From Ornithinimicrobium sp. INDO-MA30-4 (GTDB lineage: Bacteria; Actinomycetota; Actinomycetes; Actinomycetales; Dermatophilaceae), in contig NZ_CP091056.1 in NCBI RefSeq assembly GCF_021535045.1, forward strand, positions 1,364,001-1,428,000: 64,000 nt of DNA. The letters are read 5' to 3'. Under the pieces are notes generated by a model. That model worked only from the letters and a program-made list of their open reading frames with translations, ran no database searches and was not told the origin of the DNA. The number at the start of each line of letters is the position of its first letter. Within the stretch, counting starts at the first letter, position 1. Positions 1 through 64,000 of the stretch are shown here, one piece after another. The position numbers and the translations under genes are program-made.

Positions 1-439
1 TCAGGCCGGGAGTGCTCAGTTGGCTTGGCTCCCAGAAGGTTGCGTCCAGGCCTGCGTGCTGTCGCAGTTCTTGAACGGCTCGTGCGTTGGTGATGGTGGC
101 CCGGATTTTGCGCTGATTGCGCACAATGCCGGCATTGCCCATGAGCTGCTCGACTTCAGCCTCACCAAAGCGAGCGACGACATCGGCATCAAAGTTGGCG
201 AAGGCTTCTCGAAAGTTGTCACGCTTGCGCAGGATCGTCAGCCAGGACAAACCTGATTGAAACGCTTCCAGCGTCAGCCGCTCGAAGAGTCGCTGCTCAC
301 CATGAACGGGCCAGCCCCACTCCGTGTCGTGATAGGCCACGTAGTCGGGTTGGGCAGGGTTAGCCCAGGCGCAACGCTTGAGCCCGTCTTGGCCCTCGAC
401 CAGGGCGGGCGGCTCGGGTGCTGGGGTCAAGTCGGTCAT
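1..439 (-). CDS. tag: DNA-3-methyladenine glycosylase I, 3' end off the window
   Basis: Base-excision repair glycosylase that removes 3-methyladenine from alkylated DNA. The minus-strand frame from an ATG at 439 is open to the window edge (146 codons). It shows the family N-terminus: a Cys-Ala-Trp early motif, then Y-H-D-T-E-W-G, then L-F-E-R-L-T-L-E-A-F-Q-S-G-L-S-W and I-L-R-K-R, followed by N-A-G-I-V-R-N. The usual length is about 190 residues, so some 45 C-terminal residues are missing off the left edge. It overlaps the end of the SRPBCC gene upstream and is probably co-transcribed with it. Confidence 0.9.
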   Translation of the reverse strand, partial: MTDLTPAPEPPALVEGQDGLKRCAWANPAQPDYVAYHDTEWGWPVHGEQRLFERLTLEAFQSGLSWLTILRKRDNFREAFANFDADVVARFGEAEVEQLMGNAGIVRNQRKIRATITNARAVQELRQHAGLDATFWEPSQLSTPGL

Positions 440-869
440 TGGCCTCGGCGGCGGCCGCCATCTTTTTGATGGATCGAGCGAACATCGCGCGATTGCCCGG
501 ATCGAGCACCGGGCCGAGCAACGCCCCCGCGGCTGCTGGCCGGAGGACGATGTTTTCGCGCCAGACCACCCGGGTGTCGTCACCCTCAGCAGTGAAGTGC
601 ACCTGTGCCCAACCGTCGAGCAAAGGCCCAAACTTTGTGATGGTGAGGCTGTTGTGCGGATCCCACTGGGTGATCTCCATGCGATCAACGAGCGAGAGTC
701 TGCCGAATCCAGAGAGCGCTGTGAAACGCCAGCCTTTGCCCATCGGCCGATCTGAGGCACGGATGCGCGTGAGCGGGATGTAGTTGCCATGCATCCGGAA
801 ATCGCTAAATACGTCAAAAGTCGTGATGAGGTCGGCACGGACGGTCTGGACAATCTCAAATGTCCCCAT
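360..869 (-). CDS. SRPBCC (polyketide cyclase/START-like) family protein
   Basis: A 169-residue protein of the SRPBCC ligand-binding fold. It begins M-G-T-F-E-I-V-Q-T-V-R-A and contains the usual pattern of an early helix (FDVFSDF), a G-W-R-F-T strand and the W-D-P-H-N-S-L-T-I strand. The helical C-terminus is normally the end of such proteins near residue 140. Here about 27 extra residues rich in Arg and Pro run over the tag start, so the true stop may be near 437 if one base is missing. It overlaps the DivIVA-like gene by 14 bases. Ligand and role are unknown. Confidence 0.7.
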   Translation of the reverse strand: MGTFEIVQTVRADLITTFDVFSDFRMHGNYIPLTRIRASDRPMGKGWRFTALSGFGRLSLVDRMEITQWDPHNSLTITKFGPLLDGWAQVHFTAEGDDTRVVWRENIVLRPAAAGALLGPVLDPGNRAMFARSIKKMAAAAEANDRLDPSTRAARPGRGPRRAQALRLG

Positions 870-1161
870 CGGGAACCTCCTCTAGCGCCTCGGCAGGCGT
901 CTCAGCTGCCGCTTCCTGCTGAGCCAATTGCACTTGCAACCGCTGAATGACTTCGTCGACCTGTGACATCTTGTAGCCGCGGGCGACGACGTTGAACTTC
1001 AGGTGATCGATATCGGCCGCCTTGAGCGATCCGTCGGGCACGCCGGGGTAGGAGTCTGAGGTCACCGGCTCTTGCACCGAGGAAATCGGGACACGATCGG
1101 CCACCACAGCGATGAGAACTCCCACCAGCAGCACCACCAGGCAGGCCAAAAAGATCGTCAT
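856..1161 (-). CDS. DivIVA-domain membrane protein
   Basis: A 101-residue protein with one N-terminal membrane segment (about residues 3-21, Leu/Val rich). A short DivIVA-like motif follows (F-N-V-V-A-R-G-Y-K-M-S-Q-V-D around residues 56-69) with a brief amphipathic helix and an acidic tail. Proteins with this arrangement are common in actinobacteria beside LOG-family and tag genes; a link to polar growth is family inference only. The start ATG overlaps the stop of the LOG gene (ATGA), indicating translational coupling in the order LOG, DivIVA, SRPBCC, tag. Confidence 0.75.
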   Translation of the reverse strand: MTIFLACLVVLLVGVLIAVVADRVPISSVQEPVTSDSYPGVPDGSLKAADIDHLKFNVVARGYKMSQVDEVIQRLQVQLAQQEAAAETPAEALEEVPDGDI

Positions 1162-1900
1162 GGAGCGGGCCGCCCGGCTCGAGTCTTTTGGATGAATTCA
1201 ATGGCTTCGGCCGGATCATCCGTCAGGTGCAGCAGATCGAGGTCCTTCTCTGACACCGTGCCCTGCTCGATGAGCGTCCCGCGGATCCACTCCAGCATGG
1301 GCGTCCAGAAGTCGACGCCGAGCAGCACGATGGAAAAACTCGTCACCTTGCCTGTCTGAACCAACGTGACGGCTTCAAAGAGTTCGTCCAGGGTGCCGTA
1401 CCCACCAGGCAGCACGATGAATCCCTGCGCGTACTTCACGAACATCGTCTTGCGCGCGAAGAAATACCGAAAGTTGATGCCGAGGTTCACGTAGTCGTTG
1501 AGTCCGTTTCAAAGGGCAGTTCGATGCCCAGGCCTACGGAGGTGCCGCCCGCCTCGCTGGCGCCTTTGTTGGCCGCCTCCATGGTGCCAGGACCGCCACC
1601 GGTGATCACCGCATACCCGGAATCGACCAAGAGGCGTCCCACCTCTTGGGCAAGGTCGTAGGCAGGGTGCCCCGGGCCGGTGCGCGCAGAGCCAAAGACA
1701 CTCACCGCAGGGCCGAGCTCAGCTAGCGCACCAAAGCCCTCAACAAACTCGGATTGGATGCGCAACACTCGCCACGGATCGCCGTGCACCCAGTCGGCTG
1801 AGTCATCGCCGTCCAGTAGGTTTTGGTCAGTCGTGCGCTTGGGCACCTTGACTCCGCGCAGGCGGACGGGACCTTTGAAGTAATCTCGTGGCGATGTCAC
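1158..1900 (-). CDS. LOG/TIGR00730 family Rossmann-fold protein (frameshifted)
   Basis: Member of the LOG family (cytokinin riboside 5'-monophosphate phosphoribohydrolase type). I start it at GTG 1900 (V-T-S-P-R-D-Y-F). The Rossmann part has V-F-G-S-A-R and T-G-G-G-P-G-T-M-E-A-A-N-K-G-A. The C-terminal part has the catalytic P-G-G-Y-G-T-L-D-E-L-F-E motif and a V-Q-T-G-K signature. The frame breaks near 1495-1500 inside the conserved G-I-E-L-P-F-E stretch; one added G gives F-E-T-G-L-N-D-Y-V-N-L-G and restores the family sequence. The gene is divergent from the lysozyme-fold gene. Confidence 0.85.
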
Positions 1901-1969
1901 ACCGCTGACGCTATCTTGTCGGGCTGACACTGGCCTGCTTAACACTCTGCACACAGGGGCCTCGGTAAT

Positions 1970-2808
1970 ATGTCCGCCATGCCCTCCCCTGCTCGGACCG
2001 TTACCGTCGCTGCCCTGACCGTTGGTGCTGCCGTTGCCGGAATCTTTGGAGCAACGTGGACAGTGGATCAATTGCGCAGCCCCACCTGTGAGTTTGTGGT
2101 GGGTGACAGCACCGAATCTTTCAGCCCTGAGCAATCGGCAAATGCCTCCACCATCAGCATGATCGCCGTCGAGCGTGGCCTGGCCCCTCGTGCGGCGACC
2201 ATTGCTATTGCGACGGCCATCCAAGAGTCAAAGCTGGTCAACATCAACTACGGCGACGCAGACTCGTTGGGCCTCTTCCAGCAGCGCCCCAGCCAGGGTT
2301 GGGGTTCTGAGGAGCAAGTCACTGACCCGGTATATGCCGCCAACGCCTTCTACGACGCCCTGGTGCAGGTTGATGGCTGGGAAAACGGCGTGGTGACTGA
2401 GGTTGCCCAGGAAGTCCAGCGCAGCGCCTTCCCGACTGCCTACGCCGACCACGAGCCTGAGGCCCGGGTTGCTGCGTCCGTGCTGACCGGTGAAACTCCC
2501 GCTGGCGTTGGCTGCCGACTCGACGGCCCATCAGCGGCAGGCTCTGCTTCGGACACGTCGGCTAAGGCTGCCAACTACTTCGGCTACTCCAGCGTCCCGG
2601 ATGGCAACACGCTCACCTTCGTCACGTCGACCGGTTCACAGGCCTGGGCAGTCGCATCGTGGGGGTCACGCACGCCGAGACAGAGAACATCACGGCGGTG
2701 TTGGTCGATGCCCAAACCTGGCAGCGAGACTCTGATCCGCTCACCTGGTCAAGCGACGATTCCGGCCTGAGCAACGACGTCACCGTCGTCTTCGAGTTCG
2801 CGACCTAA
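1970..2808 (+). CDS. Exported lysozyme-superfamily protein (frameshifted near the 3' end)
   Basis: Begins with an Ala/Val-rich membrane or signal segment (about residues 10-27), then a lysozyme-like fold: A-T-A-I-Q-E-S-K-L-V-N carrying the presumed catalytic Glu, then D-S-L-G-L-F-Q-Q-R-P-S-Q-G-W-G and V-Y-A-A-N-A-F-Y. This type is common in actinobacteria and annotated as hypothetical or transglycosylase-like. The frame breaks near 2650; the following frame continues R-I-V-G-V-T-H-A-E-T-E-N and ends V-V-F-E-F-A-T at a TAA at 2806-2808. Substrate unproven; peptidoglycan is the likely target. Confidence 0.7.
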
Positions 2809-2853
2809 ACCTGTTTCGCTGGCCACTCGAGACCGGCCTCACTGGTAACGCAC

Positions 2854-2889
2854 AAAGCGCCGACACCCTGCGAGGGCGTCGGCGCTTTT
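2854..2889. terminator. Bidirectional intrinsic terminator
   Basis: A strong hairpin with arms AAAGCGCCGAC and GTCGGCGCTTTT, extended by CCC/GGG pairs, lies between the convergent lysozyme-fold gene (ending 2808) and gltA (ending 2902). A-tracts and T-tracts on both sides let it serve both directions. Confidence 0.9.
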
Positions 2890-2901
2890 GTGGTTGTGTG
2901 A

Positions 2902-4185
2902 CTAGCGGTTGTTCATGTCCAAGTAGTTGCGCTCACCGTGGCCGGTGTAGACCTGGCGTGGACGGCCGATCTTGGTCTGGGGGTCGCGGATCATTTCACG
3001 CCACTGCGCGATCCAACCGGGCAACCGGCCAATCGCAAAGAGGACGGTGAACATGTTGGTCGGGAAGCCCATCGACTTATAGATCAAGCCGGTGTAGAAG
3101 TCGACGTTGGGGTACAGCTTGCGCTCGACGAAGTAGTCGTCTTCCAAAGCCGCCTGCTCCAACTCCAGAGCCAGATCCAACTGCGGGTTGCTGCCCATCT
3201 TCGACAGGATGTCGTGGGCCGTTTCCTTGATGATGGCCGCACGCGGGTCGTAGTTCTTGTAGACACGGTGGCCGAAGCCCATCAGGCGGACGCCGTCTTC
3301 CTTGTCCTTGACGCGGCGCACGAAGTCCTTGACGTCTCCACCATCGGCCTGGATGCGGTCAAGCATGCCCAGCACTGCCGAGTTGGCGCCACCGTGCAGC
3401 GGGCCAGACAACGCGTGGATGCCGGCCGACACCGAGGCGTACAGGTTGGCCTCGGACGAGCCAACCAGACGCACCGTCGAGGTAGAGCAGTTCTGCTCGT
3501 GGTCAGCGTGCAGGATGAATAGCAGATCCAAGGCCTTAGCCAGGTCGGGGTCCATCTCGTACTTCTCGGTGGGCTGACCGAAGGTCATCCAGAGGAAGTT
3601 CTCGACCAGGTTGTGGTCGTTGTTCGGGTAGAGCAGCGACTGGCCTTGGCTCTTGCGGAAGGCATAAGCGGCAATCGTCGGCAGCTTGGCCATCAGGCGA
3701 ATCGTCGACAGCTCAACGGCCTTGTCGTCGAACGGGTCAAGGCTGTCCTGATAGAAGGTGCTCAACGCAGAGACTGCAGAAGAGAGCACTGGCATCGGGT
3801 GCGCGTCCCGCGGGAAGCCGTTGAAGAAGCCCTTCATGTCTTCGACCAGGAGCGTGTGCTGACGCAAGGACGAGTCAAACTCAGCCAACTGGTCTGCTGT
3901 CGGCAGCTCACCGTGGATCAGCAGATAGCTGGTCTCCAAGAAGTTGGACTGCTTGGCCAGCTGCTCAATCGGGTATCCCCGGTAGCGCAAGATGCCAGCG
4001 TCACCGTCGATGTAGGTGATGTCGGACTTGCAGGATGCCGTGTTGACGAAGCCCACATCGAGCGTGGTGTCGCCGGTGGTCTTCATCAGTTTGGAGACGT
4101 CCAAACCGTTGTTGCCCTGCGTCGCGGGCACGACAGGAAGCGGCAGCTCGTGCTCCCCATAGTGGAGCGTGGCGTTGTCGGTCAT
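2902..4185 (-). CDS. gltA: Citrate synthase
   Basis: Condenses oxaloacetate and acetyl-CoA to citrate, the entry step of the TCA cycle. The 427-residue protein is intact. It has L-H-G-G-A-N-S (catalytic His region), G-F-G-H-R-V-Y-K-N-Y-D-P-R (second catalytic His) and L-Y-P-N-V-D-F-Y-T-G (catalytic Asp). Length and motifs fit the type II bacterial hexameric enzyme. The ATG at 4185 is chosen because AGGAGG lies just upstream; an in-frame extension to 4227 has no such site. Its unbroken frame stands out among frameshifted neighbours. Confidence 0.97.
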   Translation of the reverse strand: MTDNATLHYGEHELPLPVVPATQGNNGLDVSKLMKTTGDTTLDVGFVNTASCKSDITYIDGDAGILRYRGYPIEQLAKQSNFLETSYLLIHGELPTADQLAEFDSSLRQHTLLVEDMKGFFNGFPRDAHPMPVLSSAVSALSTFYQDSLDPFDDKAVELSTIRLMAKLPTIAAYAFRKSQGQSLLYPNNDHNLVENFLWMTFGQPTEKYEMDPDLAKALDLLFILHADHEQNCSTSTVRLVGSSEANLYASVSAGIHALSGPLHGGANSAVLGMLDRIQADGGDVKDFVRRVKDKEDGVRLMGFGHRVYKNYDPRAAIIKETAHDILSKMGSNPQLDLALELEQAALEDDYFVERKLYPNVDFYTGLIYKSMGFPTNMFTVLFAIGRLPGWIAQWREMIRDPQTKIGRPRQVYTGHGERNYLDMNNR

Positions 4186-4290
4186 GAATTCCTCCTGATC
4201 GTGCCCCGTCGTTGGGGCTTCATACACGGATGCTGTATGCGGTAGATCACGGACCTACCGCGAAGCGGTTAATCGCTAAGGGTTTGGCGC

Positions 4291-4616
4291 CTAGTCGTCG
4301 TGCGGCTGGGGCGGCAAGTCAGAGATGATCGGGTGGTCCTTGGGGATGACGCCAAGCTTGGCTGCTCCCCGGGGCTTCCCAGGTCGTCAAAGAACTCAAC
4401 GTTTGCTTTGTAGTACTCAGTCCACTGGTCGGGGACGTCGTCCTCGTAGTAGATCGCTTCTACGGGGCAGACAGGCTCACAGGCACCACAGTCGACACAC
4501 TCGTCGGGGTGAATGTAGAGCGAGCGCTCCCCTTCATAGATGCAGTCAACAGGGCACTCTTCGATGCAGGCCTTGTCTTTGAGGTCCACACACGGTTGGG
4601 CGATCACGTACGTCAT
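4291..4616 (-). CDS. fdxA: Seven-iron ferredoxin (frameshifted)
   Basis: Small [3Fe-4S][4Fe-4S] electron carrier of the actinobacterial FdxA type. It starts [11 protein letters not shown], followed by [11 protein letters not shown] and the second cluster set [12 protein letters not shown]. The frame breaks at CCCCGGGG near 4366-4373; adding one G gives [17 protein letters not shown], the normal C-terminus, ending at a TAG at 4291. The repaired length (108 residues) is normal. A paralogue lies at 22390-22746. Confidence 0.92.
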
Positions 4617-4674
4617 GTCAGACAGTATGCCGCGCACAGGCCGATGACTCTAACCGGGGCGACATACTTCCTCC

Positions 4675-6482
4675 TTATCCTGTGCAGGTCACTCCTGGTG
4701 ACGGCTGATATGTCGTGGTGTAATCCCGGTCGCTCACGACTGATCCAGACTGCGACAGCGTGCGGTTGACGTTAATGCTGAAGCCTTCAACAGCACCCTG
4801 GGTCAAGCACTCTGCCGAGTTGTCCGTGAACGTTTCCGGTTGAGTGATGTTGTATCGCGATCCGGTGGTGGTGTCGACGCTGTACTGACGGTCACCCCAG
4901 AACTGCATGTAGATCGAGTCACCCTGGAGATAGGTTTCGATAATGATCGGAGTGTCGGTGTCATTGGTGAACTTGTTGTCGATGACACCAATGGCGATGG
5001 TTGCTTCGCGCCCCACGGGGTAACGCGAGATGTAATACGAGTGCGGCGTGAATTCATCCAATTGCACGCCGGCGAACCAAGCGGTGTTGAGCAGCGTGGT
5101 GGAGACCTGCGACAGGCCACCACCGATGCCCTTGACTAGGCGGCCGGAGTCGATCACCCCAGCCTCGACATACCCGCGCTCGGGAGTGATAGGTGCCAGA
5201 GCGTCACCAAGGCTGAAGCTCTCGCCCGGCATCACCACAGCGCCATTCACGTGCCCAAGGCCCACTCGGATGTTTTCAGTCCGGTCTGCGTTGGCGGCAC
5301 CAGTTGGCATTTCGCTAGTGAACTCAGCCATCTGAGTCATCTCCCAGCCGTCGGCGTCCGCGTTGCTGATCTCCGGCTTGACCTCACCACGTTGACCGTG
5401 ATGGTCCGGCCATCGACTTCAGGTGTGCCTTCGTCGGTGGCGGACGGCTCTGGCGCATCAGTGGTGGCTCCCGCCTCATCCCCGCTGGGAGCATCTTCAA
5501 CCTTCAGCACCTCTCGCGCCCCAGAGAGAATGCCCGGCTCATCGACCTCAGACCCAACGACTGCGTTCACAATCTCAGGGCTACCGCCGGACAGTTTGAC
5601 CGTGGCATCCCTCGGATCTTTGACCACGTCAGACAGGTTGCCGTTAACGATGTTGAGCAGCTCTTCGTCGTCCTGCACCAATCGCAATGAACCCTCACCA
5701 GGGCCACTTCCATCTTGGACAACATTCAGAACACGTGAAATCTGTGTCGGGGTGACCGCAGCCGTGGCGTCATCAGCCTTGACGGTGACATCTTCGGACA
5801 AGGCTGGCTCGGCGTAGTCGGCGATGAACTCATCGACGTCTTCGGCACTGACGTCAGGCTCAATCGCGACACTTGCGCCTTCGATCCGCAACTCGCGTGG
5901 CCAGTCATTCGAGATGGCCTCCACCGTGCCCTCAACATCAAGCTCGACACCAGCCTCTGGCATCGTGGGCTTGACCTCACCCTGGGCCAGCACAACCTTG
6001 GCCTGCACGGGCTCCTGCACCAACTCCGGAGCAACTTCGTCCAAGGCGGCGGTCAGCATTTCTTGGTCAACTGTTGTCGATAATTCCAACTCGCGGCCCT
6101 GACCGCTCAGTTGAGCCCACAGATTGCGCGGATCTAGCGTCAGACCAGTCACCCCATCGAGGGTGTCCGCGTAGTCAGGTGCCAGCCCGATCTCTGCGGG
6201 ATCCAACTCGACGTTCTCGCCGGACAACTCAATGACCACGGGTTGAACCGTGATCTCTTCGAAATCGTCAACGAGGACTTCTTCGGCACTCTCTCGGTTC
6301 AAGCCACCGATATTTGCACCGTCCACAGTCGTGCCACTGGGGATACGGTCGCCGAGGTAATAGGCCAGGGCAACGTATCCACCCACCAAAACCACCAGGG
6401 CCACGATGGAGCGCACAAGGATGCCACCCCATTCGCTACGCGGTGGGGTTTGCTCGGGCAGTGGTGCTGCTTGTTCAGTCAC
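4675..6482 (-). CDS. VanW family / putative peptidoglycan-binding membrane protein (frameshifted)
   Basis: Starts at ATG 6482 with an N-terminal membrane anchor (about residues 24-46), then an extracellular region with G-T-T-V-D-G-A-N-I-G-G-L-N typical of the YoaR-like peptidoglycan-binding domain, a Ser/Asp/Pro-rich linker, and a VanW domain (G-E-S-F-S-L-G-D, G-G-G-L-S-Q-V-S-T-T-L-L-N-T-A-W). The frame breaks near 5385; with one added base the join reads V-K-P-E-I-S-N-A-D-A-D-G-W. Whole protein is about 600 residues. Role in cell-wall assembly or resistance is family inference. Confidence 0.85.
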
Positions 6483-6492
6483 GGACTAAACC

Positions 6493-7008
6493 TCAAGTAT
6501 CGGTGGGACTAGTGGTGAGGGTGCGGTAGGACCCTTGGCAGTGTACGAGAGGGGCGTGCGCAGACTCGGGAACTTCAAGTGCAATGACCTCTCCAATGAA
6601 CAGGTGGTGATCGCCCGCCTCGTGCAGAGCCACCGTGCGGCATTCGATGGTGGTGAGCGCGTCATCCATCAACGCCACGCCTGTCACGCCCCGGTGATGC
6701 GGCACTCGCCCGAGTTGCCCCAGCATCGGGCGGCCCGGCGTAGCCAACCATTCCGCGATCTTGCGGCCGGTGGCTGGCATCAGGCTGATCCCCCAGACAC
6801 CACTCTCTTGGGCTGCCTCGAACCATCGCGATTCAGTGCCAACGCTGATCATCAACAGCGTGGGCTCCAGCGAGACGCTGACGACCGCGTTGGCAGTCAT
6901 TGCGTGGTCTTGCTTGCCAGCCAACGTTGAAGCAATGGTGACCCCACTGGCAAAACGCCCCATCGCCCGCCGGTATTGGTCCGTTGTGAAGTTCGCTTGT
7001 TCAGTCAC
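6493..7008 (-). CDS. Flavin reductase-like domain protein
   Basis: A 171-residue FMN-binding split-barrel protein. Recognisable pieces are Y-R-R-A-M-G-R-F-A-S-G-V-T, then T-A-N-A-V-V-S-V-S-L-E-P and L-L-M-I-S-V near the flavin site, and a C-terminal P-L-V-H-C-Q-G-S-Y-R. Such proteins supply reduced flavin to monooxygenases or act alone; the partner cannot be told from the neighbourhood (VanW protein downstream, mshB upstream). The frame is intact. The start at 7008 gives the normal family N-terminus. Confidence 0.85.
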   Translation of the reverse strand: MTEQANFTTDQYRRAMGRFASGVTIASTLAGKQDHAMTANAVVSVSLEPTLLMISVGTESRWFEAAQESGVWGISLMPATGRKIAEWLATPGRPMLGQLGRVPHHRGVTGVALMDDALTTIECRTVALHEAGDHHLFIGEVIALEVPESAHAPLVHCQGSYRTLTTSPTDT

Positions 7009-7087
7009 TCATTACTCCCCTCGTCGTCTCTGCTTTGCTGAGCTTTGGGCCCACCGGTGTGATGCCCTCCCTGCCAAAATAGCCGTG

Positions 7088-7929
7088 TCAGCGATCCCAA
7101 TCGAACTCGGTATAGCCTTCACGCTCGCCGAGGCGGGCTGCGATGTCATTACTCAGAGCATAAAACCCAGCACCGACAGTCACCTGGGTGCGGTGGTAGC
7201 GCAACGCCTCGGTTTGCAGGTGCGCCGCAGCAGGATCCACGAGTTCATACTCGACTTCATCGTCCGGCACAACGGAGACCGCGTAGTCATCGTCCGTGGT
7301 CAGGATGGTCCAGCCCAGATCGGCCGCCACATTGTGAGCCAACCAGTCACGGTCTTCTTGCGCCCAAGTCTTCGGCGTTAACACCATGAAGAGTCGAGGC
7401 CGGTCGCTCGCCGGGATGCCTGCCAGCGCGGAGACCGTCACATCATGAGTACGGATGTGATCCGGGTGGCCGTAACCGCCCTGCGGATCGTAGGTCAGCA
7501 CGATGTCAGGCTTTAGCGCAAGGACTCGATCGCGCAGCGCCTGCGCTAATTCCTCAACCGGGGCACCAGTGAAGGCTTGCGCGTGGGCAGCGGCGGCTGA
7601 ACCGACCATCCCACTGTCACGCCACCAGCGTGGACCCCTGCCCGCATACTCGCCTAGGAATTCGTGGTGCACACCCAGTGTGCTCATGGCTGCAGCGAGC
7701 TCAGTGCGCCGGTGCGCTCAAGTTCGTCGCTGCCCTCCAGGTGAGCGAGCGCGGCCGGAATGACTTCGCCCTCCTCGCCTGCAGTGCAGGTGATGACATG
7801 CACGTCGTCGCCGGCAAGGTGGTGATGCGCCAGCGCGAGCCCAGTAGCCAGCGTTTCGTCATCGGGATGAGCATGCACGGCGAGCAGCCGCAAAGGCGAC
7901 TGCCCGACCGTGCTGGCCCAATCGATCAC
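7088..7929 (-). CDS. mshB: PIG-L deacetylase, probable MshB of mycothiol synthesis (frameshifted)
   Basis: Zinc-dependent deacetylase of GlcNAc-inositol in mycothiol synthesis; PIG-L paralogues such as Mca look similar. The N-terminus has the metal motif A-V-H-A-H-P-D-D-E, and the C-terminal part has [10 protein letters not shown]. The frame breaks near 7695, where the family continues [20 protein letters not shown]. The start (7929) overlaps the typA stop. A mycothiol gene supports an actinobacterial host. Confidence 0.82.
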
Positions 7930-9854
7930 GAAGTCTTCTTGGAGCGGGCCACCCGCCCACGAACGGTCTGGTCCAGGATCACCTTGCGGATGCGCACGGC
8001 GGCCGGGGTGACCTCAACACACTCGTCTTCGCGGCAGAACTCCAGCGACTGCTCCAAGCTCATCAGGCGCGGCGGCACCAGACGCTCGAGAACCTCAGCG
8101 CCAGCGGAACGCACGTTGGTGAGCTTCTTTTCCTTGGTGATGTTGATGTCCATGTCATCGACCCGGGAGTTTTCACCGATGATCATGCCCTCGTACACCT
8201 CGGTGGTAGGCGAGAGGAACAGGGTGCCGCGCTCTTGGATGTTGAACATCGCATAGCTAGTTGCAACACCTGTGCGGTCCGAAACAAGCGATCCCGAAAG
8301 TCGCGTGCGGATGTCGCCGAACCAGGGCGCATAGCCCTCGAAGACGTGGTTCATGATGCCGGTGCCACGGGTGTCGGTCAGGAACTGGGTGCGGAAGCCG
8401 ATCAAGCCACGTGAAGGCACGATGAACTCCATCCGGATCCAACCGGTGCCGTGGTTGGTCATTTCTTCCATCCGGCCCTTGCGCGCGGCCATCAACTGCG
8501 TGATGGTGCCCAAGTGCTCTTCCGGGTGTCAATCGTCATCCGCTCGACCGGCTCGTGAACCTTGCCGTCGATCTCCTTGACGACCACCTGCGGCTTCCCC
8601 ACGGTCAGCTCAAAGCCTTCGCGACGCATCTGCTCGACCAGGATGGCCAGTGCCAATTCGCCACGGCCTTGAACTTCCCACGCGTCTGGACGCTCGGTGT
8701 CGAGGACGCGCAGCGAGACGTTACCGATCAACTCGCGGTCAAGGCGGTCCTTCACCAGACGAGCGGTCAGCTTGCCACCCTTGGTCCGGCCGGCCAGCGG
8801 CGAGGTGTTCGTGCCGATGGTCATCGAGATCGCGGGCTCGTCAACGGTGATCAGCGGCAGCGGGATGGGGTTGTCGGGGTCTGCCAGGGTTTCACCGATG
8901 GTGATGTCCGGGATGCCGGCGATAGCGATGATGTCGCCGGGGCCAGCCTTCTCGGCCGGGACACGGTCAAGCGCCTCGGTCAGCAGCAGTTCAGTGATCT
9001 TGACGCTCTTGATCGAGCCGTCGCTGCGGCACCACGCGACCTGCTGACCCTTGCGAATCTCACCGTTGCGCACGCGGCACAGGGCCAGGCGGCCCAAGAA
9101 CGGTGAGGAGTCAAGGTTGGTGACGTGTGCCTGCAGCGGTGCAGCACCGTCATACGTGGGTGCGGGGATCGTGCTCAAGATGGTCTCGAACAGCGACTCG
9201 AGGTTTTCTTCCTCGGGGATCTCGCCAGCGCCGGGGGCAGTCAGCGACGCGCGGCCAACCTTGGCCGAGGCGTAGACGATTGGGAAGTCGAGGACAGCGT
9301 CGTCGCCGCCGCCGTCTTCAAGCAAGTCGATGAACAGGAGTAGACCTCGTCCACAACGGCCTCAATGCGGCTGTCGGGTCGGTCCACCTTGTTGATGCAC
9401 AAAATGACGGGCATTTTGGCGTTGAGCGCCTTGCGCAGCACGAAGCGGGTCTGCGGCAGCGGGCCCTCCGATGCGTCAACGAGCAAAACGACACCGTCAA
9501 CCATCGACAAACCGCGCTCAACCTCGCCACCGAAGTCGGCGTGGCCGGGGGTGTCAATGATGTTGATGGTGACGCCGTTGGGTGCGTCGTACTTGGCTGC
9601 CGAAGGACCGCTGTAGTTCACAGCGGTGTTCTTGGCCAAGATGGTGATGCCCTTTTCGCGCTCCAGGTCGTTGGAGTCCATGACGCGGTCGACATCGTCG
9701 CCGCGCTGGTCATCGAAAGCACCTGACTGCCGGAGCATGGCGTCAACCAAGTGGTCTTGCCGTGGTCAACGTGAGCGACGATGGCGACGTTGCGCACATC
9801 GGTGCGAGTACGTGGATCTTGGGCAGGGGTTGCCTCGGTCGAAAGAGATGACAT
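7926..9854 (-). CDS. typA: Ribosome-associated GTPase TypA/BipA (three frameshifts)
   Basis: Translational GTPase acting in stress adaptation and 50S assembly. Recognisable in order: [11 protein letters not shown] (P-loop), R-E-K-G-I-T-I (switch I), [20 protein letters not shown], and C-terminal S-R-G-L-I-G-F-R-T. The frame breaks three times (near 9745, 9322 and 8515), each repaired by one added base. Three lesions in a conserved gene argue for sequence error rather than decay. Confidence 0.93.
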
Positions 9855-9866
9855 TTGATCAGTATC

Positions 9867-10308
9867 TCAGGAGTCTGCGCGAACCTTATACATGGTCTGC
9901 AGAAGTTGCTCCACGATGGGCCGGTTCGTCGGCAGCCAGTCCAGCGACAATGCCTCACTCGCGTCAACCCACACCAGCGCGTCGTGATCTTCGAGCGGCA
10001 CTGGATCGCCAGCACTGATGGTCGCCCAATAAACAACCATTTCGTATGCGGGGCGCAACGGCCACCGACCCCCACCAGTTGCCGGAATAACCGCCCCCAC
10101 CTGGACCTTTACCCCTAATTCTTCAGCCAATTCACGGCTCAGCGCTGCCTCGAAGGCCTCGCCGCGCTCGACCTTCCCACCAGGCAGCTCCAGCGCCCGG
10201 CGAGGTCAGCAGGTGCTGTTCGCCGGGCCGCCAGGAGTTGGTGGGGCTGGTGAGGTCGTCAACAATCGCCCCTGCGACGACGACCACGAGGCCCTGTTGC
10301 TGCTTCAT
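9867..10308 (-). CDS. NUDIX hydrolase, MutT-like (frameshifted)
   Basis: Small nucleotide-pyrophosphatase-type protein. Starting at ATG 10308 (M-K-Q-Q-Q-G-L-V-V-V-V-A-G-A-I) it reads into the NUDIX box once a frame break near 10200 is repaired: L-E-L-P-G-G-K-V-E-R-G-E, then A-L-S-R-E-L-A-E-E-L-G, which matches G-x5-E-x7-R-E-x2-E-E-x-G. The C-terminus is intact. It is probably 8-oxo-dGTP or related clean-up, but substrate cannot be assigned from sequence. It lies upstream of typA on the same strand. Confidence 0.85.
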
Positions 10309-10371
10309 ACGTGATGGATAGCACAACGCTTGGCCTGCGCCTTCGGTGCGTCGTCCAATCTCACGCGTCGC

Positions 10372-10899
10372 TTAGAGCGCGCCACCGGCGACTGCGGGGG
10401 CCGAGGCGTCTGCACCTTCATCGCCGACCGTCTCGCGAGCCAGGTAGTCCTCCAAGTGGAACCAGTTGTCGCCCGCGCGCTCGGCCACGGTCAACAAGGT
10501 GCTCGTGGAGGCAACTTCTTCGACCTGTTCCTTGAGGAACCACTGAATGAACTGTTCGCCGATGACGTCGCCTTCTTCGCGGGCCGCACGGAAGAGCTTT
10601 TCAATCTGGGCGGTGACTTCCTTTTCCTGCTCCAAGGCAGCGACGATCGGGTCAGTCACCTGCTGGAAGTTGACTGGCTTGACCTCAACCCCGGGGATCG
10701 TCACCTGCATCTCACGATCCAACATGTACTGAACCAGCATCATGGCGTGGTTACGCTCTTCGAGCGACTGGCGATAGAAGTGCGCGGCCAGTTGCGGGAG
10801 GTCTTGACCGTCAAACCAGACGGCAATCCCGATGTACTGCTGGCTAGCAGTGAACTCGTTGCGGACCTGCTCTTGCATCAATGCCTGAAAGGAACTCAT
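10372..10899 (-). CDS. Ferritin (non-heme iron storage)
   Basis: A 175-residue four-helix ferritin. It has Q-V-R-N-E-F-T-A-S-Q-Q-Y near the start, the E-E-R-N-H-A-M-M ferroxidase segment around residue 48, and Q-F-I-Q-W-F-L-K-E-Q-V-E-E in helix D, then a short Ala-rich tail. There is no heme-ligand methionine of the bacterioferritin kind that I can place, so FtnA/BfrB type is preferred. It stores iron and limits Fenton chemistry. The frame is intact. Confidence 0.9.
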   Translation of the reverse strand: MSSFQALMQEQVRNEFTASQQYIGIAVWFDGQDLPQLAAHFYRQSLEERNHAMMLVQYMLDREMQVTIPGVEVKPVNFQQVTDPIVAALEQEKEVTAQIEKLFRAAREEGDVIGEQFIQWFLKEQVEEVASTSTLLTVAERAGDNWFHLEDYLARETVGDEGADASAPAVAGGAL

Positions 10900-11151
10900 A
10901 CGTCAAACCTAGCCCTGTTGCGCGTGCTTGTGCAGTCAATGCCAGGCTCGCCAACGTTAGGCTCGCCTCTGGATCTCCCCGCTCAAGATCTGCTCGGCAA
11001 GGTTTACCTCATCACAAAGATGGACCTCAAAGCAATTTCGGCAGCACTTCATGACTTTATTCACTGAGCTCTGACCGGCAAGTAGGGGTGACTCGGTAGA
11101 TTAAACTCAGCGCAACCCCTGCACTCCCCGGCAACGATGAAGGGCTCCACC

Positions 11152-12746
11152 ATGGCGACCGTGTCGATGTACTTGGCCGTCACGTTTGTTGCGGCTATGG
11201 TCGCAGTCGCTATTCGACTCCCCCGTTAGTTGGATTTTTGGCCGCCGGCTTTGTGCTCAATGGCATTGGTGTCGAGCAGTTTGATGCCCTCACCACGCTC
11301 GCCGACCTGGGTGTCACGTTGCTGTTGTTTGGCATCGGGCTCAAGTTGGATGTGCGCAGCCTGATCAAGCGAGAGGTATGGCTCACCTCGGCGGCCCACA
11401 TGGGCCTCACCGTCGTGATCGGCCTAGGTTTGCTCGCCGCGGTGAACCTGCTCAGCCTTCCGCTGCTGGCCCGCACGGACTTCGGCGCCTTAGTGCTCAT
11501 CGCGTTTGCCTTGTCGTTCTCCAGCACCGTGTTCGTTGTCAAGGTGCTTTCTGATCGCAGCGAATCGCAGTCACACTACGGACGCGTCGCGATCGGCGTG
11601 CTGATCATGCAAGACATTGCCGCAGTGGTCTTTTTAACCGCGTTGAAAGGCAGTCCGCCCAGCCCGTGGGCCTTGGCGTTGTTGCTCCTGATCCCCGGCG
11701 CCTGGGTGATCCGCAAGGTCTGGGACATGGTGCCGCACGGTGAGATGCAGGCGCTCTTTGGCATCGTGATGGCACTCGTGCCTGGGTATGCCGCGTTCGA
11801 GTTGGTGGGGTTGAAGGGCGACTTGGGCGCCCTCATCGTTGGTGCGCTGCTGGCCGGCCACCCCGCCGCTGGGGAGCTCTCCAAGAGCCTGTTCACGATC
11901 AAAGAACTGTTGCTGGTTGGCTTTTTTATCTCGATCGGATTGGGCGCTATGCCGACCGGTGAGTCGATCGTGATCGCCATCTTGTTGATGGTGCTGATCC
12001 CGATCAAGACGGCTAGCTACTTCTTCCTGTTGGCCTGGCAGCGACTCGGGCATCGCTCAGCCATCCTGACCAGTTTGGCGCTGGGCAACTTCTCCGAGTT
12101 TGCGCTGATCGTTGCTGCTGTCGGCGTCGAAGGGGGACTGATTGATGAGCAATGGCTCGTTGTGCTGTCGGTGGCCGTTGCTCTGTCTTTCGTGATCTCA
12201 GCCATCACCAACCGCACCGAAAGCAAGATCGTGTCAGTGCTCGTTCCCCGCCTTCCGATGCAAGACGCCACCACTCTGCACCCCGAAGACCGGCCAATCG
12301 ACCTTAGTCGGGGCAACGCCGTCGTGCTCGGCATGGGCCGGATTGGCCGCGCGGCTTATCACCAGTTGGAAGAGGAGTATGGCCAGCGCGTTGTTGGCGT
12401 GGAGAACAACATCAACCGGGTGCAGGAGTTGGTGGCTTATGGGCTCGATGTGCAAGAGGCCGATGCCACCGACGCGGCGTTCTGGGAGCGGGTGTCAATG
12501 GCCAACAACGTGCGGCTCGTCGTGCTGGCGATGCCATTCCACGGGTCCAACCTGGCTGCGCTGCGCAACTTGCGCGACAGCGACTTCGCGGGTCGGGTCG
12601 CGGCCGTCGCGCAATATGACGACGAGGTCGCCGACGTGAAGGCACCTGGAGCTGACTCGGTGCTCCAGCTCTATAGCGGCGCTGGCATCCAGTTGGCTGA
12701 TGAGGCGTTTGAGGTCATCGCACAGGACAAGCCACCTTCGCTGTAG
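11152..12746 (+). CDS. Kef/YbaL-type cation:proton antiporter with TrkA-N domain (frameshifted)
   Basis: Membrane antiporter of the CPA2 family. The start is ATG 11152; the frame breaks at CCCCC near 11221-11225, and one added C gives I-R-L-P-P-L-V-G-F-L-A-A-G, the standard first-helix signature. About 12 membrane helices follow, then a cytosolic nucleotide-binding domain (V-V-L-G-M-G-R-I-G-R-A-A, about residue 390) that regulates transport. Likely substrate is K+ or Na+ against protons. The roughly 250 bases upstream hold no gene I can see. Confidence 0.88.
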
Positions 12747-12827
12747 CCGATCCTGTTGCCCGCCCGTACTTCGCTGCGGTGCGACTCCCCTGCGGCTCGC
12801 TCCACCTATGTTGAAGCTGCCGAGTCC

Positions 12828-14285
12828 TTACCACGACGGGCGGAAGGCCGAACCCATGTTGTCCAAAGCGCCCTCGGTGATGGGTATGTCGCCGCTCTTG
12901 ACCGCCTTGACCAACTCAGCGTGATCCGCGCTCGTCTGGTCGGCATACCTCCGGGCAAACTTGGCCATCGCCTTGTCCACCTTGGGTTTTTTGCCGACAT
13001 ATCCGGCGATCATCGAGGCCCCACTCGTACGGGCATGCCCCTTGGCGAGAAGGTGACCGACGATGCCCGCGTAGTCTGCGAGCGCCGCCGCATCCATCGA
13101 ATCTAGCGGAATAGTGCCCTTGCTGTTTCTGAATTGGCGCACGTAATAGGTCTTGTCGCCGACCGAAGTCCATCCCAAGAGCGGGTCGCTCACGGTCTGT
13201 AGGGCCTGCTGATATTCGACGACGCGTTGGCCCTGGTGTGCGTGCCAAACCGAGTCACCGTGCACATACGGTGCCAGAACGGAGCGACGAGCCTGCTTGA
13301 GTTGCAAGAACAAGACGTCGTCGGGGGTGCTGCCCTCCAAGAGGACGACATAGGCACGCAATCCGACGCTGCCAACGCCAACCACTTTGTGCGCTACGTC
13401 CACGATCGTGTAGCCGCCGACGACACGTCTCCAGTGGGGGGCCAGCGTGTCCAGATAGGCGTCGATGGCCTCCTCCAGGTCATCTCGCTCTTTGCCCGTG
13501 ACTCGCACGATGGTGGGCGGGTCTTCGACAATGTGCCGCTGGCCACCGTCGTCACTGGTGAATTTAGGCAGAGCGCGGTCGCTGGTGCGCTTTCGCGCCC
13601 GATTGGCGGATCGCTTGATCTCCTTGCGGAGCGACTTTTCAGTGGCAGTCTCGTGCATTCGGTGCACGTCAAGACGGTTGTAGGAGCGCATCATGAGTGG
13701 CTGGTTGGCCAGGAATCGCAGTTCTTCGCGGTAAGCAGCCACACTGGCGCGAACGGCGGACTCGCATTCGCTTTCCTTCAGTCCATTTTCCCGGCCCGCC
13801 ACCCAGATGCTGGCCACCAGTCGTCGCAGGTCCCACTCCCAGGGACCCGGATGTGCCTCATCAAAGTCGTTGAGGTCGATCACTAATTCACCTTCGGGCG
13901 AGGCGTAGAAGCCGAAGTTGCCGAAGTGCGCATCTCCCCCGATGACCGGCATAATTCCCGTGGCTGGCAGAGCGGCAACGTCAGCAGCCATCACAACCGC
14001 AGTCCCCCGCAGGAAGCCATACGGCGAGGTGACCATGCGGGCCACCCGCACCGGGATTAATCCTGCAACGCGGCCTTCATGAGACTCGCGGAGCAGATCC
14101 ACGGGGTTGGAACGGTCCGCGAAGGGCTGCCAGTGAGCCAATGACTTGCGCGGGACCTGTTTGCGCAGAGCTTTGCCCATTGCATATCGCTCTTGGCGGG
14201 TGGTTGGCGTTTTTCGAACCGAAGAAAAGGCAGCCGAATCTGCTGTCGCCAATATTTGGTGCCCGCGGTGGACCTGCTCAGTCAT
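12828..14285 (-). CDS. DUF2252 family protein
   Basis: An intact 485-residue protein of the DUF2252 family, frequent in actinobacteria and distantly kinase-like. Typical motifs are G-D-A-H-F-G-N-F-G-F-Y, I-D-L-N-D-F-D-E-A-H-P-G-P-W-E-W-D-L-R-R and a C-terminal H-A-R-T-S-G. The G-D-x-H-x-x-N and D-F-D pairs resemble aminoglycoside-phosphotransferase catalytic and metal motifs. No substrate is known. It is convergent with the antiporter gene and shares no obvious operon. Confidence 0.85.
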   Translation of the reverse strand: MTEQVHRGHQILATADSAAFSSVRKTPTTRQERYAMGKALRKQVPRKSLAHWQPFADRSNPVDLLRESHEGRVAGLIPVRVARMVTSPYGFLRGTAVVMAADVAALPATGIMPVIGGDAHFGNFGFYASPEGELVIDLNDFDEAHPGPWEWDLRRLVASIWVAGRENGLKESECESAVRASVAAYREELRFLANQPLMMRSYNRLDVHRMHETATEKSLRKEIKRSANRARKRTSDRALPKFTSDDGGQRHIVEDPPTIVRVTGKERDDLEEAIDAYLDTLAPHWRRVVGGYTIVDVAHKVVGVGSVGLRAYVVLLEGSTPDDVLFLQLKQARRSVLAPYVHGDSVWHAHQGQRVVEYQQALQTVSDPLLGWTSVGDKTYYVRQFRNSKGTIPLDSMDAAALADYAGIVGHLLAKGHARTSGASMIAGYVGKKPKVDKAMAKFARRYADQTSADHAELVKAVKSGDIPITEGALDNMGSAFRPSW

Positions 14286-14336
14286 GTGCTGCCTTGTCTG
14301 CTTGTCTGCGACGTTAGAGACAGGCTAGCCGGTCGG

Positions 14337-14993
14337 CTACTTCTTGGTCCGGCCCAACTGGTGCAGCGCCACGGCGACGTCACCGCTGGTCCATGGGTGA
14401 CCGTGAGTGCGGGCCAGGGCAACAATGGAGTCAACAGACTCCATGTAGCGACGGTAGACGGCTTCGCCCGTGCCCACGGAAATACCGACCTTCTTTAGAC
14501 CGGCCTGCGTTTGGCGGCTGAAATTAGCCATCCGCGCGGGGGCCGCTGCCGCCAAGACGGCCGAGATGAGTGCATCGCCCTTGTCGAGCCCGGGCAGGTC
14601 GGCCAAGACCTCGCGAGCTTGGTCCGCGGCTTCCGCGGTGGAAAGGGCGGGGTCGTTCACCAACGTCAAAGCACGGGCGGTGACGGCCCGCACGTCGGCT
14701 TCGGGGGTGGCGAGCAGACCAATGACCCATTCGGTCTTGGTAGTGGCCCGCTTCCAAAAGACCAAAGCTGCGATGTCTGCTTTGCCAAGACTGCCCACTG
14801 CTACTGCCTGTGCGGCGACAACCTCGAAAACCTCGTCGTATGCTGGCGCCACGGCCTCGGCGTAGTCGACGCGAGCCTCAAGGACAAGACCCCACTGCTG
14901 GTCGGTCAGCACGGGATCGGACTCAGCGAGTTCCTGTTCTCCCTTTGCGTCAGGCTCGGTCGGTTCGGTGTCGGTTTTCAAATCGTGGCTCAT
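14337..14993 (-). CDS. Conserved hypothetical protein, helical
   Basis: A 218-residue protein without a family I recognise. The first 30 residues are acidic and Pro/Glu rich. The rest is Ala-rich and predicted helical (A-D-I-A-A-L-V-F-W-K-R-A-T-T-K-T, then V-R-A-V-T-A-R-A-L), ending in a Lys-rich tail. I choose ATG 14993 rather than the in-frame extension to 15068. It lies between the DUF2252 gene and the divergent dosR. Confidence 0.6.
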   Translation of the reverse strand: MSHDLKTDTEPTEPDAKGEQELAESDPVLTDQQWGLVLEARVDYAEAVAPAYDEVFEVVAAQAVAVGSLGKADIAALVFWKRATTKTEWVIGLLATPEADVRAVTARALTLVNDPALSTAEAADQAREVLADLPGLDKGDALISAVLAAAAPARMANFSRQTQAGLKKVGISVGTGEAVYRRYMESVDSIVALARTHGHPWTSGDVAVALHQLGRTKK

Positions 14994-15120
14994 CTGGTGA
15001 TGACACCACAGACAGGCTGCGGAACTCCACCCACGCCTCAGTGGCGTTGAGCACATGGTGGTGTTCATTCAGGGTCGAACGGCCCTGGAAGGCTCATCTG
15101 CCACTCGCTAGTGTTTCGGC

Positions 15121-15780
15121 ATGGAACCTGCAGACCCCGGCGCACATCCGATCCGGATCTATCTCTTGGACGATCACGAGTTGGTCCGACGCGGGCTACG
15201 GGACCTACTTTCCGTCGAGCCTGACATGGAGATCGTTGGCGAGTCGGGAAGTGCGGTCCGAGCCTTGGCTCAAATCCCTTCCTTGCGCCCTGACGTTGCG
15301 GTGCTAGATGCTCGGCTACCTGACGGGTCAGGCATCGAGGTATGTCGCGATGTCCGCGCTCAAGCTCCCGATGTAAACGCACTCATTTTGACTTCATACG
15401 ATGATCACGATGCACACTTCGCTTCGATCATCGCGGGCGCTTCCGGATTCGTGCTCAAGCAGATCAGCGGATCGGGTTTGGTCGACAGCATCCGCCTAGT
15501 GGCTTCGGGAAAGTCGCTACTGGAGCCGGCGGAAAGTGCGCGGGTGCTGGATCGAATGCAACACGGAGACCCGGAGCGCAATCAGTTCAACGTGCTCTCT
15601 CCGCAGGAAAAGCGAGTTCTTGAGTTGATCGCCGAAGGGCTGACAAACCGCCAGATCGGAGATCGACTACACCTAGCGGAGAAGACTATTAAAAACTATG
15701 TCTCCTCGATCCTGGCCAAGCTCGGCCTAGAACGTCGCACGCAGGCTGCCGTGCTGAGCACTCGCTTCCAAGAGCATTAA
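15121..15780 (+). CDS. dosR: NarL/LuxR-family response regulator, DosR/DevR-like
   Basis: Two-component regulator of hypoxia and dormancy genes. The receiver domain has D17-D18 and phospho-acceptor D63 (V-L-D-A-R-L-P-D-G), then L-T-S-Y and the conserved Lys in F-V-L-K-Q. The LuxR-type HTH lies near the C-terminus (L-S-P-Q-E-K-R-V-L-E-L-I-A-E-G-L-T-N-R-Q-I). A DosS-like kinase, universal stress proteins and DosR-box-like sites are nearby, which supports DosR over other NarL members. Confidence 0.88.
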   Translation: MEPADPGAHPIRIYLLDDHELVRRGLRDLLSVEPDMEIVGESGSAVRALAQIPSLRPDVAVLDARLPDGSGIEVCRDVRAQAPDVNALILTSYDDHDAHFASIIAGASGFVLKQISGSGLVDSIRLVASGKSLLEPAESARVLDRMQHGDPERNQFNVLSPQEKRVLELIAEGLTNRQIGDRLHLAEKTIKNYVSSILAKLGLERRTQAAVLSTRFQEH

Positions 15781-15800
15781 CCCCAAAACTATTTGAACAC

Positions 15801-15818
15801 TCGGGACTAAAGCCCGTA
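15801..15818 (+). promoter_or_regulatory. DosR-box-like operator
   Basis: The near-palindrome GGGACTAAAGCCC sits in the 130-base gap between dosR and the DoxX-like gene. It resembles the mycobacterial DosR consensus (GGGACT, A/T pair, AGTCCC). It probably drives the DoxX-like gene. Confidence 0.65.
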
Positions 15819-15910
15819 GTGCTCAACGCCTCCCCGCAAGATCCTAGAAGTAGGCCGTGCCCGTCCCATCAGGGAACTGCCCAGATCCGAACCCCTATCT
15901 AGGAGAAATC

Positions 15911-16459
15911 ATGAATGAGGCCTCAGCTGAGACCCACCATGTTGACCATCAACCAGCGTCCTTCGAAGGCGCCAACAAGTCCCCCGCGCGGATGCTACTT
16001 GGGGTGTTGCGCATCCTCTTCGGCTTCACCTTCTTGTGGGCTTTTCTGGACAAGCTGTTTGGACTAGGCAAAGCCACTGCTAGCGAGAATGCTTGGATCA
16101 ATGGCGGAGACCCGACCTTTGGCTACCTGTCCAACAGCGAAGGCACCTTCTCATCCTTCTTCAGCAGTCTGGCCGGACAGGGATGGGTTTCGTGGCTGTT
16201 TATGCTGGGGCTACTTGGCATTGGAGTGGCCCTAATGAGTGGGGCAGGCATGTACATTGCCGCTGTCTCTGGCGGCTTGCTCTATATGTTTATGTGGCTG
16301 GCCGCACTCCCCATTGCGACCAACCCTTTCATTGATGATCACCTGACCGGCGCACTCATCGTGGTCTACTTTGCCCTTGCTTCAGCAGGCGACACCCTGG
16401 GCATCGGCACTTGGTGGAAAAACACAGACATCGTCAAGAAGATGCCCATCCTTCGCTGA
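15911..16459 (+). CDS. DoxX-like membrane protein of the DosR regulon
   Basis: A 182-residue membrane protein with about four helices. It shows R-I-L-F-G-F-T-F-L-W-A-F-L-D-K-L-F-G-L, characteristic of the DoxX/thiosulfate:quinone oxidoreductase-like group, then long hydrophobic spans near residues 100-165. AGGAGAA sits before the ATG. The upstream DosR-like box and position next to dosR suggest hypoxic induction. Biochemical role is unknown. Confidence 0.75.
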   Translation: MNEASAETHHVDHQPASFEGANKSPARMLLGVLRILFGFTFLWAFLDKLFGLGKATASENAWINGGDPTFGYLSNSEGTFSSFFSSLAGQGWVSWLFMLGLLGIGVALMSGAGMYIAAVSGGLLYMFMWLAALPIATNPFIDDHLTGALIVVYFALASAGDTLGIGTWWKNTDIVKKMPILR

Positions 16460-16491
16460 CAACTTTCGCTGGGTCGATGGGCCACGCACTG

Positions 16492-18137
16492 CTAGTAGTG
16501 AATGGGCACCTGCCACCGCAACACCGAGCCACGCGGGGCATGAGCTAGCAGGTCCATCGACCCACCCAGTTGCTGGGCACGGGTGCGCACATTATTTAGT
16601 CCGCTTTCCATCACTTGGCTCGGCAGGCCTACGCCGTTGTCCGTGACCACCGCCACCAAGTGCTTCTCCTCAACAAAGACGGCTACTTCGACCGACGTTG
16701 CCTGGGCGTGGCGGACCACGTTCGACAGCGCCTCCCGCAGAACCATCATCAGTGCCTGCCGACCATCTATATCTAGCACCCCCTCGATCTCTTCATCGCA
16801 GCGCATGGCTGGCTCAAAGCCCAGATTCAGGGCATAACCGCTCAGCAATTCTCCGATTTGGTCGTGGACCGAGTGCCCGACCTTGGCTGGAGTCAAGGCG
16901 AAAATGGTGGCTCGTAGGTCTCGGATCGTGGCATCGAGTTCCACGATCGTGCGATCGATGCGCTCTGCGACCGCCGGCTTAGGCTCCAGTCGGCTCGCTC
17001 CCTGCAGGGCCAAACCAGCGGCATAGATTCGTTGGATGACCAGATCGTGCAAGTCTCGTGCGATGCGCTCGCGGTCCTCAACCTTGACCAGCACATCGTG
17101 ATTCTGTCCGGCTTTTACCCGGTCTAGGACTAGCCCCACCTGATCACCAAATGCTTCAAACACTTCCTCGGTATACCGGCTGGTGACGGTGGTCGTCGGG
17201 AGCCAACCCACCACTACCAAAACCGCAAAAGATCCGTTCTGCAATTGAACCGGAACTGCGCTGTTGTGCCTCGGACCCGCACCAGCATCCGACGGTGCGG
17301 CACCGTTGGTCCAATGCACACTTTCTCTACGCACCAAACTGTGTTGCACACAGCGGCGCGCATCTTTGAGCAGCTCACTGCCACTGGCGCCGTCCGCAGC
17401 CAGGACGACGAACTCGCGGTCATCGTCGGTGGCTAGCAGGACACCGGCCGCCTTGGCCTGTCGAAGGTGTCGCGCTTGAGTGAGGACCAGTGGCAAAACT
17501 CGCGTCGGATCACTTTCGGCGAGCAGCGCGCGATTGATCTGTCGCAGCGAGTCGCTGAGGTCGCGATGACTCTTGGCCTCCAACCTTTGCCGGGTGAGAT
17601 CGATGACACTGCCCGCGACCACCGTCAAGGCGTCAACCGTTTCCTCGTCCTGGTCACTAAAAGGGTATTGCGCTCGCGCTCAGTGAGATAGAGGTGACCA
17701 AAAACGGTTGACCCGATGCGGATCGGCATGGCAAGGAACGTGTGCATCACAGGATGACCCGCGGGAAACCCGGTAGCGTCAGGTTCTTTTGTGACGTCGT
17801 CCAGTCTGAAGCCAACGGGTCGGCGCATCAGCCTGCCTAATAAGCCTTCACAGGCCGGGTGGCCGCCAATGGCACGGCGCTGTTTTTCAGATAGCCCATG
17901 CGTAATGAAATGACTGATTCGCTCGCGATCGTCCTCAGCCAAGACGACTAGGGCACCGTAGCGGGCACTGGTCATTCGGCAGGCGACTTGCACGATATGG
18001 CGCAGTAAACCGTCTAGATCAGTGGCATCCATCGCACCTAGTTCTTGGACGGTGCCCAACAGACGTCGGAGTCGATCTCGCTCTATGTCGACAGTGTCAG
18101 TATCAGTGGCGGTGGCGGTGGCCGAAGGCTGATCCAT
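16492..18137 (-). CDS. dosS: DosS/DevS-like GAF sensor histidine kinase (frameshifted)
   Basis: Cytosolic sensor kinase partner of DosR. After an N-terminal linker there are two GAF domains (R-Y-G-A-L-V-V-L-A-E-D in the first; A-A-G-V-L-L-A-T-D-D in the second). A HisKA_3 helix carries the phospho-His (R-I-A-R-D-L-H-D-L-V-I-Q-R-I-Y), and the HATPase has R-E-A-L-S-N-V-V-R-H-A and D-N-G-V-G-L-P. The frame breaks in a T-run near 17660; one added T gives N-T-L-F-S-D-Q-D-E-E-T-V. Whether the first GAF binds heme cannot be settled by eye. Confidence 0.88.
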
Positions 18138-18176
18138 ACGGTCGGAGTCTAGTGCGTTGCGCCCACCGTACCGCTT

Positions 18177-19040
18177 TCACTCAACGTCGCGGGCGATAAC
18201 CACGGGGCACTCATGCACGCGGTACAACAGGCCCTGACTAACCGAACCCAACACTGAGCGAGCGAATCCACCGCGCCCACGGCTGCCCACCACCAGCAGT
18301 CCAGCCGAGCGAGCTTCAGTCTCCAGCCTGGCTAGCGGTGGCTGGCGGGAGACCACGTGGTCTACCTCGACGTCTGGGTAGTTCTGCGAGCAGCCGGCCA
18401 TTGCCTCATGCACCACCCGCTCTTGGTCCCGGCATAGGTTGTCAAAGTTCTCTTGACCCATCCACATTAGAATGGCCTTCTCGGAGAGATTTAGCTCCCA
18501 GGCATAGATCGCAATGAGGGGAACCTTACGCAATTGTGCCGCCTGAAAGGCATACTCAATCGCTGCCGAATTGGCTTGTGACCCGTCAACTCCCACGACG
18601 ACTGGGCGATCGACATGTGGGTCAGTTTTGTCGCTAACGACGACCACGGGGCACCGCGCGTGGGCGGCAATCTGCGCAGACGTGGACCCTAGCCTCGCAC
18701 TTTCGACCCTACCGAGACCTTGGCGTCCGACGACGACGACCTCGGCGCCCGCTGATGCCGCCACGAGCACTTGGCCAGGGGTGCCTGGCTCAACTTGGCT
18801 ATCAACCTGCACCTGCGGCGCCTGAGCCCGGACATACTCGGCGGTCTTAGCGACTACCTCTTCTGCCCATTTCAGCGGCAGGTTCATCCCAATGGGATAT
18901 TCATGTTGAGGCGCTGCTGGAATTCCGCAGGCCAGGACAAGAGACAACGGGCGTTTGCGTAATTTAGCTTCACCGATAGCCCAATCTACAGCCGCAGAAG
19001 TTGGCTCTTCTGGATCTACTCCTACGACGATGGGTCGCAT
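18177..19040 (-). CDS. Universal stress protein, tandem UspA domains
   Basis: Two UspA domains in 287 residues. Each begins with a V-V-G-V-D strand, and the ATP-binding G-x2-G-x9-G-S/T pattern is seen (G-R-Q-G-L-G-R-V-E-S-A-R-L-G-S-T and G-S-R-G-R-G-G-F). ATG 19040 has AGAAGGAG upstream and is preferred to the start at 19067. It is first of three Usp genes on the minus strand beside dosS, as in mycobacterial DosR regulons. Confidence 0.9.
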   Translation of the reverse strand: MRPIVVGVDPEEPTSAAVDWAIGEAKLRKRPLSLVLACGIPAAPQHEYPIGMNLPLKWAEEVVAKTAEYVRAQAPQVQVDSQVEPGTPGQVLVAASAGAEVVVVGRQGLGRVESARLGSTSAQIAAHARCPVVVVSDKTDPHVDRPVVVGVDGSQANSAAIEYAFQAAQLRKVPLIAIYAWELNLSEKAILMWMGQENFDNLCRDQERVVHEAMAGCSQNYPDVEVDHVVSRQPPLARLETEARSAGLLVVGSRGRGGFARSVLGSVSQGLLYRVHECPVVIARDVE

Positions 19041-19103
19041 CTGTGCTCCTTCTAGGGGTGACTGCACACCCGGTGCCTCGTGACCCCTTGGTGGCTGACC
19101 GGC

Positions 19104-19979
19104 TTACGTGGATGGGTGGGGCAGAACGTGGACGGGGCAGGGCGCTTCGCCAATGACGTAGCGGGCCGTCCTGCCCAGGTGTGCACCCAGGAATCTTGGT
19201 GCAGCTCTGCGCAATAAGAACATCACGGCAGCACCCTTAGCGCTTTCCAACAGCGCATGGATAGGCTGATCGTGCAAAATTCGGACTGAGACAGCAACGT
19301 CAGGGTAGCGAGCCCGCCATGGCTGCAAAGCCTGCTCTGCCATTTTGGTGCCAGCCTCGACCCAACCACCAAGATTGTCTCGGCTTTCTATGCGGTCGAT
19401 GTATGGATCAGGGATTGCCCACGCGTGGACGACCTCGATGGTGGCATCATTAGCAACGGCGTATTCAAAGGCTGTTTCGAACAAGCCCTCGCTACCTTCA
19501 TCTGTCCGGATGCCTACGACGACCCGCTTCTGCGTCGGCAACGACTCCCAGTCACTCGGTACCACAGCGGTCGGCACGTCGGATCGGGCTACGACCGCAG
19601 CGGTGGTCGCTCCGAAGACGAGCCGATCGATCCCCGTGTACGTTTCGCGGCCCACCACCAGCAACTGCTCGGCAGTGGCAGCCTTCAGCAATTCTGAGAT
19701 CCGAGACCCCGTGCGCAAGTCCGTCGATGTCTTCAGATCAGGGGCTAGCTCGGCTAAGAGCGCAGCTGCCTCCGCCAATATTGCAGTGCCTGCGGCCTCG
19801 ACTTGCTGAGGAACATTGGGCAGCGCCAATGCCTGAGCGCTGAGCCGAGGTAGCACATGCACCAAGCTCAGGCCGCAATCGCGCTCCACGGCTTGCTCGA
19901 CGGCATACCGCAAAGCACCTTGACATCCCGTGGTGCCGTCTACCGCGACAACTACGTTGCCCGCGCCCGCCTTGGCCAT
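19104..19979 (-). CDS. Universal stress protein, tandem UspA domains
   Basis: A 291-residue double UspA protein, intact. The first domain begins V-V-V-A-V-D-G-T-T and has V-V-G-R-E-T-Y-T-G-I-D-R-L-V-F-G-A-T, a degenerate nucleotide loop. The second begins R-V-V-V-G-I-R-T-D and ends with P-C-P-V-H-V-L-P. The ATP-binding glycines are weaker than in its neighbours, so it may be a non-ATP-binding member. No DosR-like box is evident directly upstream. Confidence 0.85.
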   Translation of the reverse strand: MAKAGAGNVVVAVDGTTGCQGALRYAVEQAVERDCGLSLVHVLPRLSAQALALPNVPQQVEAAGTAILAEAAALLAELAPDLKTSTDLRTGSRISELLKAATAEQLLVVGRETYTGIDRLVFGATTAAVVARSDVPTAVVPSDWESLPTQKRVVVGIRTDEGSEGLFETAFEYAVANDATIEVVHAWAIPDPYIDRIESRDNLGGWVEAGTKMAEQALQPWRARYPDVAVSVRILHDQPIHALLESAKGAAVMFLLRRAAPRFLGAHLGRTARYVIGEAPCPVHVLPHPST

Positions 19980-20029
19980 GTTTACTCCTTCGTCTTCGTC
20001 CCGCTCTTGTTGGTGACCACATCCCCGCG

Positions 20030-20923
20030 TCAGTCCACGATCATGACCGGCGAAGTTGAGGTATGCAGTGCACCTAGGCTAGTGGAGCCCAGCAAGGAGC
20101 CGACGAGTGCGCCATGACCACGGGTGCCGAGCACGAGCAGGCCGCCTCGGTCACCGGCGTTAACAAGCCCCGCGACAGCATGGTCTTCAATCACGGCGCC
20201 GAGGACCTGCAGATCAGGATTGGCAGCAGAGACCCGCTCTGCAGCCGCAGCGTTTTCGGTCTCTGCCTTAGCTTTGTATGCGGCACTGGCCTCACCAGCC
20301 GAGTGGTAGCCCAGCGGTCCCTTGTCCCATGGGTCCGGCGGGGCGGGTGCCCAGGTGGTGGCTAGCATCAGCGGGGCACCCCATTCCCGAGCGACTGAAA
20401 CTGCGCGTTCGACCGCTCGGGCGGCGCCGCTGGTTCCGTCCGCGCCTACCACCACTGGGCGGGTCGGGCCGGGCAGATCGTTGGCTCCTTCACGAACGAT
20501 GACCAGGGGGCAGCGGGCATATCCAGCCATCGCATACGCGGTCGACCCCATCAACAGAGTGCCGAAGCGACTCCGCCCATGACTGCCAAGCACGACAAGA
20601 GAGGCGGTGGTGGAGAGTTCGCCAATCGCCACCTTTGCGCTAAACAGGGAAGTGGCTACCTCGACGTCAAGGTTGGGGAAATCAGTCAACACCTTGTCCC
20701 GACCCCGTTCGGCGATCTCTCGTGCTTCGGCAAGAATGTCAGCATTCTCTGCCAAACCGCTACCCGCGTCTTGAGTGTAGGTAATCCATTCAGCGGCATG
20801 CATGACGATAAGCTTTTGGCCCTGGTGATCAGCTACCCGAGCGGCCCACTGAAGTGCGGCCTCTGAGGGTTTTGACCCGTCATATCCAACGATGACCCGG
20901 TCGGTGGTTGATGGCAATGCCAT
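20030..20923 (-). CDS. Universal stress protein, tandem UspA domains
   Basis: A double UspA protein of 297 residues starting at ATG 20923, with CAAGGAG upstream. Both domains have full nucleotide loops (G-S-H-G-R-S-R-F-G-T-L-L-M-G-S-T and G-T-R-G-H-G-A-L-V-G-S-L-L-G-S-T). It is the first gene of the Usp run and has a DosR-like box about 95 bases upstream, so it is the best candidate for direct DosR control here. Confidence 0.9.
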   Translation of the reverse strand: MALPSTTDRVIVGYDGSKPSEAALQWAARVADHQGQKLIVMHAAEWITYTQDAGSGLAENADILAEAREIAERGRDKVLTDFPNLDVEVATSLFSAKVAIGELSTTASLVVLGSHGRSRFGTLLMGSTAYAMAGYARCPLVIVREGANDLPGPTRPVVVGADGTSGAARAVERAVSVAREWGAPLMLATTWAPAPPDPWDKGPLGYHSAGEASAAYKAKAETENAAAAERVSAANPDLQVLGAVIEDHAVAGLVNAGDRGGLLVLGTRGHGALVGSLLGSTSLGALHTSTSPVMIVD

Positions 20924-21013
20924 AACTATCTCCTTGACTTGGTAGGCCACTGTTCAGCGCAATCGAACACTGTAGGCGGATAGTGGAAGATTAATGATTG
21001 ATTAGACACGCCG

Positions 21014-21033
21014 ATAGGGCCTTAAGTCCCTCT
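21014..21033 (-). promoter_or_regulatory. DosR-box-like operator upstream of the usp run
   Basis: GGGCCTTAAGTCCC fits the DosR consensus (GGGACT..AGTCCC) in most positions. It lies about 95 bases upstream of the Usp start at 20923. The rest of 20924-21242 holds no gene I can see. Confidence 0.65.
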
Positions 21034-21242
21034 GGGTGTGTATGCGGCTCGCTGGTCATATCGGCAACGTATAAACAAGCAACAGCTGGTCAAACTGGCC
21101 ACAGGCGCTTGCTGACCTCACGGCCGGCTTACCGCTCGATGCAGGATGGCAAGAACTGCTAGCCACTAGCAACCTTGAACCGATGATGGTGCGGTTCTTC
21201 GCGGAACGACCAGAAATGTAGTCAGATGTCGGCTTGGCAACC

Positions 21243-21758
21243 TCAGCCATCCGCCCGCAGGTGAGCGAACACAACTCCAATAGGGATACTGACCAGCAGC
21301 ACAAACAACAGCGCTCGATAAGCCACATCCAATAGCCATCCCGCGTCTAGGGCACCCGAGTGTTGTGCGTCGCGGCGGACGGCATACAGCGCAGTGGCCA
21401 ACCCGATCACCAGTAAAACTGAGCCGCCGTCAACCACGAGCGGCAGGTCAGCCAGGGTTCCCGCGATGACGAGGGCGCTGCCCAGGTCCCACGAGGCAAG
21501 CGTGCTCCAACTGATGGTGGGTGATGTCGGGCGCCTGGTCAACCAGGCTGGCGCTAGTCCCATCGCGACCTGGGCGACCCCGCCGACAAGCACCAAATAG
21601 GCCGCCACCCAACTGCCCTGCTCCAAACCGAGCGGCCCCGTTGCCGCAGCCACGAGGCCGCCGAAGACGACGCAACCCACGCCGATACTGACTAAGGCAG
21701 CCTCAGGGCGACTCGGTGACCGCCTCACCTGGTTGCCGCGGACAGGTGGGCCAGACAC
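21243..21758 (-). CDS. Small multi-pass membrane protein, unknown
   Basis: A 171-residue protein with about four hydrophobic helices (V-S-I-G-V-G-C-V-V-F-G-G-L-V near residue 25; later G-S-V-L-L-V-I-G-L-A and L-L-F-V-L-L-V-S-I-P). No family recognised. Its start overlaps the end of the regulator gene upstream, so it belongs to the ferredoxin/regulator operon. Confidence 0.6.
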   Translation of the reverse strand: MSGPPVRGNQVRRSPSRPEAALVSIGVGCVVFGGLVAAATGPLGLEQGSWVAAYLVLVGGVAQVAMGLAPAWLTRRPTSPTISWSTLASWDLGSALVIAGTLADLPLVVDGGSVLLVIGLATALYAVRRDAQHSGALDAGWLLDVAYRALLFVLLVSIPIGVVFAHLRADG

Positions 21759-22406
21759 CGGTCCGGGGTGACGAACGGCTCCAGCCGATCAACATCAACG
21801 GGCGCCTGCCAGGTCTGCACCGCGCCCTGCATCAACCCCAGATGCAACGGGCAGACCACCTCGGGCTGCTCGGTGGCCAACTCGAGGAACGGGCAGTGCT
21901 GCAATTCGATCTGCGAATGTGGCACGTCTCGATCCCACTCGGGGGCGAAGCCCAACTCGATTTAGCATCAGCACTAGCGCTTCGATCGGCTCTTTTGGTG
22001 CGGGAGTCGAAGGCGACGAGGCCAACTCACGGCCCCAGGCCCGGCCCACCTCGAGGGCCTGGGCGCCCGGGTCCGGACCCGCCGCGACGCTGTGCACGAA
22101 GGCGGCCGCGAGCGCCTGGTAGTGCCGTGGCCCGGTCGGATCCATCCCTGGGGCAATTTGGAACAACTGGGGCGGCCTACCCCGGACTTGATGTGGCTCG
22201 CTGACCCGCTCGGCCTGGGCCTGCTCAACCAGCTTCGTCAGGTGGAAGCGGATCGTGTTGGGGTGCACTTCCAGGCGCTCGGCAAGGTCAAGAATCGTCA
22301 GCGGACCCCCGGCGTCTTTGAGCGCCTGCAACACCTGCGTGCGAGTGCTTGGCTCTCCCTGTCCGCTGAGGTGTCTTCCCGCATAGCTGTCATTCTCCTG
22401 CCCCAT
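21725..22406 (-). CDS. ArsR/SufR-like winged-helix regulator (frameshifted)
   Basis: The N-terminal winged helix has L-T-I-L-D-L-A-E-R-L-E-V-H-P-N-T-I-R-F-H-L-T-K-L-V. The C-terminal sensor part is V-P-H-S-Q-I-E-L-Q-H-C-P-F-L-E-L-A, then V-V-C-P-L-H-L-G-L-M-Q-G. Its Cys/His pattern is seen in SufR-like Fe-S-sensing regulators. The frame breaks near 21960 (L-N-R-V-G-F-A-P-E-W after repair). It overlaps the ferredoxin gene by 17 bases, so regulator and ferredoxin are likely co-expressed; a redox or NO signal is inference. Confidence 0.75.
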
Positions 22407-22746
22407 CCCCCTGCGGCGGCAATCCAGCGACGAGGGGCGTGTCCACCCCCAAGGCACCAAGCTTGGCCGCGCCACCTGGGGAGTCCAGCGGGGCGTCCTG
22501 CCCCGACAGCGTCTCACTGAAGAAGTCGGCGTTGTCGGTCAAGTAGGGCTGCAAGGTGTCCGGCAGGTCATCCTCGTAGTAGATCGCTTCCACCGGACAG
22601 ACCGGCTCGCACGCCCCGCAGTCGACGCACTCGTCCGGGTGGATATACAGCGCCCGCTTGCCCTCGTAGATGCAGTCCACTGGGCACTCGTCCACGCAGG
22701 CTCGATCGACGATGTCGACACACGGCTGTCCGATCACGTAAGTCAT
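22390..22746 (-). CDS. Seven-iron ferredoxin, second copy
   Basis: Paralogue of the ferredoxin at 4291-4616, intact at 118 residues. It has [23 protein letters not shown] and [12 protein letters not shown]. The C-terminal P-G-G-A-A-K-L-G is shared and followed by a different Gly-rich tail. It heads an operon with the SufR-like regulator and a membrane protein. A specialised redox partner is likely but not identified. Confidence 0.93.
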   Translation of the reverse strand: MTYVIGQPCVDIVDRACVDECPVDCIYEGKRALYIHPDECVDCGACEPVCPVEAIYYEDDLPDTLQPYLTDNADFFSETLSGQDAPLDSPGGAAKLGALGVDTPLVAGLPPQGDGAGE

Positions 22747-22797
22747 GGTCTAGAGTTTACACAATCTGCACTTGTATTAAATAGCCCTGGAGGCCCA
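22747..22797. promoter_or_regulatory. Divergent promoter/operator between ferredoxin and DUF2249-cupin genes
   Basis: This 51-base AT-rich gap must hold both promoters. It contains an imperfect dyad (TACACAA, six bases, then TTGTATT) that could bind the neighbouring SufR-like regulator. A GGAGG ribosome site precedes the cupin start. Confidence 0.45.
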
Positions 22798-23424
22798 ATG
22801 AATACCGATGAGACCGCTCCGCACTCGGCGCAACGCCTTGACGTGCGCCCGATGCGCAAGCCAGATAAGCATCCAGCGATCTTCGCCGCGTATGCGGCAC
22901 TCCCGGCCGGCGGCTCGTTCGTGCTCATCAATGATCACGACCCCAAACACCTGCGGGACGAGTTCGAGATGGAGCACCCGGGCAGCTACGGCTGGGAGTA
23001 CCTCAACCAGGAGCCCCGCGACTGGCGAATCCGGATCAGCAAGGCCAGCAGCGCGCCACTGCCCCGGGTGCTGGTCAATACCAACGACCTCACCGGTGCA
23101 GCCGCTACCCCGGATATGACCGGTGCCGCGTGGAAGCTCCAGGTCCGCGAGCGCGACCTGGACTCCAACATCATTGCTCTGCCGCCGCAGGGACGCATTG
23201 ATGCCCACACCGGGCCTGACCTCGATGTGCTGATCTATGTGCTGGTCGGACAAGGGCGCCTGACCACCGAGCTGGGAGACGTTGAACTCTCCCCCGGCGA
23301 CCTGGTCTTCCTGCCACGCCGGTCTCGGCGGGAGTTCACCGCAGGTGGCGATGGGCTGCGCTATCTCACCGTGCACCAACGCAAACAAGGCCTGGTTATT
23401 GGTTCCGGTCCACCGCGCAGTTAG
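22798..23424 (+). CDS. DUF2249 plus cupin fusion protein
   Basis: A 208-residue two-domain protein. Residues 15-85 match DUF2249 (L-D-V-R-P-M-R-K-P-D-K-H-P, then S-F-V-L-I-N-D-H-D-P-K-H-L). Residues 125-200 form a cupin (G-R-I-D-A-H-T-G-P-D-L-D-V-L, then V-E-L-S-P-G-D-L-V-F-L-P). DUF2249 proteins are often found with NO and denitrification genes. With the divergent ferredoxin and SufR-like regulator this looks like a small redox/NO response module (inference). It is the last native gene before the island. Confidence 0.8.
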   Translation: MNTDETAPHSAQRLDVRPMRKPDKHPAIFAAYAALPAGGSFVLINDHDPKHLRDEFEMEHPGSYGWEYLNQEPRDWRIRISKASSAPLPRVLVNTNDLTGAAATPDMTGAAWKLQVRERDLDSNIIALPPQGRIDAHTGPDLDVLIYVLVGQGRLTTELGDVELSPGDLVFLPRRSRREFTAGGDGLRYLTVHQRKQGLVIGSGPPRS

Positions 23425-23623
23425 TAGCCTCATTCAGAAGATCGACTAACTAGACTCCGGCCTCGGCGAAGTCTCTGCCGTTTCTGGTCGCGCAAATAGC
23501 CCCCTCGCGCCCGACAAGTCGTGGCACCTAAACGTTGGCAGTGTGATCGGTGGCCCCAACTTCTCGTGGGCGACGAGCACATGGGCGTTGCCCACCGGGC
23601 AAGATGAAGATCAAGAAATAGAC
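23425..23623. other. Intergenic: native flank left of the island
   Basis: About 200 bases between the cupin stop and the leftmost ychF-tail repeat, with no convincing gene or terminator. If the left repeat is the original ychF end, this was once the short gap between convergent ychF and cupin genes. Confidence 0.5.
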
Positions 23624-23680
23624 TCAGACGTTGAAGCGGAACTCCACCGCGTTCCGGTACGTACAGCCATCTGGTTCCGA
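23624..23680 (-). repeat. Site 1, ychF-tail junction (left boundary of the island)
   Basis: On the minus strand it encodes A-V-E-F-R-F-N-V then TGA, the expected YchF C-terminus. Beyond it the type I arm (GTTCCGGTACGTACAGCCAT) follows on the plus strand. As the outermost copy it is probably the original chromosomal ychF tail. Confidence 0.85.
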
Positions 23681-23741
23681 TCAGGGATCAAGGTCACTGA
23701 GACCGCTCACTTGCAGCCGAGGGGTTGTGGGCGCATGCTCT

Positions 23742-24566
23742 TCACCAGTCGATGCTGAGCATGGCCGCGCTTCGCCGCCAGTGCTCAACCGCGATACCGG
23801 CGTCGTAGGCCTGCCTGTTCGTGCGGCCGATCCGGCCCGGTGCACCGTAGTACTCCCCCGATGTCCACGCCCGGCCCGGTTGACCCTCGATGAAGTGCCG
23901 CAGGCGTGCTCCTCCCTGCTCTGGGGAGATCAGGAACGCCCTGAGCGCGCCGTGGTAGACGCGTTGGAAGTAGCTGTCTGTGTCCGAGGCGAAGTTCGTC
24001 GCGACATTGCCAGGATGGAATGCGACTGAGGAGAGGCCCCGGCCGTGGAAGCGCTCGTGCAGCTCCTTGGTGAACAGGATGTTGGCGAGCTTGGCGTCGC
24101 CATAGGCCTTGTTCGGTGAGAACCCCGCCCAGTTGTTCAGGTCCTCGAGGTCGATGTGGCCGAACAGTCTCGCGCCGATGCTGGAGGTGTTGACAACGGC
24201 CGCGCGGCTGTCGAGCAACTTGTCGATCAGCAGGTGCGTGAGCAGATACGGGGCGAGGTGGTTGATCTGGAAGGTCTTCTCGAAGCCGTCCTGGGTGACT
24301 GTCGGTCCGGAGAACATGCCGCCCGCGTTGTTCGCCAGCACGTCGATCCGCTCGCAGACCTCGTTCAGCTCGCCGGCGAGGCGGCGTACGTCGTCGAGCC
24401 TGGCGAAGTCGGCGACATAGTGCTCGGCACCGGTGGCGGCGGCGACCGCGCTGGTCTTCTCCGGCGAACGCCCTACGAGGATCAGCCGTGCGCCGGTCTC
24501 CGCGAGCTGTCGGCTGGCTGCCGCGCCGATGCCGTCACTGGCTCCGGTGATGACGATCGTTCTCAT
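23742..24566 (-). CDS. Short-chain dehydrogenase/reductase
   Basis: A 274-residue SDR. The NAD(P) site T-G-A-S-D-G-I-G-A-A-A-S is at the N-terminus, N-N-A-G-G-M near residue 80, the catalytic Ser at V-N-T-S-S-I-G, and Y-x3-K as A-Y-G-D-A-K-L-A-N. The position and A-K-L-A-N resemble retinol-dehydrogenase-like SDRs. It is the last gene of a TetR/SDR/SDR operon. Substrate unknown. First cargo module of the island. Confidence 0.9.
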   Translation of the reverse strand: MRTIVITGASDGIGAAASRQLAETGARLILVGRSPEKTSAVAAATGAEHYVADFARLDDVRRLAGELNEVCERIDVLANNAGGMFSGPTVTQDGFEKTFQINHLAPYLLTHLLIDKLLDSRAAVVNTSSIGARLFGHIDLEDLNNWAGFSPNKAYGDAKLANILFTKELHERFHGRGLSSVAFHPGNVATNFASDTDSYFQRVYHGALRAFLISPEQGGARLRHFIEGQPGRAWTSGEYYGAPGRIGRTNRQAYDAGIAVEHWRRSAAMLSIDW

Positions 24567-25522
24567 CGGTTCTCCTTCCTGGGTTCGGGTCAGCAGCGGA
24601 GGGGAGGAACCGGGCTGTGAGCGCTTCGACCGCCTCCCAGGCTTCACGCTCGCGCTGCCGGTCATAGGACGCCGGCGATGATGCAGCCACTCGGTCACGG
24701 TCGATATACGCGCCAGACGGGGCCGCAACCGTGCCGAGCACCGCGTCAGCCAGGAATCGCCCTGCCAGGCTGGGGAGGTCGCCAGCGGGTGAGCGTCAGC
24801 AGGGGCATGACCCGTCGCATGGCGAACCGGGAGATGGCATCGGCATCGCGTGCGAGGTCGGTGCCGGGCACGAAGCCCGGGTTGAACGAGGTGATCGTCA
24901 AGCCGGTCGGGAGTCGGCGCGCGTATTCGTGCACGAGGTAGATGGCGGCGAGCTTGCTGGTCGAGTAGGCGGCCCGCCCCGCTGTGCTGCCGCTCGGGTC
25001 GGGGAACGCGGCGACCCGAGCCAGCGTCTCGACCGGGTGCCACAGCGGGCCCGGCACCATGCCGAGGTTGTGCCTCAGGTCGCCGAAGTGCGTGTCGCTG
25101 ACCGTCACGACGACCCGCGCGCTGGGAGGCAGGTGCCCCTGGAGCCTCCGCAGCAGGACGTGGTTGGCCAGGACGTTGACCGCGAAGGTCGCCTCCAAGC
25201 CGTCCACGGTCTCGGTCAGTGCGTTCGTCAGCTGCACCCCGGCGTTGCAGACCAGCGCTCCGATCGGTGGCAGGCGGCCGGGATGCACCAGCTCCACCAC
25301 CTCGTCAGCCGCCTCGCTCACGCTGCGCAGAGAGGACAGGTCGGCGCGGATGACAGTCACCGACCCGCCGGCTGCTCGCAACTCGTCGACCAGTGCCTGC
25401 GGGACGGTACGGCTCAGCAGCACCAGATGCGCCTGCGGGCGACCGGCGAGCAGGCGGCGCGCCGCCGTGCGGCCGATCCCGCGGCTCGCTCCGGTCATCA
25501 CCACGGTCTGCTCCATCGTCAT
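24535..25522 (-). CDS. Short-chain dehydrogenase/reductase, second (frameshifted)
   Basis: An SDR with T-G-A-S-R-G-I-G-R-T-A-A at the N-terminus, C-N-A-G-V-Q, and Y-S-T-S-K-L-A-A-I-Y for the catalytic Tyr/Lys. The frame breaks near 24765; the continued frame reads L-G-T-V-A-A-P-S-G-A-Y-I-D-R-D, a normal C-terminal region. It starts within the stop of the TetR gene (ATGA) and its end overlaps the next SDR by about 30 bases, so the three are translationally coupled. Confidence 0.85.
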
Positions 25523-26155
25523 CGCCTCCGGGCCCTTCCGCCGGGACCCGGTTGGGCGGTGTCACCGGCGATGGCCTGGATCAGGAGTGTCACGTCGCTG
25601 CCCGGCAGAAGGTCGTCGTGTCCTGCGCCTTCCGCGAAAGCGACGCGGGCCAAGACCGTCCCCACGACCAGGTGCGCCGCGGATGCGGCATCGGCTCCAC
25701 GGCCTCGCCCCGTGCGGCAGCACGGTCGAAGATCGCCTCCAGGTGCTCCCGCGTCGGTTCGAGGATGCTGGTGCGCACGATCGCGGCGAGTTCTCGGTCA
25801 TGCGCCGACTCGCCGACGAGCGCGACGAGTGTCGCGCCGATCCTGCCGGAGAGCACAGCACGCTTATGGGCCAGCAGCGCGCGCAGGTCTCCTCCACTGT
25901 GCCGGTGTCGACGTCGTCCGCCTCGGCCTCGCCGATCTGACCAGCCGCGGCCAGCAGGAGCTCCCGCTTGGAGGGCCATCGGCGGTACAGCGTCGCTGTG
26001 GACACCCCGGCCCGCTTCGCGACCGCAGCGGTGGTCAGCCGGGCGTAGCCCTCGTCCGCGAGCAGAGACAGCACCGCCTCCATGATCGCCGGCGTCAGTT
26101 CAGCATTGACAGGGCGACCTGACGATCCTCCGAGTCCACCTGAGCCCTCTGTCAT
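25519..26155 (-). CDS. TetR-family repressor (two frameshifts)
   Basis: The N-terminal HTH (I-M-E-A-V-L-S-L-L-A-D-E-G-Y, then A-G-V-S-T-A-T-L-Y-R-R-W-P-S-K) is clear. The frame breaks near 25885 (T-V-E-E-D-L-R-A-L-L-A-H-K-R after repair) and near 25695, after which A-A-H-L-V-V-G-T-V-L-A-R-V continues to a TGA overlapping the SDR start. Its ligand is unknown; coupling to two SDR genes suggests it represses them. Confidence 0.83.
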
Positions 26156-26176
26156 GACGATGCCCCGTCCTTTCGA

Positions 26177-26198
26177 TACGAAATGGTTTCCTTTCATA
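26177..26198. promoter_or_regulatory. Candidate TetR operator
   Basis: Dyad TACGAAA, eight bases, TTTCATA (one mismatch), 21 bases upstream of the TetR start. Position and symmetry fit autoregulation of the TetR/SDR/SDR operon. Confidence 0.5.
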
Positions 26199-26279
26199 AG
26201 GTACCCGCACTCGCCCTCCTACACAACCGAGCCCCGTGGATATTCGGTCCGCGATCCGCACGAAGGACGACCACAGACG

Positions 26280-26335
26280 TTAGACCGAAAATCTAAAATC
26301 CACCACGTTCCCACGGCTAGAAACGTTATGGTCAG
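26280..26335 (-). repeat. Site 2, ychF-tail junction, type II arm
   Basis: Minus strand encodes V-V-D-F-R-F-S-V then TAA. It uses TTT and AGA codons unlike the GC-rich surroundings, suggesting a different source genome. The arm to the right (CCCACGGCTAGAAACGT) is the second arm class. Confidence 0.8.
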
Positions 26336-26410
26336 CAGAAGGACCCCCGGCCGCAGGCTGAATACGTCCGCGTCGCCGTCCACACCGATTCCGTGACTTG
26401 CGACGGTCCA
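26336..26410. other. Mini-cassette without a gene
   Basis: About 75 bases of unique sequence between two junction sites, with no reading frame of note. It may be a remnant of a deleted cassette or a minimal cassette. Confidence 0.5.
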
Positions 26411-26460
26411 CTACACGTTGAACCGGGACTCCACCAGATTCTGTAGCGTGGACGTCACAG
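26411..26460 (-). repeat. Site 3, ychF-tail junction
   Basis: Minus strand encodes L-V-E-S-R-F-N-V then TAG, with one substitution of the usual Phe. The right arm begins ATTCTGTAGCGTGG, a divergent type I arm. Confidence 0.75.
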
Positions 26461-26482
26461 TGCGTCACTGGAAAGGAACGGT

Positions 26483-26710
26483 ATGCCCACAGGCAAGAGT
26501 CACTATGTGATCCGGAGGGAGAATGGCCCTTCATCGCGTTGGGACGAGCCCTGCCGCTGCACCATCGGCCACGACCACAACCCGGACGGCTACTCGGTCT
26601 GGGACAGCGACTTCGAACGATGGGACGGCGAAGAGGGTCGCGCGTCGGCCAATCCGAACTGTCCCGCATGCGGGGGCACCGGTGCGTGCGCCCTCTGCGA
26701 TGACGACTAG
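26483..26710 (+). CDS. Small Cys-rich protein, zinc-ribbon-like tail
   Basis: A 75-residue protein with GGAAAGGAACGGT before the ATG. Its tail has C-P-A-C-G-G-T-G-A-C-A-L-C, a DnaJ-type C-x2-C-x-G-x-G-x-C-x2-C metal knuckle. An earlier C-x-C-T-I-G-H lies near residue 24. The rest is acidic and aromatic (Y-S-V-W-D-S-D-F-E-R-W). No family recognised. It is the only gene in its cassette. Confidence 0.65.
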   Translation: MPTGKSHYVIRRENGPSSRWDEPCRCTIGHDHNPDGYSVWDSDFERWDGEEGRASANPNCPACGGTGACALCDDD

Positions 26711-26771
26711 CTAGTCGCTGTGCTTGACCGCGCTTGCCGTACATCAAGCGGGCGCGACCCCGTCGACGGCC

Positions 26772-27602
26772 CTAGCCATGAGGCGTGGGGTGCTCGGACC
26801 ACGTCGCCACGGTTAGGAACGTCAGGTTCGGACCGTCGCCCTCGTTTCGCGACCGTGGCGTCCGTCCACGTCACCACGCAGTCGACCGCGTCAGGCGACC
26901 CCAGGGCCAGCAGCAGGGGGAATCGCGCATCCTGGCCGGGCGGGATCGTTCCGAGAGGCCTTCCTCTCGATGCGTGCAGAACATCGCGTCCTCCGGCAGG
27001 TCCAGAAACTCGAAGTCGACATCGCTCGCCGGCCCGCGGGAGGTGTTGCGTAGCACGAGCGCCCAGTGCCGCTGGGTTTTCACGCGACCCTTGCTGTCGG
27101 TCGCCACACTCTCGCGCACCTCGGCTCGCGGCCACACGCCCTCAGAAGGGTCCGGCCCCTCGGGCTGCGCGTCCTTCGAGGACTCGACCGACTGCTGGAA
27201 CTGCTCCGTCGCTCGACGGTGGAAGTTGTTGAGGTGACCGATGAGGGCCCCGTCGTTGCCGTACTCGAAGACGAGAGCGGTCCTGCGCAACTCGCCCAGG
27301 GAGGCGCTAGGCCGCTGGCGCTCGTCGAGCGCCTCTCCGCTCAAGGGCGGGTGCGGGGCCGAATTCACGAAGACCGCCACAGACTTCCCCACGGCGACGA
27401 GGACCTTGATCTCCTCTGCCGTGCCCGACTCGGCCTCGCCGTTCGGCGTCCTGAGGCGATCCTGGAAGAGCGCCACAGCGAGGTCGGCCTCCTCGACGAT
27501 CTGATGGTTGGGGATCTCCTGTGGCCGCTCCCCGAACTCGGCGACAGCGTGCTCGGTCCAGGACACGGGCAGAACCGTAAGGCCGGTACTGCGGGTGCTG
27601 CC
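26772..27602 (-). pseudogene. DUF4062-like gene, 5'-truncated at a cassette junction
   Basis: The readable part begins L-T-V-L-P-V-S-W-T-E-H-A-V and continues E-I-P-N-H-Q-I-V-E-E-A-D-L-A-V-A-L-F, then S-G-T-A-E-E-I-K and V-A-V-F-V-N, the core of DUF4062-like proteins related to TIR/nucleotide-processing folds. The usual first 35 or so residues are missing: the frame runs straight into junction site 5 without a start. Breaks near 26950 and 26840 also occur. It is either inactivated by cassette insertion or starts unconventionally. It ends L-T-F-L-T-V-A-T-W through half-site 4. Confidence 0.6.
26798..26822 (-). repeat. Site 4, half-site with type II arm only
   Basis: ACCACGTCGCCACGGTTAGG followed by AACGT matches the right arm of sites 2 and 10, but the YchF-tail half is absent. 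It forms part of the 3' end of the DUF4062-like gene. Confidence 0.6.
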
Positions 27603-27607
27603 AGCTG

Positions 27608-27660
27608 TTAGAGCGCGAACCTGAACTCCACCGCGCTCCGGTACAGACCAACCTCTGCGC
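27608..27660 (-). repeat. Site 5, ychF-tail junction, type I arm
   Basis: Minus strand encodes A-V-E-F-R-F-A-L then TAA. The right arm GCTCCGGTACAGACCAACCT is close to those of sites 1 and 7. Confidence 0.85.
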
Positions 27661-27697
27661 AGACCAGTGGTCCAGAGACTGACGGAGGACGTCGACG

Positions 27698-28398
27698 TTA
27701 CTTCGCGACCGCGCCGTCGAGCTGCCGGTGAAGCAACTGGCGAAGCCGAGAAACTCCAGTGCCTGCTGGGGGTCGCGCGGCTCAAACAAGTCGTGAGCAC
27801 GAGGGTTGCGTACGCCGAGCATCGCGCCGCGGAAGAGAGCCGCGAACCCCTCCTGCTCGTCCTTGCCACTCTGACCGGCTGACGAAGCCACCGATACCCG
27901 GGGGTCCGCCCCTCCGAATGCCTCGCCCATCAGTTTGACGCCGGACTGAGCCGAACCAGTCATGGTCCGCACGCGGACCTCGATCGCCTTGAACGCCTCG
28001 CTCACCGCAGCCTCGTAGTGTCCGTCGGCGAACAGCTCGCTTGAGGAGCTGATGACTTCGGCGTGGAGGTTCTCGATCGAGAGCCGACGCACCGGTGGGA
28101 CGCGGCTCGGTGGGGCTGCTCCCCAGGTCACATGGATGTGCTGCATGCCACGGAACGAGGATCCCGTGGGATTGTTCACGTCGACCGTCGCCGCGACCTT
28201 CTTCGTCGTGCCGCCGCGCGGGTCCGGAAACTCGACGACGTCGCCCTCATAGATCGGCGTGTCGACGGCGAAGAATCCGGTCGTGGCCTGAATGTGCGCT
28301 TCTGTCTCGAAGCGCTCCTCATCCTCGGTGCCGGGGTCGTGGACGACGGTGACCTTCGTGATCCCGAAGGTGCGAAAATGCAACGGAAGCGGTGCCAT
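27698..28398 (-). CDS. TIGR02391 family protein (frameshifted near the end)
   Basis: The C-terminal two thirds match TIGR02391: E-A-A-V-S-E-A-F-K-A-I-E-V-R-V-R, S-G-V-K-L-M-G-E-A-F, then D-E-Q-E-G-F-A-A-L-F-R-G-A-M-L-G-V-R-N-P-R-A-H. The R-N-P-R-A-H is a HEPN-type R-x4-H arrangement. An N-terminal beta-rich domain of about 95 residues precedes it. The frame breaks near 27735, after which L-H-R-Q-L-D-G-A-V-A-K and a TAA follow. These proteins are frequent in mobile and defense islands; an RNase role is inference. Confidence 0.78.
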
Positions 28399-28449
28399 GG
28401 GCCAATGTTGCCAGTCAGATCCGACACCGGCTCGACGGTTGGAGCGAGG

Positions 28450-29028
28450 TCAGGCGGCGATGGTCTCGGGACCATCGCCTTCGTCGGCCAGCTCGTAGTC
28501 GATGATGTCGTCGATGCGGAACCGGACGATGGCGTCGGGATCGAGGTGGACGTAGACCGGCCAGTTGCGCAGCCGGCCGATGAGCACATCGCCGTCGCGG
28601 TGGAGGATCTTCACCCACATCCGCTCCCCCGGTGAACGCTTCACTTCCCACATGAGCTTCACCAGATCGCCGGGACGAAGCATCGCCTTCTCCTCAGCGT
28701 CGGGCACCCAGAACGAGTCCGGGTACTTCTTGTGCATCTCCCGTCCGGACTCGACCTTGGCTCGATGCCAGACGAAGCGACCCCAGTACCAGGCAATCTC
28801 GGGGGCGAGCCCGAGGCGAAGAGCAACCTCGAACTGTTGGCACACCCAGAAGGGTCGCTCCCAGCGCGGGACGGCGTAGAGCTCCGCCTGCAGCTCCCGT
28901 CGTCTCGGGTCGTCCTTGGGGAAGAGCCTGACGATGAGCGCCAACACCAGTCCGGGCAGGAACCCGAAGATGAGCAAAGCGATCACGAACGCGCCGAGCG
29001 CGCCGGGTACCAGCATCACCGAACTCAT
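28450..29028 (-). CDS. Membrane protein with DUF2314-like C-terminus
   Basis: A 192-residue protein. One or two hydrophobic helices at residues 5-34 (G-A-F-V-I-A-L-L-I-F-G-F-L-P-G-L-V-L) are followed by a basic stretch. The C-terminal domain, R-P-G-D-L-V-K-L-M-W-E-V then G-E-R-M-W-V-K-I-L-H-R-D-G-D-V, resembles DUF2314. Its start overlaps the PadR stop, so the two form an operon. Function unknown. Confidence 0.65.
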   Translation of the reverse strand: MSSVMLVPGALGAFVIALLIFGFLPGLVLALIVRLFPKDDPRRRELQAELYAVPRWERPFWVCQQFEVALRLGLAPEIAWYWGRFVWHRAKVESGREMHKKYPDSFWVPDAEEKAMLRPGDLVKLMWEVKRSPGERMWVKILHRDGDVLIGRLRNWPVYVHLDPDAIVRFRIDDIIDYELADEGDGPETIAA

Positions 29029-29342
29029 CAGGCGAACCTCACCTTCATCGCTGCGAAGCGCTGCTCCTGCTCAACCTTCCGTACCACCGCACCGATGCCG
29101 GTGCGGCCCGCATCGGTGAGTTTGTAGTAGCGACGCGGCGGGCGCTTCTTGCCTTCGGCGTGCTCCTCCCAGTAGTCCTCGAGCCAGCCCTCACCCATCA
29201 TCCTGTCGAGGATCGGATAGAGAACGCCGGACCGGACGCCGGACTTCTTCGACAGGGCGTAGCCCCAGATCCGACCGTCGTCCTCTTGGTCCATCTGCAG
29301 GACCGCGATCGCCACGAGTGCGAGCGAATGAGTGACCTTCAT
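29028..29342 (-). CDS. PadR-family regulator
   Basis: A 104-residue winged-helix regulator with W-G-Y-A-L-S-K-K-S-G-V-R-S-G-V-L-Y-P-I-L-D-R-M and P-P-R-R-Y-Y-K-L-T-D-A-G-R, the PadR wing signature. It starts at ATG 29342 and is coupled to the membrane protein downstream. It faces the divergent TIR gene across about 150 bases, so it may control both. Confidence 0.88.
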   Translation of the reverse strand: MKVTHSLALVAIAVLQMDQEDDGRIWGYALSKKSGVRSGVLYPILDRMMGEGWLEDYWEEHAEGKKRPPRRYYKLTDAGRTGIGAVVRKVEQEQRFAAMKVRFA

Positions 29343-29490
29343 AGGGCTAACTCTACATAGGTAGGCGGGTGCTCGCAATAACTTGCGGAGGCCGTCCGAC
29401 TTCACCCGCATCGTTCTCAGTGTGTCCGCAGCCGCCCGTAGTCTCGTGACGACAGCTGCTCACGTGCGAGCAGCATTCAGCGAATGAAAC

Positions 29491-30426
29491 GTGAGGAAGC
29501 TCGTGGGCGCAGACCTGTTCATCTCGTACACCTGGACGTCGGAGGGGCACCGGGAGTGGGTGCGCCTGCTCGCAGCCCAACTCAAGGCGCTGGGGTTCGA
29601 CATCCTCATCGATGCCGACGTCGACTATGGCAACGACCTCAACGGGTTCATGCGCAGGGTGGACGACTCCAAGCGGGTGTTACTCGTCGTCGACCAGAAC
29701 TATGTCGCCAGAGCCGACAACATGCCGGAGTCGGGCGTCGGCAAGGAGAACCGCTGGATCGCCGAGGCCTGTGCGGACCACGACACTGTTTGGTTGTCAG
29801 TCCTCTTTGTCGACAACCACTCCTGCAGCTTGCCGGCATGGCTAGGCGACAGGATGCCCAAGGGCTTCGACTTCAACCACACTCCAGGCAGCCTGCAGGA
29901 GTTCCCCGGGGCCGAGCAGATCGAGGACTTGTGGCGCTGGATTGCCTACCTGCCCGCCAATCGTGACAGCGCAACGCCGATCGCGACTCTTCGAGAGCGG
30001 GCCACGCGGCTCGAGCAGCACGATCTACGCAGTAACCCAGCGCAGTGGAGAAGTCCGGACCTCGTCGGCGAGGCGCACTTCGCGTATGACGACGCACCGC
30101 AGAAGACCTTCTGCTGGGGCGTCGGCGCATCCGAGTTCGCACTCCAGGTCAGCGGATGCTCTTACAACTCGATGTACATCTACAAGGATCCCATCAAGGC
30201 CGTCGGCCTGATCCGAGGCGAAAGCGTCGACGACGTCGACCTCGCACAGCACCTCACGCCAGGACGAACCGTCGCTCCGCAGGTCGGCCAGAGCGTCGTA
30301 CTCATGAATGCCCACGGGCGTCTTGCAGTAGTCGACATTCTTGACGTGCAGCGCGAGGACCCGGGCGGCAGCCAGTATGTCCCACCCTTCGTCGACTTCC
30401 GTTGGAGAGTCGTCGAGTCATCCTGA
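29491..30426 (+). CDS. TIR-domain protein with unknown C-terminal domain
   Basis: Residues 6-145 form a TIR/SEFIR-type domain: A-D-L-F-I-S-Y-T-W-T-S-E, G-F-D-I-L-I-D-A-D-V-D-Y, K-R-V-L-L-V-V-D-Q-N-Y, then K-E-N-R-W-I. The acidic residue following the fourth strand region is the presumed NADase Glu (E-N-R-W-I-A-E-A). Residues 180-311 are a beta-rich domain I do not recognise (C-W-G-V-G-A-S-E-F-A-L-Q-V), probably a sensor. GTG 29491 is the likely start. No partner ATPase is adjacent. Bacterial TIR proteins often kill phage-infected cells by NAD depletion (family inference). Confidence 0.8.
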   Translation: MRKLVGADLFISYTWTSEGHREWVRLLAAQLKALGFDILIDADVDYGNDLNGFMRRVDDSKRVLLVVDQNYVARADNMPESGVGKENRWIAEACADHDTVWLSVLFVDNHSCSLPAWLGDRMPKGFDFNHTPGSLQEFPGAEQIEDLWRWIAYLPANRDSATPIATLRERATRLEQHDLRSNPAQWRSPDLVGEAHFAYDDAPQKTFCWGVGASEFALQVSGCSYNSMYIYKDPIKAVGLIRGESVDDVDLAQHLTPGRTVAPQVGQSVVLMNAHGRLAVVDILDVQREDPGGSQYVPPFVDFRWRVVESS

Positions 30427-30577
30427 CGGTGGCTCTGTAGGGGCAGGGAAACGCGGAAAACTTCCGTGTCGGCGAAGCTGACCAGCGGATTGCCGCCCCG
30501 GGGCGAACTCGCGGACCTCACCGCGATTCAATCGGTCGTTAGGCGAGGCAATCCACGTTAAATCTCGCCGCCAGATG
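30427..30577. other. Intergenic before site 6
   Basis: About 150 bases with no supported gene; GC-rich, no obvious terminator. Confidence 0.4.
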
Positions 30578-30635
30578 TCAGTTTGAAAACCTGAACTCGA
30601 CCGAGTTCCGGCACGTACGGCCATCAGCAGGGCTC
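30578..30635 (-). repeat. Site 6, ychF-tail junction, type I arm
   Basis: Minus strand encodes S-V-E-F-R-F-S-N then TGA. The right arm GTTCCGGCACGTACGGCCAT matches site 1 well. Confidence 0.85.
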
Positions 30636-30771
30636 GCCTGGCCCAAGAAGTATCGCTGGTCGTGCCCGATGTCCGACGCCGCCGATATGCTCAGCCTTAA
30701 CGCCCTCGATGCCCTGCGGAGGCGTCGAAGCGAGCGCCGTGCGACGGCTGCGTGACCAGGAGGAGCCGCCG

Positions 30772-31990
30772 ATGGCGTGGGAAGAAGACTACCGGAATCA
30801 CGAGCTGTGGACCTCCGTCACTGAGACGTTGGAGGCACTGTCAGAAGTCCCCGCCGATGAGCTCACCGACGACCTGACCCACCTGCGGGCGCTCCTCACT
30901 GAGATCGACGGACACGCGGACCAGCCGCACGCCGCACTGGCAACGGCACACCTCACGACGGTGAAGAACGTCGCCGACGGCATCGGTGCCGCGCTCCCCG
31001 ACTCCCCCGCGACGATCTTCTCCCCGCCCCCGAGTAACCGAAACGGTCTGAGCCCGTTCGTCCAGCTCGCACAGTACGTCCGCACCTGGCCGGCGACAGG
31101 GACGACCCGTCTCAACGGACTCGGTTCGCGGGCCGAGGAGGTCGAGGCGGCGTTCAAGGCTCTGAACGAACGGCTCGACGAGCGCCTGTCGGAGATCGAG
31201 AAGCAGTCGAGCGAGCAGTCCGAGACGATCGCGGCAGCACTCGACGAGCACAAAGCCGCCCTGGCGGAGCAGCGAACGCAGTTCGCGGCGCTCATCGAGG
31301 AGAAGACCACCGAGCTGCAGGACGAGCTCGCGCGTCTGCGCGAGGCCGCCAGCGACGCGGACTCGATCATCGAGCAGCAGAAGACACGTCTCGATGCGGC
31401 GCTGTCTTCCTACCAGGAGAAGTTCTCGTCCGCACAGGACGATCGCACCGAAAGTGGTCCGCCCTCCTCTCGGAGAACAACGCGAAGCTCCAGGAGCACC
31501 TTGCTGCGATGCGCGAGCACGAGGAGCAGTCGCGGAACGTCCTGTCGGCAGTGGGCGTCAACGCGACGGCCACCGACTACGGCGCATACGCGAACGCGCA
31601 GAACGAGGCTGCCAACCGGTGGCGCATCGGTGCGGTCATCGCGCTATCGATCGCCGCCGCCGCGTTCCTCGTCGTGGCCGGTGCACCGCTGTTCGGATTC
31701 GGCGGGGACTCGGGTGGTGGGAGGGCGTCCTGCAGAAGCTCACTGCGCCCGTCGGCGCTGCTGCGGTCGGCTACGTCCTCATCAGGGAGTCGGGACAGCA
31801 CCGCATGGAGGAGCACTCAGCGCGTCAAGTGCAGCTGACCCTCACGGCGCTCGAGCCGTTCATCGCCAACCTGCCGGAGCCGCAGAAGGAGCGCATCCGC
31901 GTCGAGACCGCACGGCGGATCTTTGCCGAGCAGCGGGACGGGTCATCGGCAGCCGTCACGGCAGCCTCGGAGGACGAGGCCGAGGAGTAG
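30772..31990 (+). CDS. Coiled-coil protein with membrane segment (two frameshifts)
   Basis: Starts at ATG 30772 with AGGAGGAG upstream. Residues 1-115 are a globular helical region; residues 120-225 are a long coiled coil (V-E-A-A-F-K-A-L-N-E-R-L-D-E-R-L, then repeated E-x3-L heptads). A helix pair follows (A-V-I-A-L-S-I-A-A-A-A-F-L-V-V-A-G), and an acidic tail after Q-V-Q-L-T-L-T-A-L-E-P-F. Breaks near 31450 and 31720 are repaired by single bases. It recalls coiled-coil membrane components of defense islands; no family named. Confidence 0.6.
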
Positions 31991-32187
31991 GCCGATTCAG
32001 AACACCGCCTGTTGCGAGACCCTCGCAAACGTCGGGCGAAGAAGATGAGCGCGCCGTCAAGTAGGTCGATCTTGGAGCGCTCGGTCCGCAACGACTCTCG
32101 GTGCAGAATTTTCGGCGAATCGTGATTGTGCGGGGAACCAATCCTGGTCCCGTCAACTTTGTATTCCGCTGGCGACGAGAGGAATCC

Positions 32188-32649
32188 TTATCGGGAGTGA
32201 CCATCGACGACAAGCGCCTTCGTCTCGCGCTTGGTGAGCTTCGCGCGCCGTTCTGCCTGGGTTAGTGCTTCTCGCAGCTCGCCCACGCTTTCAATCGGCA
32301 AGTCCCACCGATCATGGTCGAGGATTCGCCCAATTCTTTCATCGAACCTGCGAACGGCACCGAGGGCAGCTTTCGCCTCGAAAGTTGCTTGAAAGTGTCG
32401 ACTAAAGAAGTCCTCGAAGGACTTTTTCTGAATGGGTGCCATGTCTGCTTCCGTAATTCCCGGGTACGCCAGCCCCATTGGGCCAGTACGGGTGGCTACC
32501 CACCGCTCCAACGCCACACGAGCTTCGCGTAGCAGCCGTCGATCCTCCCGCCGTTCGGCAACAGAACCACCGACGATCTGTGTCAGGTAGCCGCCGAGCA
32601 GCGCACCTACGAGAGCGAGCGCAGGAACAATCAAGTCCAGAGGATCCAT
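32188..32649 (-). CDS. Single-pass membrane protein, unknown
   Basis: A 153-residue protein with an N-terminal helix (I-V-P-A-L-A-L-V-G-A-L-L-G-G-Y) and a charged, helical cytosolic part (S-V-A-E-R-R-E-D-R-R-L-L-R-E-A-R-V-A-L). The pattern recurs in small phage- and island-borne proteins of unknown role. It is in the same cassette as the coiled-coil gene but on the other strand. Nothing recognised in 31991-32187. Confidence 0.55.
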   Translation of the reverse strand: MDPLDLIVPALALVGALLGGYLTQIVGGSVAERREDRRLLREARVALERWVATRTGPMGLAYPGITEADMAPIQKKSFEDFFSRHFQATFEAKAALGAVRRFDERIGRILDHDRWDLPIESVGELREALTQAERRAKLTKRETKALVVDGHSR

Positions 32650-32819
32650 AACGTCATCCTAGGGTCGCGACTGGCTTCTCACATATAGTTCCGCGGACGC
32701 TACCTTTGCGGCGTGAACGTCGAAGAACCGAATCGTGCTCGCGCCGCCCCAACCAGGGATCGAGGCGATAAGAAAGAGATCAATGAGGGCGGCGATTCAA
32801 CTTTGACTACACCGGACAG

Positions 32820-32875
32820 TCACACGTTGAAACGGAACTCCACCGAGTTCCAGCAGCTACCAACCTCTGCATTCT
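32820..32875 (-). repeat. Site 7, ychF-tail junction, type I arm
   Basis: Minus strand encodes S-V-E-F-R-F-N-V then TGA. The right arm GTTCCAGCAGCTACCAACCT shares ACCAACCTCTGC with site 5. Confidence 0.85.
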
Positions 32876-32889
32876 CCCGCTATACCGAA

Positions 32890-33278
32890 TTACAGGTAGC
32901 GGCACACCATATCCGCTCCGCATGTGTCGGAGTCCGGATGCGCGGCGTTGTGCCTGAGGTCGGCGATCGTGGCGTGCAATGCGGTGAGCCGGGCGATCTG
33001 CTGCTCGATCTCGGCCAGGCGTGCGTCGAGGAGGTCGCGCACGTGCTCGCAGGGCGCGTGGCCACTGTCTCGGATGTCGAGGATCTGGCGGATCTGGGCG
33101 AGGTTGAGGCCAGCGGCCTGCCCTCGGTGGACGAAGTCGATCCGGGCGATGGCGTCGGGCGCGTAGTCGCGGTAGCCAGACGGGGTGCGCTCTGCCGGGG
33201 CAGCAAGCCCTGCTCCTCGTAGAACCGTAGCGTCTTCGCCGTCGTGCCCGCAGCCTCGGCGAGTTCCCCGATGCGCAT
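32890..33278 (-). CDS. merR: MerR-family mercury-responsive regulator (frameshifted)
   Basis: Starts M-R-I-G-E-L-A-E-A-A-G-T-T-A-K-T-L-R-F-Y-E. The frame breaks at CCCC near 33203; one added C gives E-R-T-P-S-G-Y-R-D-Y, the standard wing. Then comes the dimer helix and a C-terminal metal loop (C-E-H near residue 80; later D-T-C-G-A-D-M-V-C-R). Cys79-like and two C-terminal Cys fit a metal-binding MerR. It is divergent from merA over the operator at 33311-33342. Related metal (Cu, Zn, Hg) sensors cannot be ruled out, but the merA partner favours Hg(II). Confidence 0.85.
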
Positions 33279-33310
33279 GGCAGCCTCCATCCTTTCGTCA
33301 GGAGCACCCT

Positions 33311-33342
33311 TGACCTTCCCCTGCACCGGAAGGTCCAGTATG
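33311..33342 (+). promoter_or_regulatory. MerR-type promoter/operator of merA
   Basis: TTGACC (-35) and CAGTAT (-10) are separated by 20 bases, the over-long spacing of MerR-activated promoters. Between them lies a perfect dyad GACCTTCC, eight bases, GGAAGGTC. It is 41 bases before the merA start. Confidence 0.85.
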
Positions 33343-33383
33343 GCTGAGTAGGAAGAGAAGTCCAAGCGTTGACGGGAGCTGCG

Positions 33384-34806
33384 ATGCCTACGAAGTACGA
33401 CCTCGCCATCATCGGATCGGGTGGCGGTGCGTTCGCCGCAGCGATCCGCGCGACCACCCTCGGAAAGTCGGTGGTGATGATCGAGCGCGGCACGCCAGGC
33501 GGGACCTGCGTGAACACCGGGTGCGTGCCGTCGAAGGCGCTCATCGCCGCCGCCGAAGCGCGACACGTCGCCGCGGACGCCTCGCCCCGGTTCCCGGGGA
33601 TCGCGACGACGGCTGAGCAGCTGGACATGCCCACTCTGATTGCCGGGAAGCAGTCGCTGGTCGAGTCTCTGCGCGGCGAGAAGTATGCCGAAGTCGCCGA
33701 CTCTTACGGCTGGCAGATGCGGCAAGGGGATGCCGCGTTCGCGGGCACCACCGACGCGCCGACGCTGGAGGTCGCAGCCGCCGACGGGACGGTCGAGGCG
33801 ATCGAGGCGCAGCACTACCTAGTCGCCACGGGGTCTCGTCCGTGGGCTCCGCCGATCGATGGTCTGGACGAGGCGGGGTACCTGACCTCGACCACCGCGA
33901 TGGAGCTGGACGAGGTCCCCGAGTCGCTGCTGGTGCTCGGCGGCGGCTACGTCGCCCTGGAGCAGGCGCAGCTGTTCGCGCGTCTCGGCTCCCGGGTCAC
34001 CGTGCTGGCCCGGTCCCGGCTGGCGTCGAAGGAGGAGCCGGAGGTGTCCAGGGCGCTTCAGCAGGTGTTCGCCGACGAGGCGATCCGCGTGGTGCGCCGT
34101 GCGCTGCCGACCCGAGTGTCCCGGGAAGCGGAGACCGGGCAGGTATTGGTTACCGCGGACGTGTCGGGCGGGGCGCAGGAGTTCCGGACCGACCAGGTCC
34201 TGGTGGCGCTCGGACGCCGCCCGGTCACCGACAGGCTGAATCTCGACGCGGTCGGGGTGAATACCGGCGGTTTCGGCGAGGTGCTCGTCTCCGACCGCAT
34301 GCAGTCCTCCAACCCGCAGATCTGGGCCGCGGGCGACGTGACGGGGCACCCCGAATTCGTCTACGTCGCCGCCCACCACGGCACCCTGGTCGCCGAGAAC
34401 GCCTTCGCTGAAGCCGACCGGGCCGTGGACTATGCCCGGCTGCCGAGGGTGACATTCACCAGCCCGGCGATTGGGGCGGTCGGCATGACGGAGAAGGAGA
34501 TCGTCGCCTCGGGGATCCGCTGTGACTGCCGCGTCCTGCCCCTGCACCACGTGCCCCGCGCGCTGGTCAACCGCGACACCCGCGGGTTCATCAAGATCGT
34601 CGTGAACGCCGACACGAGCGAGATCCTCGGCATGACCGCCGTCGCCAAGGACGCCGGGGAACTCGCCGCCGCAGGGTCCACGTGCTCGGCAAGAAGGTCT
34701 CCGAGGTCGCCGACGCGTGGGCCCCTACCTGACCATGGCGGAAGGCATACGGATCGCCGCCAAGGCCTTCACCACCGACCCTTCAATGCTGTCATGCTGC
34801 GCGTGA
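33384..34806 (+). CDS. merA: Mercuric reductase (two frameshifts at the 3' end)
   Basis: FAD-dependent reduction of Hg(II) to Hg(0). It starts M-P-T-K-Y-D-L-A-I-I-G-S-G-G-G-A with no N-terminal HMA domain. The redox pair is C42/C47 in G-G-T-C-V-N-T-G-C-V-P-S-K. NAD(P) and FAD motifs follow (L-L-V-L-G-G-G-Y-V-A-L-E, then W-A-A-G-D-V-T-G). Breaks near 34675 and 34727 are each repaired by one base, giving A-P-Y-L-T-M-A-E-G-I and the diagnostic C-terminal S-C-C-A. Repaired length 474 residues. No merT/merP transporter is in this module. Confidence 0.9.
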
Positions 34807-34841
34807 AGGCATGGCCTGAGCCAGCGAATGAACGCCAGAGG

Positions 34842-34898
34842 TTAAAGCGAAAATCTAAACTCCACCGCATTCCGTAGCCGAATCACCTTTGGAGAGCT
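34842..34898 (-). repeat. Site 8, ychF-tail junction, type I arm
   Basis: Minus strand encodes A-V-E-F-R-F-S-L then TAA, with TTT and AGA codons like site 2. The right arm ATTCCGTAGCCGAATCACCT matches site 12. Confidence 0.85.
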
Positions 34899-35100
34899 AT
34901 GTCCATAGGTCGGTGCTCGCTCACCGTCCCTCCGGCGCTCCCATGTGGGAGATCGGGACGATCACAAGCTTTCGAACGACTGCGAGCACCAGAGCTGTCA
35001 CTACGGTCGCGGGAGTGCTGGAGCTCGTCCGAGTTCCGAGGTCGGTAACCTTGCCACGTCGCGCTGGGGCCACGAGACGGGCGTTGCCGCAACGACTGGT
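34899..35100. other. Intergenic before the RCC1 gene
   Basis: About 200 bases with no supported gene. An in-frame extension of the RCC1 reading frame to 34945 exists but lacks the family sequence. Confidence 0.4.
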
Positions 35101-35994
35101 ATGACGGCCTACAATCAGGTGGCGACGAGAACCGCGGAGGAGGTCCACGTGCGCACCGTACTCGCGGCCGGGAACCGGCACTCAGTGCTGCGACGCGAGG
35201 ACGGGACCGTGATTGCCACTGGCAACAATCAAGCCGGCGAGTGTGACGTCCTACCCTGGTCCGACGTCATCGCCGTAGCCGCTGGCAGCGTCCACACGGC
35301 CCGCAATACCGGCAAGTCTCACACAGTGGGGCTCCGAGCCGATGGGACTGCACTTGCTACCGGCTGGAGCGACGCCGGGCAGACCGCCGTCACGCAGTGG
35401 CGCGAGATCACGGCAATAGCCGCCGGCTGGAGGACCACCGTGGGGCTACGTGCCGACGGATCGGTCGTCGCCACCGGTCGCACCGCGGAAGGACAGTGTG
35501 ACGTGCAGTTGTGGAGCGGGATCGTCGCGATCGCGTGCGGCGACTGGCACACAATCGCAGTTCGACGCGACGGCACAGCCCTCGCAACTGGCAACAATCA
35601 GCGAGGGCAGACCGACGTCGCCCGGTGGACACACGTGTCCGGGGTCTCTGCCGGCTACCTGCACACCGTCGGCTTACACGAAGACGGTACCGTCGTCGCC
35701 GTCGGCGACGACAGCAGAGGCCAGTGCGAGGTGTCATCGTGGAGAAGAATCACCTCAGTGGCGGCCGGCTCCGTCCATACGCTCGCGCTGAGCCAGACCG
35801 GAAGGGTCTTCGGAACGGGCGACAACCAGTTCGGCCAGTGCGATGTCCAGTCATGGACCGGCATCACAGCGATCGCAGCCGGAGCGAGACACTCGCTTGG
35901 GCTGCGCGCCGACGGCACAGTCGTGGCTGCGGGCGACCACACCGAGCAGCAATGCAATGTCAACGCCTGGGCCACTCGACCACAGATGAACTGA
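35101..35994 (+). CDS. RCC1-like beta-propeller protein
   Basis: A 297-residue protein built of about seven RCC1 repeats, each with V-x-A-T-G-x-N or similar, then G-Q-C-x-V-x-x-W and A-I-A-A-G-x-x-H-T-V-G-L. Strong internal repetition is evident (for example G-T-V-V-A-V-G-D-D and G-R-V-F-G-T-G-D-N). The start at ATG 35101 leads directly to the first repeat; some N-terminal in-frame sequence precedes it. No export signal seen. Role unknown; it is the sole gene of its cassette. Confidence 0.75.
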   Translation: MTAYNQVATRTAEEVHVRTVLAAGNRHSVLRREDGTVIATGNNQAGECDVLPWSDVIAVAAGSVHTARNTGKSHTVGLRADGTALATGWSDAGQTAVTQWREITAIAAGWRTTVGLRADGSVVATGRTAEGQCDVQLWSGIVAIACGDWHTIAVRRDGTALATGNNQRGQTDVARWTHVSGVSAGYLHTVGLHEDGTVVAVGDDSRGQCEVSSWRRITSVAAGSVHTLALSQTGRVFGTGDNQFGQCDVQSWTGITAIAAGARHSLGLRADGTVVAAGDHTEQQCNVNAWATRPQMN

Positions 35995-36024
35995 AGTCCA
36001 GCGTGCCCGGTAATCGGCCGTCGA

Positions 36025-36080
36025 TCACACGTTGAACCTAAACTCCACCGCGTTCCGGCACGGAGAACCATCTGCAGTCA
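36025..36080 (-). repeat. Site 9, ychF-tail junction, type I arm
   Basis: Minus strand encodes A-V-E-F-R-F-N-V then TGA. The right arm GTTCCGGCACGGAGAACCAT with TCTGCAG is closest to the arm consensus. Confidence 0.88.
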
Positions 36081-36084
36081 GCGA

Positions 36085-36651
36085 CTACCAAGCCCGCCCG
36101 CGCAGGTCGACCTCTCCGTCAGGCCATGTCTCGAGCGGGGCGATTGGCAGGATGAGGATCGGCGGGCCGAGCTCGTCCACGACAGACTCGCCATCACGCC
36201 CGATCGACTTCTCGCGAGCAAGGATCCTCTTCCAACCACATGACTCGTAGAACGGGACGACTTGCTCTCGACAGCCCAGGTAGCCGAACGCGAGGCGACC
36301 GCGATCGCGCATCGATTGCGCTGCCCAGCTCATGAGTTCGCGCCCGAGACGCATCCCTCTCGCGTCACCGGAGATCAAGACACCGCCGACTCCCGCGATC
36401 GCGAGGGTCTCCGTACCGACAGCGATCTCGCGGCGCGCCCATCCCACGTGGCCAATGACGCGGCCTTCGATCCGCGCCATGATGTGGACATCATGTGACG
36501 CGTAACCGTATGGCTGTTGCGGATCCCACTCTCCGAACTCCTTGAGGTACTCCCTGTCGAAGAGCAGCCGAAGTTCACCCAGATCGACCTCAGTGAGTTC
36601 CTGGTGGGCGAGGACCTCGATCGAATGACGCTTCACGCGTCCACCTTCCAT
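36085..36651 (-). CDS. GNAT acetyltransferase
   Basis: A 188-residue GNAT protein. It has an N-terminal region with V-D-L-G-E-L-R-L-L-F-D and an acetyl-CoA segment G-G-V-L-I-S-G-D-A-R-G-M-R-L-G-R-E-L-M, then C-G-W-K-R-I near the end. The arrangement resembles AAC(2')-I aminoglycoside acetyltransferases and NodA-like GNATs, but substrate is not assignable. It overlaps the end of vapC by 19 bases, so it may be part of the same operon. Confidence 0.78.
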   Translation of the reverse strand: MEGGRVKRHSIEVLAHQELTEVDLGELRLLFDREYLKEFGEWDPQQPYGYASHDVHIMARIEGRVIGHVGWARREIAVGTETLAIAGVGGVLISGDARGMRLGRELMSWAAQSMRDRGRLAFGYLGCREQVVPFYESCGWKRILAREKSIGRDGESVVDELGPPILILPIAPLETWPDGEVDLRGRAW

Positions 36652-37058
36652 GGGTCCACCAGTTCGACGCCGGTGTGCTGGAAGTCCTTCACATTGCGCG
36701 TAGCACAGGTGGCCCCGTGCGCCAGGCAGATCGCGGCGATCTGGGCGTCGGCGGTACTGACCGGTGCGCCTGCTGCCTCACGCGACGCGAGCACCTCCGC
36801 GTATCGCTCCGCCGCGTCAGCATCGAATGCGAGCACCGACCGGCTCCCCCGATACGGCGCTACCGCTTCATCGATCCTCTGCGCCAGCTCGTCTTTGCGT
36901 TGGCCGTTCGGGAGCCTGCGCACACCGGCAAGCAACTCCGCGAGAGTGATGGAAGTGATCGCGACGTCGCCCGTCAAGGACACAAGCCACTCGACGACAC
37001 GAGGCTCCGGAGAGGGCCGAAAGATCTCCGAGATGACGTTAGTGTCGAGGACGATCAT
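36633..37058 (-). CDS. vapC: VapC-like PIN-domain toxin
   Basis: PIN-domain ribonuclease toxin, 141 residues. Acidic site: D5 in M-I-V-L-D-T-N-V-I-S-E, E near L-A-E-L-L-A-G-V, and D in S-T-A-D-A-Q-I-A-A-I. It is the FitB-like subgroup by D-T-N-V-I-S-E-x-x-R-P. It starts inside the stop of the antitoxin gene (ATGA). Confidence 0.9.
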   Translation of the reverse strand: MIVLDTNVISEIFRPSPEPRVVEWLVSLTGDVAITSITLAELLAGVRRLPNGQRKDELAQRIDEAVAPYRGSRSVLAFDADAAERYAEVLASREAAGAPVSTADAQIAAICLAHGATCATRNVKDFQHTGVELVDPWKVDA

Positions 37059-37288
37059 TCGAGGTCCGCCGCCCTTGCGACATCATCGCGCGTCGGAATC
37101 GGCAACTCGTCGACCCCATCGACATCCCGTGCCGCAGACAGAAGAGCCATGCCGATGTGCGGCCGTCGAGCGGCCTTCGTGAGGATGTCGCGAACCTCGG
37201 CCTCCATTGACCGCCCGTGCTCCTTCGCCTGCGATGAGAGCTGCTGCTTCACGTGGTCATCGAGACCGCGCACGATGATGGATGACAT
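37055..37288 (-). CDS. vapB: FitA/VapB-like antitoxin
   Basis: A 77-residue ribbon-helix-helix antitoxin: S-S-I-I-V-R-G-L-D-D-H-V-K-Q-Q-L, then H-G-R-S-M-E-A-E-V-R-D-I-L. The ATG at 37288 has GGAGGTGG upstream. The C-terminal tail presumably wraps the toxin. It pairs with the PIN toxin. Confidence 0.88.
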   Translation of the reverse strand: MSSIIVRGLDDHVKQQLSSQAKEHGRSMEAEVRDILTKAARRPHIGMALLSAARDVDGVDELPIPTRDDVARAADLE

Positions 37289-37364
37289 CCGGGCCACCTC
37301 CTTCTGCTATCAACCACGATAGCGCAGATGGCTGGATGCGGACAGCCCACAACAAGCCAACGAA

Positions 37365-37393
37365 GCCCCGCCGATCACGAAGATCGACGGGGC
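37365..37393. terminator. Hairpin, possible terminator
   Basis: Arms GCCCCGCCGATC and GATCGACGGGGC (one mismatch) with a five-base loop, between vapB and site 10. No T-run follows, so termination is unproven. Confidence 0.45.
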
Positions 37394-37416
37394 CCGCGGA
37401 GCAGGATCGGCTCACA

Positions 37417-37472
37417 TCAAACGTTGAACCGGAACTCCACCACATCGCCACGGTTAAGAACGTATGCCGTGA
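37417..37472 (-). repeat. Site 10, ychF-tail junction, type II arm
   Basis: Minus strand encodes G-D-V-V-E-F-R-F-N-V then TGA, the longest match to YchF in the array. The right arm CGCCACGGTTAAGAACGT is type II. Confidence 0.87.
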
Positions 37473-39715
37473 TCATCGCGCATGCCGCCGCTCGCACCAA
37501 TCTCCACGGTTAGGAACCACCGCCGGCGCTGGCGCACCCAGAGGCTCTTCACCCGAGCGTAGAGCTCGCGCAGAGCCGCGTCGGAGAGATCGATGATCGG
37601 CTCGTACATGAACGAGTTCACGTGGATGTTCTCCGGAGTCATGAGTACGACGTCATCGAGTGTGCGGAGTGACTCGTCGGTTCCATGGCCCCGGTTTTTG
37701 TACGCCTGGAAGAGCGCCTGGGTCTGATTGCCAGTGATCCCATCCGTGAACGGCGGGTCGGCAAGGACGGCGACCATATGTCGCTCGGCGACAATGCGGG
37801 TGGCGATGGACAGCACGATCTTGTTCTCGAAGTTGATGCCCTCGTCTGCGATGAGTGCCACTTCTGCCTGCTCGAACAGCAAGTCGATGACCGGCTTCGT
37901 GCTGGTACTCCACGACTTCTTCTTGTTACCCGGCTGGAAGGTCTCGTTGAAGATCCGGTCGAGCTCGGCGTTATCGACGCTTGCCGAGTCGGCCTTCCAA
38001 TGCAGCAGCGAGGTCAGCTTCAAGTAGTCAGGGTCGCCCTCGCCCTTCGTGTACTCAAGAATGTTACGCACGAACGGCACCGAGGCAATGCGCTGCATGC
38101 CGTTGCCAAAGAAGTTCTTCTTGAAGCCATAGATGAACGGGTTCTTCACGTGGCTGGCCTGGCTCAGCGAGACCTTCCCCTCGCCCTTCTGGGCCATGAG
38201 GCACTTGTTGTAGCCAACGACACTTCGATTGAGAAGCGTGCGGAAAAAATCGAAGTTGTGCGTGAGGAGGATGAGCTTGAAGTTCGCATGATCAGCCATC
38301 TCCTTGAGGTACTGGATGATGGCGTACTTGTTCTTGTAATCGAACGAGTCGGCGAGGTCATCGATGACGAAGATCGTCTCCCGACCCGTCGCCTTGCGCG
38401 TCTCCATCTCGAAGAGGACATTGAGGATGTAGAGCGCCTTCTTCTCGCCGTTGCTGAGCACTGACAGCAGGTCATCCCGCTCGACGCTGGCGGACTCCTG
38501 GCCGTCATTAAACTCGAAGACGAGCTTGAGCATGGAGTCCTGGCCGAGGGCCACTTGGTGCTTGTTCTCCGCGCGGAGAGTGAACGGCACGAAGAAGCGC
38601 TCGTTGAAGATCTTGATGACCCTGTCCCACTGGGTGCTTTCGGTAGCCGCCTGCTGCTCGATAGCCTTGCGGCGCTTCTCGGTGTCTTTGTAGCACGTCA
38701 CGACGCGCAGGAACACCTCCTCGTGTGCCTTGAGGTAGGACTTCCAGACGTCCTGATGGAAGGTCTGGACGTTGGCGAACTCCGGGAGGAGGTCTTCCCG
38801 ATTCGCGATGAACTCGAAGAACTTTCGCGTGTCCTCATTGCGCTGGACGGCACGCTCGACACCGTCCATCTTCTTGCGCAGCGCATCGTCTTCGCTGATG
38901 CGCTTCTTCTCTTCGGTGATCAGCGCCCGCAGGTCAGCGTCGCTCGTGATCTGGCGGGGCTCATCCTCGCCGTGCAGTAGGAGCGAGTGCTGAGCGGTGA
39001 AGAAGCCATTGGCACCGAGGCTCTTCGTAACGTTCGTGGCGTTGTAGTACGTGAACGAACTCCGGTTGAAGAACGTGGACTCCTCGAGAAGCTGGTTGAG
39101 CTGGCTCACGTACGCAGCCAGCTGGGCCTGGACGTCAGCGCCCTGGAGCGCGGTAGCCACCTTGCCGTTGAAGAGCAGGTCGTGTGGCAGGTCGGCAAAC
39201 CGAGCGTCCTCGAGCTGTTCGACCTCGTAGGCAATGCGGACGAGGGAGTCGTAGAACTTGTCATCGCTCTGGGTGAAGACCTTGGAGATCGTCGAGATCA
39301 CGTCCTGCTTCGTGCCCGACTGAGCCGTCAATTCCTTGACCAAGGCGTCGCGGGCATCGAGGAGCTCCACCTGGAGCGCTTCGAACTCCTTCCGAAGCTC
39401 AGGGTTGACGAGCAGGGTCGAGGTCGACTCCGTCGGGCCAAGCTCCTCGTCGTAGGACAGGACAACGGCAACGTCGCCGGGGTCTGGCGACTGGCCGTTC
39501 TCATCGGCGATCGAGCGCGAGGACTCACGGTCAGGAAAGACTCGGTCGGTGGTCTCCTTGCCCGTGGCGAGGTCTTTGAAGGTCCGGGCGAGGGAGGTCT
39601 TCATCGTGCCGTTGGGCGCGTAGATGGCCACTGCGTTACGGTCGCCGAAGTCCAGCGTCGCGTCAAGCGATCGGATCCCGTGGCAGTTGGTCAGCTCAAC
39701 GTTAAGCGTCTTCAT
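37454..39715 (-). CDS. AAA/ABC-type ATPase, probable defense protein
   Basis: A 753-residue ATPase of the AAA_13/RloC-like type, intact. The N-terminus has the Walker A variant A-P-N-G-T-M-K-T-S at residues 33-41. The C-terminal half has the ABC signature L-S-N-G-E-K-K-A-L (about 421), Walker B F-V-I-D-D-L-A-D-S-F-D (about 450) and switch His L-L-T-H-N-F-D-F (about 484). A coiled-coil region lies between. The last 20 residues (W-F-L-T-V-E-I-G-A) read through half-site 11. The HEPN-like gene lies about 80 bases upstream; together they look like an abortive-infection pair (inference). Confidence 0.82.
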   Translation of the reverse strand: MKTLNVELTNCHGIRSLDATLDFGDRNAVAIYAPNGTMKTSLARTFKDLATGKETTDRVFPDRESSRSIADENGQSPDPGDVAVVLSYDEELGPTESTSTLLVNPELRKEFEALQVELLDARDALVKELTAQSGTKQDVISTISKVFTQSDDKFYDSLVRIAYEVEQLEDARFADLPHDLLFNGKVATALQGADVQAQLAAYVSQLNQLLEESTFFNRSSFTYYNATNVTKSLGANGFFTAQHSLLLHGEDEPRQITSDADLRALITEEKKRISEDDALRKKMDGVERAVQRNEDTRKFFEFIANREDLLPEFANVQTFHQDVWKSYLKAHEEVFLRVVTCYKDTEKRRKAIEQQAATESTQWDRVIKIFNERFFVPFTLRAENKHQVALGQDSMLKLVFEFNDGQESASVERDDLLSVLSNGEKKALYILNVLFEMETRKATGRETIFVIDDLADSFDYKNKYAIIQYLKEMADHANFKLILLTHNFDFFRTLLNRSVVGYNKCLMAQKGEGKVSLSQASHVKNPFIYGFKKNFFGNGMQRIASVPFVRNILEYTKGEGDPDYLKLTSLLHWKADSASVDNAELDRIFNETFQPGNKKKSWSTSTKPVIDLLFEQAEVALIADEGINFENKIVLSIATRIVAERHMVAVLADPPFTDGITGNQTQALFQAYKNRGHGTDESLRTLDDVVLMTPENIHVNSFMYEPIIDLSDAALRELYARVKSLWVRQRRRWFLTVEIGASGGMRDDHGIRS
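37496..37520 (-). repeat. Site 11, half-site with type II arm only
   Basis: CTCCACGGTTAGGAACC matches the type II arm but lacks the YchF tail. It lies 50 bases from site 10, inside the 3' end of the ATPase gene. Confidence 0.55.
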
Positions 39716-39796
39716 GCCAACAGACTATGGTGCCCACAGGCTCCGGCCGGAATGAACAGGATGAGCCGCTGCCGGCGTCGGCACTCTGGGGGCCGC

Positions 39797-40437
39797 CTAC
39801 TCGGCCTTGCCCTTGCCGAAGAGCACCTCGAGTGGAGCTTCTCGAGCTCGTCCTCGATCTCCCAGAACTCACGGGCGAGCCACTTCAGGGCCGACTTCAT
39901 GAAGGCCTTGGTGTCCTTCTCCGGGGCCTCTGTCCGGTACCTGCGCTTCATGGAGACGAAGTCGAACGGCTCGCCGGTGCCCGGGTGCTTGACGAACGAG
40001 CCGTTGACCCACACGCCATGAACAACGAAGTGGCGGAGTTCAAGCGCTGCCTCCAGGCGGTCGACGAGCGCCTTCGGTGCCGTATCGCGGAGGGCCTTGA
40101 CGAGGCGTGAACTGGTGTCGTCGTAACCTCTTGCCCGCGTGTCCCAGTCGCCCGAGGTCGCCTGCAGGAAGGTGCCACCGGCGTCCTCGGCCCAGGCCGC
40201 GGCGATGACAACCTCACCGATGAGCTGCGGGAGCTCCGGGCTGACCTGCCGCCGGGACATCTGACGGGTGAGTGACTCAGGATCGTTGGCGAGTGATTCC
40301 TTCAATCGGTGGAGCAGCGAGGTGCCCACGGCAACCTGCTCGGCCTTGGGTCGCGCCTCGAGATCAGGCGGCACTAGCTCCTCAAGGAGCTCATCGATGA
40401 GATCGGGTTCGTCATCCAAGGCCATGACCCCGATCAT
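39797..40437 (-). CDS. HEPN-like partner of the ATPase (frameshifted at the end)
   Basis: Helical protein of about 213 residues, starting at ATG 40437 or 40425. It has R-H-F-V-V-H (R-x4-H) within L-E-L-R-H-F-V-V-H-G-V-W-V-N, the signature seen in HEPN ribonucleases, although helical context is judged by eye. The frame breaks near 39840; repaired, it ends A-P-L-E-V-L-F-G-K-G-K-A-E. It lies directly upstream of the ATPase on the same strand. If HEPN, it would be the RNase effector controlled by the ATPase. Confidence 0.6.
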
Positions 40438-40659
40438 GCCAGCGGACAAGCTCAAGGAGACATCAGCCCCCGTCATAGTCAACTTCAGGCATGCCCTGAT
40501 GCTGCCCCGGAGGCGAATGCTCAATTAGGCCGCGGTCCTTTAATGTCCGTCGGGCTTACCGAACAGCGCGTTTGGTCATGCAGAAAACACGATCCTTGCG
40601 CCGCTTCACGCCTCAAATCGTGAGACGAAGCAACAAATTCCCAGGTCAGAAGCTACTCT
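40438..40659. other. Intergenic before site 12
   Basis: About 220 bases, lower GC than surroundings, no gene supported; must contain the promoter of the HEPN/ATPase pair (toward the minus strand). Confidence 0.4.
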
Positions 40660-40715
40660 TATACATTGAACCTAAATTCCACCACGTTCCGTAGCGGAAT
40701 AGCGTCTGCAGAGAT
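40660..40715 (-). repeat. Site 12, ychF-tail junction, type I arm
   Basis: Minus strand encodes V-V-E-F-R-F-N-V then TAA. The right arm GTTCCGTAGCGGAATAGCGT with CTGCAG resembles sites 8 and 9. Confidence 0.87.
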
Positions 40716-40743
40716 CGGCCTGACCACTCGTCGGCGTGGGGCC

Positions 40744-41724
40744 TCAGTCCGTGGACAACCTCGCGAGCGCTCTGACTCCGGCAGTGAACTGATCCAGCCT
40801 CAAGCGCACGTGCCCGTTTTGAAGGGCTTGCCCGCTGACGCCCAGCTCCGAGAGCTTTAACTCGAGGAGTCGATTTGGGACAAAGCGAGGGATCGTCGAC
40901 GTGGTCCACGGCCACCGCGAGAACGCTTCGGGGTCGTGCGACTCGGTCCACGACTCATAAAAGGGGGCTTGGAACTCTGACTCACCCTTCACTTCCACAA
41001 CGGCATAACAGTCTTTGGTGTCCTTAGCGCAAATGAAAACGAAGTCCCCAGCGCGGAATCCGGGCTTTCCTTCTTCGGGCTCGCGAACCATGATTCCGCT
41101 CGCCAACTATCAAGGGCAGGTTGCCCATACTCTAGTTTCAACCAGAAGCCGCGTTCTCCGTCGCGCGCATCAGCAAGAAGCGATTCGGCTAATTGAAGAG
41201 CAGAGTCGGCGTCGAGCGTATCGTGCTGCGACTTGTGCTGTTTACCCAAACGGGCGGCGGCCTCTTCAAGGACATCTAGAGCTATAGCGTCGATGGGTCG
41301 CGAGGGCCAATCGAGCATGAGTCGTCGTGCCGACTCCACCTGCTCAGAATTGAGGACCACACAGAGCTCCTTATTGGGGCTCACAGAAGATCCAAGTCCC
41401 GAGCCAGTGAGATTAGCCGACCCCAACGCACCATTCGGCCCAACGATGAAACACTTCGCGTGAAGTCTGTCGACATGACGAACGAGAACCCCGCTGCTGA
41501 CCAATCTCCTCAATCCCTGACAGGTAGCCGTTCGCAACGGCGCTAGGGTCAAGCGCCGTCAACAGGACAAACGGCTGCCGCCGCTGCATAGCTGCCTCAG
41601 CCAAAACGCGACAGACGTCGTACGAAAGGTAGGGGCTCGCAAAGTGGGAGGGTCCGTCAGATTCTCGTAGCGCGCTCTCGAGCCAATTGCCGATTGTCCC
41701 GCTGACTTCGCCAGGTTGCTCCAT
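40744..41724 (-). CDS. PLD-like nuclease with C-terminal PUA/EVE-like domain (two frameshifts)
   Basis: Starts at ATG 41724. The PLD half has R-L-H-A-K-C-F-I-V-G-P-N-G-A-L-G-S-A-N-L-T-G, an H-x-K motif with the GSAN element used by phospholipase-D-type nucleases (the Asp of HKD is not obvious). Breaks near 41505 and 41100 are repaired by single bases. The C-terminal part (F-R-A-G-D-F-V-F-I-C-A-K, then Y-A-V-V-E-V-K-G-E-S) resembles a PUA/EVE-type reader. A reader plus nuclease suggests modification-dependent restriction (inference). Sole gene of its cassette. Confidence 0.65.
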
Positions 41725-41764
41725 ACAGGCAATCTACCTGACCGCCCACCAGCGCTGGCAGATG

Positions 41765-41820
41765 TTAGACCGCAAACCGGAACTCCACCACCACGTTACG
41801 GACACCACTACGGTCAGTGG
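41765..41820 (-). repeat. Site 13, ychF-tail junction between cargo array and mobilizable element
   Basis: Minus strand encodes V-V-V-E-F-R-F-A-V then TAA. The arm to the right (CACGTTACGGACACCACTAC) differs from both arm classes and would be the far end of the last-inserted element. Confidence 0.83.
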
Positions 41821-42091
41821 CACTCCAACTTGACCCCGCTTGACAGACTGGATAGGATCGCCCCAAGCCCTTGATCACCGCGACCGCAAGGTGTTCGAGG
41901 AGGATCACCCCACGTGGGCTGTGGTGAGCAGCGCATAGTCAGCACCGGGTAGCGCCGGGAACCACGTCGAGATTGAAATACAGACGCCCCGGCAGGGAGT
42001 GACTTCTCCCGTAAGGCACGGAGGCTCAACAGGGCCCAGTGGAGCATCGCGCACGGCGACCGGGAATGTAGCCGGACAACTATTCCCCCGT
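41821..42091. other. Intergenic at element end
   Basis: About 270 bases without a supported gene. TTGACA and a TA-rich element occur near 41845-41865, compatible with a promoter, but this is weak. Confidence 0.35.
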
Positions 42092-42117
42092 CTCCGGACA
42101 GTTCAAGCTGTCTGGAG
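42092..42117. promoter_or_regulatory. Inverted repeat just before the excisionase-like start
   Basis: CTCCGGACAG, six bases, CTGTCTGGAG (one mismatch), ending five bases before ATG 42123. It could be an autoregulatory operator or a hairpin covering the ribosome site. Confidence 0.5.
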
Positions 42118-42122
42118 TTGTC

Positions 42123-42429
42123 ATGGGGTACTCCCCGCCTCCTTCGTCCGATCTCACTCACTACATCACGCTCCAGGAAGCCGTCTCGCTCGGCTACGGC
42201 GCGTATCAGACCCTCCGGAAGTGGATCGCTGACGGTCGGCTGCCCGCCGTCAAGATCGGTTCCCGCATCAAGGTGTTGTGCACCGACCTCGACGCTCTCG
42301 CGGTCGCCGTCAGGCCCGCGACCTTCGAGGACGTCGAAGCTGCCGCAGAACGGCTCGTCGCTTCCGCTCTCCCCACTGAGCGACGCCCAGGTTCGTCGTC
42401 TCAGCACGATCTTCGGCGGTGCGTCATGA
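42123..42429 (+). CDS. Excisionase-like HTH protein (frameshifted)
   Basis: A winged MerR/AlpA-type DNA-binding protein. The core is Y-I-T-L-Q-E-A-V-S-L-G-Y-G-A-Y-Q-T-L-R-K-W-I, then G-R-L-P-A-V-K-I-G-S-R-I-K-V, as in phage and plasmid excisionases. The frame breaks near 42372; repaired it ends L-S-D-A-Q-V-R-R-L-S-T-I-F-G-G-A-S. It may set the direction of recombination for the element. Confidence 0.72.
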
Positions 42430-42692
42430 GCGCCGCGGCTCCTGGCTGGGAGCACCACGAGATCACCGACGGTGCGAGGCACGGCATCGTCTTTGAGGTG
42501 CTCGTGCGGCGGCGCGCGCGAGCAGCGGTCAGCGGTGGCGCGGGTGTGCCCAGCGACGCCTCGAACGGCGGGGCGAAGAGGTCTCAGACGCCCGCCACCG
42601 AGTGTGACAGTTCCGAACTGTCACACCTTTTCAACCGTCCGAGACGAACGTTTCCCCCGGTCAGGAGGGCGATGGTCGGGCACGGTCAATAG
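42426..42692 (+). CDS. Small hypothetical protein
   Basis: An 88-residue frame starting ATG overlapping the stop of the excisionase-like gene (ATGA). It is basic and Arg-rich (V-L-V-R-R-R-A-R-A-A-V) with no family I recognise. Coupling to the upstream gene is the main reason for calling it. Confidence 0.4.
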   Translation: MSAAAPGWEHHEITDGARHGIVFEVLVRRRARAAVSGGAGVPSDASNGGAKRSQTPATECDSSELSHLFNRPRRTFPPVRRAMVGHGQ

Positions 42693-42780
42693 CCCCTATG
42701 GGGAGCCCCGGGTTTCGACCGTGTGACCGTGGCTCTGCGACCAGCTGGGCGCCGCCCTCGCCGGGGGCCGTCGCAGGGTC

Positions 42781-45414
42781 ATGTCGCTGCCGACGACCGC
42801 GTTCGGCGAGCTCCCGTCGGTGAAGGCGATGGGCACGGGCCGCGCCGGGATCGTCGTCGGATTCGACACCGAGTTCACGACCGTGGGCGGTGCTCGGGTC
42901 GTCGACTCTTACCAGCTCGCCGTACCTGATCCGCTCGACCCATCGGTGATGGTCGAGGTCGTCATCCTGCCGCCGCTGGGCTCCGGTGCGCGCATCTCCC
43001 TGCACACGGCGCTGTGGACCGTAGTCGCAGCAGCTGAGCTGTGGCGGTCCCATCTGGTGCCTACCGGGGTGGGTCCGCGCGGTGTGCCTCGCTCGGTGTT
43101 CTGGACGGATGACTGGGATGAGCGCCGGGAGGCACTCGCGAAGCTGAGGGTTCCCCTCGTCCTCGCCTGCCACTACGGCGCTGCCGACCTGACGACGTTC
43201 CGCTCGGGTGGTCAGTCCCGGAGCTGGACCCCCTCGTCCGCCTGACCTCGGCGGCCGGTGGCCTCGTGACTCTCCTGCCGTTTCGCTCCCAGCGCGGCAA
43301 CGAGAACGGGCATTGGTGGCAGAGCCTGTCGGTGACCGTGCGCGACACCATGTCGCAGGCTCCGGCAGGGAAGAAGACGTTGGCGGCGCTCGGCGAGGCG
43401 TGCGGAGTCGCGAAGCTCGACGTGCCGGATGGCTGGATCTCCAGGATGACCGACTATCGCCGTGAACACCTCGCGGAGTTCCTGGAGTACGGCGTCAACG
43501 ACGCGGTGATCGTCGTTGAGTACCTCGCCCGGCTGTGGGGCGACGGCACCGTTCCGCCGATTACTCTCAGCGGTGGTGCTGCCGCTGCCCTCGTCAACTC
43601 GGGCAGCGCCTACCTCGGTGCCTCCACTCCGGCCGAGTTCCGTCGGCTGTTCGCCGGGCTGGTGGACGAGGACGAGGGTGTCGAGGCTGTCGAGGAGGGC
43701 GACCGCCTGAGCTTCTACGCGAAGCGTGGACGGAACCCGCTGGACGGCGCTGCTGCTCAGCTGTCGTCGGCGTTCGCCCGTGCCTACCACGGTGGTCTCA
43801 ACAGCTGCCCGATGCCTGGCTACTACCCGGTACCGACCGTGGACATCGACGCACAGAACGCATACCCGACGGCGATGGCGCTGGTCCGTGACATCGACTG
43901 GGAGGCCGGTGCTATCGAGGAAGTCGTGCATGAGCGGGCCCTCTCCGTTGATGACGTGCCGACGGCCACGACGCCCTTCGTCGGGTTCGTGTCCTTCACG
44001 TTCCCGACCAACGTGCTGCACCCGTGCCTGCCCATCGTCGCCGACGGGACGCTCATCTACCCGCGCACATCCGAGGGTGTCGCCGGGACATGGGTGTGCG
44101 GCCCGGAGCTGTGGCTCGCGCTCACCCTGGGTGCTGAGGTGCACTGCCAGATCGGCTATCTCGGTCGTGAGCGGCAGCACGACGGTGGCCGAGCTTCTCC
44201 CTCCGGCATGGCGTCAAGCAGCTCATCGACGACCGTAACGCGGCGAAGGCGCTGTTCGGCAAGGGCTCGTTGGAGGAGCAGACCCTCAAGACCGGCGTGA
44301 ACAGCATCTATGGGAAGACCGCGCAGGACGTGGCTGAGCAGCGGTCCTGGGATGCACGTGCGCAGGAGATGGACAACGTCGGCGGTTCCGCCGTGTCCAG
44401 CCCGTACCACGCGGCCACCACCACGTCACTGGTCCGGGCGCAGCTGTTGGCGACGATGAACCAGCTGAGCGAGAACGGTAGGGATGTCTACTCGGTGACG
44501 ACCGACGGTTTCATCACGGACGCCACCGTGGACGAGGTCGCTGCCCTCGACCTTTACGGTCTGGAAGAGGTGCTCGGCGATGCCCGGGTTGCCCTGACCG
44601 GCGACCCGTCCATCTGGGAGATCAAGCACGCGCAGTCCGACTTGGTGAACTTCACAACGCGCGGGAACGTCTCTCTCGACCTCGGCGGCGTATGCGCTCA
44701 CAACGGCCTCAAGGCACCGAAAGATATTGTCCCTGACAGTATCGAGGACCGCGAGCTGTTGCTGGCCTCCGTCGTGAGCAGGGAAGGTCGGGTTCCCAAC
44801 GGGTACACGCGGTTCCCCTCGTTCCAGGAGTTGTCACGCAAGGAGGACCGGAAAGACTTCCTGCCGTCCCGGATCGAGCGCTCGGTCAGCATGGACTACG
44901 ACCTCAAGCGCCAGCCCGTTATGTCCTCCATGACACCCGAGATGGTGCCCCTGCCGGACGGCTCGGTTGAGGAGATGGCGACCTTCGCCACGCAGCCGTG
45001 GGATCGGGTCGAGGACTGCCTGCGCGCTCGCCAGATCGCCCGCGACATGGCCGAGACGGGATGCCTGCGCACCGTCTCTGAATGGCACGACTGGAACGTG
45101 AAGTTCTCGCACGGTAAGGGTCGCCGCATCAGTACCCCGCAGCGCGCTGTGCTGATGTCCATCGTCATGGCGCATCGCCAGGGTGTGACCACGATCCCCA
45201 CCTCGCCGACCGCTCGTTGAGCATCGCCGAGCGGCTCGACTGGCTCGGCGAGTGGGGGCTCGGCACCGTCTCGCGCGGTGACTGGGACAACGCCCGCCGG
45301 CCCGAGCGGGCGTCCCAGATGCTCCCCATCGACACGCTCGACCCGTATCTCGGCCGGATGACGTCCATGTCGTCCGGCGAACATCCCACGGACGCCGACC
45401 GGCTCCCGTACTGA
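42781..45414 (+). CDS. Family-B DNA polymerase of a mobile element (three frameshifts)
   Basis: Protein-primed or primer-independent (pipolin-type) PolB, about 878 residues. Exonuclease motif I is V-G-F-D-T-E-F-T (D29, E31) and a second exonuclease motif is probably in H-Y-G-A-A-D-L. Motif A is D-I-D-A-Q-N-A-Y-P-T (about 355), motif B K-T-G-V-N-S-I-Y-G (about 503), motif C T-T-D-G-F (about 573), with Gly replacing the usual Ser. Breaks near 43218, 44190 and 45203 are repaired by single bases. It presumably replicates the excised element. No terminal protein was found, which leans towards piPolB. Confidence 0.78.
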
Positions 45415-45442
45415 CCAACTCAACGACTCGAAAGGAACGACC

Positions 45443-45775
45443 ATGAACAGCGACGACCAGATGCTGGACGACCTGATGAAGGACATTCAGGACAGGGGCG
45501 CCGCGCGCGTCGCGTTGACGGACTGGCTGATCAGCGGACGCGCACCCGGCGACGCCTGGCAGGCCCGCGACCCCCGGCGCACCACGATCGAGGGTTCCCT
45601 GCGCTCTGAGGCACTCGTGCTTGGCGCAGCGCTCGACCTGCTTCGCGAGGACGTGCAGGAAGCACGAGACGAAGGCCTGCCCGAAGACACGATCATCGCC
45701 GCCCTCGACCTCCCGTCCGAGATCGCGTCGCTTGTCCTCGGAGAGGGCCACCCTCTCAACGGGAAGGAGAACTGA
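45443..45775 (+). CDS. Small acidic hypothetical protein
   Basis: A 110-residue acidic protein with GAAAGGAACG before ATG. It is helical by eye (L-R-S-E-A-L-V-L-G-A-A-L-D-L-L-R-E-D). No family recognised. It is tightly linked to the next gene (2-base gap), in the mobilization operon. Confidence 0.55.
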   Translation: MNSDDQMLDDLMKDIQDRGAARVALTDWLISGRAPGDAWQARDPRRTTIEGSLRSEALVLGAALDLLREDVQEARDEGLPEDTIIAALDLPSEIASLVLGEGHPLNGKEN

Positions 45776-45777
45776 CC

Positions 45778-46101
45778 ATGAGCAATAAGACCAAGACGAA
45801 CCTCGACGAGCTGATCGATCAGGAGCGCCGCCGAGCGTCCGAGCGCATCGCCAAGCTCAAGCGTGCTGCCGCTGCCGAGCAGCGCCGCATCGACGAGAAG
45901 GTCATCAATCTGCTGCGCGACCAAAGCCCCGCTCTCTACGACCGGCTCTCCGAGGAGGCGGCCGATACCTTGGAGGCAGAGAAGGCGAAGAGGTCGAGGC
46001 GTGCGAAGAAGGCGGCATCGTCTTCGGGGTCGGCGAACGACGGGACTGCCTCGCAGTCCGTCGATCCCGAGCATGAGGAGGCGGCACCGTGGAACGGCTG
46101 A
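45778..46101 (+). CDS. Small coiled-coil protein of the mobilization operon
   Basis: A 107-residue helical protein with E-R-R-R-A-S-E-R-I-A-K-L-K-R-A-A-A-A-E-Q-R and an acidic, Ser-rich tail. Proteins of this size and composition often sit before mobC in mobilizable elements. It overlaps mobC by 13 bases. Confidence 0.55.
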   Translation: MSNKTKTNLDELIDQERRRASERIAKLKRAAAAEQRRIDEKVINLLRDQSPALYDRLSEEAADTLEAEKAKRSRRAKKAASSSGSANDGTASQSVDPEHEEAAPWNG

Positions 46102-46768
46102 CGACTCCGATCCGGGACTTGCGTCAGCGTCCCGGGATCCCCTCGCCCGCAGGGAGCGCAGCGACCGAGGACGAGGGCCAGCGGTTCTTGGAGGACATGA
46201 GCGCCAGCGAATTGTCGGACAAGAACCCTGCTGGCCGTCTTCCGTACGCCCCGGAGAGCGAGCACAACTCCCCAAGCAGTGCTGGTCGGGCTCGTGCGGA
46301 GGGTGTGCGGAAGACCCGGCCCTGGCAGCGGAGCTGCACCACGACTCCCAGGTGAACACCGGTCGTGGTGCTGCGCAGAGGGCAGGGTCGGCCGAGGCTC
46401 CGGTGGAGCCTCGGAACAGCCGTCGTCGGGAGGTCTCTCTCGACGTGCGGCTGACGGTGGCTGATCGCGATGCGATCCGCCGCCGTGCCCACGTGCTCGG
46501 CGTGAAGCCGAGCGCATGGGCTCGTGCCGTCATGCTCGACGCGCTGGACTCGAGGTCCTCGAAGGTCGATCAGCTGGAGAACAACGCGGGAGTGAAGGAG
46601 GCGGCGCCTACGTCTCTTGTTCCTGCAGTAGAGCAGCTGCGTCGAGTTGGTGTGAACCTGAACCAGGCGCTCCGCAAGGGTGCTGCCGTCGATGACGGCC
46701 TCCTTCACGAGGTGATGGTTGCGGTGGACGAGGTGCGTGCCTCGCTCGGCGACCGGACGCGGACATGA
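46089..46768 (+). CDS. mobC: MobC-like relaxosome accessory protein (frameshifted)
   Basis: Starts GTG 46089. The recognisable C-terminal half reads V-S-L-D-V-R-L-T-V-A-D-R-D-A-I-R-R-R-A, a ribbon-helix-helix-like segment, then Q-L-R-R-V-G-V-N-L-N-Q-A-L-R and G-L-L-H-E-V, the MobC core. The frame breaks near 46310. It ends overlapping the relaxase start (ATGA). It helps the relaxase nick oriT. Confidence 0.78.
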
Positions 46769-47654
46769 GCACCGTGAACGTCCGCCCCTCGACCAATGCT
46801 GCAGGAGCCGTGGGGTACATCCTCTACGGGCGTGACCCTGAGGTGCGCAGGGAGCTCCTCAGGGTCGGATCGACACGTGCGGCCGCGTATGCGATGTCCA
46901 TGGTCGACGGCGGGTCGACTCCGGCGGAGTTCATCGCGTGTGCTGAGGCGCACGCCGCTGCTCATGGCCGAACGAACCAACTTCAGAGCTACGTTCTGGC
47001 GTTCCACCCTGACGAGTTCGACGTGACCTCGCAGGCCGACCTTGAACGCATCCGGGACGTGGCCGTCGAACTCGCGGAACGCATGCACAGCGCTGACTAC
47101 ATGGTCGCGGTGCACTCTGATTCCGCCGGAGGTCACGGGCATGCCACATCCTGGTCATCAACCACGACAACCTCACCGGTAAGAGCCTCCAGCGGTACAC
47201 ATCGTGGAAGCACGGACTGCGCCAGTTGAACGACGAGCTGATGGCAGACGAGGGCCTGCGGGTGCTCCCCGATCCCGCGGAACCAAAGCCCGACTGGGAG
47301 CTGCGGCGCGAGGAATTCGCGCCGGGCGGATTCGAGCAGGCCCTCGGGGACAAGGTCTATGACGCACTGACCGACTCGCGCTCAACGAATCGCGAGGCGT
47401 TCGAGCACGTCCTCGCCGAGCGCGGGGTCACGCTCGCGGTGACGAACCGCGACGGTTGGAGTTACAAGATGCGCCGGGATGACAACGGGAAGCTCGGACG
47501 GAAGAAGGCCTCGGCGCTGACACCCGAATTCACAGCCGAAGGTGCTCAAGAGATCTTCGACTATCACGCACAGAAGGGACAGGCTCATGGGAGCGCTGGA
47601 CAGGATCAAGCAGGCCGACGAGCAGCAGAAGACTACGGAGCTCCTGGAGAACTT
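46765..47654 (+). CDS. MobA/VirD2-type relaxase (frameshifted; 3' end uncertain)
   Basis: Relaxase that nicks the element's oriT for conjugative mobilization. N-terminal region: A-V-G-Y-I-L-Y-G-R-D, then Y-V-L-A-F-H-P-D-E-F, and the metal-binding H-G-H-A-H-I-L-V-I-N-H after a break near 47150. It continues to G-K-S-L-Q-R-Y-T-S-W-K-H and E-F-T-A-E-G-A-Q-E-I-F. The end is unclear: one frame runs into the next gene, and one base in A/G-rich 47573-47580 would give a stop near 47654. No transport (type IV) genes are present, so the element is mobilizable rather than self-transmissible. Confidence 0.72.
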
Positions 47655-48530
47655 GATCTCACAGCACGACGCCAACATGCAGCAGATCGCGAAGCTGACG
47701 AACACCGTCGCCGACCTGACCGAGTACGTGAAGGTGATGGACGAGGAGCAGATGACGCGGCTGGATCGCCTGTCGACCTCGCGGCAGCACGAGCTTCCTC
47801 CACGCTGCCGCTCGACGCCGAGACGAAGAAGCGGCTGAACGAGATCGAGAAGACGCTGAGCGCCGTCGCGCAGCAGCTGAGCAGCAGCGAGGTCGTGAAG
47901 CTGCCCGACGGGTCCTCGGTCACCAGGGCGGACCTGGCCGCATACACGATGACACAGAAGATCAGCGAGGAGCTGAAGACGACGACTTCAGCCTCGGCTG
48001 ACCTCGCCGAGGCCGTCCGTAAGCGCGGCCACGTCCGTATCGACACGGGCAAGCTCACCGAGCACGCTGTGAAGGTACTCGATGACCGACTTGCAGAGGC
48101 TGTCGAGGTTCCCGTCCAGAGGGTCGAGAAGACCGTCGAGGGGCTCGAAGAGCGGGTGGTCAGGCTCGGCTCCGAGAAGCTCGCCGAGCTTACCGGCCGC
48201 GCCCACGAAGTGGTCAGCGCCGTCGGGCGGGCCGAGCGGCGAGTCGAGCGACTCTCGGCGAGGGTCACCTGGGCGACGGTCGGTCGTATGTGCCTTGCCC
48301 TGGTCCCGTTCACCGTCGCGTTCATCATGCTCACGGGGATGGTCGGCGGGATCACGCAGATGCTCGGCCTCGGACCGCTGCTCGGATGGGCCTGGGACTC
48401 CTTCGCCGCCGCGAGTGCCTGGTGGGCGAAGGCACTCATTGCCCTCGCCGCCCTCGGCGGATGCGCTCTGTTCGCCTGGCTGCTCTGGTGGCTCGGAAAG
48501 AAGCTGTACGAGAGCTACCGCGGCTGGTAG
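47587..48530 (+). CDS. Coiled-coil membrane protein of the mobilizable element (frameshifted)
   Basis: Starts M-G-A-L-D-R-I-K-Q-A-D-E-Q-Q. A coiled-coil region spans residues 15-200 (I-A-K-L-T-N-T-V-A-D-L-T, then A-E-T-K-K-R-L-N-E-I-E-K-T-L). The C-terminal 100 residues have two or three membrane helices (L-A-L-V-P-F-T-V-A-F-I-M-L; A-L-I-A-L-A-A-L-G-G-C-A-L). The frame breaks near 47790. Similar proteins follow relaxase genes in actinobacterial mobilizable plasmids. A coupling or anchoring role is possible but unproven. Confidence 0.62.
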
Positions 48531-48549
48531 TCGGAAGAAAAAGCGAGTG

Positions 48550-48569
48550 CCCGTAGCCGAAGCTACGGG
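48550..48569 (+). terminator. Hairpin after the mobilization operon
   Basis: CCCGTAGC, loop CGAA, GCTACGGG: a perfect eight-pair stem, 20 bases after the last stop. It lacks a clear T-run, but the place suits a terminator between convergent transcripts. Confidence 0.65.
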
Positions 48570-48579
48570 AACTCTGAAC

Positions 48580-48786
48580 TCAGTCGACGTCGGGGTCATC
48601 GCCGAACAGCTCGGCATCGGTGTCGTAATACCCGAGAAGGTCGCGCTGCTGGCGGATCAGCTCGACGGTTGCCTTGTGCAAGGCGAGCAGGTCATGGAGG
48701 TGACCCTCCTCATCGCCCATCTCGGGGTTGCCGACCCACCAGCGAAACGATTCGGCGTGGCTGTAGGCGTTGGACTCAGCACTCAT
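48580..48786 (-). CDS. Small acidic protein beside ardA
   Basis: A 68-residue protein starting M-S-A-E-S-N-A-Y-S-H-A-E-S-F-R-W-W with AAGGGAAC upstream. It is strongly acidic at the end (D-D-P-D-V-D), as are DNA mimics. No family assigned; it is 11 bases downstream of ardA and presumably co-expressed. Confidence 0.5.
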   Translation of the reverse strand: MSAESNAYSHAESFRWWVGNPEMGDEEGHLHDLLALHKATVELIRQQRDLLGYYDTDAELFGDDPDVD

Positions 48787-48797
48787 GATCGTTCCCT

Positions 48798-49351
48798 TCA
48801 CAGGTCCCTGAAGACGTACACGGAGATCGCGTCGGCTCGGACAACCGTGTAGTCGTGTTCGAGGTCGCGTGTCCAGGCAACCCAGTTGAAGTAGCGCACA
48901 AGCTCTTCCGGCGCGTCCTGCGGGATGAGGCCGATCTCCTCGGCGAGAGTCTCGGCGTAGTCCCGGAAACTGCCCCAGGTTCCGCAGAAGCGCTCTTCGA
49001 AGTCGGGAACAGACGGTAGGTCTCCGGTACCTTCGGCGACGTAGCTCCCGGAGGCCGTCCAGGCGCACAGGGCCTCGCGCTGATGCTCGGGGACCGCGAG
49101 GAGGACGCGCGCCCACTCGGCGGCTTCCGCCGGGCTCATCTCGCCCGAGGTGGGGATGTTCTCGTGGTCCATGACCCACAGCTCCTCGCATCCAGGGCGC
49201 ACGCGATGAGCGTCGCCGTGGACGTCAGCAGGGTGACTTCGTCGGCGGTCTCAGCGTCGAACCATTCGCCGACGAGGCGAGCGTTGTTGTAGCAGGCGAG
49301 ACAGCCGATCCAGGCACGGGGCGTGGTATCGGTGTTCGTTCGGGTGGTCAT
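48798..49351 (-). CDS. ardA: ArdA antirestriction protein (frameshifted)
   Basis: DNA-mimic inhibitor of type I restriction enzymes. It starts M-T-T-R-T-N-T-D-T-T-P-R-A-W-I-G-C-L-A-C-Y-N-N-A, then L-V-G-E-W-F, the ArdA N-terminus. After a break near 49195, E-E-L-W-V-M-D-H-E-N-I-P and A-E-W-A-R-V-L follow, then acidic V-A-W-T-R-D-L-E-H-D-Y-T-V-V. It would guard the element during entry. Its presence next to a type I RM system on the same element is notable. Confidence 0.85.
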
Positions 49352-49488
49352 GGCGGGTCTCCTCCGTGGTTGAGGAAAGCGGCGGGCGCGACGGGCAGTC
49401 GTGCTCGGTGAATCGACGCGCTTACGCCACGTCGCCGCTCTCAAGAGGTCTCCCGGCCACGCTCCGCGTGGCTACCCAACCAGGTGGT

Positions 49489-51040
49489 CTACCTCCAGTT
49501 GACGACGACGGACTCGGTCCTGAACCCTTGCGCCCGCGCGGCTGCGGAGAAGCGTGATCGTGGCGAGGGCGTCGATGGTCTGACGACGGAGGCCAGTGAC
49601 GCTTCCCGGAATGCTGCAGCAGGGTCATCGACGCCCAGGATCGGCGACAGCGCGCCTGCGCGGCCTTGCATGAGCTTTTCGGCTTCCAGCTCTTGGATCC
49701 GCGTTTCTGCGGCGTCCCGTACGCGCTTGAGGTCGCGTGCCTCAATGATCTCGGAATCGTAGTCGGCCTCGGCTCGCAGAATGCGCGCCCTCTGGTCGCT
49801 GATCGCCGAGTCGATGCCTGCCGCGTGCGGCCCGCCGTCCGGAACCTCGACCATCACCCTCGCGTCCTTGCGCGCAAGACGCTTGTCGATGACCGTCATG
49901 ACGAAATCGTCGATGGCCGCGCCCGAGCGGACGATGTGGCCCGCGCACTTGTAGCCGCGCGGTGCTCCGGTTACTTTCCTCCCGCACACCTCGCCGGTCT
50001 CCTCGTCGGCGTATCCGCACCGGTAGAGCCCGCTGCCGAGGTGCTTGCGCTTGGTCGAGCCGGATGTATTCGTCACCCGCTCCGTGTCATCGAGGACCTG
50101 CTGCGCCTTCCACCACGTCTCATCGCTAACGATCCGCTCCACTGCCCCCGGATAGGCTCTCCAGCGTCATCACGGAGGATCTGCGCCTTCCACATCCGAC
50201 GACGCTTCCCATCCGCCTGGGCGAACTTCGGCGTGTACGTGCTGAGGGCCGCGTAGCGCGGGTTCCGCAGAATGCCCAGCACGGTCGAGGGAGACCACGG
50301 ACCGTCCTCGACGATCGGCCGGGGTTCGAGGCCTTGCTGCTCGCGGGCTGCCGCGCGTTCGACACTCACGGTGTGCGTGTGCTTGGGCAGTGGTGTGATC
50401 CCATCAATCTCCTCGACGCCACTGAGAGCCCGGGCAGGGAACGCAACGACTCGGGGTGCTCGACCCTCGTGAACAGGTCGTAGATCGCCCTCACGGCCTC
50501 AGCCTCGTGGCGGATTACCTCGCCGTCTACGGCGTAGCCGAGCGGTCGCATGCCCTTCGGAGCGCGCCCCTGCATGGCGCGCTGCCTCTGCGCCGCGGAT
50601 TGACGGGCGCTCTTGCGCTCCATCTCAGCACGCGCCACGGCGGCCTTGATGCGTGCATACATGCGCCCGCCGTCGGTGGAGAGGTCCGCGTCGCCGTTGG
50701 CCGTGACGAGGGCGAGGCCGCGCAGCTCGGCGGCGTCGATCCAGTCCTCCAGCTGCCGGGGCTGCCTGGTTAGCCTATCGAGGTCGTAGCAGATGATCGA
50801 GTCGAACCGTCCGAGCAGGTAGTCGGCAACCATGCGGTCATAGTCGGGGCGTACCGCGGTGCGGTCGGTGGCGCTCTTCGACTGGTCAACGTAGGTCTCG
50901 ACTACCTCCCAACGCCGGAATCGTGCAAGGTTCTCGCAGTCCTCGCGCTGGCGGTCGATAGCGAGCCCGTCCATCTCGCGATCCTGTGAGATTCGGAGGT
51001 AGATGGCTGCCTTGCGGGGCGCGGTGGAACGCTCGTTCAT
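49489..51040 (-). CDS. Large serine integrase (frameshifted)
   Basis: Site-specific serine recombinase of about 515 residues. Nucleophile S18 lies in A-I-Y-L-R-I-S-Q-D. The catalytic domain also has C-Y-D-L-D-R-L-T-R-Q-P. The recombinase domain has G-M-R-P-L-G-Y and S-P-S-T-V-L-G-I-L-R-N-P-R-Y-A. The zinc ribbon is G-L-Y-R-C-G-Y through C-G-R-K-V and K-C-A-G-H. A coiled coil and T-E-S-V-V-V-N-W end it. Breaks near 50380, 50150 and 49560. The only recombinase in the window, so the candidate enzyme for the ychF-tail junctions. No att site is adjacent to it. Confidence 0.88.
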
Positions 51041-51077
51041 GTAGCCAGACTACACTATGACGTAAGTTCCGTCCGTA

Positions 51078-51098
51078 ACTGATGATGTCACCATCAGT
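51078..51098. promoter_or_regulatory. Dyad between the integrase and the divergent small gene
   Basis: ACTGATG, seven bases, CATCAGT: perfect seven-base arms in the 118-base divergent gap. It is a candidate operator for a regulator not identified here. Confidence 0.55.
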
Positions 51099-51158
51099 GT
51101 GCACAGTGGTAGAGTTGCACCATCTGACCAAACGCACAAGACGCCCCAGGAGACACCC

Positions 51159-51635
51159 ATGCCGCAGCTGACGCTCAGCTTCCCCGACCTTGCCGAGCAC
51201 GCAAGCCGAGTCCACCCCGAGCTTAGGACGCTCGTTCAGGAATTCGCCGAGACCGACCGCGCCCGGTTCACAGAGTCAGCGTCACTGTGTGAGACGTGGA
51301 TTGACCCCGAATTCAAGAAACTACTCAACACTCTTCAACTCGATGGCCGGCTGCCTAACATCGATACAAACATCGACGCCAACAATGATTTCAAGCGCGT
51401 CTTGACGTTTACGTTGCCGGAGGGCGGCGAGACTACGGATGTCCGCGATATCATCCAGCATGCATGGGCGGCAACGGTCGACACATACGCGGGCGCCCTC
51501 TACCACCGAGCGAAAGAGATCGCGGCAGGAAACTCGAACTCGAGCTGGACCCCGACCAAGCCACGAGCGCCCCCCTCTCTAGAGCGTAGGTCCACGTCAG
51601 GGCCTATTTCTCTGTCGAAGCGGTGTGAGGGGTAG
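51159..51635 (+). CDS. Hypothetical protein divergent from the integrase
   Basis: Starts ATG 51159 with CAGGAGA upstream. About 140-158 residues; I see L-T-L-S-F-P-D-L-A-E-H-A-S-R-V, mainly helical, and no family. A frame slip near 51535 would give a natural acidic end (L-E-L-E-L-D-P-D-Q-A) with stop near 51588. Its place between integrase and RM genes is the only hint. Confidence 0.5.
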   Translation: MPQLTLSFPDLAEHASRVHPELRTLVQEFAETDRARFTESASLCETWIDPEFKKLLNTLQLDGRLPNIDTNIDANNDFKRVLTFTLPEGGETTDVRDIIQHAWAATVDTYAGALYHRAKEIAAGNSNSSWTPTKPRAPPSLERRSTSGPISLSKRCEG

Positions 51636-51701
51636 AGGAGCTCGTCGAGCGCGCAATGGGCAAAGGCAGCGAAGCCGTCTACTCCGACGGCGACGACGCG
51701 A

Positions 51702-52901
51702 TCAAGCTCTGGCACGCCCAGCCGACGACATAAGCCGGTCGGCGTAGCCGATGAGACTGGTGATCAGCATGAGAACCTGGATGCAGTTGCGCTTACTGAA
51801 CTGACGCGAGGAGACGCCATGCACGCTCGCGTGGCGCGAGTAGTAGTTCGGCACCTTGTCGCCCTTGTGCTTCCAGAACTGCTCGTGGGCGTTCCAGATC
51901 GGCAGCCAGACCATCGCCTCGTGGACACCCATCTCGTCGATGGCGGCCGGCACGTCCGCGCCCTTCTTCCGATTCGTGATGAGGCGTCGGGCGGCCTGGT
52001 CGGGGTAGAAGCGGTAGATGATCGTGTCGAGCGTGACGGTGAACATCGCCTGGGCCGAGCGGAAGTGTCCAGAACGCATCGCGCCGAGCCCGTCGAGTAC
52101 GAACTTCAGCTCGTCGCCGACTACGTCGCGGTTCGCCTGCTCAAGAACGGTAGCGCAGTCGTCGGTGATCGACTCGTAACAGTCACCCAGCACCCGCCGA
52201 CGGCCCGAGCGGTCCTGTGCCCGGAGCAGGCGGAGCGCTGTGCGGCCGCGAGGCACCAGGTAGAGCGGGATGCCCTCCTGCTCGAGGAACTCATGCACTT
52301 GATAGGCCTTGATCTCGTCTGCGTGGCTCCTCAGATTAGGCGGGAGGAGCGCACGGTTGAACCCGCGCAGCATCTGCGGGTCGAAGAGCGGCTTCAGGGA
52401 GCCGCGCAGCCCCTCGAGCATCGCGGCCTGCTGGCTCGCGATCTGCTTGAGCATCGGCTCGATCGCTGGGCTGACTCCGACGCCCTTCAGCGCCGGGAAG
52501 TCGATCATCGGAGCCGTGAACGTCGGTAGGCTCGCCACGATCGACGCCACCTGCGACTGGACTCGCTCGTTGTACGGCTCGAGCGCATTCTTGACCAGCA
52601 CGTCGTAGTCAGGCAGCGCCGACTTCATCTGCTCCTGGAGGCGTCGGTTCAGCGGCCCCATGATGTCCCGCGCGTACGCCGAGGTGCCCGGGATCATCGC
52701 CTTCATCTGCTCTCGGATGGGCGCGACCATCTTCGCGACGGCGGCATCCATGCTGGGCATCAAAGACTGCGCGAACCTTGGCGGCAGTCGAAGCCTAGCC
52801 CCGACGTCCGCAGCAGAGTCTCCGTCTTGCTCGCTCTCCGAGTTGCGTTCCCTCTCTTGGGCAGGCTTGAGATCGTCCTCACGGTCATCGTCGTGTGTCA
52901 C
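51702..52901 (-). CDS. Hypothetical protein downstream of hsdR
   Basis: An intact 399-residue protein. The first 30 residues are acidic; then a repetitive helical region (M-D-A-A-V-A-K-M-V-A-P-I-R-E-Q-M-K-A-M) follows. A more conserved-looking C-terminal half has Y-E-S-I-T-D-D-C-A-T-V-L and W-L-P-I-W-N-A-H-E-Q-F-W. No family recognised. It is 85 bases after hsdR on the same strand, so a type I RM accessory is plausible. Confidence 0.55.
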   Translation of the reverse strand: MTHDDDREDDLKPAQERERNSESEQDGDSAADVGARLRLPPRFAQSLMPSMDAAVAKMVAPIREQMKAMIPGTSAYARDIMGPLNRRLQEQMKSALPDYDVLVKNALEPYNERVQSQVASIVASLPTFTAPMIDFPALKGVGVSPAIEPMLKQIASQQAAMLEGLRGSLKPLFDPQMLRGFNRALLPPNLRSHADEIKAYQVHEFLEQEGIPLYLVPRGRTALRLLRAQDRSGRRRVLGDCYESITDDCATVLEQANRDVVGDELKFVLDGLGAMRSGHFRSAQAMFTVTLDTIIYRFYPDQAARRLITNRKKGADVPAAIDEMGVHEAMVWLPIWNAHEQFWKHKGDKVPNYYSRHASVHGVSSRQFSKRNCIQVLMLITSLIGYADRLMSSAGRARA

Positions 52902-52986
52902 GACACTCTCCTGGTCGCCACGCTCGCTCGAACCGACGTTGCATCATCGAGACCGTTGTCGGCACTCTCAGAGACTCTTGGGCGCT

Positions 52987-55900
52987 CTACATCGCTGAGT
53001 CGGTGGCACCCAGTTGTGCGGCCACTTGAGAGGCGAAGGTCGGATCGACGTGGATGCGGGCGACGACGTCGTCAGCGATCTTGTCCACATCAAGAGGCCC
53101 GTCTGGGCCGTCGTACTCCACCGACTGCGCGGGCCACTGGAAATCGACCCGCGGGGTGTAGGCGCTCTCTCCGTCGTCGCCGTAGGCAGTGAGGACATGA
53201 TCAAAGACAAGCCGCACCTTCGAGGAGAAGATATCGAGCGTGTAGGGCGTCTCGGGCAGCTCTTGGTCCAGGACTCGTCGGATCGTGCTGTCGACGTCAT
53301 TCATCACGTCGACCTTGCGACGCCAGTCCTGGACGAGCTTCTCGTGGAGGTGCACGAGAAGCTTCTGGGCGCTGGCCTTGACGGTCTCACGCTCCTCGTC
53401 AGTCAGGACGGGATTGGGTTGGGTGAGCAGGTCGAAGATCGCCAGCTCCTCCTCTGTCAGATCCTCGCGAGCGGATCGCTCCTCCTCATGGGTCAGAGTC
53501 TTCGACAGCTCGATGAGGCGGCGGAGGTACTCGTCGATGTTCACACTGCCCGCGTTGTAATCATTGATGAGCTGTTCGATCCGCTCCACAAGTTCGTATC
53601 GGGTCGGGTTCCGCGTCGCCGATGCGATGGCCTGCTGGCGCAACAGCTGCGCCAGTCGGTCGGTCTCGGCTCGTTCCCGTCCGGCGAGCTTGGCCGACAG
53701 ACCTTCGAAGTCGATCTGTGACAGGTCAATGAGCGGATCGGGTTTGGTCCCCTCGGCAGCGGCTCGGATGACATATTCCTCGGCACCTACGGAGCGGTCG
53801 AGCAGCGCGTCCACCGCATCCATGACCGAACCGAGGTCCGCCTCGGCCGGCCGTGTGACCTCCGCGATGCGCTCGGCGAGCACCCTGATCGCTGCGACGT
53901 TGCGTTGCTGCGCAGCAGCCTTGGGGTCGGGCAGGAGGGCCTTGAAGAGCTTCCGCACCTGGCGTGCCTTCTGCTGGAAGTCGGTGCGTGTGCCCTCGTC
54001 GACGAGTAGCGCCTCGACAGCTGCGTCGCGCTTGGCGACGTGGTCGAATCCTTCGGCGTCGCGCATCGCAGCAAGGTCGACTCCGACGCCGGTGCAGAAG
54101 GCGAACAGGTCGGCCACGGCAGCGTTCAGCTCGGCGGCGAGGGCGTCGATAATTTCGATCGGTGAGTCGCCGGCGTTCGCGGCCCCGTAGATCGCCAACG
54201 CCTTCTCCAGGTTCCGGAAGACACCGACGTAGTCGACGATCAACCCGTTGTCCTTCTCCGGGAAGACCCGGTTGGCCCTGGCGATCGTCTGCATCAACGT
54301 ATGATTACGCATCGGCCGGTCGAGGTAGACCGTCGAGACACTGGGCGCGTCGAAGCCGGTCATCCACATCGCGCAGACGAACACGAGCCGCAGCGGGTCC
54401 TGGGCGTCCTTAAACTTCTCGGCCAGGTCCTCGCGGATCATCCGCTCGCGGTGCGGTCGGATGTCGAGGCCCTGTTCGTCAAGCATCTTCAGCTCGTTCT
54501 GGCTCTGCGAGACCACGACCGCCATGTCGGTGGTCTCCATGAGCTCGATCCGCGATGCCAGCCACGGACGCTCGAGCTCTGGCAACGCGTCATGCTCCGC
54601 CTTCAGGTCAGCCAGATGCTCGGTCCAGGCTTCTCGGACGAGGTTGTACATCCGCACGGCTGCGGCCTTGTCGAGCCCGACGTACATCGCCTTGCCGGTG
54701 AAGCCCCGGCCGACGAAGTGGGTCACGAGGTCCTTGGCGATCGTCTTCAGGCGCTCAGGACGTGTCAGCAGCGTGTATTGCGTACCGAACGCCCGAGCGA
54801 GCTGGCCCTCGGCGTCCTCGTCGAGCTCGGCCTCCTCGAGGAGTTCGTTGAGTTCCTCGGAGAAATTCTCGTTGACCAGCTGCAGCTCGGGAATGCGGTT
54901 CTCGTAGTACAACGGGACCGTCGCGCCGTCCTCGATCGCGTCGCGGAAGTTGTAGACGCTGACGTAGTCACCGAACTGCTCGCGCGTGGCCTGCTCCTCA
55001 CCGGCGATCAGCGGTGTGCCGGTGAAGCCCATCATCGAGGCGTTCGGTAGCGCAGTGCGCATGTTCAGGGCGAGTGTGTCGTACTGGCTTCGGTGCGCCT
55101 CGTCGGTGATGACGATGACATCCGAACGGGTTGAGAGAACCGGCATCTGCCGCTCCCCCAACGCCTTCGACGGCTGGAACTTGTGGATCAACGTGAACAC
55201 GTACCGGTGGTCAGCCGCCAGCAGCTCACGCAGGTGCGCCACGGAGTCTGCGTGCACCCTGGCCTCGGGCGAGATCGCCCCGGCGTCGGCGAACTCCCCG
55301 TGGAGCTGAGTGTCGAGCTCGGTGCGGTCGGTGACCATGACAAACGTCCACCTGCCCGGCACCCGTCGCAGCACCTTCTGGCTGAACCACAGCATCGACA
55401 GCGACTTGCCCGAGCCCTGGGTATGCCAGAAGACTCCCAGGCGCTTGTCCTGCTCAGCACGCGCCCGGTGCAGGTTCTCGATCGCGGCGTTGACTCCGAG
55501 GAACTGGTGGGATCGCGCGAGAACCTTGATCAGGCCACCGGGCCGCTCCATGTACGCGACGAAGTTCTCTAGTAGGTCTAGAAGAACGGACGGGTCGCAG
55601 GTACCTCGAAGCGCAGTCTCCAGGGCGACCGCACCGCGGGTGCCGTGGGCGTCGATGATCTTCCAGTCGTTGAAGAACTCCCACGGCGCGTAAGTTGACC
55701 CGACCTTCGCCTGGCTTCCATTGGACAGCAACACGAAGCAGTTAGGGATGAATAGCTGCGGGATGGTGTCGCGGTAGTCGGTCAAGTTGTTGTCGTAGGC
55801 CGCCTTGACCGACTCGTTGGGCTCCTTGAACTCCATCAGCACTAGCGGTACCCCGTTGACGAACAGCGCCAGATCCAGCCGCCGGCTGTGCAGGTTGCCC

Positions 55901-56319
55901 TTGACCCACATCTGCTGCACCGCCAGCAAGTCATTGTTCGACGGATCCTTGAAGTCGAGGAACCGTAAGGTCTCAATCTGCTTCGTGCCCTGGTCGTCAG
56001 TCCACTCCGCCAGATAGCCGTCACGCAGCAGGTCATGGACTTCCCGATTGGCGCGGACCCGGTCCATGGCTGTGCGGTCCTTCGTCAGCACCTCGATCGC
56101 CTCGTTGATAGCGATATCGGGCACGTATTCAGAGTTGATCTTGCGCATAGCAAGCCGCAGCCGGTGAACGAGCACGACATCACGTTGGGAGTCGCGCCCC
56201 AGGCTGCCCTCGGGTCCCAAGATCTCCTGGAAGGCGTCGACTGGAGTCCAGCCGAGCTCCGCCAGAAGCTCGATGCTCGGCTTCTCGACGTACCGGTACT
56301 CAGGACCCGTGGGAGTCAT
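52987..56319 (-). CDS. hsdR: Type I restriction enzyme R subunit
   Basis: Intact 1110-residue endonuclease/translocase. The PD-(D/E)xK nuclease part is D-L-A-L-F-V-N-G-V-P-L-V-L-M-E-F-K-E-P at about residue 160. Helicase motifs: G-S-G-K-S-L-S-M-L-W-F at about 305, D-E-A-H-R-S-Q at about 405, F-T-G-T-P, and M-T-G-F-D-A-P-S-V-S-T-V-Y-L-D-R-P near 670. The start shares a base with the hsdS stop (TAATG). Forms the HsdR2M2S complex. Confidence 0.95.
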   Translation of the reverse strand: MTPTGPEYRYVEKPSIELLAELGWTPVDAFQEILGPEGSLGRDSQRDVVLVHRLRLAMRKINSEYVPDIAINEAIEVLTKDRTAMDRVRANREVHDLLRDGYLAEWTDDQGTKQIETLRFLDFKDPSNNDLLAVQQMWVKGNLHSRRLDLALFVNGVPLVLMEFKEPNESVKAAYDNNLTDYRDTIPQLFIPNCFVLLSNGSQAKVGSTYAPWEFFNDWKIIDAHGTRGAVALETALRGTCDPSVLLDLLENFVAYMERPGGLIKVLARSHQFLGVNAAIENLHRARAEQDKRLGVFWHTQGSGKSLSMLWFSQKVLRRVPGRWTFVMVTDRTELDTQLHGEFADAGAISPEARVHADSVAHLRELLAADHRYVFTLIHKFQPSKALGERQMPVLSTRSDVIVITDEAHRSQYDTLALNMRTALPNASMMGFTGTPLIAGEEQATREQFGDYVSVYNFRDAIEDGATVPLYYENRIPELQLVNENFSEELNELLEEAELDEDAEGQLARAFGTQYTLLTRPERLKTIAKDLVTHFVGRGFTGKAMYVGLDKAAAVRMYNLVREAWTEHLADLKAEHDALPELERPWLASRIELMETTDMAVVVSQSQNELKMLDEQGLDIRPHRERMIREDLAEKFKDAQDPLRLVFVCAMWMTGFDAPSVSTVYLDRPMRNHTLMQTIARANRVFPEKDNGLIVDYVGVFRNLEKALAIYGAANAGDSPIEIIDALAAELNAAVADLFAFCTGVGVDLAAMRDAEGFDHVAKRDAAVEALLVDEGTRTDFQQKARQVRKLFKALLPDPKAAAQQRNVAAIRVLAERIAEVTRPAEADLGSVMDAVDALLDRSVGAEEYVIRAAAEGTKPDPLIDLSQIDFEGLSAKLAGRERAETDRLAQLLRQQAIASATRNPTRYELVERIEQLINDYNAGSVNIDEYLRRLIELSKTLTHEEERSAREDLTEEELAIFDLLTQPNPVLTDEERETVKASAQKLLVHLHEKLVQDWRRKVDVMNDVDSTIRRVLDQELPETPYTLDIFSSKVRLVFDHVLTAYGDDGESAYTPRVDFQWPAQSVEYDGPDGPLDVDKIADDVVARIHVDPTFASQVAAQLGATDSAM

Positions 56320-57571
56320 TACGCCACCTTCTCCGCGATCAGCGTGTCCAGGTTGAGCGACGACACGTCGATCTGCCCTGTCACGAGTTGGGGTAGCAGT
56401 AGATCGCGAATCGCTCCGAGTCGACTAGAGTGCTCCTCCAGTTTAGTTATGAGCGAATGGAGCAAGCCCACTTCACGACCAAATAAATGGGCTAGAGACG
56501 GTGGAGTCATCACCATTCTGATGTCCGCAAAAGTAGACTTGTTGATAATTGGTGTAGCCGATCCGGAAGCCATTCCTCTGATCCTCTCAGATGCGTGACT
56601 CAAGGCCTCATAAACATAAGACTCGGATGTTACCGAGTGATCAACGACAACTGAGTTCACCTGTTGGTTCGTCACCAACGGCTTAACAGCGAGGGTAACC
56701 TTGCCGATCGATCCGATAGATGAGAAGCAAACGGCACCCGCTGGCAGGAGTCGCGATTTGACACTAGCAACGCCCGCGTCTGAGAGATGCCGCGCGGGTC
56801 GGGCGTATAAGCGCCGCCATCCCATTTCGGTTGGGGTCAGGAATGGCGTATCATGTGCCTCCCCCAGTAGCGTGGTTGCTTAGTCGACGGTGTAGCGCCA
56901 GTTACAATTCGACCAAAGGAACCGACTCGACCGACATGCCATCCCTCAGGGATTGGACCGAGAGCGGAGTCGACCATGGGCACATCGCCGTGGCCGGGGT
57001 AGCGGAACTTCACGAACCACTCGCGGTAGATGGCCCGCGCCATCTCCTCCAGCACCTCGACCCGCCGGCGGTTGTTCTCGATCAAGTCGTCGAAAGGCTG
57101 CAAAATCTCCACGATTCTGCGTTGCATTTCCAGGTCGGGGTATGCGAAGTAGCTATTCCTCCACGCCGGGTGGTGACCCTTATATTCCTCTGTCGACTGC
57201 CTGCCTTTGGTGGCATAGTACAAGAATCGAGTGTCACAGATTCCCGGCCGTCCAATCAACGGAAAGACGTTCTGAATAACCGAGAAGGGCGTCGTCAACA
57301 CCCGCATCGCACATGTGTGATTAGCAAAAGTCACTACAGGAGCATCCAACGAAGCGAACACGCCGGGATCGCCACTGTGATGGCCTAGGACCCCCTCTTG
57401 AGATTGATCAAGAACCGGCACATCGCCATCGATTTCGACTGTTTTCGAGTCGTATCGCTGCCCGGTCGGTAGCTGTTCGTAGGCATCGACAATCCTGGAT
57501 ACATGCCAACCTTCAGGCGCTACGACATCTGCCGCTGTGGGACAGAAGGGCAATCTAACCGTTCTACCCAT
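56319..57571 (-). CDS. hsdS: Type I restriction enzyme specificity subunit (frameshifted)
   Basis: Two target-recognition domains with the usual repeat helices. The first repeat is Q-R-R-I-V-E-I-L-Q-P-F-D-D-L-I-E-N-N-R-R-R and the second I-T-K-L-E-E-H-S-S-R-L-G-A-I-R-D-L-L-L-P-Q-L. Between them P-E-G-W-H-V-G-R-V-G marks the second domain. The frame breaks near 56865. It overlaps the hsdM end by eight bases. It sets the recognition sequence, unreadable by eye. Confidence 0.88.
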
Positions 57572-59116
57572 GGTTTAGGACCGATCCCACGGACGCGTCG
57601 ACCTTCGCTCGGAGCACATCGGCCTCGTCGCTCAGCTTCGTGAACTCCTCGTGCAGCACCGCAAGGTCGCCTATGAAGTCGACTTCACGCTCGTCGACTG
57701 CAGCGGTGCCGGTGTAGCGGCCGGGGTTCAGGCTCCAGCCTTGTGCTTCGATCTCCGCCCGGGTGGCGACCTTGCAAAGGCCGGCGACGTCGACGTACGT
57801 GCCGTCGGGGAAGTTCTCCGCGAGCAGGAGTCGCTACCCTCCTTGGTCTCGACGTCCTCGCCGCGGTAGAGCCGCACGACATTCGCCAGGAACTCGATCT
57901 GCTCGGCCGTGAAGTCACGGTGCGCGCGGTCGATCTGGCGGAAGACGTGCCGGGCGTCAACGAAGAGCACCGTGTCCTCGCGTGGCGTGCCCACCTTGGC
58001 CTTGTCGAGGAACCACAGCGTCACCGGCAGGGTGACGGTGTAGAAGAAGTTGGAACTGATCGCGACCATCACGTCGACGGTGCCAGACTCGATCAGCTGC
58101 TTGCGGATGTCCTTCTCTGAGTGGCCCGCGTCGCCGGCGGAGTTTGCCATGACGAAGCCGGCACGGCCCTTCGGGGACAGCGCAGCGTAGAACTGCTGGA
58201 TCCACAGGAAGTTGCCGTTGTCGGCCCTGGGCAGGCCGAACGGGAACCGCCTGTCACCGGCGAGCTGGTCCTTCTTGATCTTGTCGACGTTGAAGGGCGG
58301 GTTGGCCATCACGTAGTCGAAGGCACCCACGGCGCTGTGCGGGTCCTCGTAGTAGCTGTTGGCCTGCCGGATGTCCCCGGACAGCCCGTGCAGCGCCAGG
58401 TTCATCTTGGCCAGCGGCACAGTGTCGTCGGTCTTCTCCGCGCCGAAGACCGAGAGCTTGCGGCTGGCCGACTCATTGTGACGCTCGACGAACTTCGCAC
58501 ACTGGACGAACATGCCGCCCGACCCGCAGGCAGGGTCGAATACGCGCCCGTGGAAGGGCTCGATGATCTCGACGATGAGCCGGACGATGGAGTACGGCGT
58601 GAAGTACTCACCGCCGCCCTTGCCCTCCTGTGCCGCGAAGTTGGAGAGGAAATCCTCGTAGATGAAGCCGAAGGCATCGCCCGCGAGCTCGGTAGGCAAC
58701 GGCGCGAAGAGCCGAAGCAACTCGATCAATGTCGAACGCTCAAGCTTCTGGTAGCCGCGCGGCAGGATGTCCTTGAGTTCCGGGTTGGCCTCTTCGATGG
58801 CCTTGACCGCTTCGTCGGTGGCCTTCCCAATATCGGCGCCCTCGGGCAGATCGACAAGGTGGGAGAGTCGAGAATTGTCGGGGACGTACAGCACCGACTT
58901 CGCCTTGTAGTCCGCGGGCGTCGCGGGGTTGCGTGCGCTGGACTTAGCCTCGACCTCCCCACGCACGGCCTCGAAGCGGTTCTCGGCGTACGCGAGGAAC
59001 ACCAGTCCGAGGACCGGGTCGCGATACTGGACGGGTGTCAGCTTGGAGTTCGCACGCAGCTCGTCTGCGGCGCTCCAGAGCGTCGCGCGAACCTTGGCAA
59101 GATCAGTCGCTTTCAC
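57564..59116 (-). CDS. hsdM: Type I restriction enzyme M subunit (frameshifted)
   Basis: N6-adenine methyltransferase. SAM site F-D-P-A-C-G-S-G-G-M-F at about residue 190, catalytic N-P-P-F-N-V-D at about 270. A typical N-terminal helical domain (A-T-L-W-S-A-A-D-E-L-R) begins at GTG 59116. The frame breaks near 57835; repaired it gives L-L-A-E-N-F-P-D-G-T-Y-V-D-V and a normal C-terminus. The GTG overlaps the ychF TGA (GTGA), so ychF and hsdM may be co-translated. Confidence 0.92.
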
Positions 59117-59165
59117 TTCTTGCCCCCAGACGGAATCCCTGTCCGGAACTCGACCACGTCGCCAT
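59113..59165 (-). repeat. Site 14, ychF 3' end, right boundary of the island
   Basis: G-D-V-V-E-F-R of YchF is kept, then T-G-I-P-S-G-G-K-K and TGA replace the usual F-N-V stop. It is the junction between the chromosomal ychF and the element. Confidence 0.8.
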
Positions 59166-60216
59166 CCTGCATGAGGTATTCCTTGCCCTCCATACGCACC
59201 TTGCCGTTGGAGCGGCATTCGTTCATCGTGCCAAACTCATCGAGCGCCTCAAACGACACAATCTCAGCCTTGATGAAGCCCCGCTGGAAGTCGGTGTGGA
59301 TGACACCGGCAGCCTCGGGAGCAGTCGAGCCCTGCTTGATCGTCCAGGCACGCGTTTCTTTGGGGCCAGCCGTCAAGTAGGTCTGCAGCCCCAGGGTGTC
59401 GAAACCGATTCGGGCCAACTGCTGCAGGCCAGGCTCAGTCACGCCAACGGACTCCAGCAGTTCTGCGGCTTCTTCCTCGTCCAGCTCAGCTAAGTCAGCT
59501 TCAAGCTTGGCGTTGAGATAGATCGCCTCGGCCGGAGCGACGAGGGCAGCCAGATCGGCGTGCAGCTTTTCATCGGTCAGGCCGTCTTCGTCCAGATTAA
59601 AGACATACAGGAAAGGCTTGGTGGTGAGCAGGCCTAACTGGCGGGCCATGTCCATGTCGACACCAGCAGCCTTGCCCTTGGCATACAACGTGTCGCCAGC
59701 TTCAAGGATCGGCAGCGCGGCATTGGCGGTGTCGAGCACAGCCTTGTCAGTCTTTTTGCCCTTGACCTCTTTCTCGAGGCGCGGGATCGCGGTCTCAAGG
59801 GTCTGCAGGTCAGCCAGGATTAACTCAGTGTTGATCGTCTCGATGTCGTCCTTGGGCGAGACCTTGCCGTCAACGTGCATCACGTCGTCATCGTTGAAGG
59901 CCCGCACGACCTGGCAGATGGCATCCGACTCACGGATGTTGGCCAGGAACTTGTTGCCCAGGCCCTCACCCTCGGAGGCTCCACGCACAATCCCAGCGAT
60001 GTCGGTGAAAGCCACCGTCGCGGGCAGGATCTTGGCACTGCCGTGGATCTCGGCGAGCCGCTTCAGTCGAGGGTCGGCCAGCGACACGACTCCGACGTTG
60101 GGCTCGATGGTCGCGAACGGGTAGTTCGCAGCCAAGACGTTGTTTTTGGTCAGCGCGTTGAAGAGCGTGGACTTGCCAACGTTGGGCAGGCCGACGATTC
60201 CGATAGAGAGTGCCAC
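59113..60216 (-). CDS. ychF: Redox-regulated ATPase YchF, with altered C-terminus
   Basis: OLA1/YchF family ATPase that binds ribosomes and helps stress responses. The G1 motif is G-L-P-N-V-G-K-S-T-L-F-N-A-L-T, then the switch segment and N-x-x-E in place of NKxD; C-terminal TGS-like domain. 367 residues and intact. The usual end is D-V-V-E-F-R-F-N-V; here it is D-V-V-E-F-R-T-G-I-P-S-G-G-K-K. The change comes from island insertion, and the stop overlaps hsdM. Confidence 0.95.
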   Translation of the reverse strand: MALSIGIVGLPNVGKSTLFNALTKNNVLAANYPFATIEPNVGVVSLADPRLKRLAEIHGSAKILPATVAFTDIAGIVRGASEGEGLGNKFLANIRESDAICQVVRAFNDDDVMHVDGKVSPKDDIETINTELILADLQTLETAIPRLEKEVKGKKTDKAVLDTANAALPILEAGDTLYAKGKAAGVDMDMARQLGLLTTKPFLYVFNLDEDGLTDEKLHADLAALVAPAEAIYLNAKLEADLAELDEEEAAELLESVGVTEPGLQQLARIGFDTLGLQTYLTAGPKETRAWTIKQGSTAPEAAGVIHTDFQRGFIKAEIVSFEALDEFGTMNECRSNGKVRMEGKEYLMQDGDVVEFRTGIPSGGKK

Positions 60217-60307
60217 AAGGACAAGAGTCTAGTCGACATCGGTCGAGTGGAGCGCAGATGTCACGCAAGGCGACTGGATCCGGGAGCGACTCGGCGCATT
60301 CGACGGA

Positions 60308-61258
60308 TCAGACCAACGCTGCCCGGATCGTCTTCTCTAAAGCGGCAGGACCATTGCTTCCCATGACAATCGTGTAGTGGTTGACGTCCTCGATCTCGCT
60401 GACACTCAACTGCGGGAACTGCTGCGCCCAGTGCTCACGAGCGGCCTGTGGATACAGCGGTGTGGCTTCGTCGTGCAGCCCTCGAGCCGCCACGACCCAG
60501 GCCGAAGGGTGACGAAGTCGTTCCAGCCCAGTGATCAACGCCTCACCGTCAACTAACTCGCGGATATCTTCTTGTAGCGCCTCAACTCGAGTCCTCGGTT
60601 GCGTGGCGGGCTCCTCCCCTTCCAGGTCATAGTCAACATAGGCCGCAACAGAATCAGACCAATAGGGCCCTAACGCGGGGTGGTCGTGCCAAAACGCTCG
60701 GTATGCGTCGCGTCCGGAGAATGTCATCTCTAGTCGCTGAGCGGCTGAGCCCAGCACGGCTTCGGCCATTGCTTCTGGCTCAGCAACCGCCGGTGGAAGC
60801 AGTGGCATCCCGCCGTCAACGAGGACAAGAGCATGCACCAACTCGGGGTGTCGATCAGCCAAAACCACACCAACTGCCGCTCCCATGGAGTGCCCAACGA
60901 CGGTGGCGACCTGGATATCCAGATACCTCAGCAGGCCAGCTACATCATCTGCGTGGCTCTGCAAGCCATATGGTGCAGGAAGGTCGTTCGAGTGCCCACG
61001 GCCCCGCAAGTCTGGAGCAATAACACGCACGCCAGGCAGCAGCACCGCGACCTCTGGCCATGCCATGTGGCTAGAAGTGATCCCGTGGATCGCCACCAGA
61101 GTCGGCGCATCTTCAACGCCCTCCTCTGGCTCCCACACCGCAGCATGCAAAGCCCCGCCACGCACCGGCACCTCGATCTCGCGGTACCTCGGACCAACAA
61201 CATCAGCGCTCGGGTCTTGACCGCTCACCATCTGCTTCACACTCCGTCCATCCGTCAA
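60308..61258 (-). CDS. Alpha/beta hydrolase
   Basis: A 316-residue alpha/beta-hydrolase. Motifs: the oxyanion H-G-I-T-S-S-H near residue 55, nucleophile elbow G-H-S-M-G-A-A, D-L-R-G-R-G-H-S-N-D earlier, and a C-terminal His in D-V-N-H-Y-T. It resembles carboxylesterase and haloalkane-dehalogenase-like hydrolases; substrate unknown. The start may be 61258 or an internal ATG at 61228. Native gene beside ychF, intact. Confidence 0.85.
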   Translation of the reverse strand: MTDGRSVKQMVSGQDPSADVVGPRYREIEVPVRGGALHAAVWEPEEGVEDAPTLVAIHGITSSHMAWPEVAVLLPGVRVIAPDLRGRGHSNDLPAPYGLQSHADDVAGLLRYLDIQVATVVGHSMGAAVGVVLADRHPELVHALVLVDGGMPLLPPAVAEPEAMAEAVLGSAAQRLEMTFSGRDAYRAFWHDHPALGPYWSDSVAAYVDYDLEGEEPATQPRTRVEALQEDIRELVDGEALITGLERLRHPSAWVVAARGLHDEATPLYPQAAREHWAQQFPQLSVSEIEDVNHYTIVMGSNGPAALEKTIRAALV

Positions 61259-61356
61259 CTGGCACTGGCCTCACATCGCCAAATCCCGGCCGACACGTGC
61301 CTCGACGTTATCGGGCCTTACCAGGGTCTGTCAGTACTCCCTGATTGAGTGCACGC

Positions 61357-62577
61357 ATGGACGTCATCGCAGTGATTGGGATCTTGATCGTCGGTTTGGC
61401 TCTCGGAGTAGCCCTCGGGTGGCTAGTGGCTGCTCTGCGCACCTCATCAACAGTTTCGGACGCTCAGCGCACCGCCCATGACCAGGTCCGGGCGGTTGAG
61501 TCTCAACGCGCGAATGATCAGGCACAGGCTGCCGCCGCGATCGCCGAGCGAGACGCTATGGCGCTGCAACTCGACACCTTGCGCGACCAGTCCCACCACG
61601 ATCGCGACCTCGCCCTCCAACTTGGTCCGTTGCGCCAGACACTGACGCATGTCAGCGAGCAGGTGGGGACTCTTGAGCGAGAGCGGGCTGCGCACTTCGG
61701 TCAGTTGCAGCAGGTCATTGCGCAAGTCGCTGAGGGCACCACCGCATTGCGCGATCAGACCGCGAGCCTGACCGGCGCACTCAACTCATCAACGACGCGA
61801 GGGTCATGGGGCGAAACGCAACTGCGACGGGTCCTGGAGCACTCCGGCATGTTGGCGCACAGCATGTTCGATGAGCAGGTCGCGAGCCGGACGGCGCACG
61901 ACATCGCCGTGCGACCAGACGTTTTGATTCGCCTGCCCCGAGACAAGTCACTAGTCGTGGACGCCAAGGCGCCAATGGATGCCTTCTTACAGGCTCAGGC
62001 TCCCGATCTAGACGATGCGGCCCGCGCCAAGCTATTGGTCAACCACGCCAAGGCCCTACGCGGCCACGTCGACACCCTGGCCGCTAAGGCCTATTGGAGC
62101 GCGTTCGACTCCAGCCCCGAGGTTGTCATCTGCTTCGTCCCCAGTGACGCGGTGTTGATCGCTGCGCTGAATGCCCAGCCCGAGTTGTACGACCACGCTC
62201 AGCGCTCCAAGGTCATCCTGACATCCCCGGCCAGCCTGCTCGCCGTGTTGCAGGCAACCGCGGCTGTCTGGCAGCAAGATGCCCTGGCTGACAATGCTCG
62301 GCAGGTGCTGACCCTCGGCTCCGAGTTGCACTCCCGGATCGGGACCCTCGGCGGGCACATCGCCGCGCTGGGTGCTTCGCTGAATAAGTCGGTCGACTCT
62401 TACAACCGCATGGTCGGCACGGTTGAGTCACGCGTCATGGTCACCAGCCGCAAGATGCACGAGTTGGGTGTTGTGGCTCCACCCGCAGCCGAGCTCGCCC
62501 CCATCGACAAGTCAGCTCGCCGGCTGACGCAGCCCGACCTGCTCGATCACGAGCTCTCCGAGGCCCTGGGCACGTGA
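61357..62577 (+). CDS. rmuC: DNA recombination protein RmuC
   Basis: A 406-residue RmuC-family protein. N-terminal membrane segment (V-I-G-I-L-I-V-G-L-A-L-G-V-A-L-G-W), a coiled-coil region, and the nuclease-like core G-S-W-G-E-T-Q-L-R-R-V-L-E-H-S, then L-V-V-D-A-K-A-P and I-C-F-V-P-S-D-A-V-L. It limits inversion at short repeats by family function. Intact; convergent with ispH. Confidence 0.93.
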   Translation: MDVIAVIGILIVGLALGVALGWLVAALRTSSTVSDAQRTAHDQVRAVESQRANDQAQAAAAIAERDAMALQLDTLRDQSHHDRDLALQLGPLRQTLTHVSEQVGTLERERAAHFGQLQQVIAQVAEGTTALRDQTASLTGALNSSTTRGSWGETQLRRVLEHSGMLAHSMFDEQVASRTAHDIAVRPDVLIRLPRDKSLVVDAKAPMDAFLQAQAPDLDDAARAKLLVNHAKALRGHVDTLAAKAYWSAFDSSPEVVICFVPSDAVLIAALNAQPELYDHAQRSKVILTSPASLLAVLQATAAVWQQDALADNARQVLTLGSELHSRIGTLGGHIAALGASLNKSVDSYNRMVGTVESRVMVTSRKMHELGVVAPPAAELAPIDKSARRLTQPDLLDHELSEALGT

Positions 62578-62605
62578 GGCCTCCCTCACTGATGAGGAAG
62601 GCCTC
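62576..62605. terminator. Hairpin between rmuC and ispH
   Basis: GAGGCCTCCCTCA and TGAGGAAGGCCTC pair imperfectly across a short loop, between convergent stops. It is a likely bidirectional terminator. Confidence 0.7.
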
Positions 62606-62627
62606 GAAGTGCACGAATCAGATGCGG

Positions 62628-63674
62628 CTAGTGCAGCGAGCCAGCGTCGTGACGCAGCTTCGCCGCTTCGGCGCCATCACGCTTCTTAAGGTCACGGCGC
62701 AACTCGTTCGGGAGACTGAAGGTCAGGGACTCATCGGCCGCCCGGACCAAGCTCACGTCGCCATAACCACGGGCAGTGAGCCAGTCCAAAACATCGCGGA
62801 CCAGCAACTCGGGCACACTTGCACCACTCGTCACGCCTACCGTGGTGACGCCATCTAGCCACGCCTCTTCGATTTCGTCGGCGTAGTCGACCAAGTGGCC
62901 ATCCTTGGCGCCGTGTTCGATCGCGACCTCAACGAGGCGGACTGAGTTAGAAGAGTTGGTGGAACCAACCACGATGACCAGGTCGCATTCCTTGGCCATC
63001 TGCTTAACCGCTACCTGGCGGTTCTGCGTGGCGTAGCAAATGTCATCGCTGGGCGGGTCCTGCAACTTGGGGAACTTCTCACGCAGGCGGCGAACCGTCT
63101 CCATGGTCTCGTCGACCGACAGGGTGGTCTGCGAAAGCCAGACAACCTTGTCGGGGTCGCGAACCTCGACATCTTCTACTTCCTGCGGGTTCTGCACCAA
63201 GATCGTGTGCTCGGGGGCCTCGCCAGCTGTGCCTTCAACCTCTTCGTGTCCATCGTGCCCAATGAGCAGGATGTCGTAGTCATCGGAAGCAAAACGCACG
63301 GCTTCGCGGTGCACCTTGGTCACCAACGGGCAGGTGGCATCAATCGTCTTCAACGACAGCGCCTCAGCCTCGCGGTGGACCTGAGGTGAAACACCGTGTG
63401 CTGAGAAGATGACGGTCTTGCCCTCGGGGACCTCGTCGGTCTCGTTCACAAAGATGGCGCCGCGCTTCTCAAGCGTGCGGACCACGTGCTTGTTGTGCAC
63501 GATTTCCTTGCGGACATAGACCGGGGCTCCATACAGATCGAGTGCCTTTTCGACAGTCACGACAGCGCGGTCGACGCCAGCGCAATAGCCACGGGGAGCT
63601 GCCAACAAAACACGCTTACCAGCAGATTCGTTGTCCGGGGTGGTCACAGTCATGGGTTCAGGCGAAACAGTCAC
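62628..63674 (-). CDS. ispH: 4-hydroxy-3-methylbut-2-enyl diphosphate reductase
   Basis: Last enzyme of the MEP isoprenoid pathway, a [4Fe-4S] protein. Cluster Cys are in [14 protein letters not shown] and [10 protein letters not shown]. Other hallmarks: F-S-A-H-G-V-S and [11 protein letters not shown]. Intact at 348 residues; a start at 63650 is also possible. Confidence 0.96.
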
Positions 63675-63722
63675 ACGTCTATCGTAAAGGCCACGCCTGG
63701 ATAGCCGCTGATCACGCTCTAT

Positions 63723-63967
63723 CTACGCGGAGTGACGCCCATGAAGATGTCGGGCAGTGGCTGCATCCCACGCCAAATAGTCACGGTCCTCAAGTTCCCC
63801 CACATCTACACCGTCATGCTCTTTCACAAATCGGCGCAGGACCGCGGCCACCGAATCGCCGCGCGAGGCGGCATTGATACATTCAGCGCGCAGACGTTCT
63901 TCCAAGGCGACCGTTTCACGCTCAGCCGCGAGCGCACCTTCGTGATTGACCTGACGATGACGACCCA
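63723..63967 (-). CDS. Small hypothetical protein, possible antitoxin-like
   Basis: An 81-residue Arg/Glu-rich helical protein (A-L-A-A-E-R-E-T-V-A-L-E-E-R-L-R-A-E) with a C-terminal part D-V-G-E-L-E-D-R-D-Y-L. No family recognised; it has the look of a small DNA- or protein-binding helix bundle. ATG 63967 chosen; upstream 63986 is possible. Confidence 0.5.
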
Positions 63968-64000
63968 TGGGACGAAAGTGTCGCACGAGACGCGTGTACT

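What the first reader, a model, noticed from the sequence alone, without database searches (positions are those of the whole stretch)
23624..59165. Integron-like cassette array built on repeated copies of the ychF 3' end
Eleven sites (23624, 26280, 26411, 27608, 30578, 32820, 34842, 36025, 37417, 40660, 41765) read on the minus strand as (V/A/S/L)-V-(E/D)-F-R-F-(N/S/A)-(V/L/N) then an immediate stop; one copy has Ser for the first Phe. All have the same orientation as ychF at 59113-60216 and all three stop codons are used. They separate unrelated cargo modules. Each insert seems to carry its own ychF tail and to restore the YchF C-terminus when it enters, so inserts can stack at one locus. A serine integrase, not an integron tyrosine integrase, is the only recombinase present. 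The repeats and their coding are seen directly; stacking at ychF and the recombinase are inference.
Basis: partly seen in the sequence, partly recalled or inferred. Interest (0 to 1): 0.95.

Follow-up and report, generated by a model that had tools for sequence, protein, structure and literature searches.

The report
Stackable gene cassettes behind ychF
Eleven copies of the last codons of the gene ychF cut this stretch of an actinobacterial chromosome into small gene cassettes, some of which also occur almost unchanged in other genera, and which are likely moved by phage-type serine integrases that target the end of ychF, so the bacteria may use this spot to collect toxin-antitoxin, defence and resistance genes much as integrons do.

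Summary
Ten exact tail motifs (chance 0.02), plus one variant, lie on ychF's strand, and the pattern occurs nowhere else in this genome. Similar arrays occur behind ychF across Actinomycetota: 359 sites in 132 of 135 loci, never on both strands of a locus. Whole cassettes, cut exactly at the site, are 98-99.8% identical between hosts whose ychF is only 70-77% identical, and they sit in different orders. Exchange falls within a 2-bp GT, the mark of a serine recombinase. The distal half of the sites matches attP-like halves beside large serine integrases, some in phage contigs; the tail half is attB-like, its outer motif 5 bp nearer the core, as described for serine integrases. So an insertion would restore YchF's C-terminus and rebuild attB. 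Of 227 cassettes none has an intact integrase of this family (2 carry remnants) or a tyrosine recombinase, so mobilisation in trans is inferred. In the window a 17-kb element with a phage-type ychF tail and a broken serine-integrase gene caps the array. It works like an integron and like SCC arrays, but is a member of neither. Excision was not seen. Ten paper searches showed no description of it.

The parts
59113..60216 (-). ychF; tail DVVEFRTGIPSGGKK instead of VEFRFNV; crossover GT at 59154
41788..59154 (-). ychF-proximal 17.4-kb stretch (cap of the array) behind a phage-type ychF tail; may be composite
57728..59218 (-). hsdM ORF of a type I restriction-modification system, overlapping the ychF stop (true start probably near 59116)
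56319..57571 (-). hsdS in two ORFs (56837-57571 and 56319-56825)
52987..56319 (-). hsdR
49480..51040 (-). large serine integrase gene, broken over three frames (lower end approximate); N-terminal part 75% identical to the integrase beside ychF in genome G038
41765..41788 (-). tail site 1 (VEFRFAV stop)
40682..41788 (-). cassette 1, 1106 bp, weak PLD-like ORF 40989-41552 (below Pfam's cut-off)
40659..40682 (-). tail site 2 (VEFRFNV stop)
37440..40682 (-). cassette 2, 3242 bp, candidate defence AAA protein PDC-S46 (37454-39715); 99.8% identical to a Kocuria carniphila cassette next to ychF
37417..37440 (-). tail site 3 (VEFRFNV stop)
36048..37440 (-). cassette 3, 1392 bp, VapC-like PIN and GNAT acetyltransferase; also in Kocuria carniphila and Gulosibacter sediminis
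36025..36048 (-). tail site 4 (VEFRFNV stop)
34865..36048 (-). cassette 4, 1183 bp, RCC1-repeat ORF on the other strand (34945-35994)
34842..34865 (-). tail site 5 (VEFRFSL stop)
32843..34865 (-). cassette 5, 2022 bp, similar in DNA to plasmid merA and its regulator; no single full-length merA frame was recognised
32820..32843 (-). tail site 6 (VEFRFNV stop)
30601..32843 (-). cassette 6, 2242 bp, coiled-coil-like ORF 30709-32064 on the other strand (weak matches only)
30578..30601 (-). tail site 7 (VEFRFSN stop)
27631..30601 (-). cassette 7, 2970 bp, TIR/SEFIR ORF (+), PadR regulator, ORF with a TIGR02391 domain (its frame runs on through tail site 8)
27608..27631 (-). tail site 8 (VEFRFAL stop)
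26434..27631 (-). cassette 8, 1197 bp, unknown ORF
26411..26434 (-). tail site 9 (VESRFNV stop)
26303..26434 (-). cassette 9, 131 bp, too short for an ordinary gene
26280..26303 (-). tail site 10 (VDFRFSV stop)
23647..26303 (-). cassette 10, 2656 bp, TetR regulator and short-chain dehydrogenase
23624..23647 (-). last tail site (VEFRFNV stop); its 24 bases equal the ychF end of the nearest relative G020

Best explanation
The region is a tandem array of ten small cassettes (131 bp to 3.2 kb) stacked at the 3' end of ychF and likely moved by phage-type large serine integrases supplied in trans. Shown: the typical cassette boundary has an attP-like half on its ychF-ward side, a central GT, and an attB-like half that encodes the YchF C-terminus and stop; shared cassettes change neighbours at that GT; the same cassettes sit in other genera; serine integrases of one branch lie beside such sites, and phage contigs with such integrases have attP-like sites that would encode an alternative YchF tail. 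Inferred: a cassette leaves as a circle bearing its attP-like half joined to its attB-like half, and recombines with the site at the ychF end. Because its tail half is a copy of attB, insertion would rebuild both the YchF C-terminus and a usable attB, so the next cassette would enter between ychF and the older ones. Phage-type elements bring a full attP, turn the ychF end into attL with a tail such as VEFRTGIPSGGKK, and would cap the array until they leave; that is the present state of the window.
For: Motif far above chance and confined to the array. Same-strand arrays elsewhere: 359 sites in 132 of 135 loci, no locus with both strands; 207 on ychF's strand and 0 on the other in the 71 loci with ychF. 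A search by the distal half alone (1 mismatch allowed) in 94 genomes gives 9 hits, 8 in ychF arrays. Shared whole cassettes: 19 families, 55 of 227 cassettes, in different orders; for seven locus pairs cassette identity is 98.2-99.8% with ychF at 70-77%. Exchange: mismatches between neighbours begin at the base before GT (0.35 of 17 left ends) and at the base after it (0.46 of 26 right ends) (the zero at GT itself is built into the site finder). Outer motif at offset 18 in 271 distal halves, in five phage attP-like sites (both halves) and ten phage-type ychF tails, but at offset 13 in 336 tail halves: the 5-bp attP/attB shift reported for serine integrases (PMC3783163, passages). Integrase beside such a site in Nonomuraea lactucae and Brevibacterium sp. 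S111, remnants beside sites in two further Brevibacterium. Tail codons: 519 synonymous against 154 non-synonymous changed codons where 22% synonymous is expected. One-cassette difference at ychF between two related strains. In G011 and G026 the DNA after the last site matches the DNA after ychF in congeners without an array.
Against: No excised circle or transfer event was seen. PF07508 finds no integrase in 9 of 20 genomes, all nine with arrays or elements at ychF, so the enzyme may have to come from outside; that search also missed the window's broken copy, so decayed copies can escape it. Serine integrases are reported not to recombine pairings other than attP with attB, or attL with attR with the directionality factor (PMC3783163 abstract); a circle with an attR-like site would break that rule. 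ychF's own upstream half, the other half of the supposed attB, lacks the motif at offset 13 (2.38 of 8, 63 halves). Integrase-side halves vary: G045, G026 and G280 score low on the cassette profile, as do three of six viral sites. No match of the window array in phage records, only merA-like matches in plasmids; 0 sites of the main type in viral contigs. 33 of 228 sites have lost the stop at codon 8. Of nine arrays tested, only two had a flank match from the tail on; the window had none beyond 25 bp, and against G020 homology resumes 204 bp after the last site but 3.85 kb after G020's ychF. Branch support for the integrases is moderate (82/97), and one of 16 distant integrases also lies near ychF.
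Confidence: 0.78

Rival explanations
1. Piggyback on phages: cassettes never circulate alone. A phage integrated at ychF leaves by pairing its attL with the attR-like site of an older cassette, takes that cassette along, and drops it in the next host when it leaves by its own attR.
For: Uses only the canonical reactions (PMC3783163 passages); cassette boundaries are attR-like; the window, G026, G045 and G038 show an integrase element between ychF and tail sites; the Nonomuraea integrase is sister to a phage integrase.
Against: No viral contig holds a site of the main cassette type; no phage record matches the window array.
Confidence: 0.3
2. A graveyard of decayed prophages and islands at a favoured attachment site, whose ends remain while the insides decay in place.
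For: Integrase remnants in two cassettes and near sites in L064; degenerate sites.
Against: Cassettes of 0.2-3.2 kb are nearly identical end to end in different genera and orders; tail halves are attB-like, not the attP-like halves that prophage elements leave at ychF.
Confidence: 0.1
3. An integron with a tyrosine integrase acting on folded single strands.
For: Arrays of small same-orientation cassettes with addition at one end and toxin-antitoxin cargo.
Against: Exchange within 2 bp; 5-bp attP/attB geometry; no PF00589 match of this genome inside the window; 0 of 227 cassettes match a tyrosine-recombinase profile made from 20 relatives' genes.
Confidence: 0.02
4. Transfer by homologous recombination through ychF and neighbouring genes, with chance tail repeats.
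For: Arrays lie beside a conserved gene.
Against: ychF is 70-77% identical where cassettes are 98-99.8%; the motif is 500 times above chance in the window.
Confidence: 0.02

Closest known systems
Staphylococcal and enterococcal cassette chromosome (SCC, ECC) regions at rlmH
   Same: Serine recombinases; insertion in the 3' end of a housekeeping gene that stays intact; direct repeats that partition tandem stretches; segments without ccr genes; the ECC circle site shares the inverted repeats of attR (PMC4723332 and PMC6222049, passages).
   Different: Other gene (ychF), other integrases (intact L120 and L046 score 74 and 67 bits for CcrB, cut-off 900), many 1-kb cassettes, spread over a phylum, no enzyme in the cassettes.
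Integrons (chromosomal cassette arrays)
   Same: Small same-orientation cassettes, addition next to a fixed point, cassettes shared between species in new orders, toxin-antitoxin cargo (the picture of integrons is recalled).
   Different: No tyrosine integrase at the array, exchange within 2 bp on attP/attB-like sites, the fixed point is the end of a protein gene.
Phage large serine integrases with attP/attB
   Same: 2-bp crossover, attB outer motif 5 bp nearer the core, attP-like site next to the integrase gene.
   Different: Cassettes have one attP-like and one attB-like half and so would regenerate attB.
PLE satellites of Vibrio cholerae (PMC6002521, abstract start in the search listing only)
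   Same: Anti-phage islands with a large serine recombinase and phage help in excision.
   Different: PLE 1 encodes its own integrase and is one island, not a stack of enzyme-free cassettes.

Membership tests
Integron | Tyrosine integrase IntI beside the array | tested here: not met
   None of 7 PF00589 matches of G000 lies in the window's range; no such hit in 40 window ORFs nor in the window or the 227 cassettes with a home-made profile
Integron | Same-orientation cassettes stacked at one point | tested here: met
Integron | attC sites recombined as folded single strands | not tested
   not folded; exchange within 2 bp speaks against it
SCC/ECC element | Insertion in the 3' end of rlmH | tested here: not met
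   insertion is in ychF
SCC/ECC element | CcrA, CcrB or CcrC recombinase | tested here: not met
   best scores 74.2 and 66.6 bits for CcrB in intact L120 and L046 integrases, 58.3 for the window's N-terminal part; cut-off 900
SCC/ECC element | Gene end restored, direct repeats partition the region | tested here: met
Large serine integrase system | 2-bp exchange | tested here: met
Large serine integrase system | attB outer motif 5 bp nearer the core than in attP | tested here: met
   met for the tail half; ychF's own upstream half shows no such motif at that place
Large serine integrase system | Intact integrase in the element | tested here: not met
   0 of 227 bounded cassettes, 2 remnants; window copy broken
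Large serine integrase system | Recombination by the enzyme | not testable with these tools
   needs a bench assay

The most novel reading that the evidence does not exclude
A phylum-wide gene-capture platform: the serine-integrase counterpart of the integron, in which cassettes without any enzyme borrow phage integrases, carry a copy of attB that rebuilds both a host protein's C-terminus and the entry site, and so can stack without limit until a phage insertion closes the door.
Probability: 0.55. Interest if true: 0.93.

Novelty: new variant of a known kind. Interest (0 to 1): 0.87.

Why it matters
It would give Actinomycetota, from Brevibacterium and Microbacterium to Nocardia and Dermacoccus, a cassette-collecting locus that carries toxin-antitoxin pairs, candidate phage-defence genes and mer-like genes between genera. 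It makes two open questions testable: how integrase-free cassettes spread, and whether phage integrases serve bacteria as shared recombinases. It also offers a simple search pattern for new defence genes behind ychF.

Tried and rejected
Considered and dropped: an integron proper (exchange within 2 bp; no tyrosine integrase in the window or cassettes); XerCD sites (thought of, not tested); the idea that the recurrent 630-bp start of some cassettes was the recombinase (it is a HigB toxin with a helix-turn-helix partner). Searches without yield: the array in phage records, cassette sites of the main type in viral contigs, papers on ychF with integration (they gave pneumococcal prophages next to ychF, a different arrangement, passages), cassettes with serine integrases. 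Plasmids gave only merA-like matches, 16 records.

Weak points told: the site finder demands the tail; therefore also used a distal-half profile, trained on sites found by the tail but scoring only the other half. The L061 remnant's half was in that training set; L120, L161, L136 and the viral ones were not. The 8-base outer motif was read off the distal-half consensus before it was placed. The p-value treats related sites as independent and is overstated. Dropped or chosen rows: L059 and L122 (same genomes as L038 and L041); L157 (same as L036) only; of six viral sites L202 (other strand, low score) was left out, and of the foreign ychF tails seen, L048 and L049 were left out of its set of ten; L198 and L224 (short frames) before the tree. 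The 28 integrase loci come from the best-scoring rows; G395 and G107 among those rows were not fetched. Shuffled labels on the tree gave no significance (209 of 500 as low); that test set the ychF rows only against the viral ones. The count of genomes with arrays rests on a cut listing. The cargo survey saw ORFs from 86 of 173 representative cassettes and only the 25 commonest of 136 Pfam and 62 PADLOC families.
Full report
What is there. Eleven sites on the minus strand read V-E/D-F/S-R-F-x-x-stop, all in ychF's orientation. The pattern GTNGANTTYMGNTTY has 10 matches in the window against 0.02 expected and no other match in the 2.8-Mb genome. ychF ends at 59113 and its own tail is DVVEFRTGIPSGGKK, whereas most relatives examined end in DVVEFRFNV. 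The last site of the array (23647) carries the same 24 bases as the ychF end of the nearest relative G020 (protein 98.6% identical over residues 1-361), so the original gene end would have been pushed 35 kb away. The DNA just after it does not match G020: homology resumes 204 bp on in the window and 3.85 kb on in G020.

Arrays elsewhere. In relatives the same motif recurs downstream of ychF on the same strand; from the cut listing and the positions I count at least 20 of 97 genomes with an extra motif on ychF's strand and contig within 60 kb downstream (stop codon not required). A scan of named genomes with a pattern spanning the distal half and tail returned 116 stretches and stopped at its limit: Brevibacterium, Demequina, Microbacterium, Kocuria, Brachybacterium, Glutamicibacter, Agrococcus, Nocardia and others, with a few odd metagenome bins (names). 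With the window and 20 stretches of relatives, 135 loci were examined (two duplicates left out): 359 sites in 132, none with sites on both strands; in the 71 loci with ychF, 207 sites on its strand and 0 on the other. A search with the distal half alone, blind to the tail, gave 9 hits in 94 genomes, 8 of them in ychF arrays; the ninth (G071) has a tail motif but lies on another contig than ychF.

Cassettes move as units. Consecutive sites bound 227 cassettes, median 1285 bp, 131 to 6614 bp. Nineteen families are shared, 55 cassettes in all, in different orders. The window's 3242-bp and 1392-bp cassettes are 99.8 and 99.6% identical to two in Kocuria carniphila, where the first touches ychF. 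For seven locus pairs with measurable ychF, cassettes are 98.2-99.8% identical and ychF 70-77%. Arthrobacter sp. MYb213 and Glutamicibacter ardleyensis (last 270 bp of ychF 94% identical) share two neighbouring cassettes, and the former has one more, 3073 bp, between them and ychF. Flanks: of nine arrays of the genus, two (G011, G026) are followed after the last site by the DNA that follows ychF in congeners (G030, G007), starting at the tail; two (G021, G025) match such DNA from about 0.6 kb on; G008 matched only itself; four, the window included, showed no match beyond the tail.

Where exchange happens. Among 37 pairs of near-identical cassettes, 17 left ends and 26 right ends have different neighbours. 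Mismatch rates are 0.35 at the base before GT on left ends and 0.46 at the base after GT on right ends, against 0 to 0.12 within the cassettes. The zero at GT itself is demanded by the site finder; the bounds come from the bases on either side. An exchange of 2 bp is the mark of serine recombinases (established knowledge).

Half-sites. The distal half has a conserved outer motif, reverse complement AACCTCTG, starting 18 bases from GT (5.39 of 8 matched, 271 halves; best of 2000 permuted motifs 4.84); the tail half has it 13 bases from GT (4.93 of 8, 336 halves). Five phage attP-like sites have it at 18 on both sides (5.4 and 5.6), and ten phage-type ychF tails at 18 (5.2); ychF's own upstream half has no peak at 13 (2.38, 63 halves). 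The attB motif lying 5 bp nearer the core than in attP is what was found for serine integrases (PMC3783163, passages). So typical array junctions are attR-like, a ychF end with a cassette is a rebuilt attB, and a ychF end with a phage element is attL. The tail half evolves as protein-coding sequence: among 228 sites picked by the distal half and followed by GT (of 244), 195 stop at codon 8, and changed codons are 519 synonymous to 154 not (22% synonymous expected).

The enzyme. Large serine integrases lie beside such sites or ychF in G026, G045 and G038, Nonomuraea lactucae (L120) and Brevibacterium sp. S111 (L161); a cut one lies in Glutamicibacter creatinolyticus (L127), and remnants in two Brevibacterium cassettes and in Demequina globuliformis (L064). 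On the cassette distal-half profile the halves beside L120, L161 and the two Brevibacterium remnants score 21.6 to 29.5 bits, and phage contigs L200 and L197 19.2 and 18.1, levels that none of 20,352 interior GT positions reaches; L198 scores 11.8, L206 8.7, L203 5.7, L202 -6.9, G026 9.0, G280 8.5 and G045 -1.9, so specificities differ. Of 10 viral contigs with integrase relatives, 6 have a VEFR-coding site by the integrase, 2 end at its start and 2 have none. Relatives at 40% identity or more have ychF or a tail site within the fetched stretch in 8 of 12 cases, more distant ones in 1 of 16. On the tree all ychF-linked rows kept and the five viral rows with such a site fall on one side, with moderate support; L120 is sister to phage L197 (100/97). 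The window's copy is broken over three frames. A profile of this integrase family finds only the two remnants in the 227 cassettes, and a tyrosine-recombinase profile finds none there and one in all the array loci (L048).

Cargo. In 135 ORFs picked by codon usage from 86 of 173 representative cassettes, HTH_3 domains occur in 10, PIN in 8, FitA-like antitoxins in 6, HepT in 3, short-chain dehydrogenases in 5, glyoxalases in 5; candidate defence families also occur. A HigB/HigA-like pair is found in 35 of 227 cassettes. In the window: PDC-S46, a SEFIR/TIR protein, VapC-like PIN, mer-like genes, and in the cap a type I restriction system.

Reading. Cassettes without an enzyme, with one attP-like and one attB-like half, stack at ychF and would rebuild the YchF C-terminus and the entry site each time. 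That the enzyme is a phage-type serine integrase acting in trans is inferred from site likeness and neighbourhood; whether cassettes travel as circles or on phages is open. SCC arrays at rlmH are the nearest known relatives in logic (PMC4723332, PMC6222049, passages). My ten paper searches in an open-access library (one search was on half-sites) showed no description of this system; absence from print elsewhere is not shown.

Noticed in passing
L042 1497-2067, L095 6929-7499 and other cassettes: A HigB toxin and helix-turn-helix partner pair occurs in 35 of 227 cassettes, at the start of several otherwise unrelated ones, as in integron arrays (the latter recalled).
   Followed up: yes
window 51040-51100: Upstream of the broken integrase lies a stretch resembling an attP-like half but with CA instead of GT, beside bases resembling the ychF end; perhaps a dead boundary inside the 17-kb stretch (by eye).
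   Followed up: no
window 32900-34800, 49480-51040, 56319-57571: mer, integrase and hsdS frames all look interrupted and the assembly is scored 74.86% complete; frameshift errors in the assembly are possible.
   Followed up: no
L032, L036, L041 tail halves: Several cassettes have a second copy of the attB-like motif just after the tail stop (such as GCGTTCCGGTTCAACCTCTGG), as if a short ychF patch had been laid over an older half-site.
   Followed up: no
L038 2825-3046, L083 491-712, L129: A 221-bp cassette, too short for an ordinary gene, is 96-97% identical in Brachybacterium, Glutamicibacter and Microbacterium.
   Followed up: no
G071 contig C2 near 116760: A distal half with a tail motif lies on another contig than ychF: possibly an array moved elsewhere.
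   Followed up: no
L036 6314, L055 6141, L119 1882, L151 1065: Distal halves followed by GG instead of GT: probably dead or shifted sites.
   Followed up: no
L197, L198, L200, L203, L206: Phage attP-like sites would encode alternative YchF tails (such as VEFRSGITSGAKR), and at least ten ychF genes seen here carry such tails, so these phages would change the end of a host protein.
   Followed up: partly
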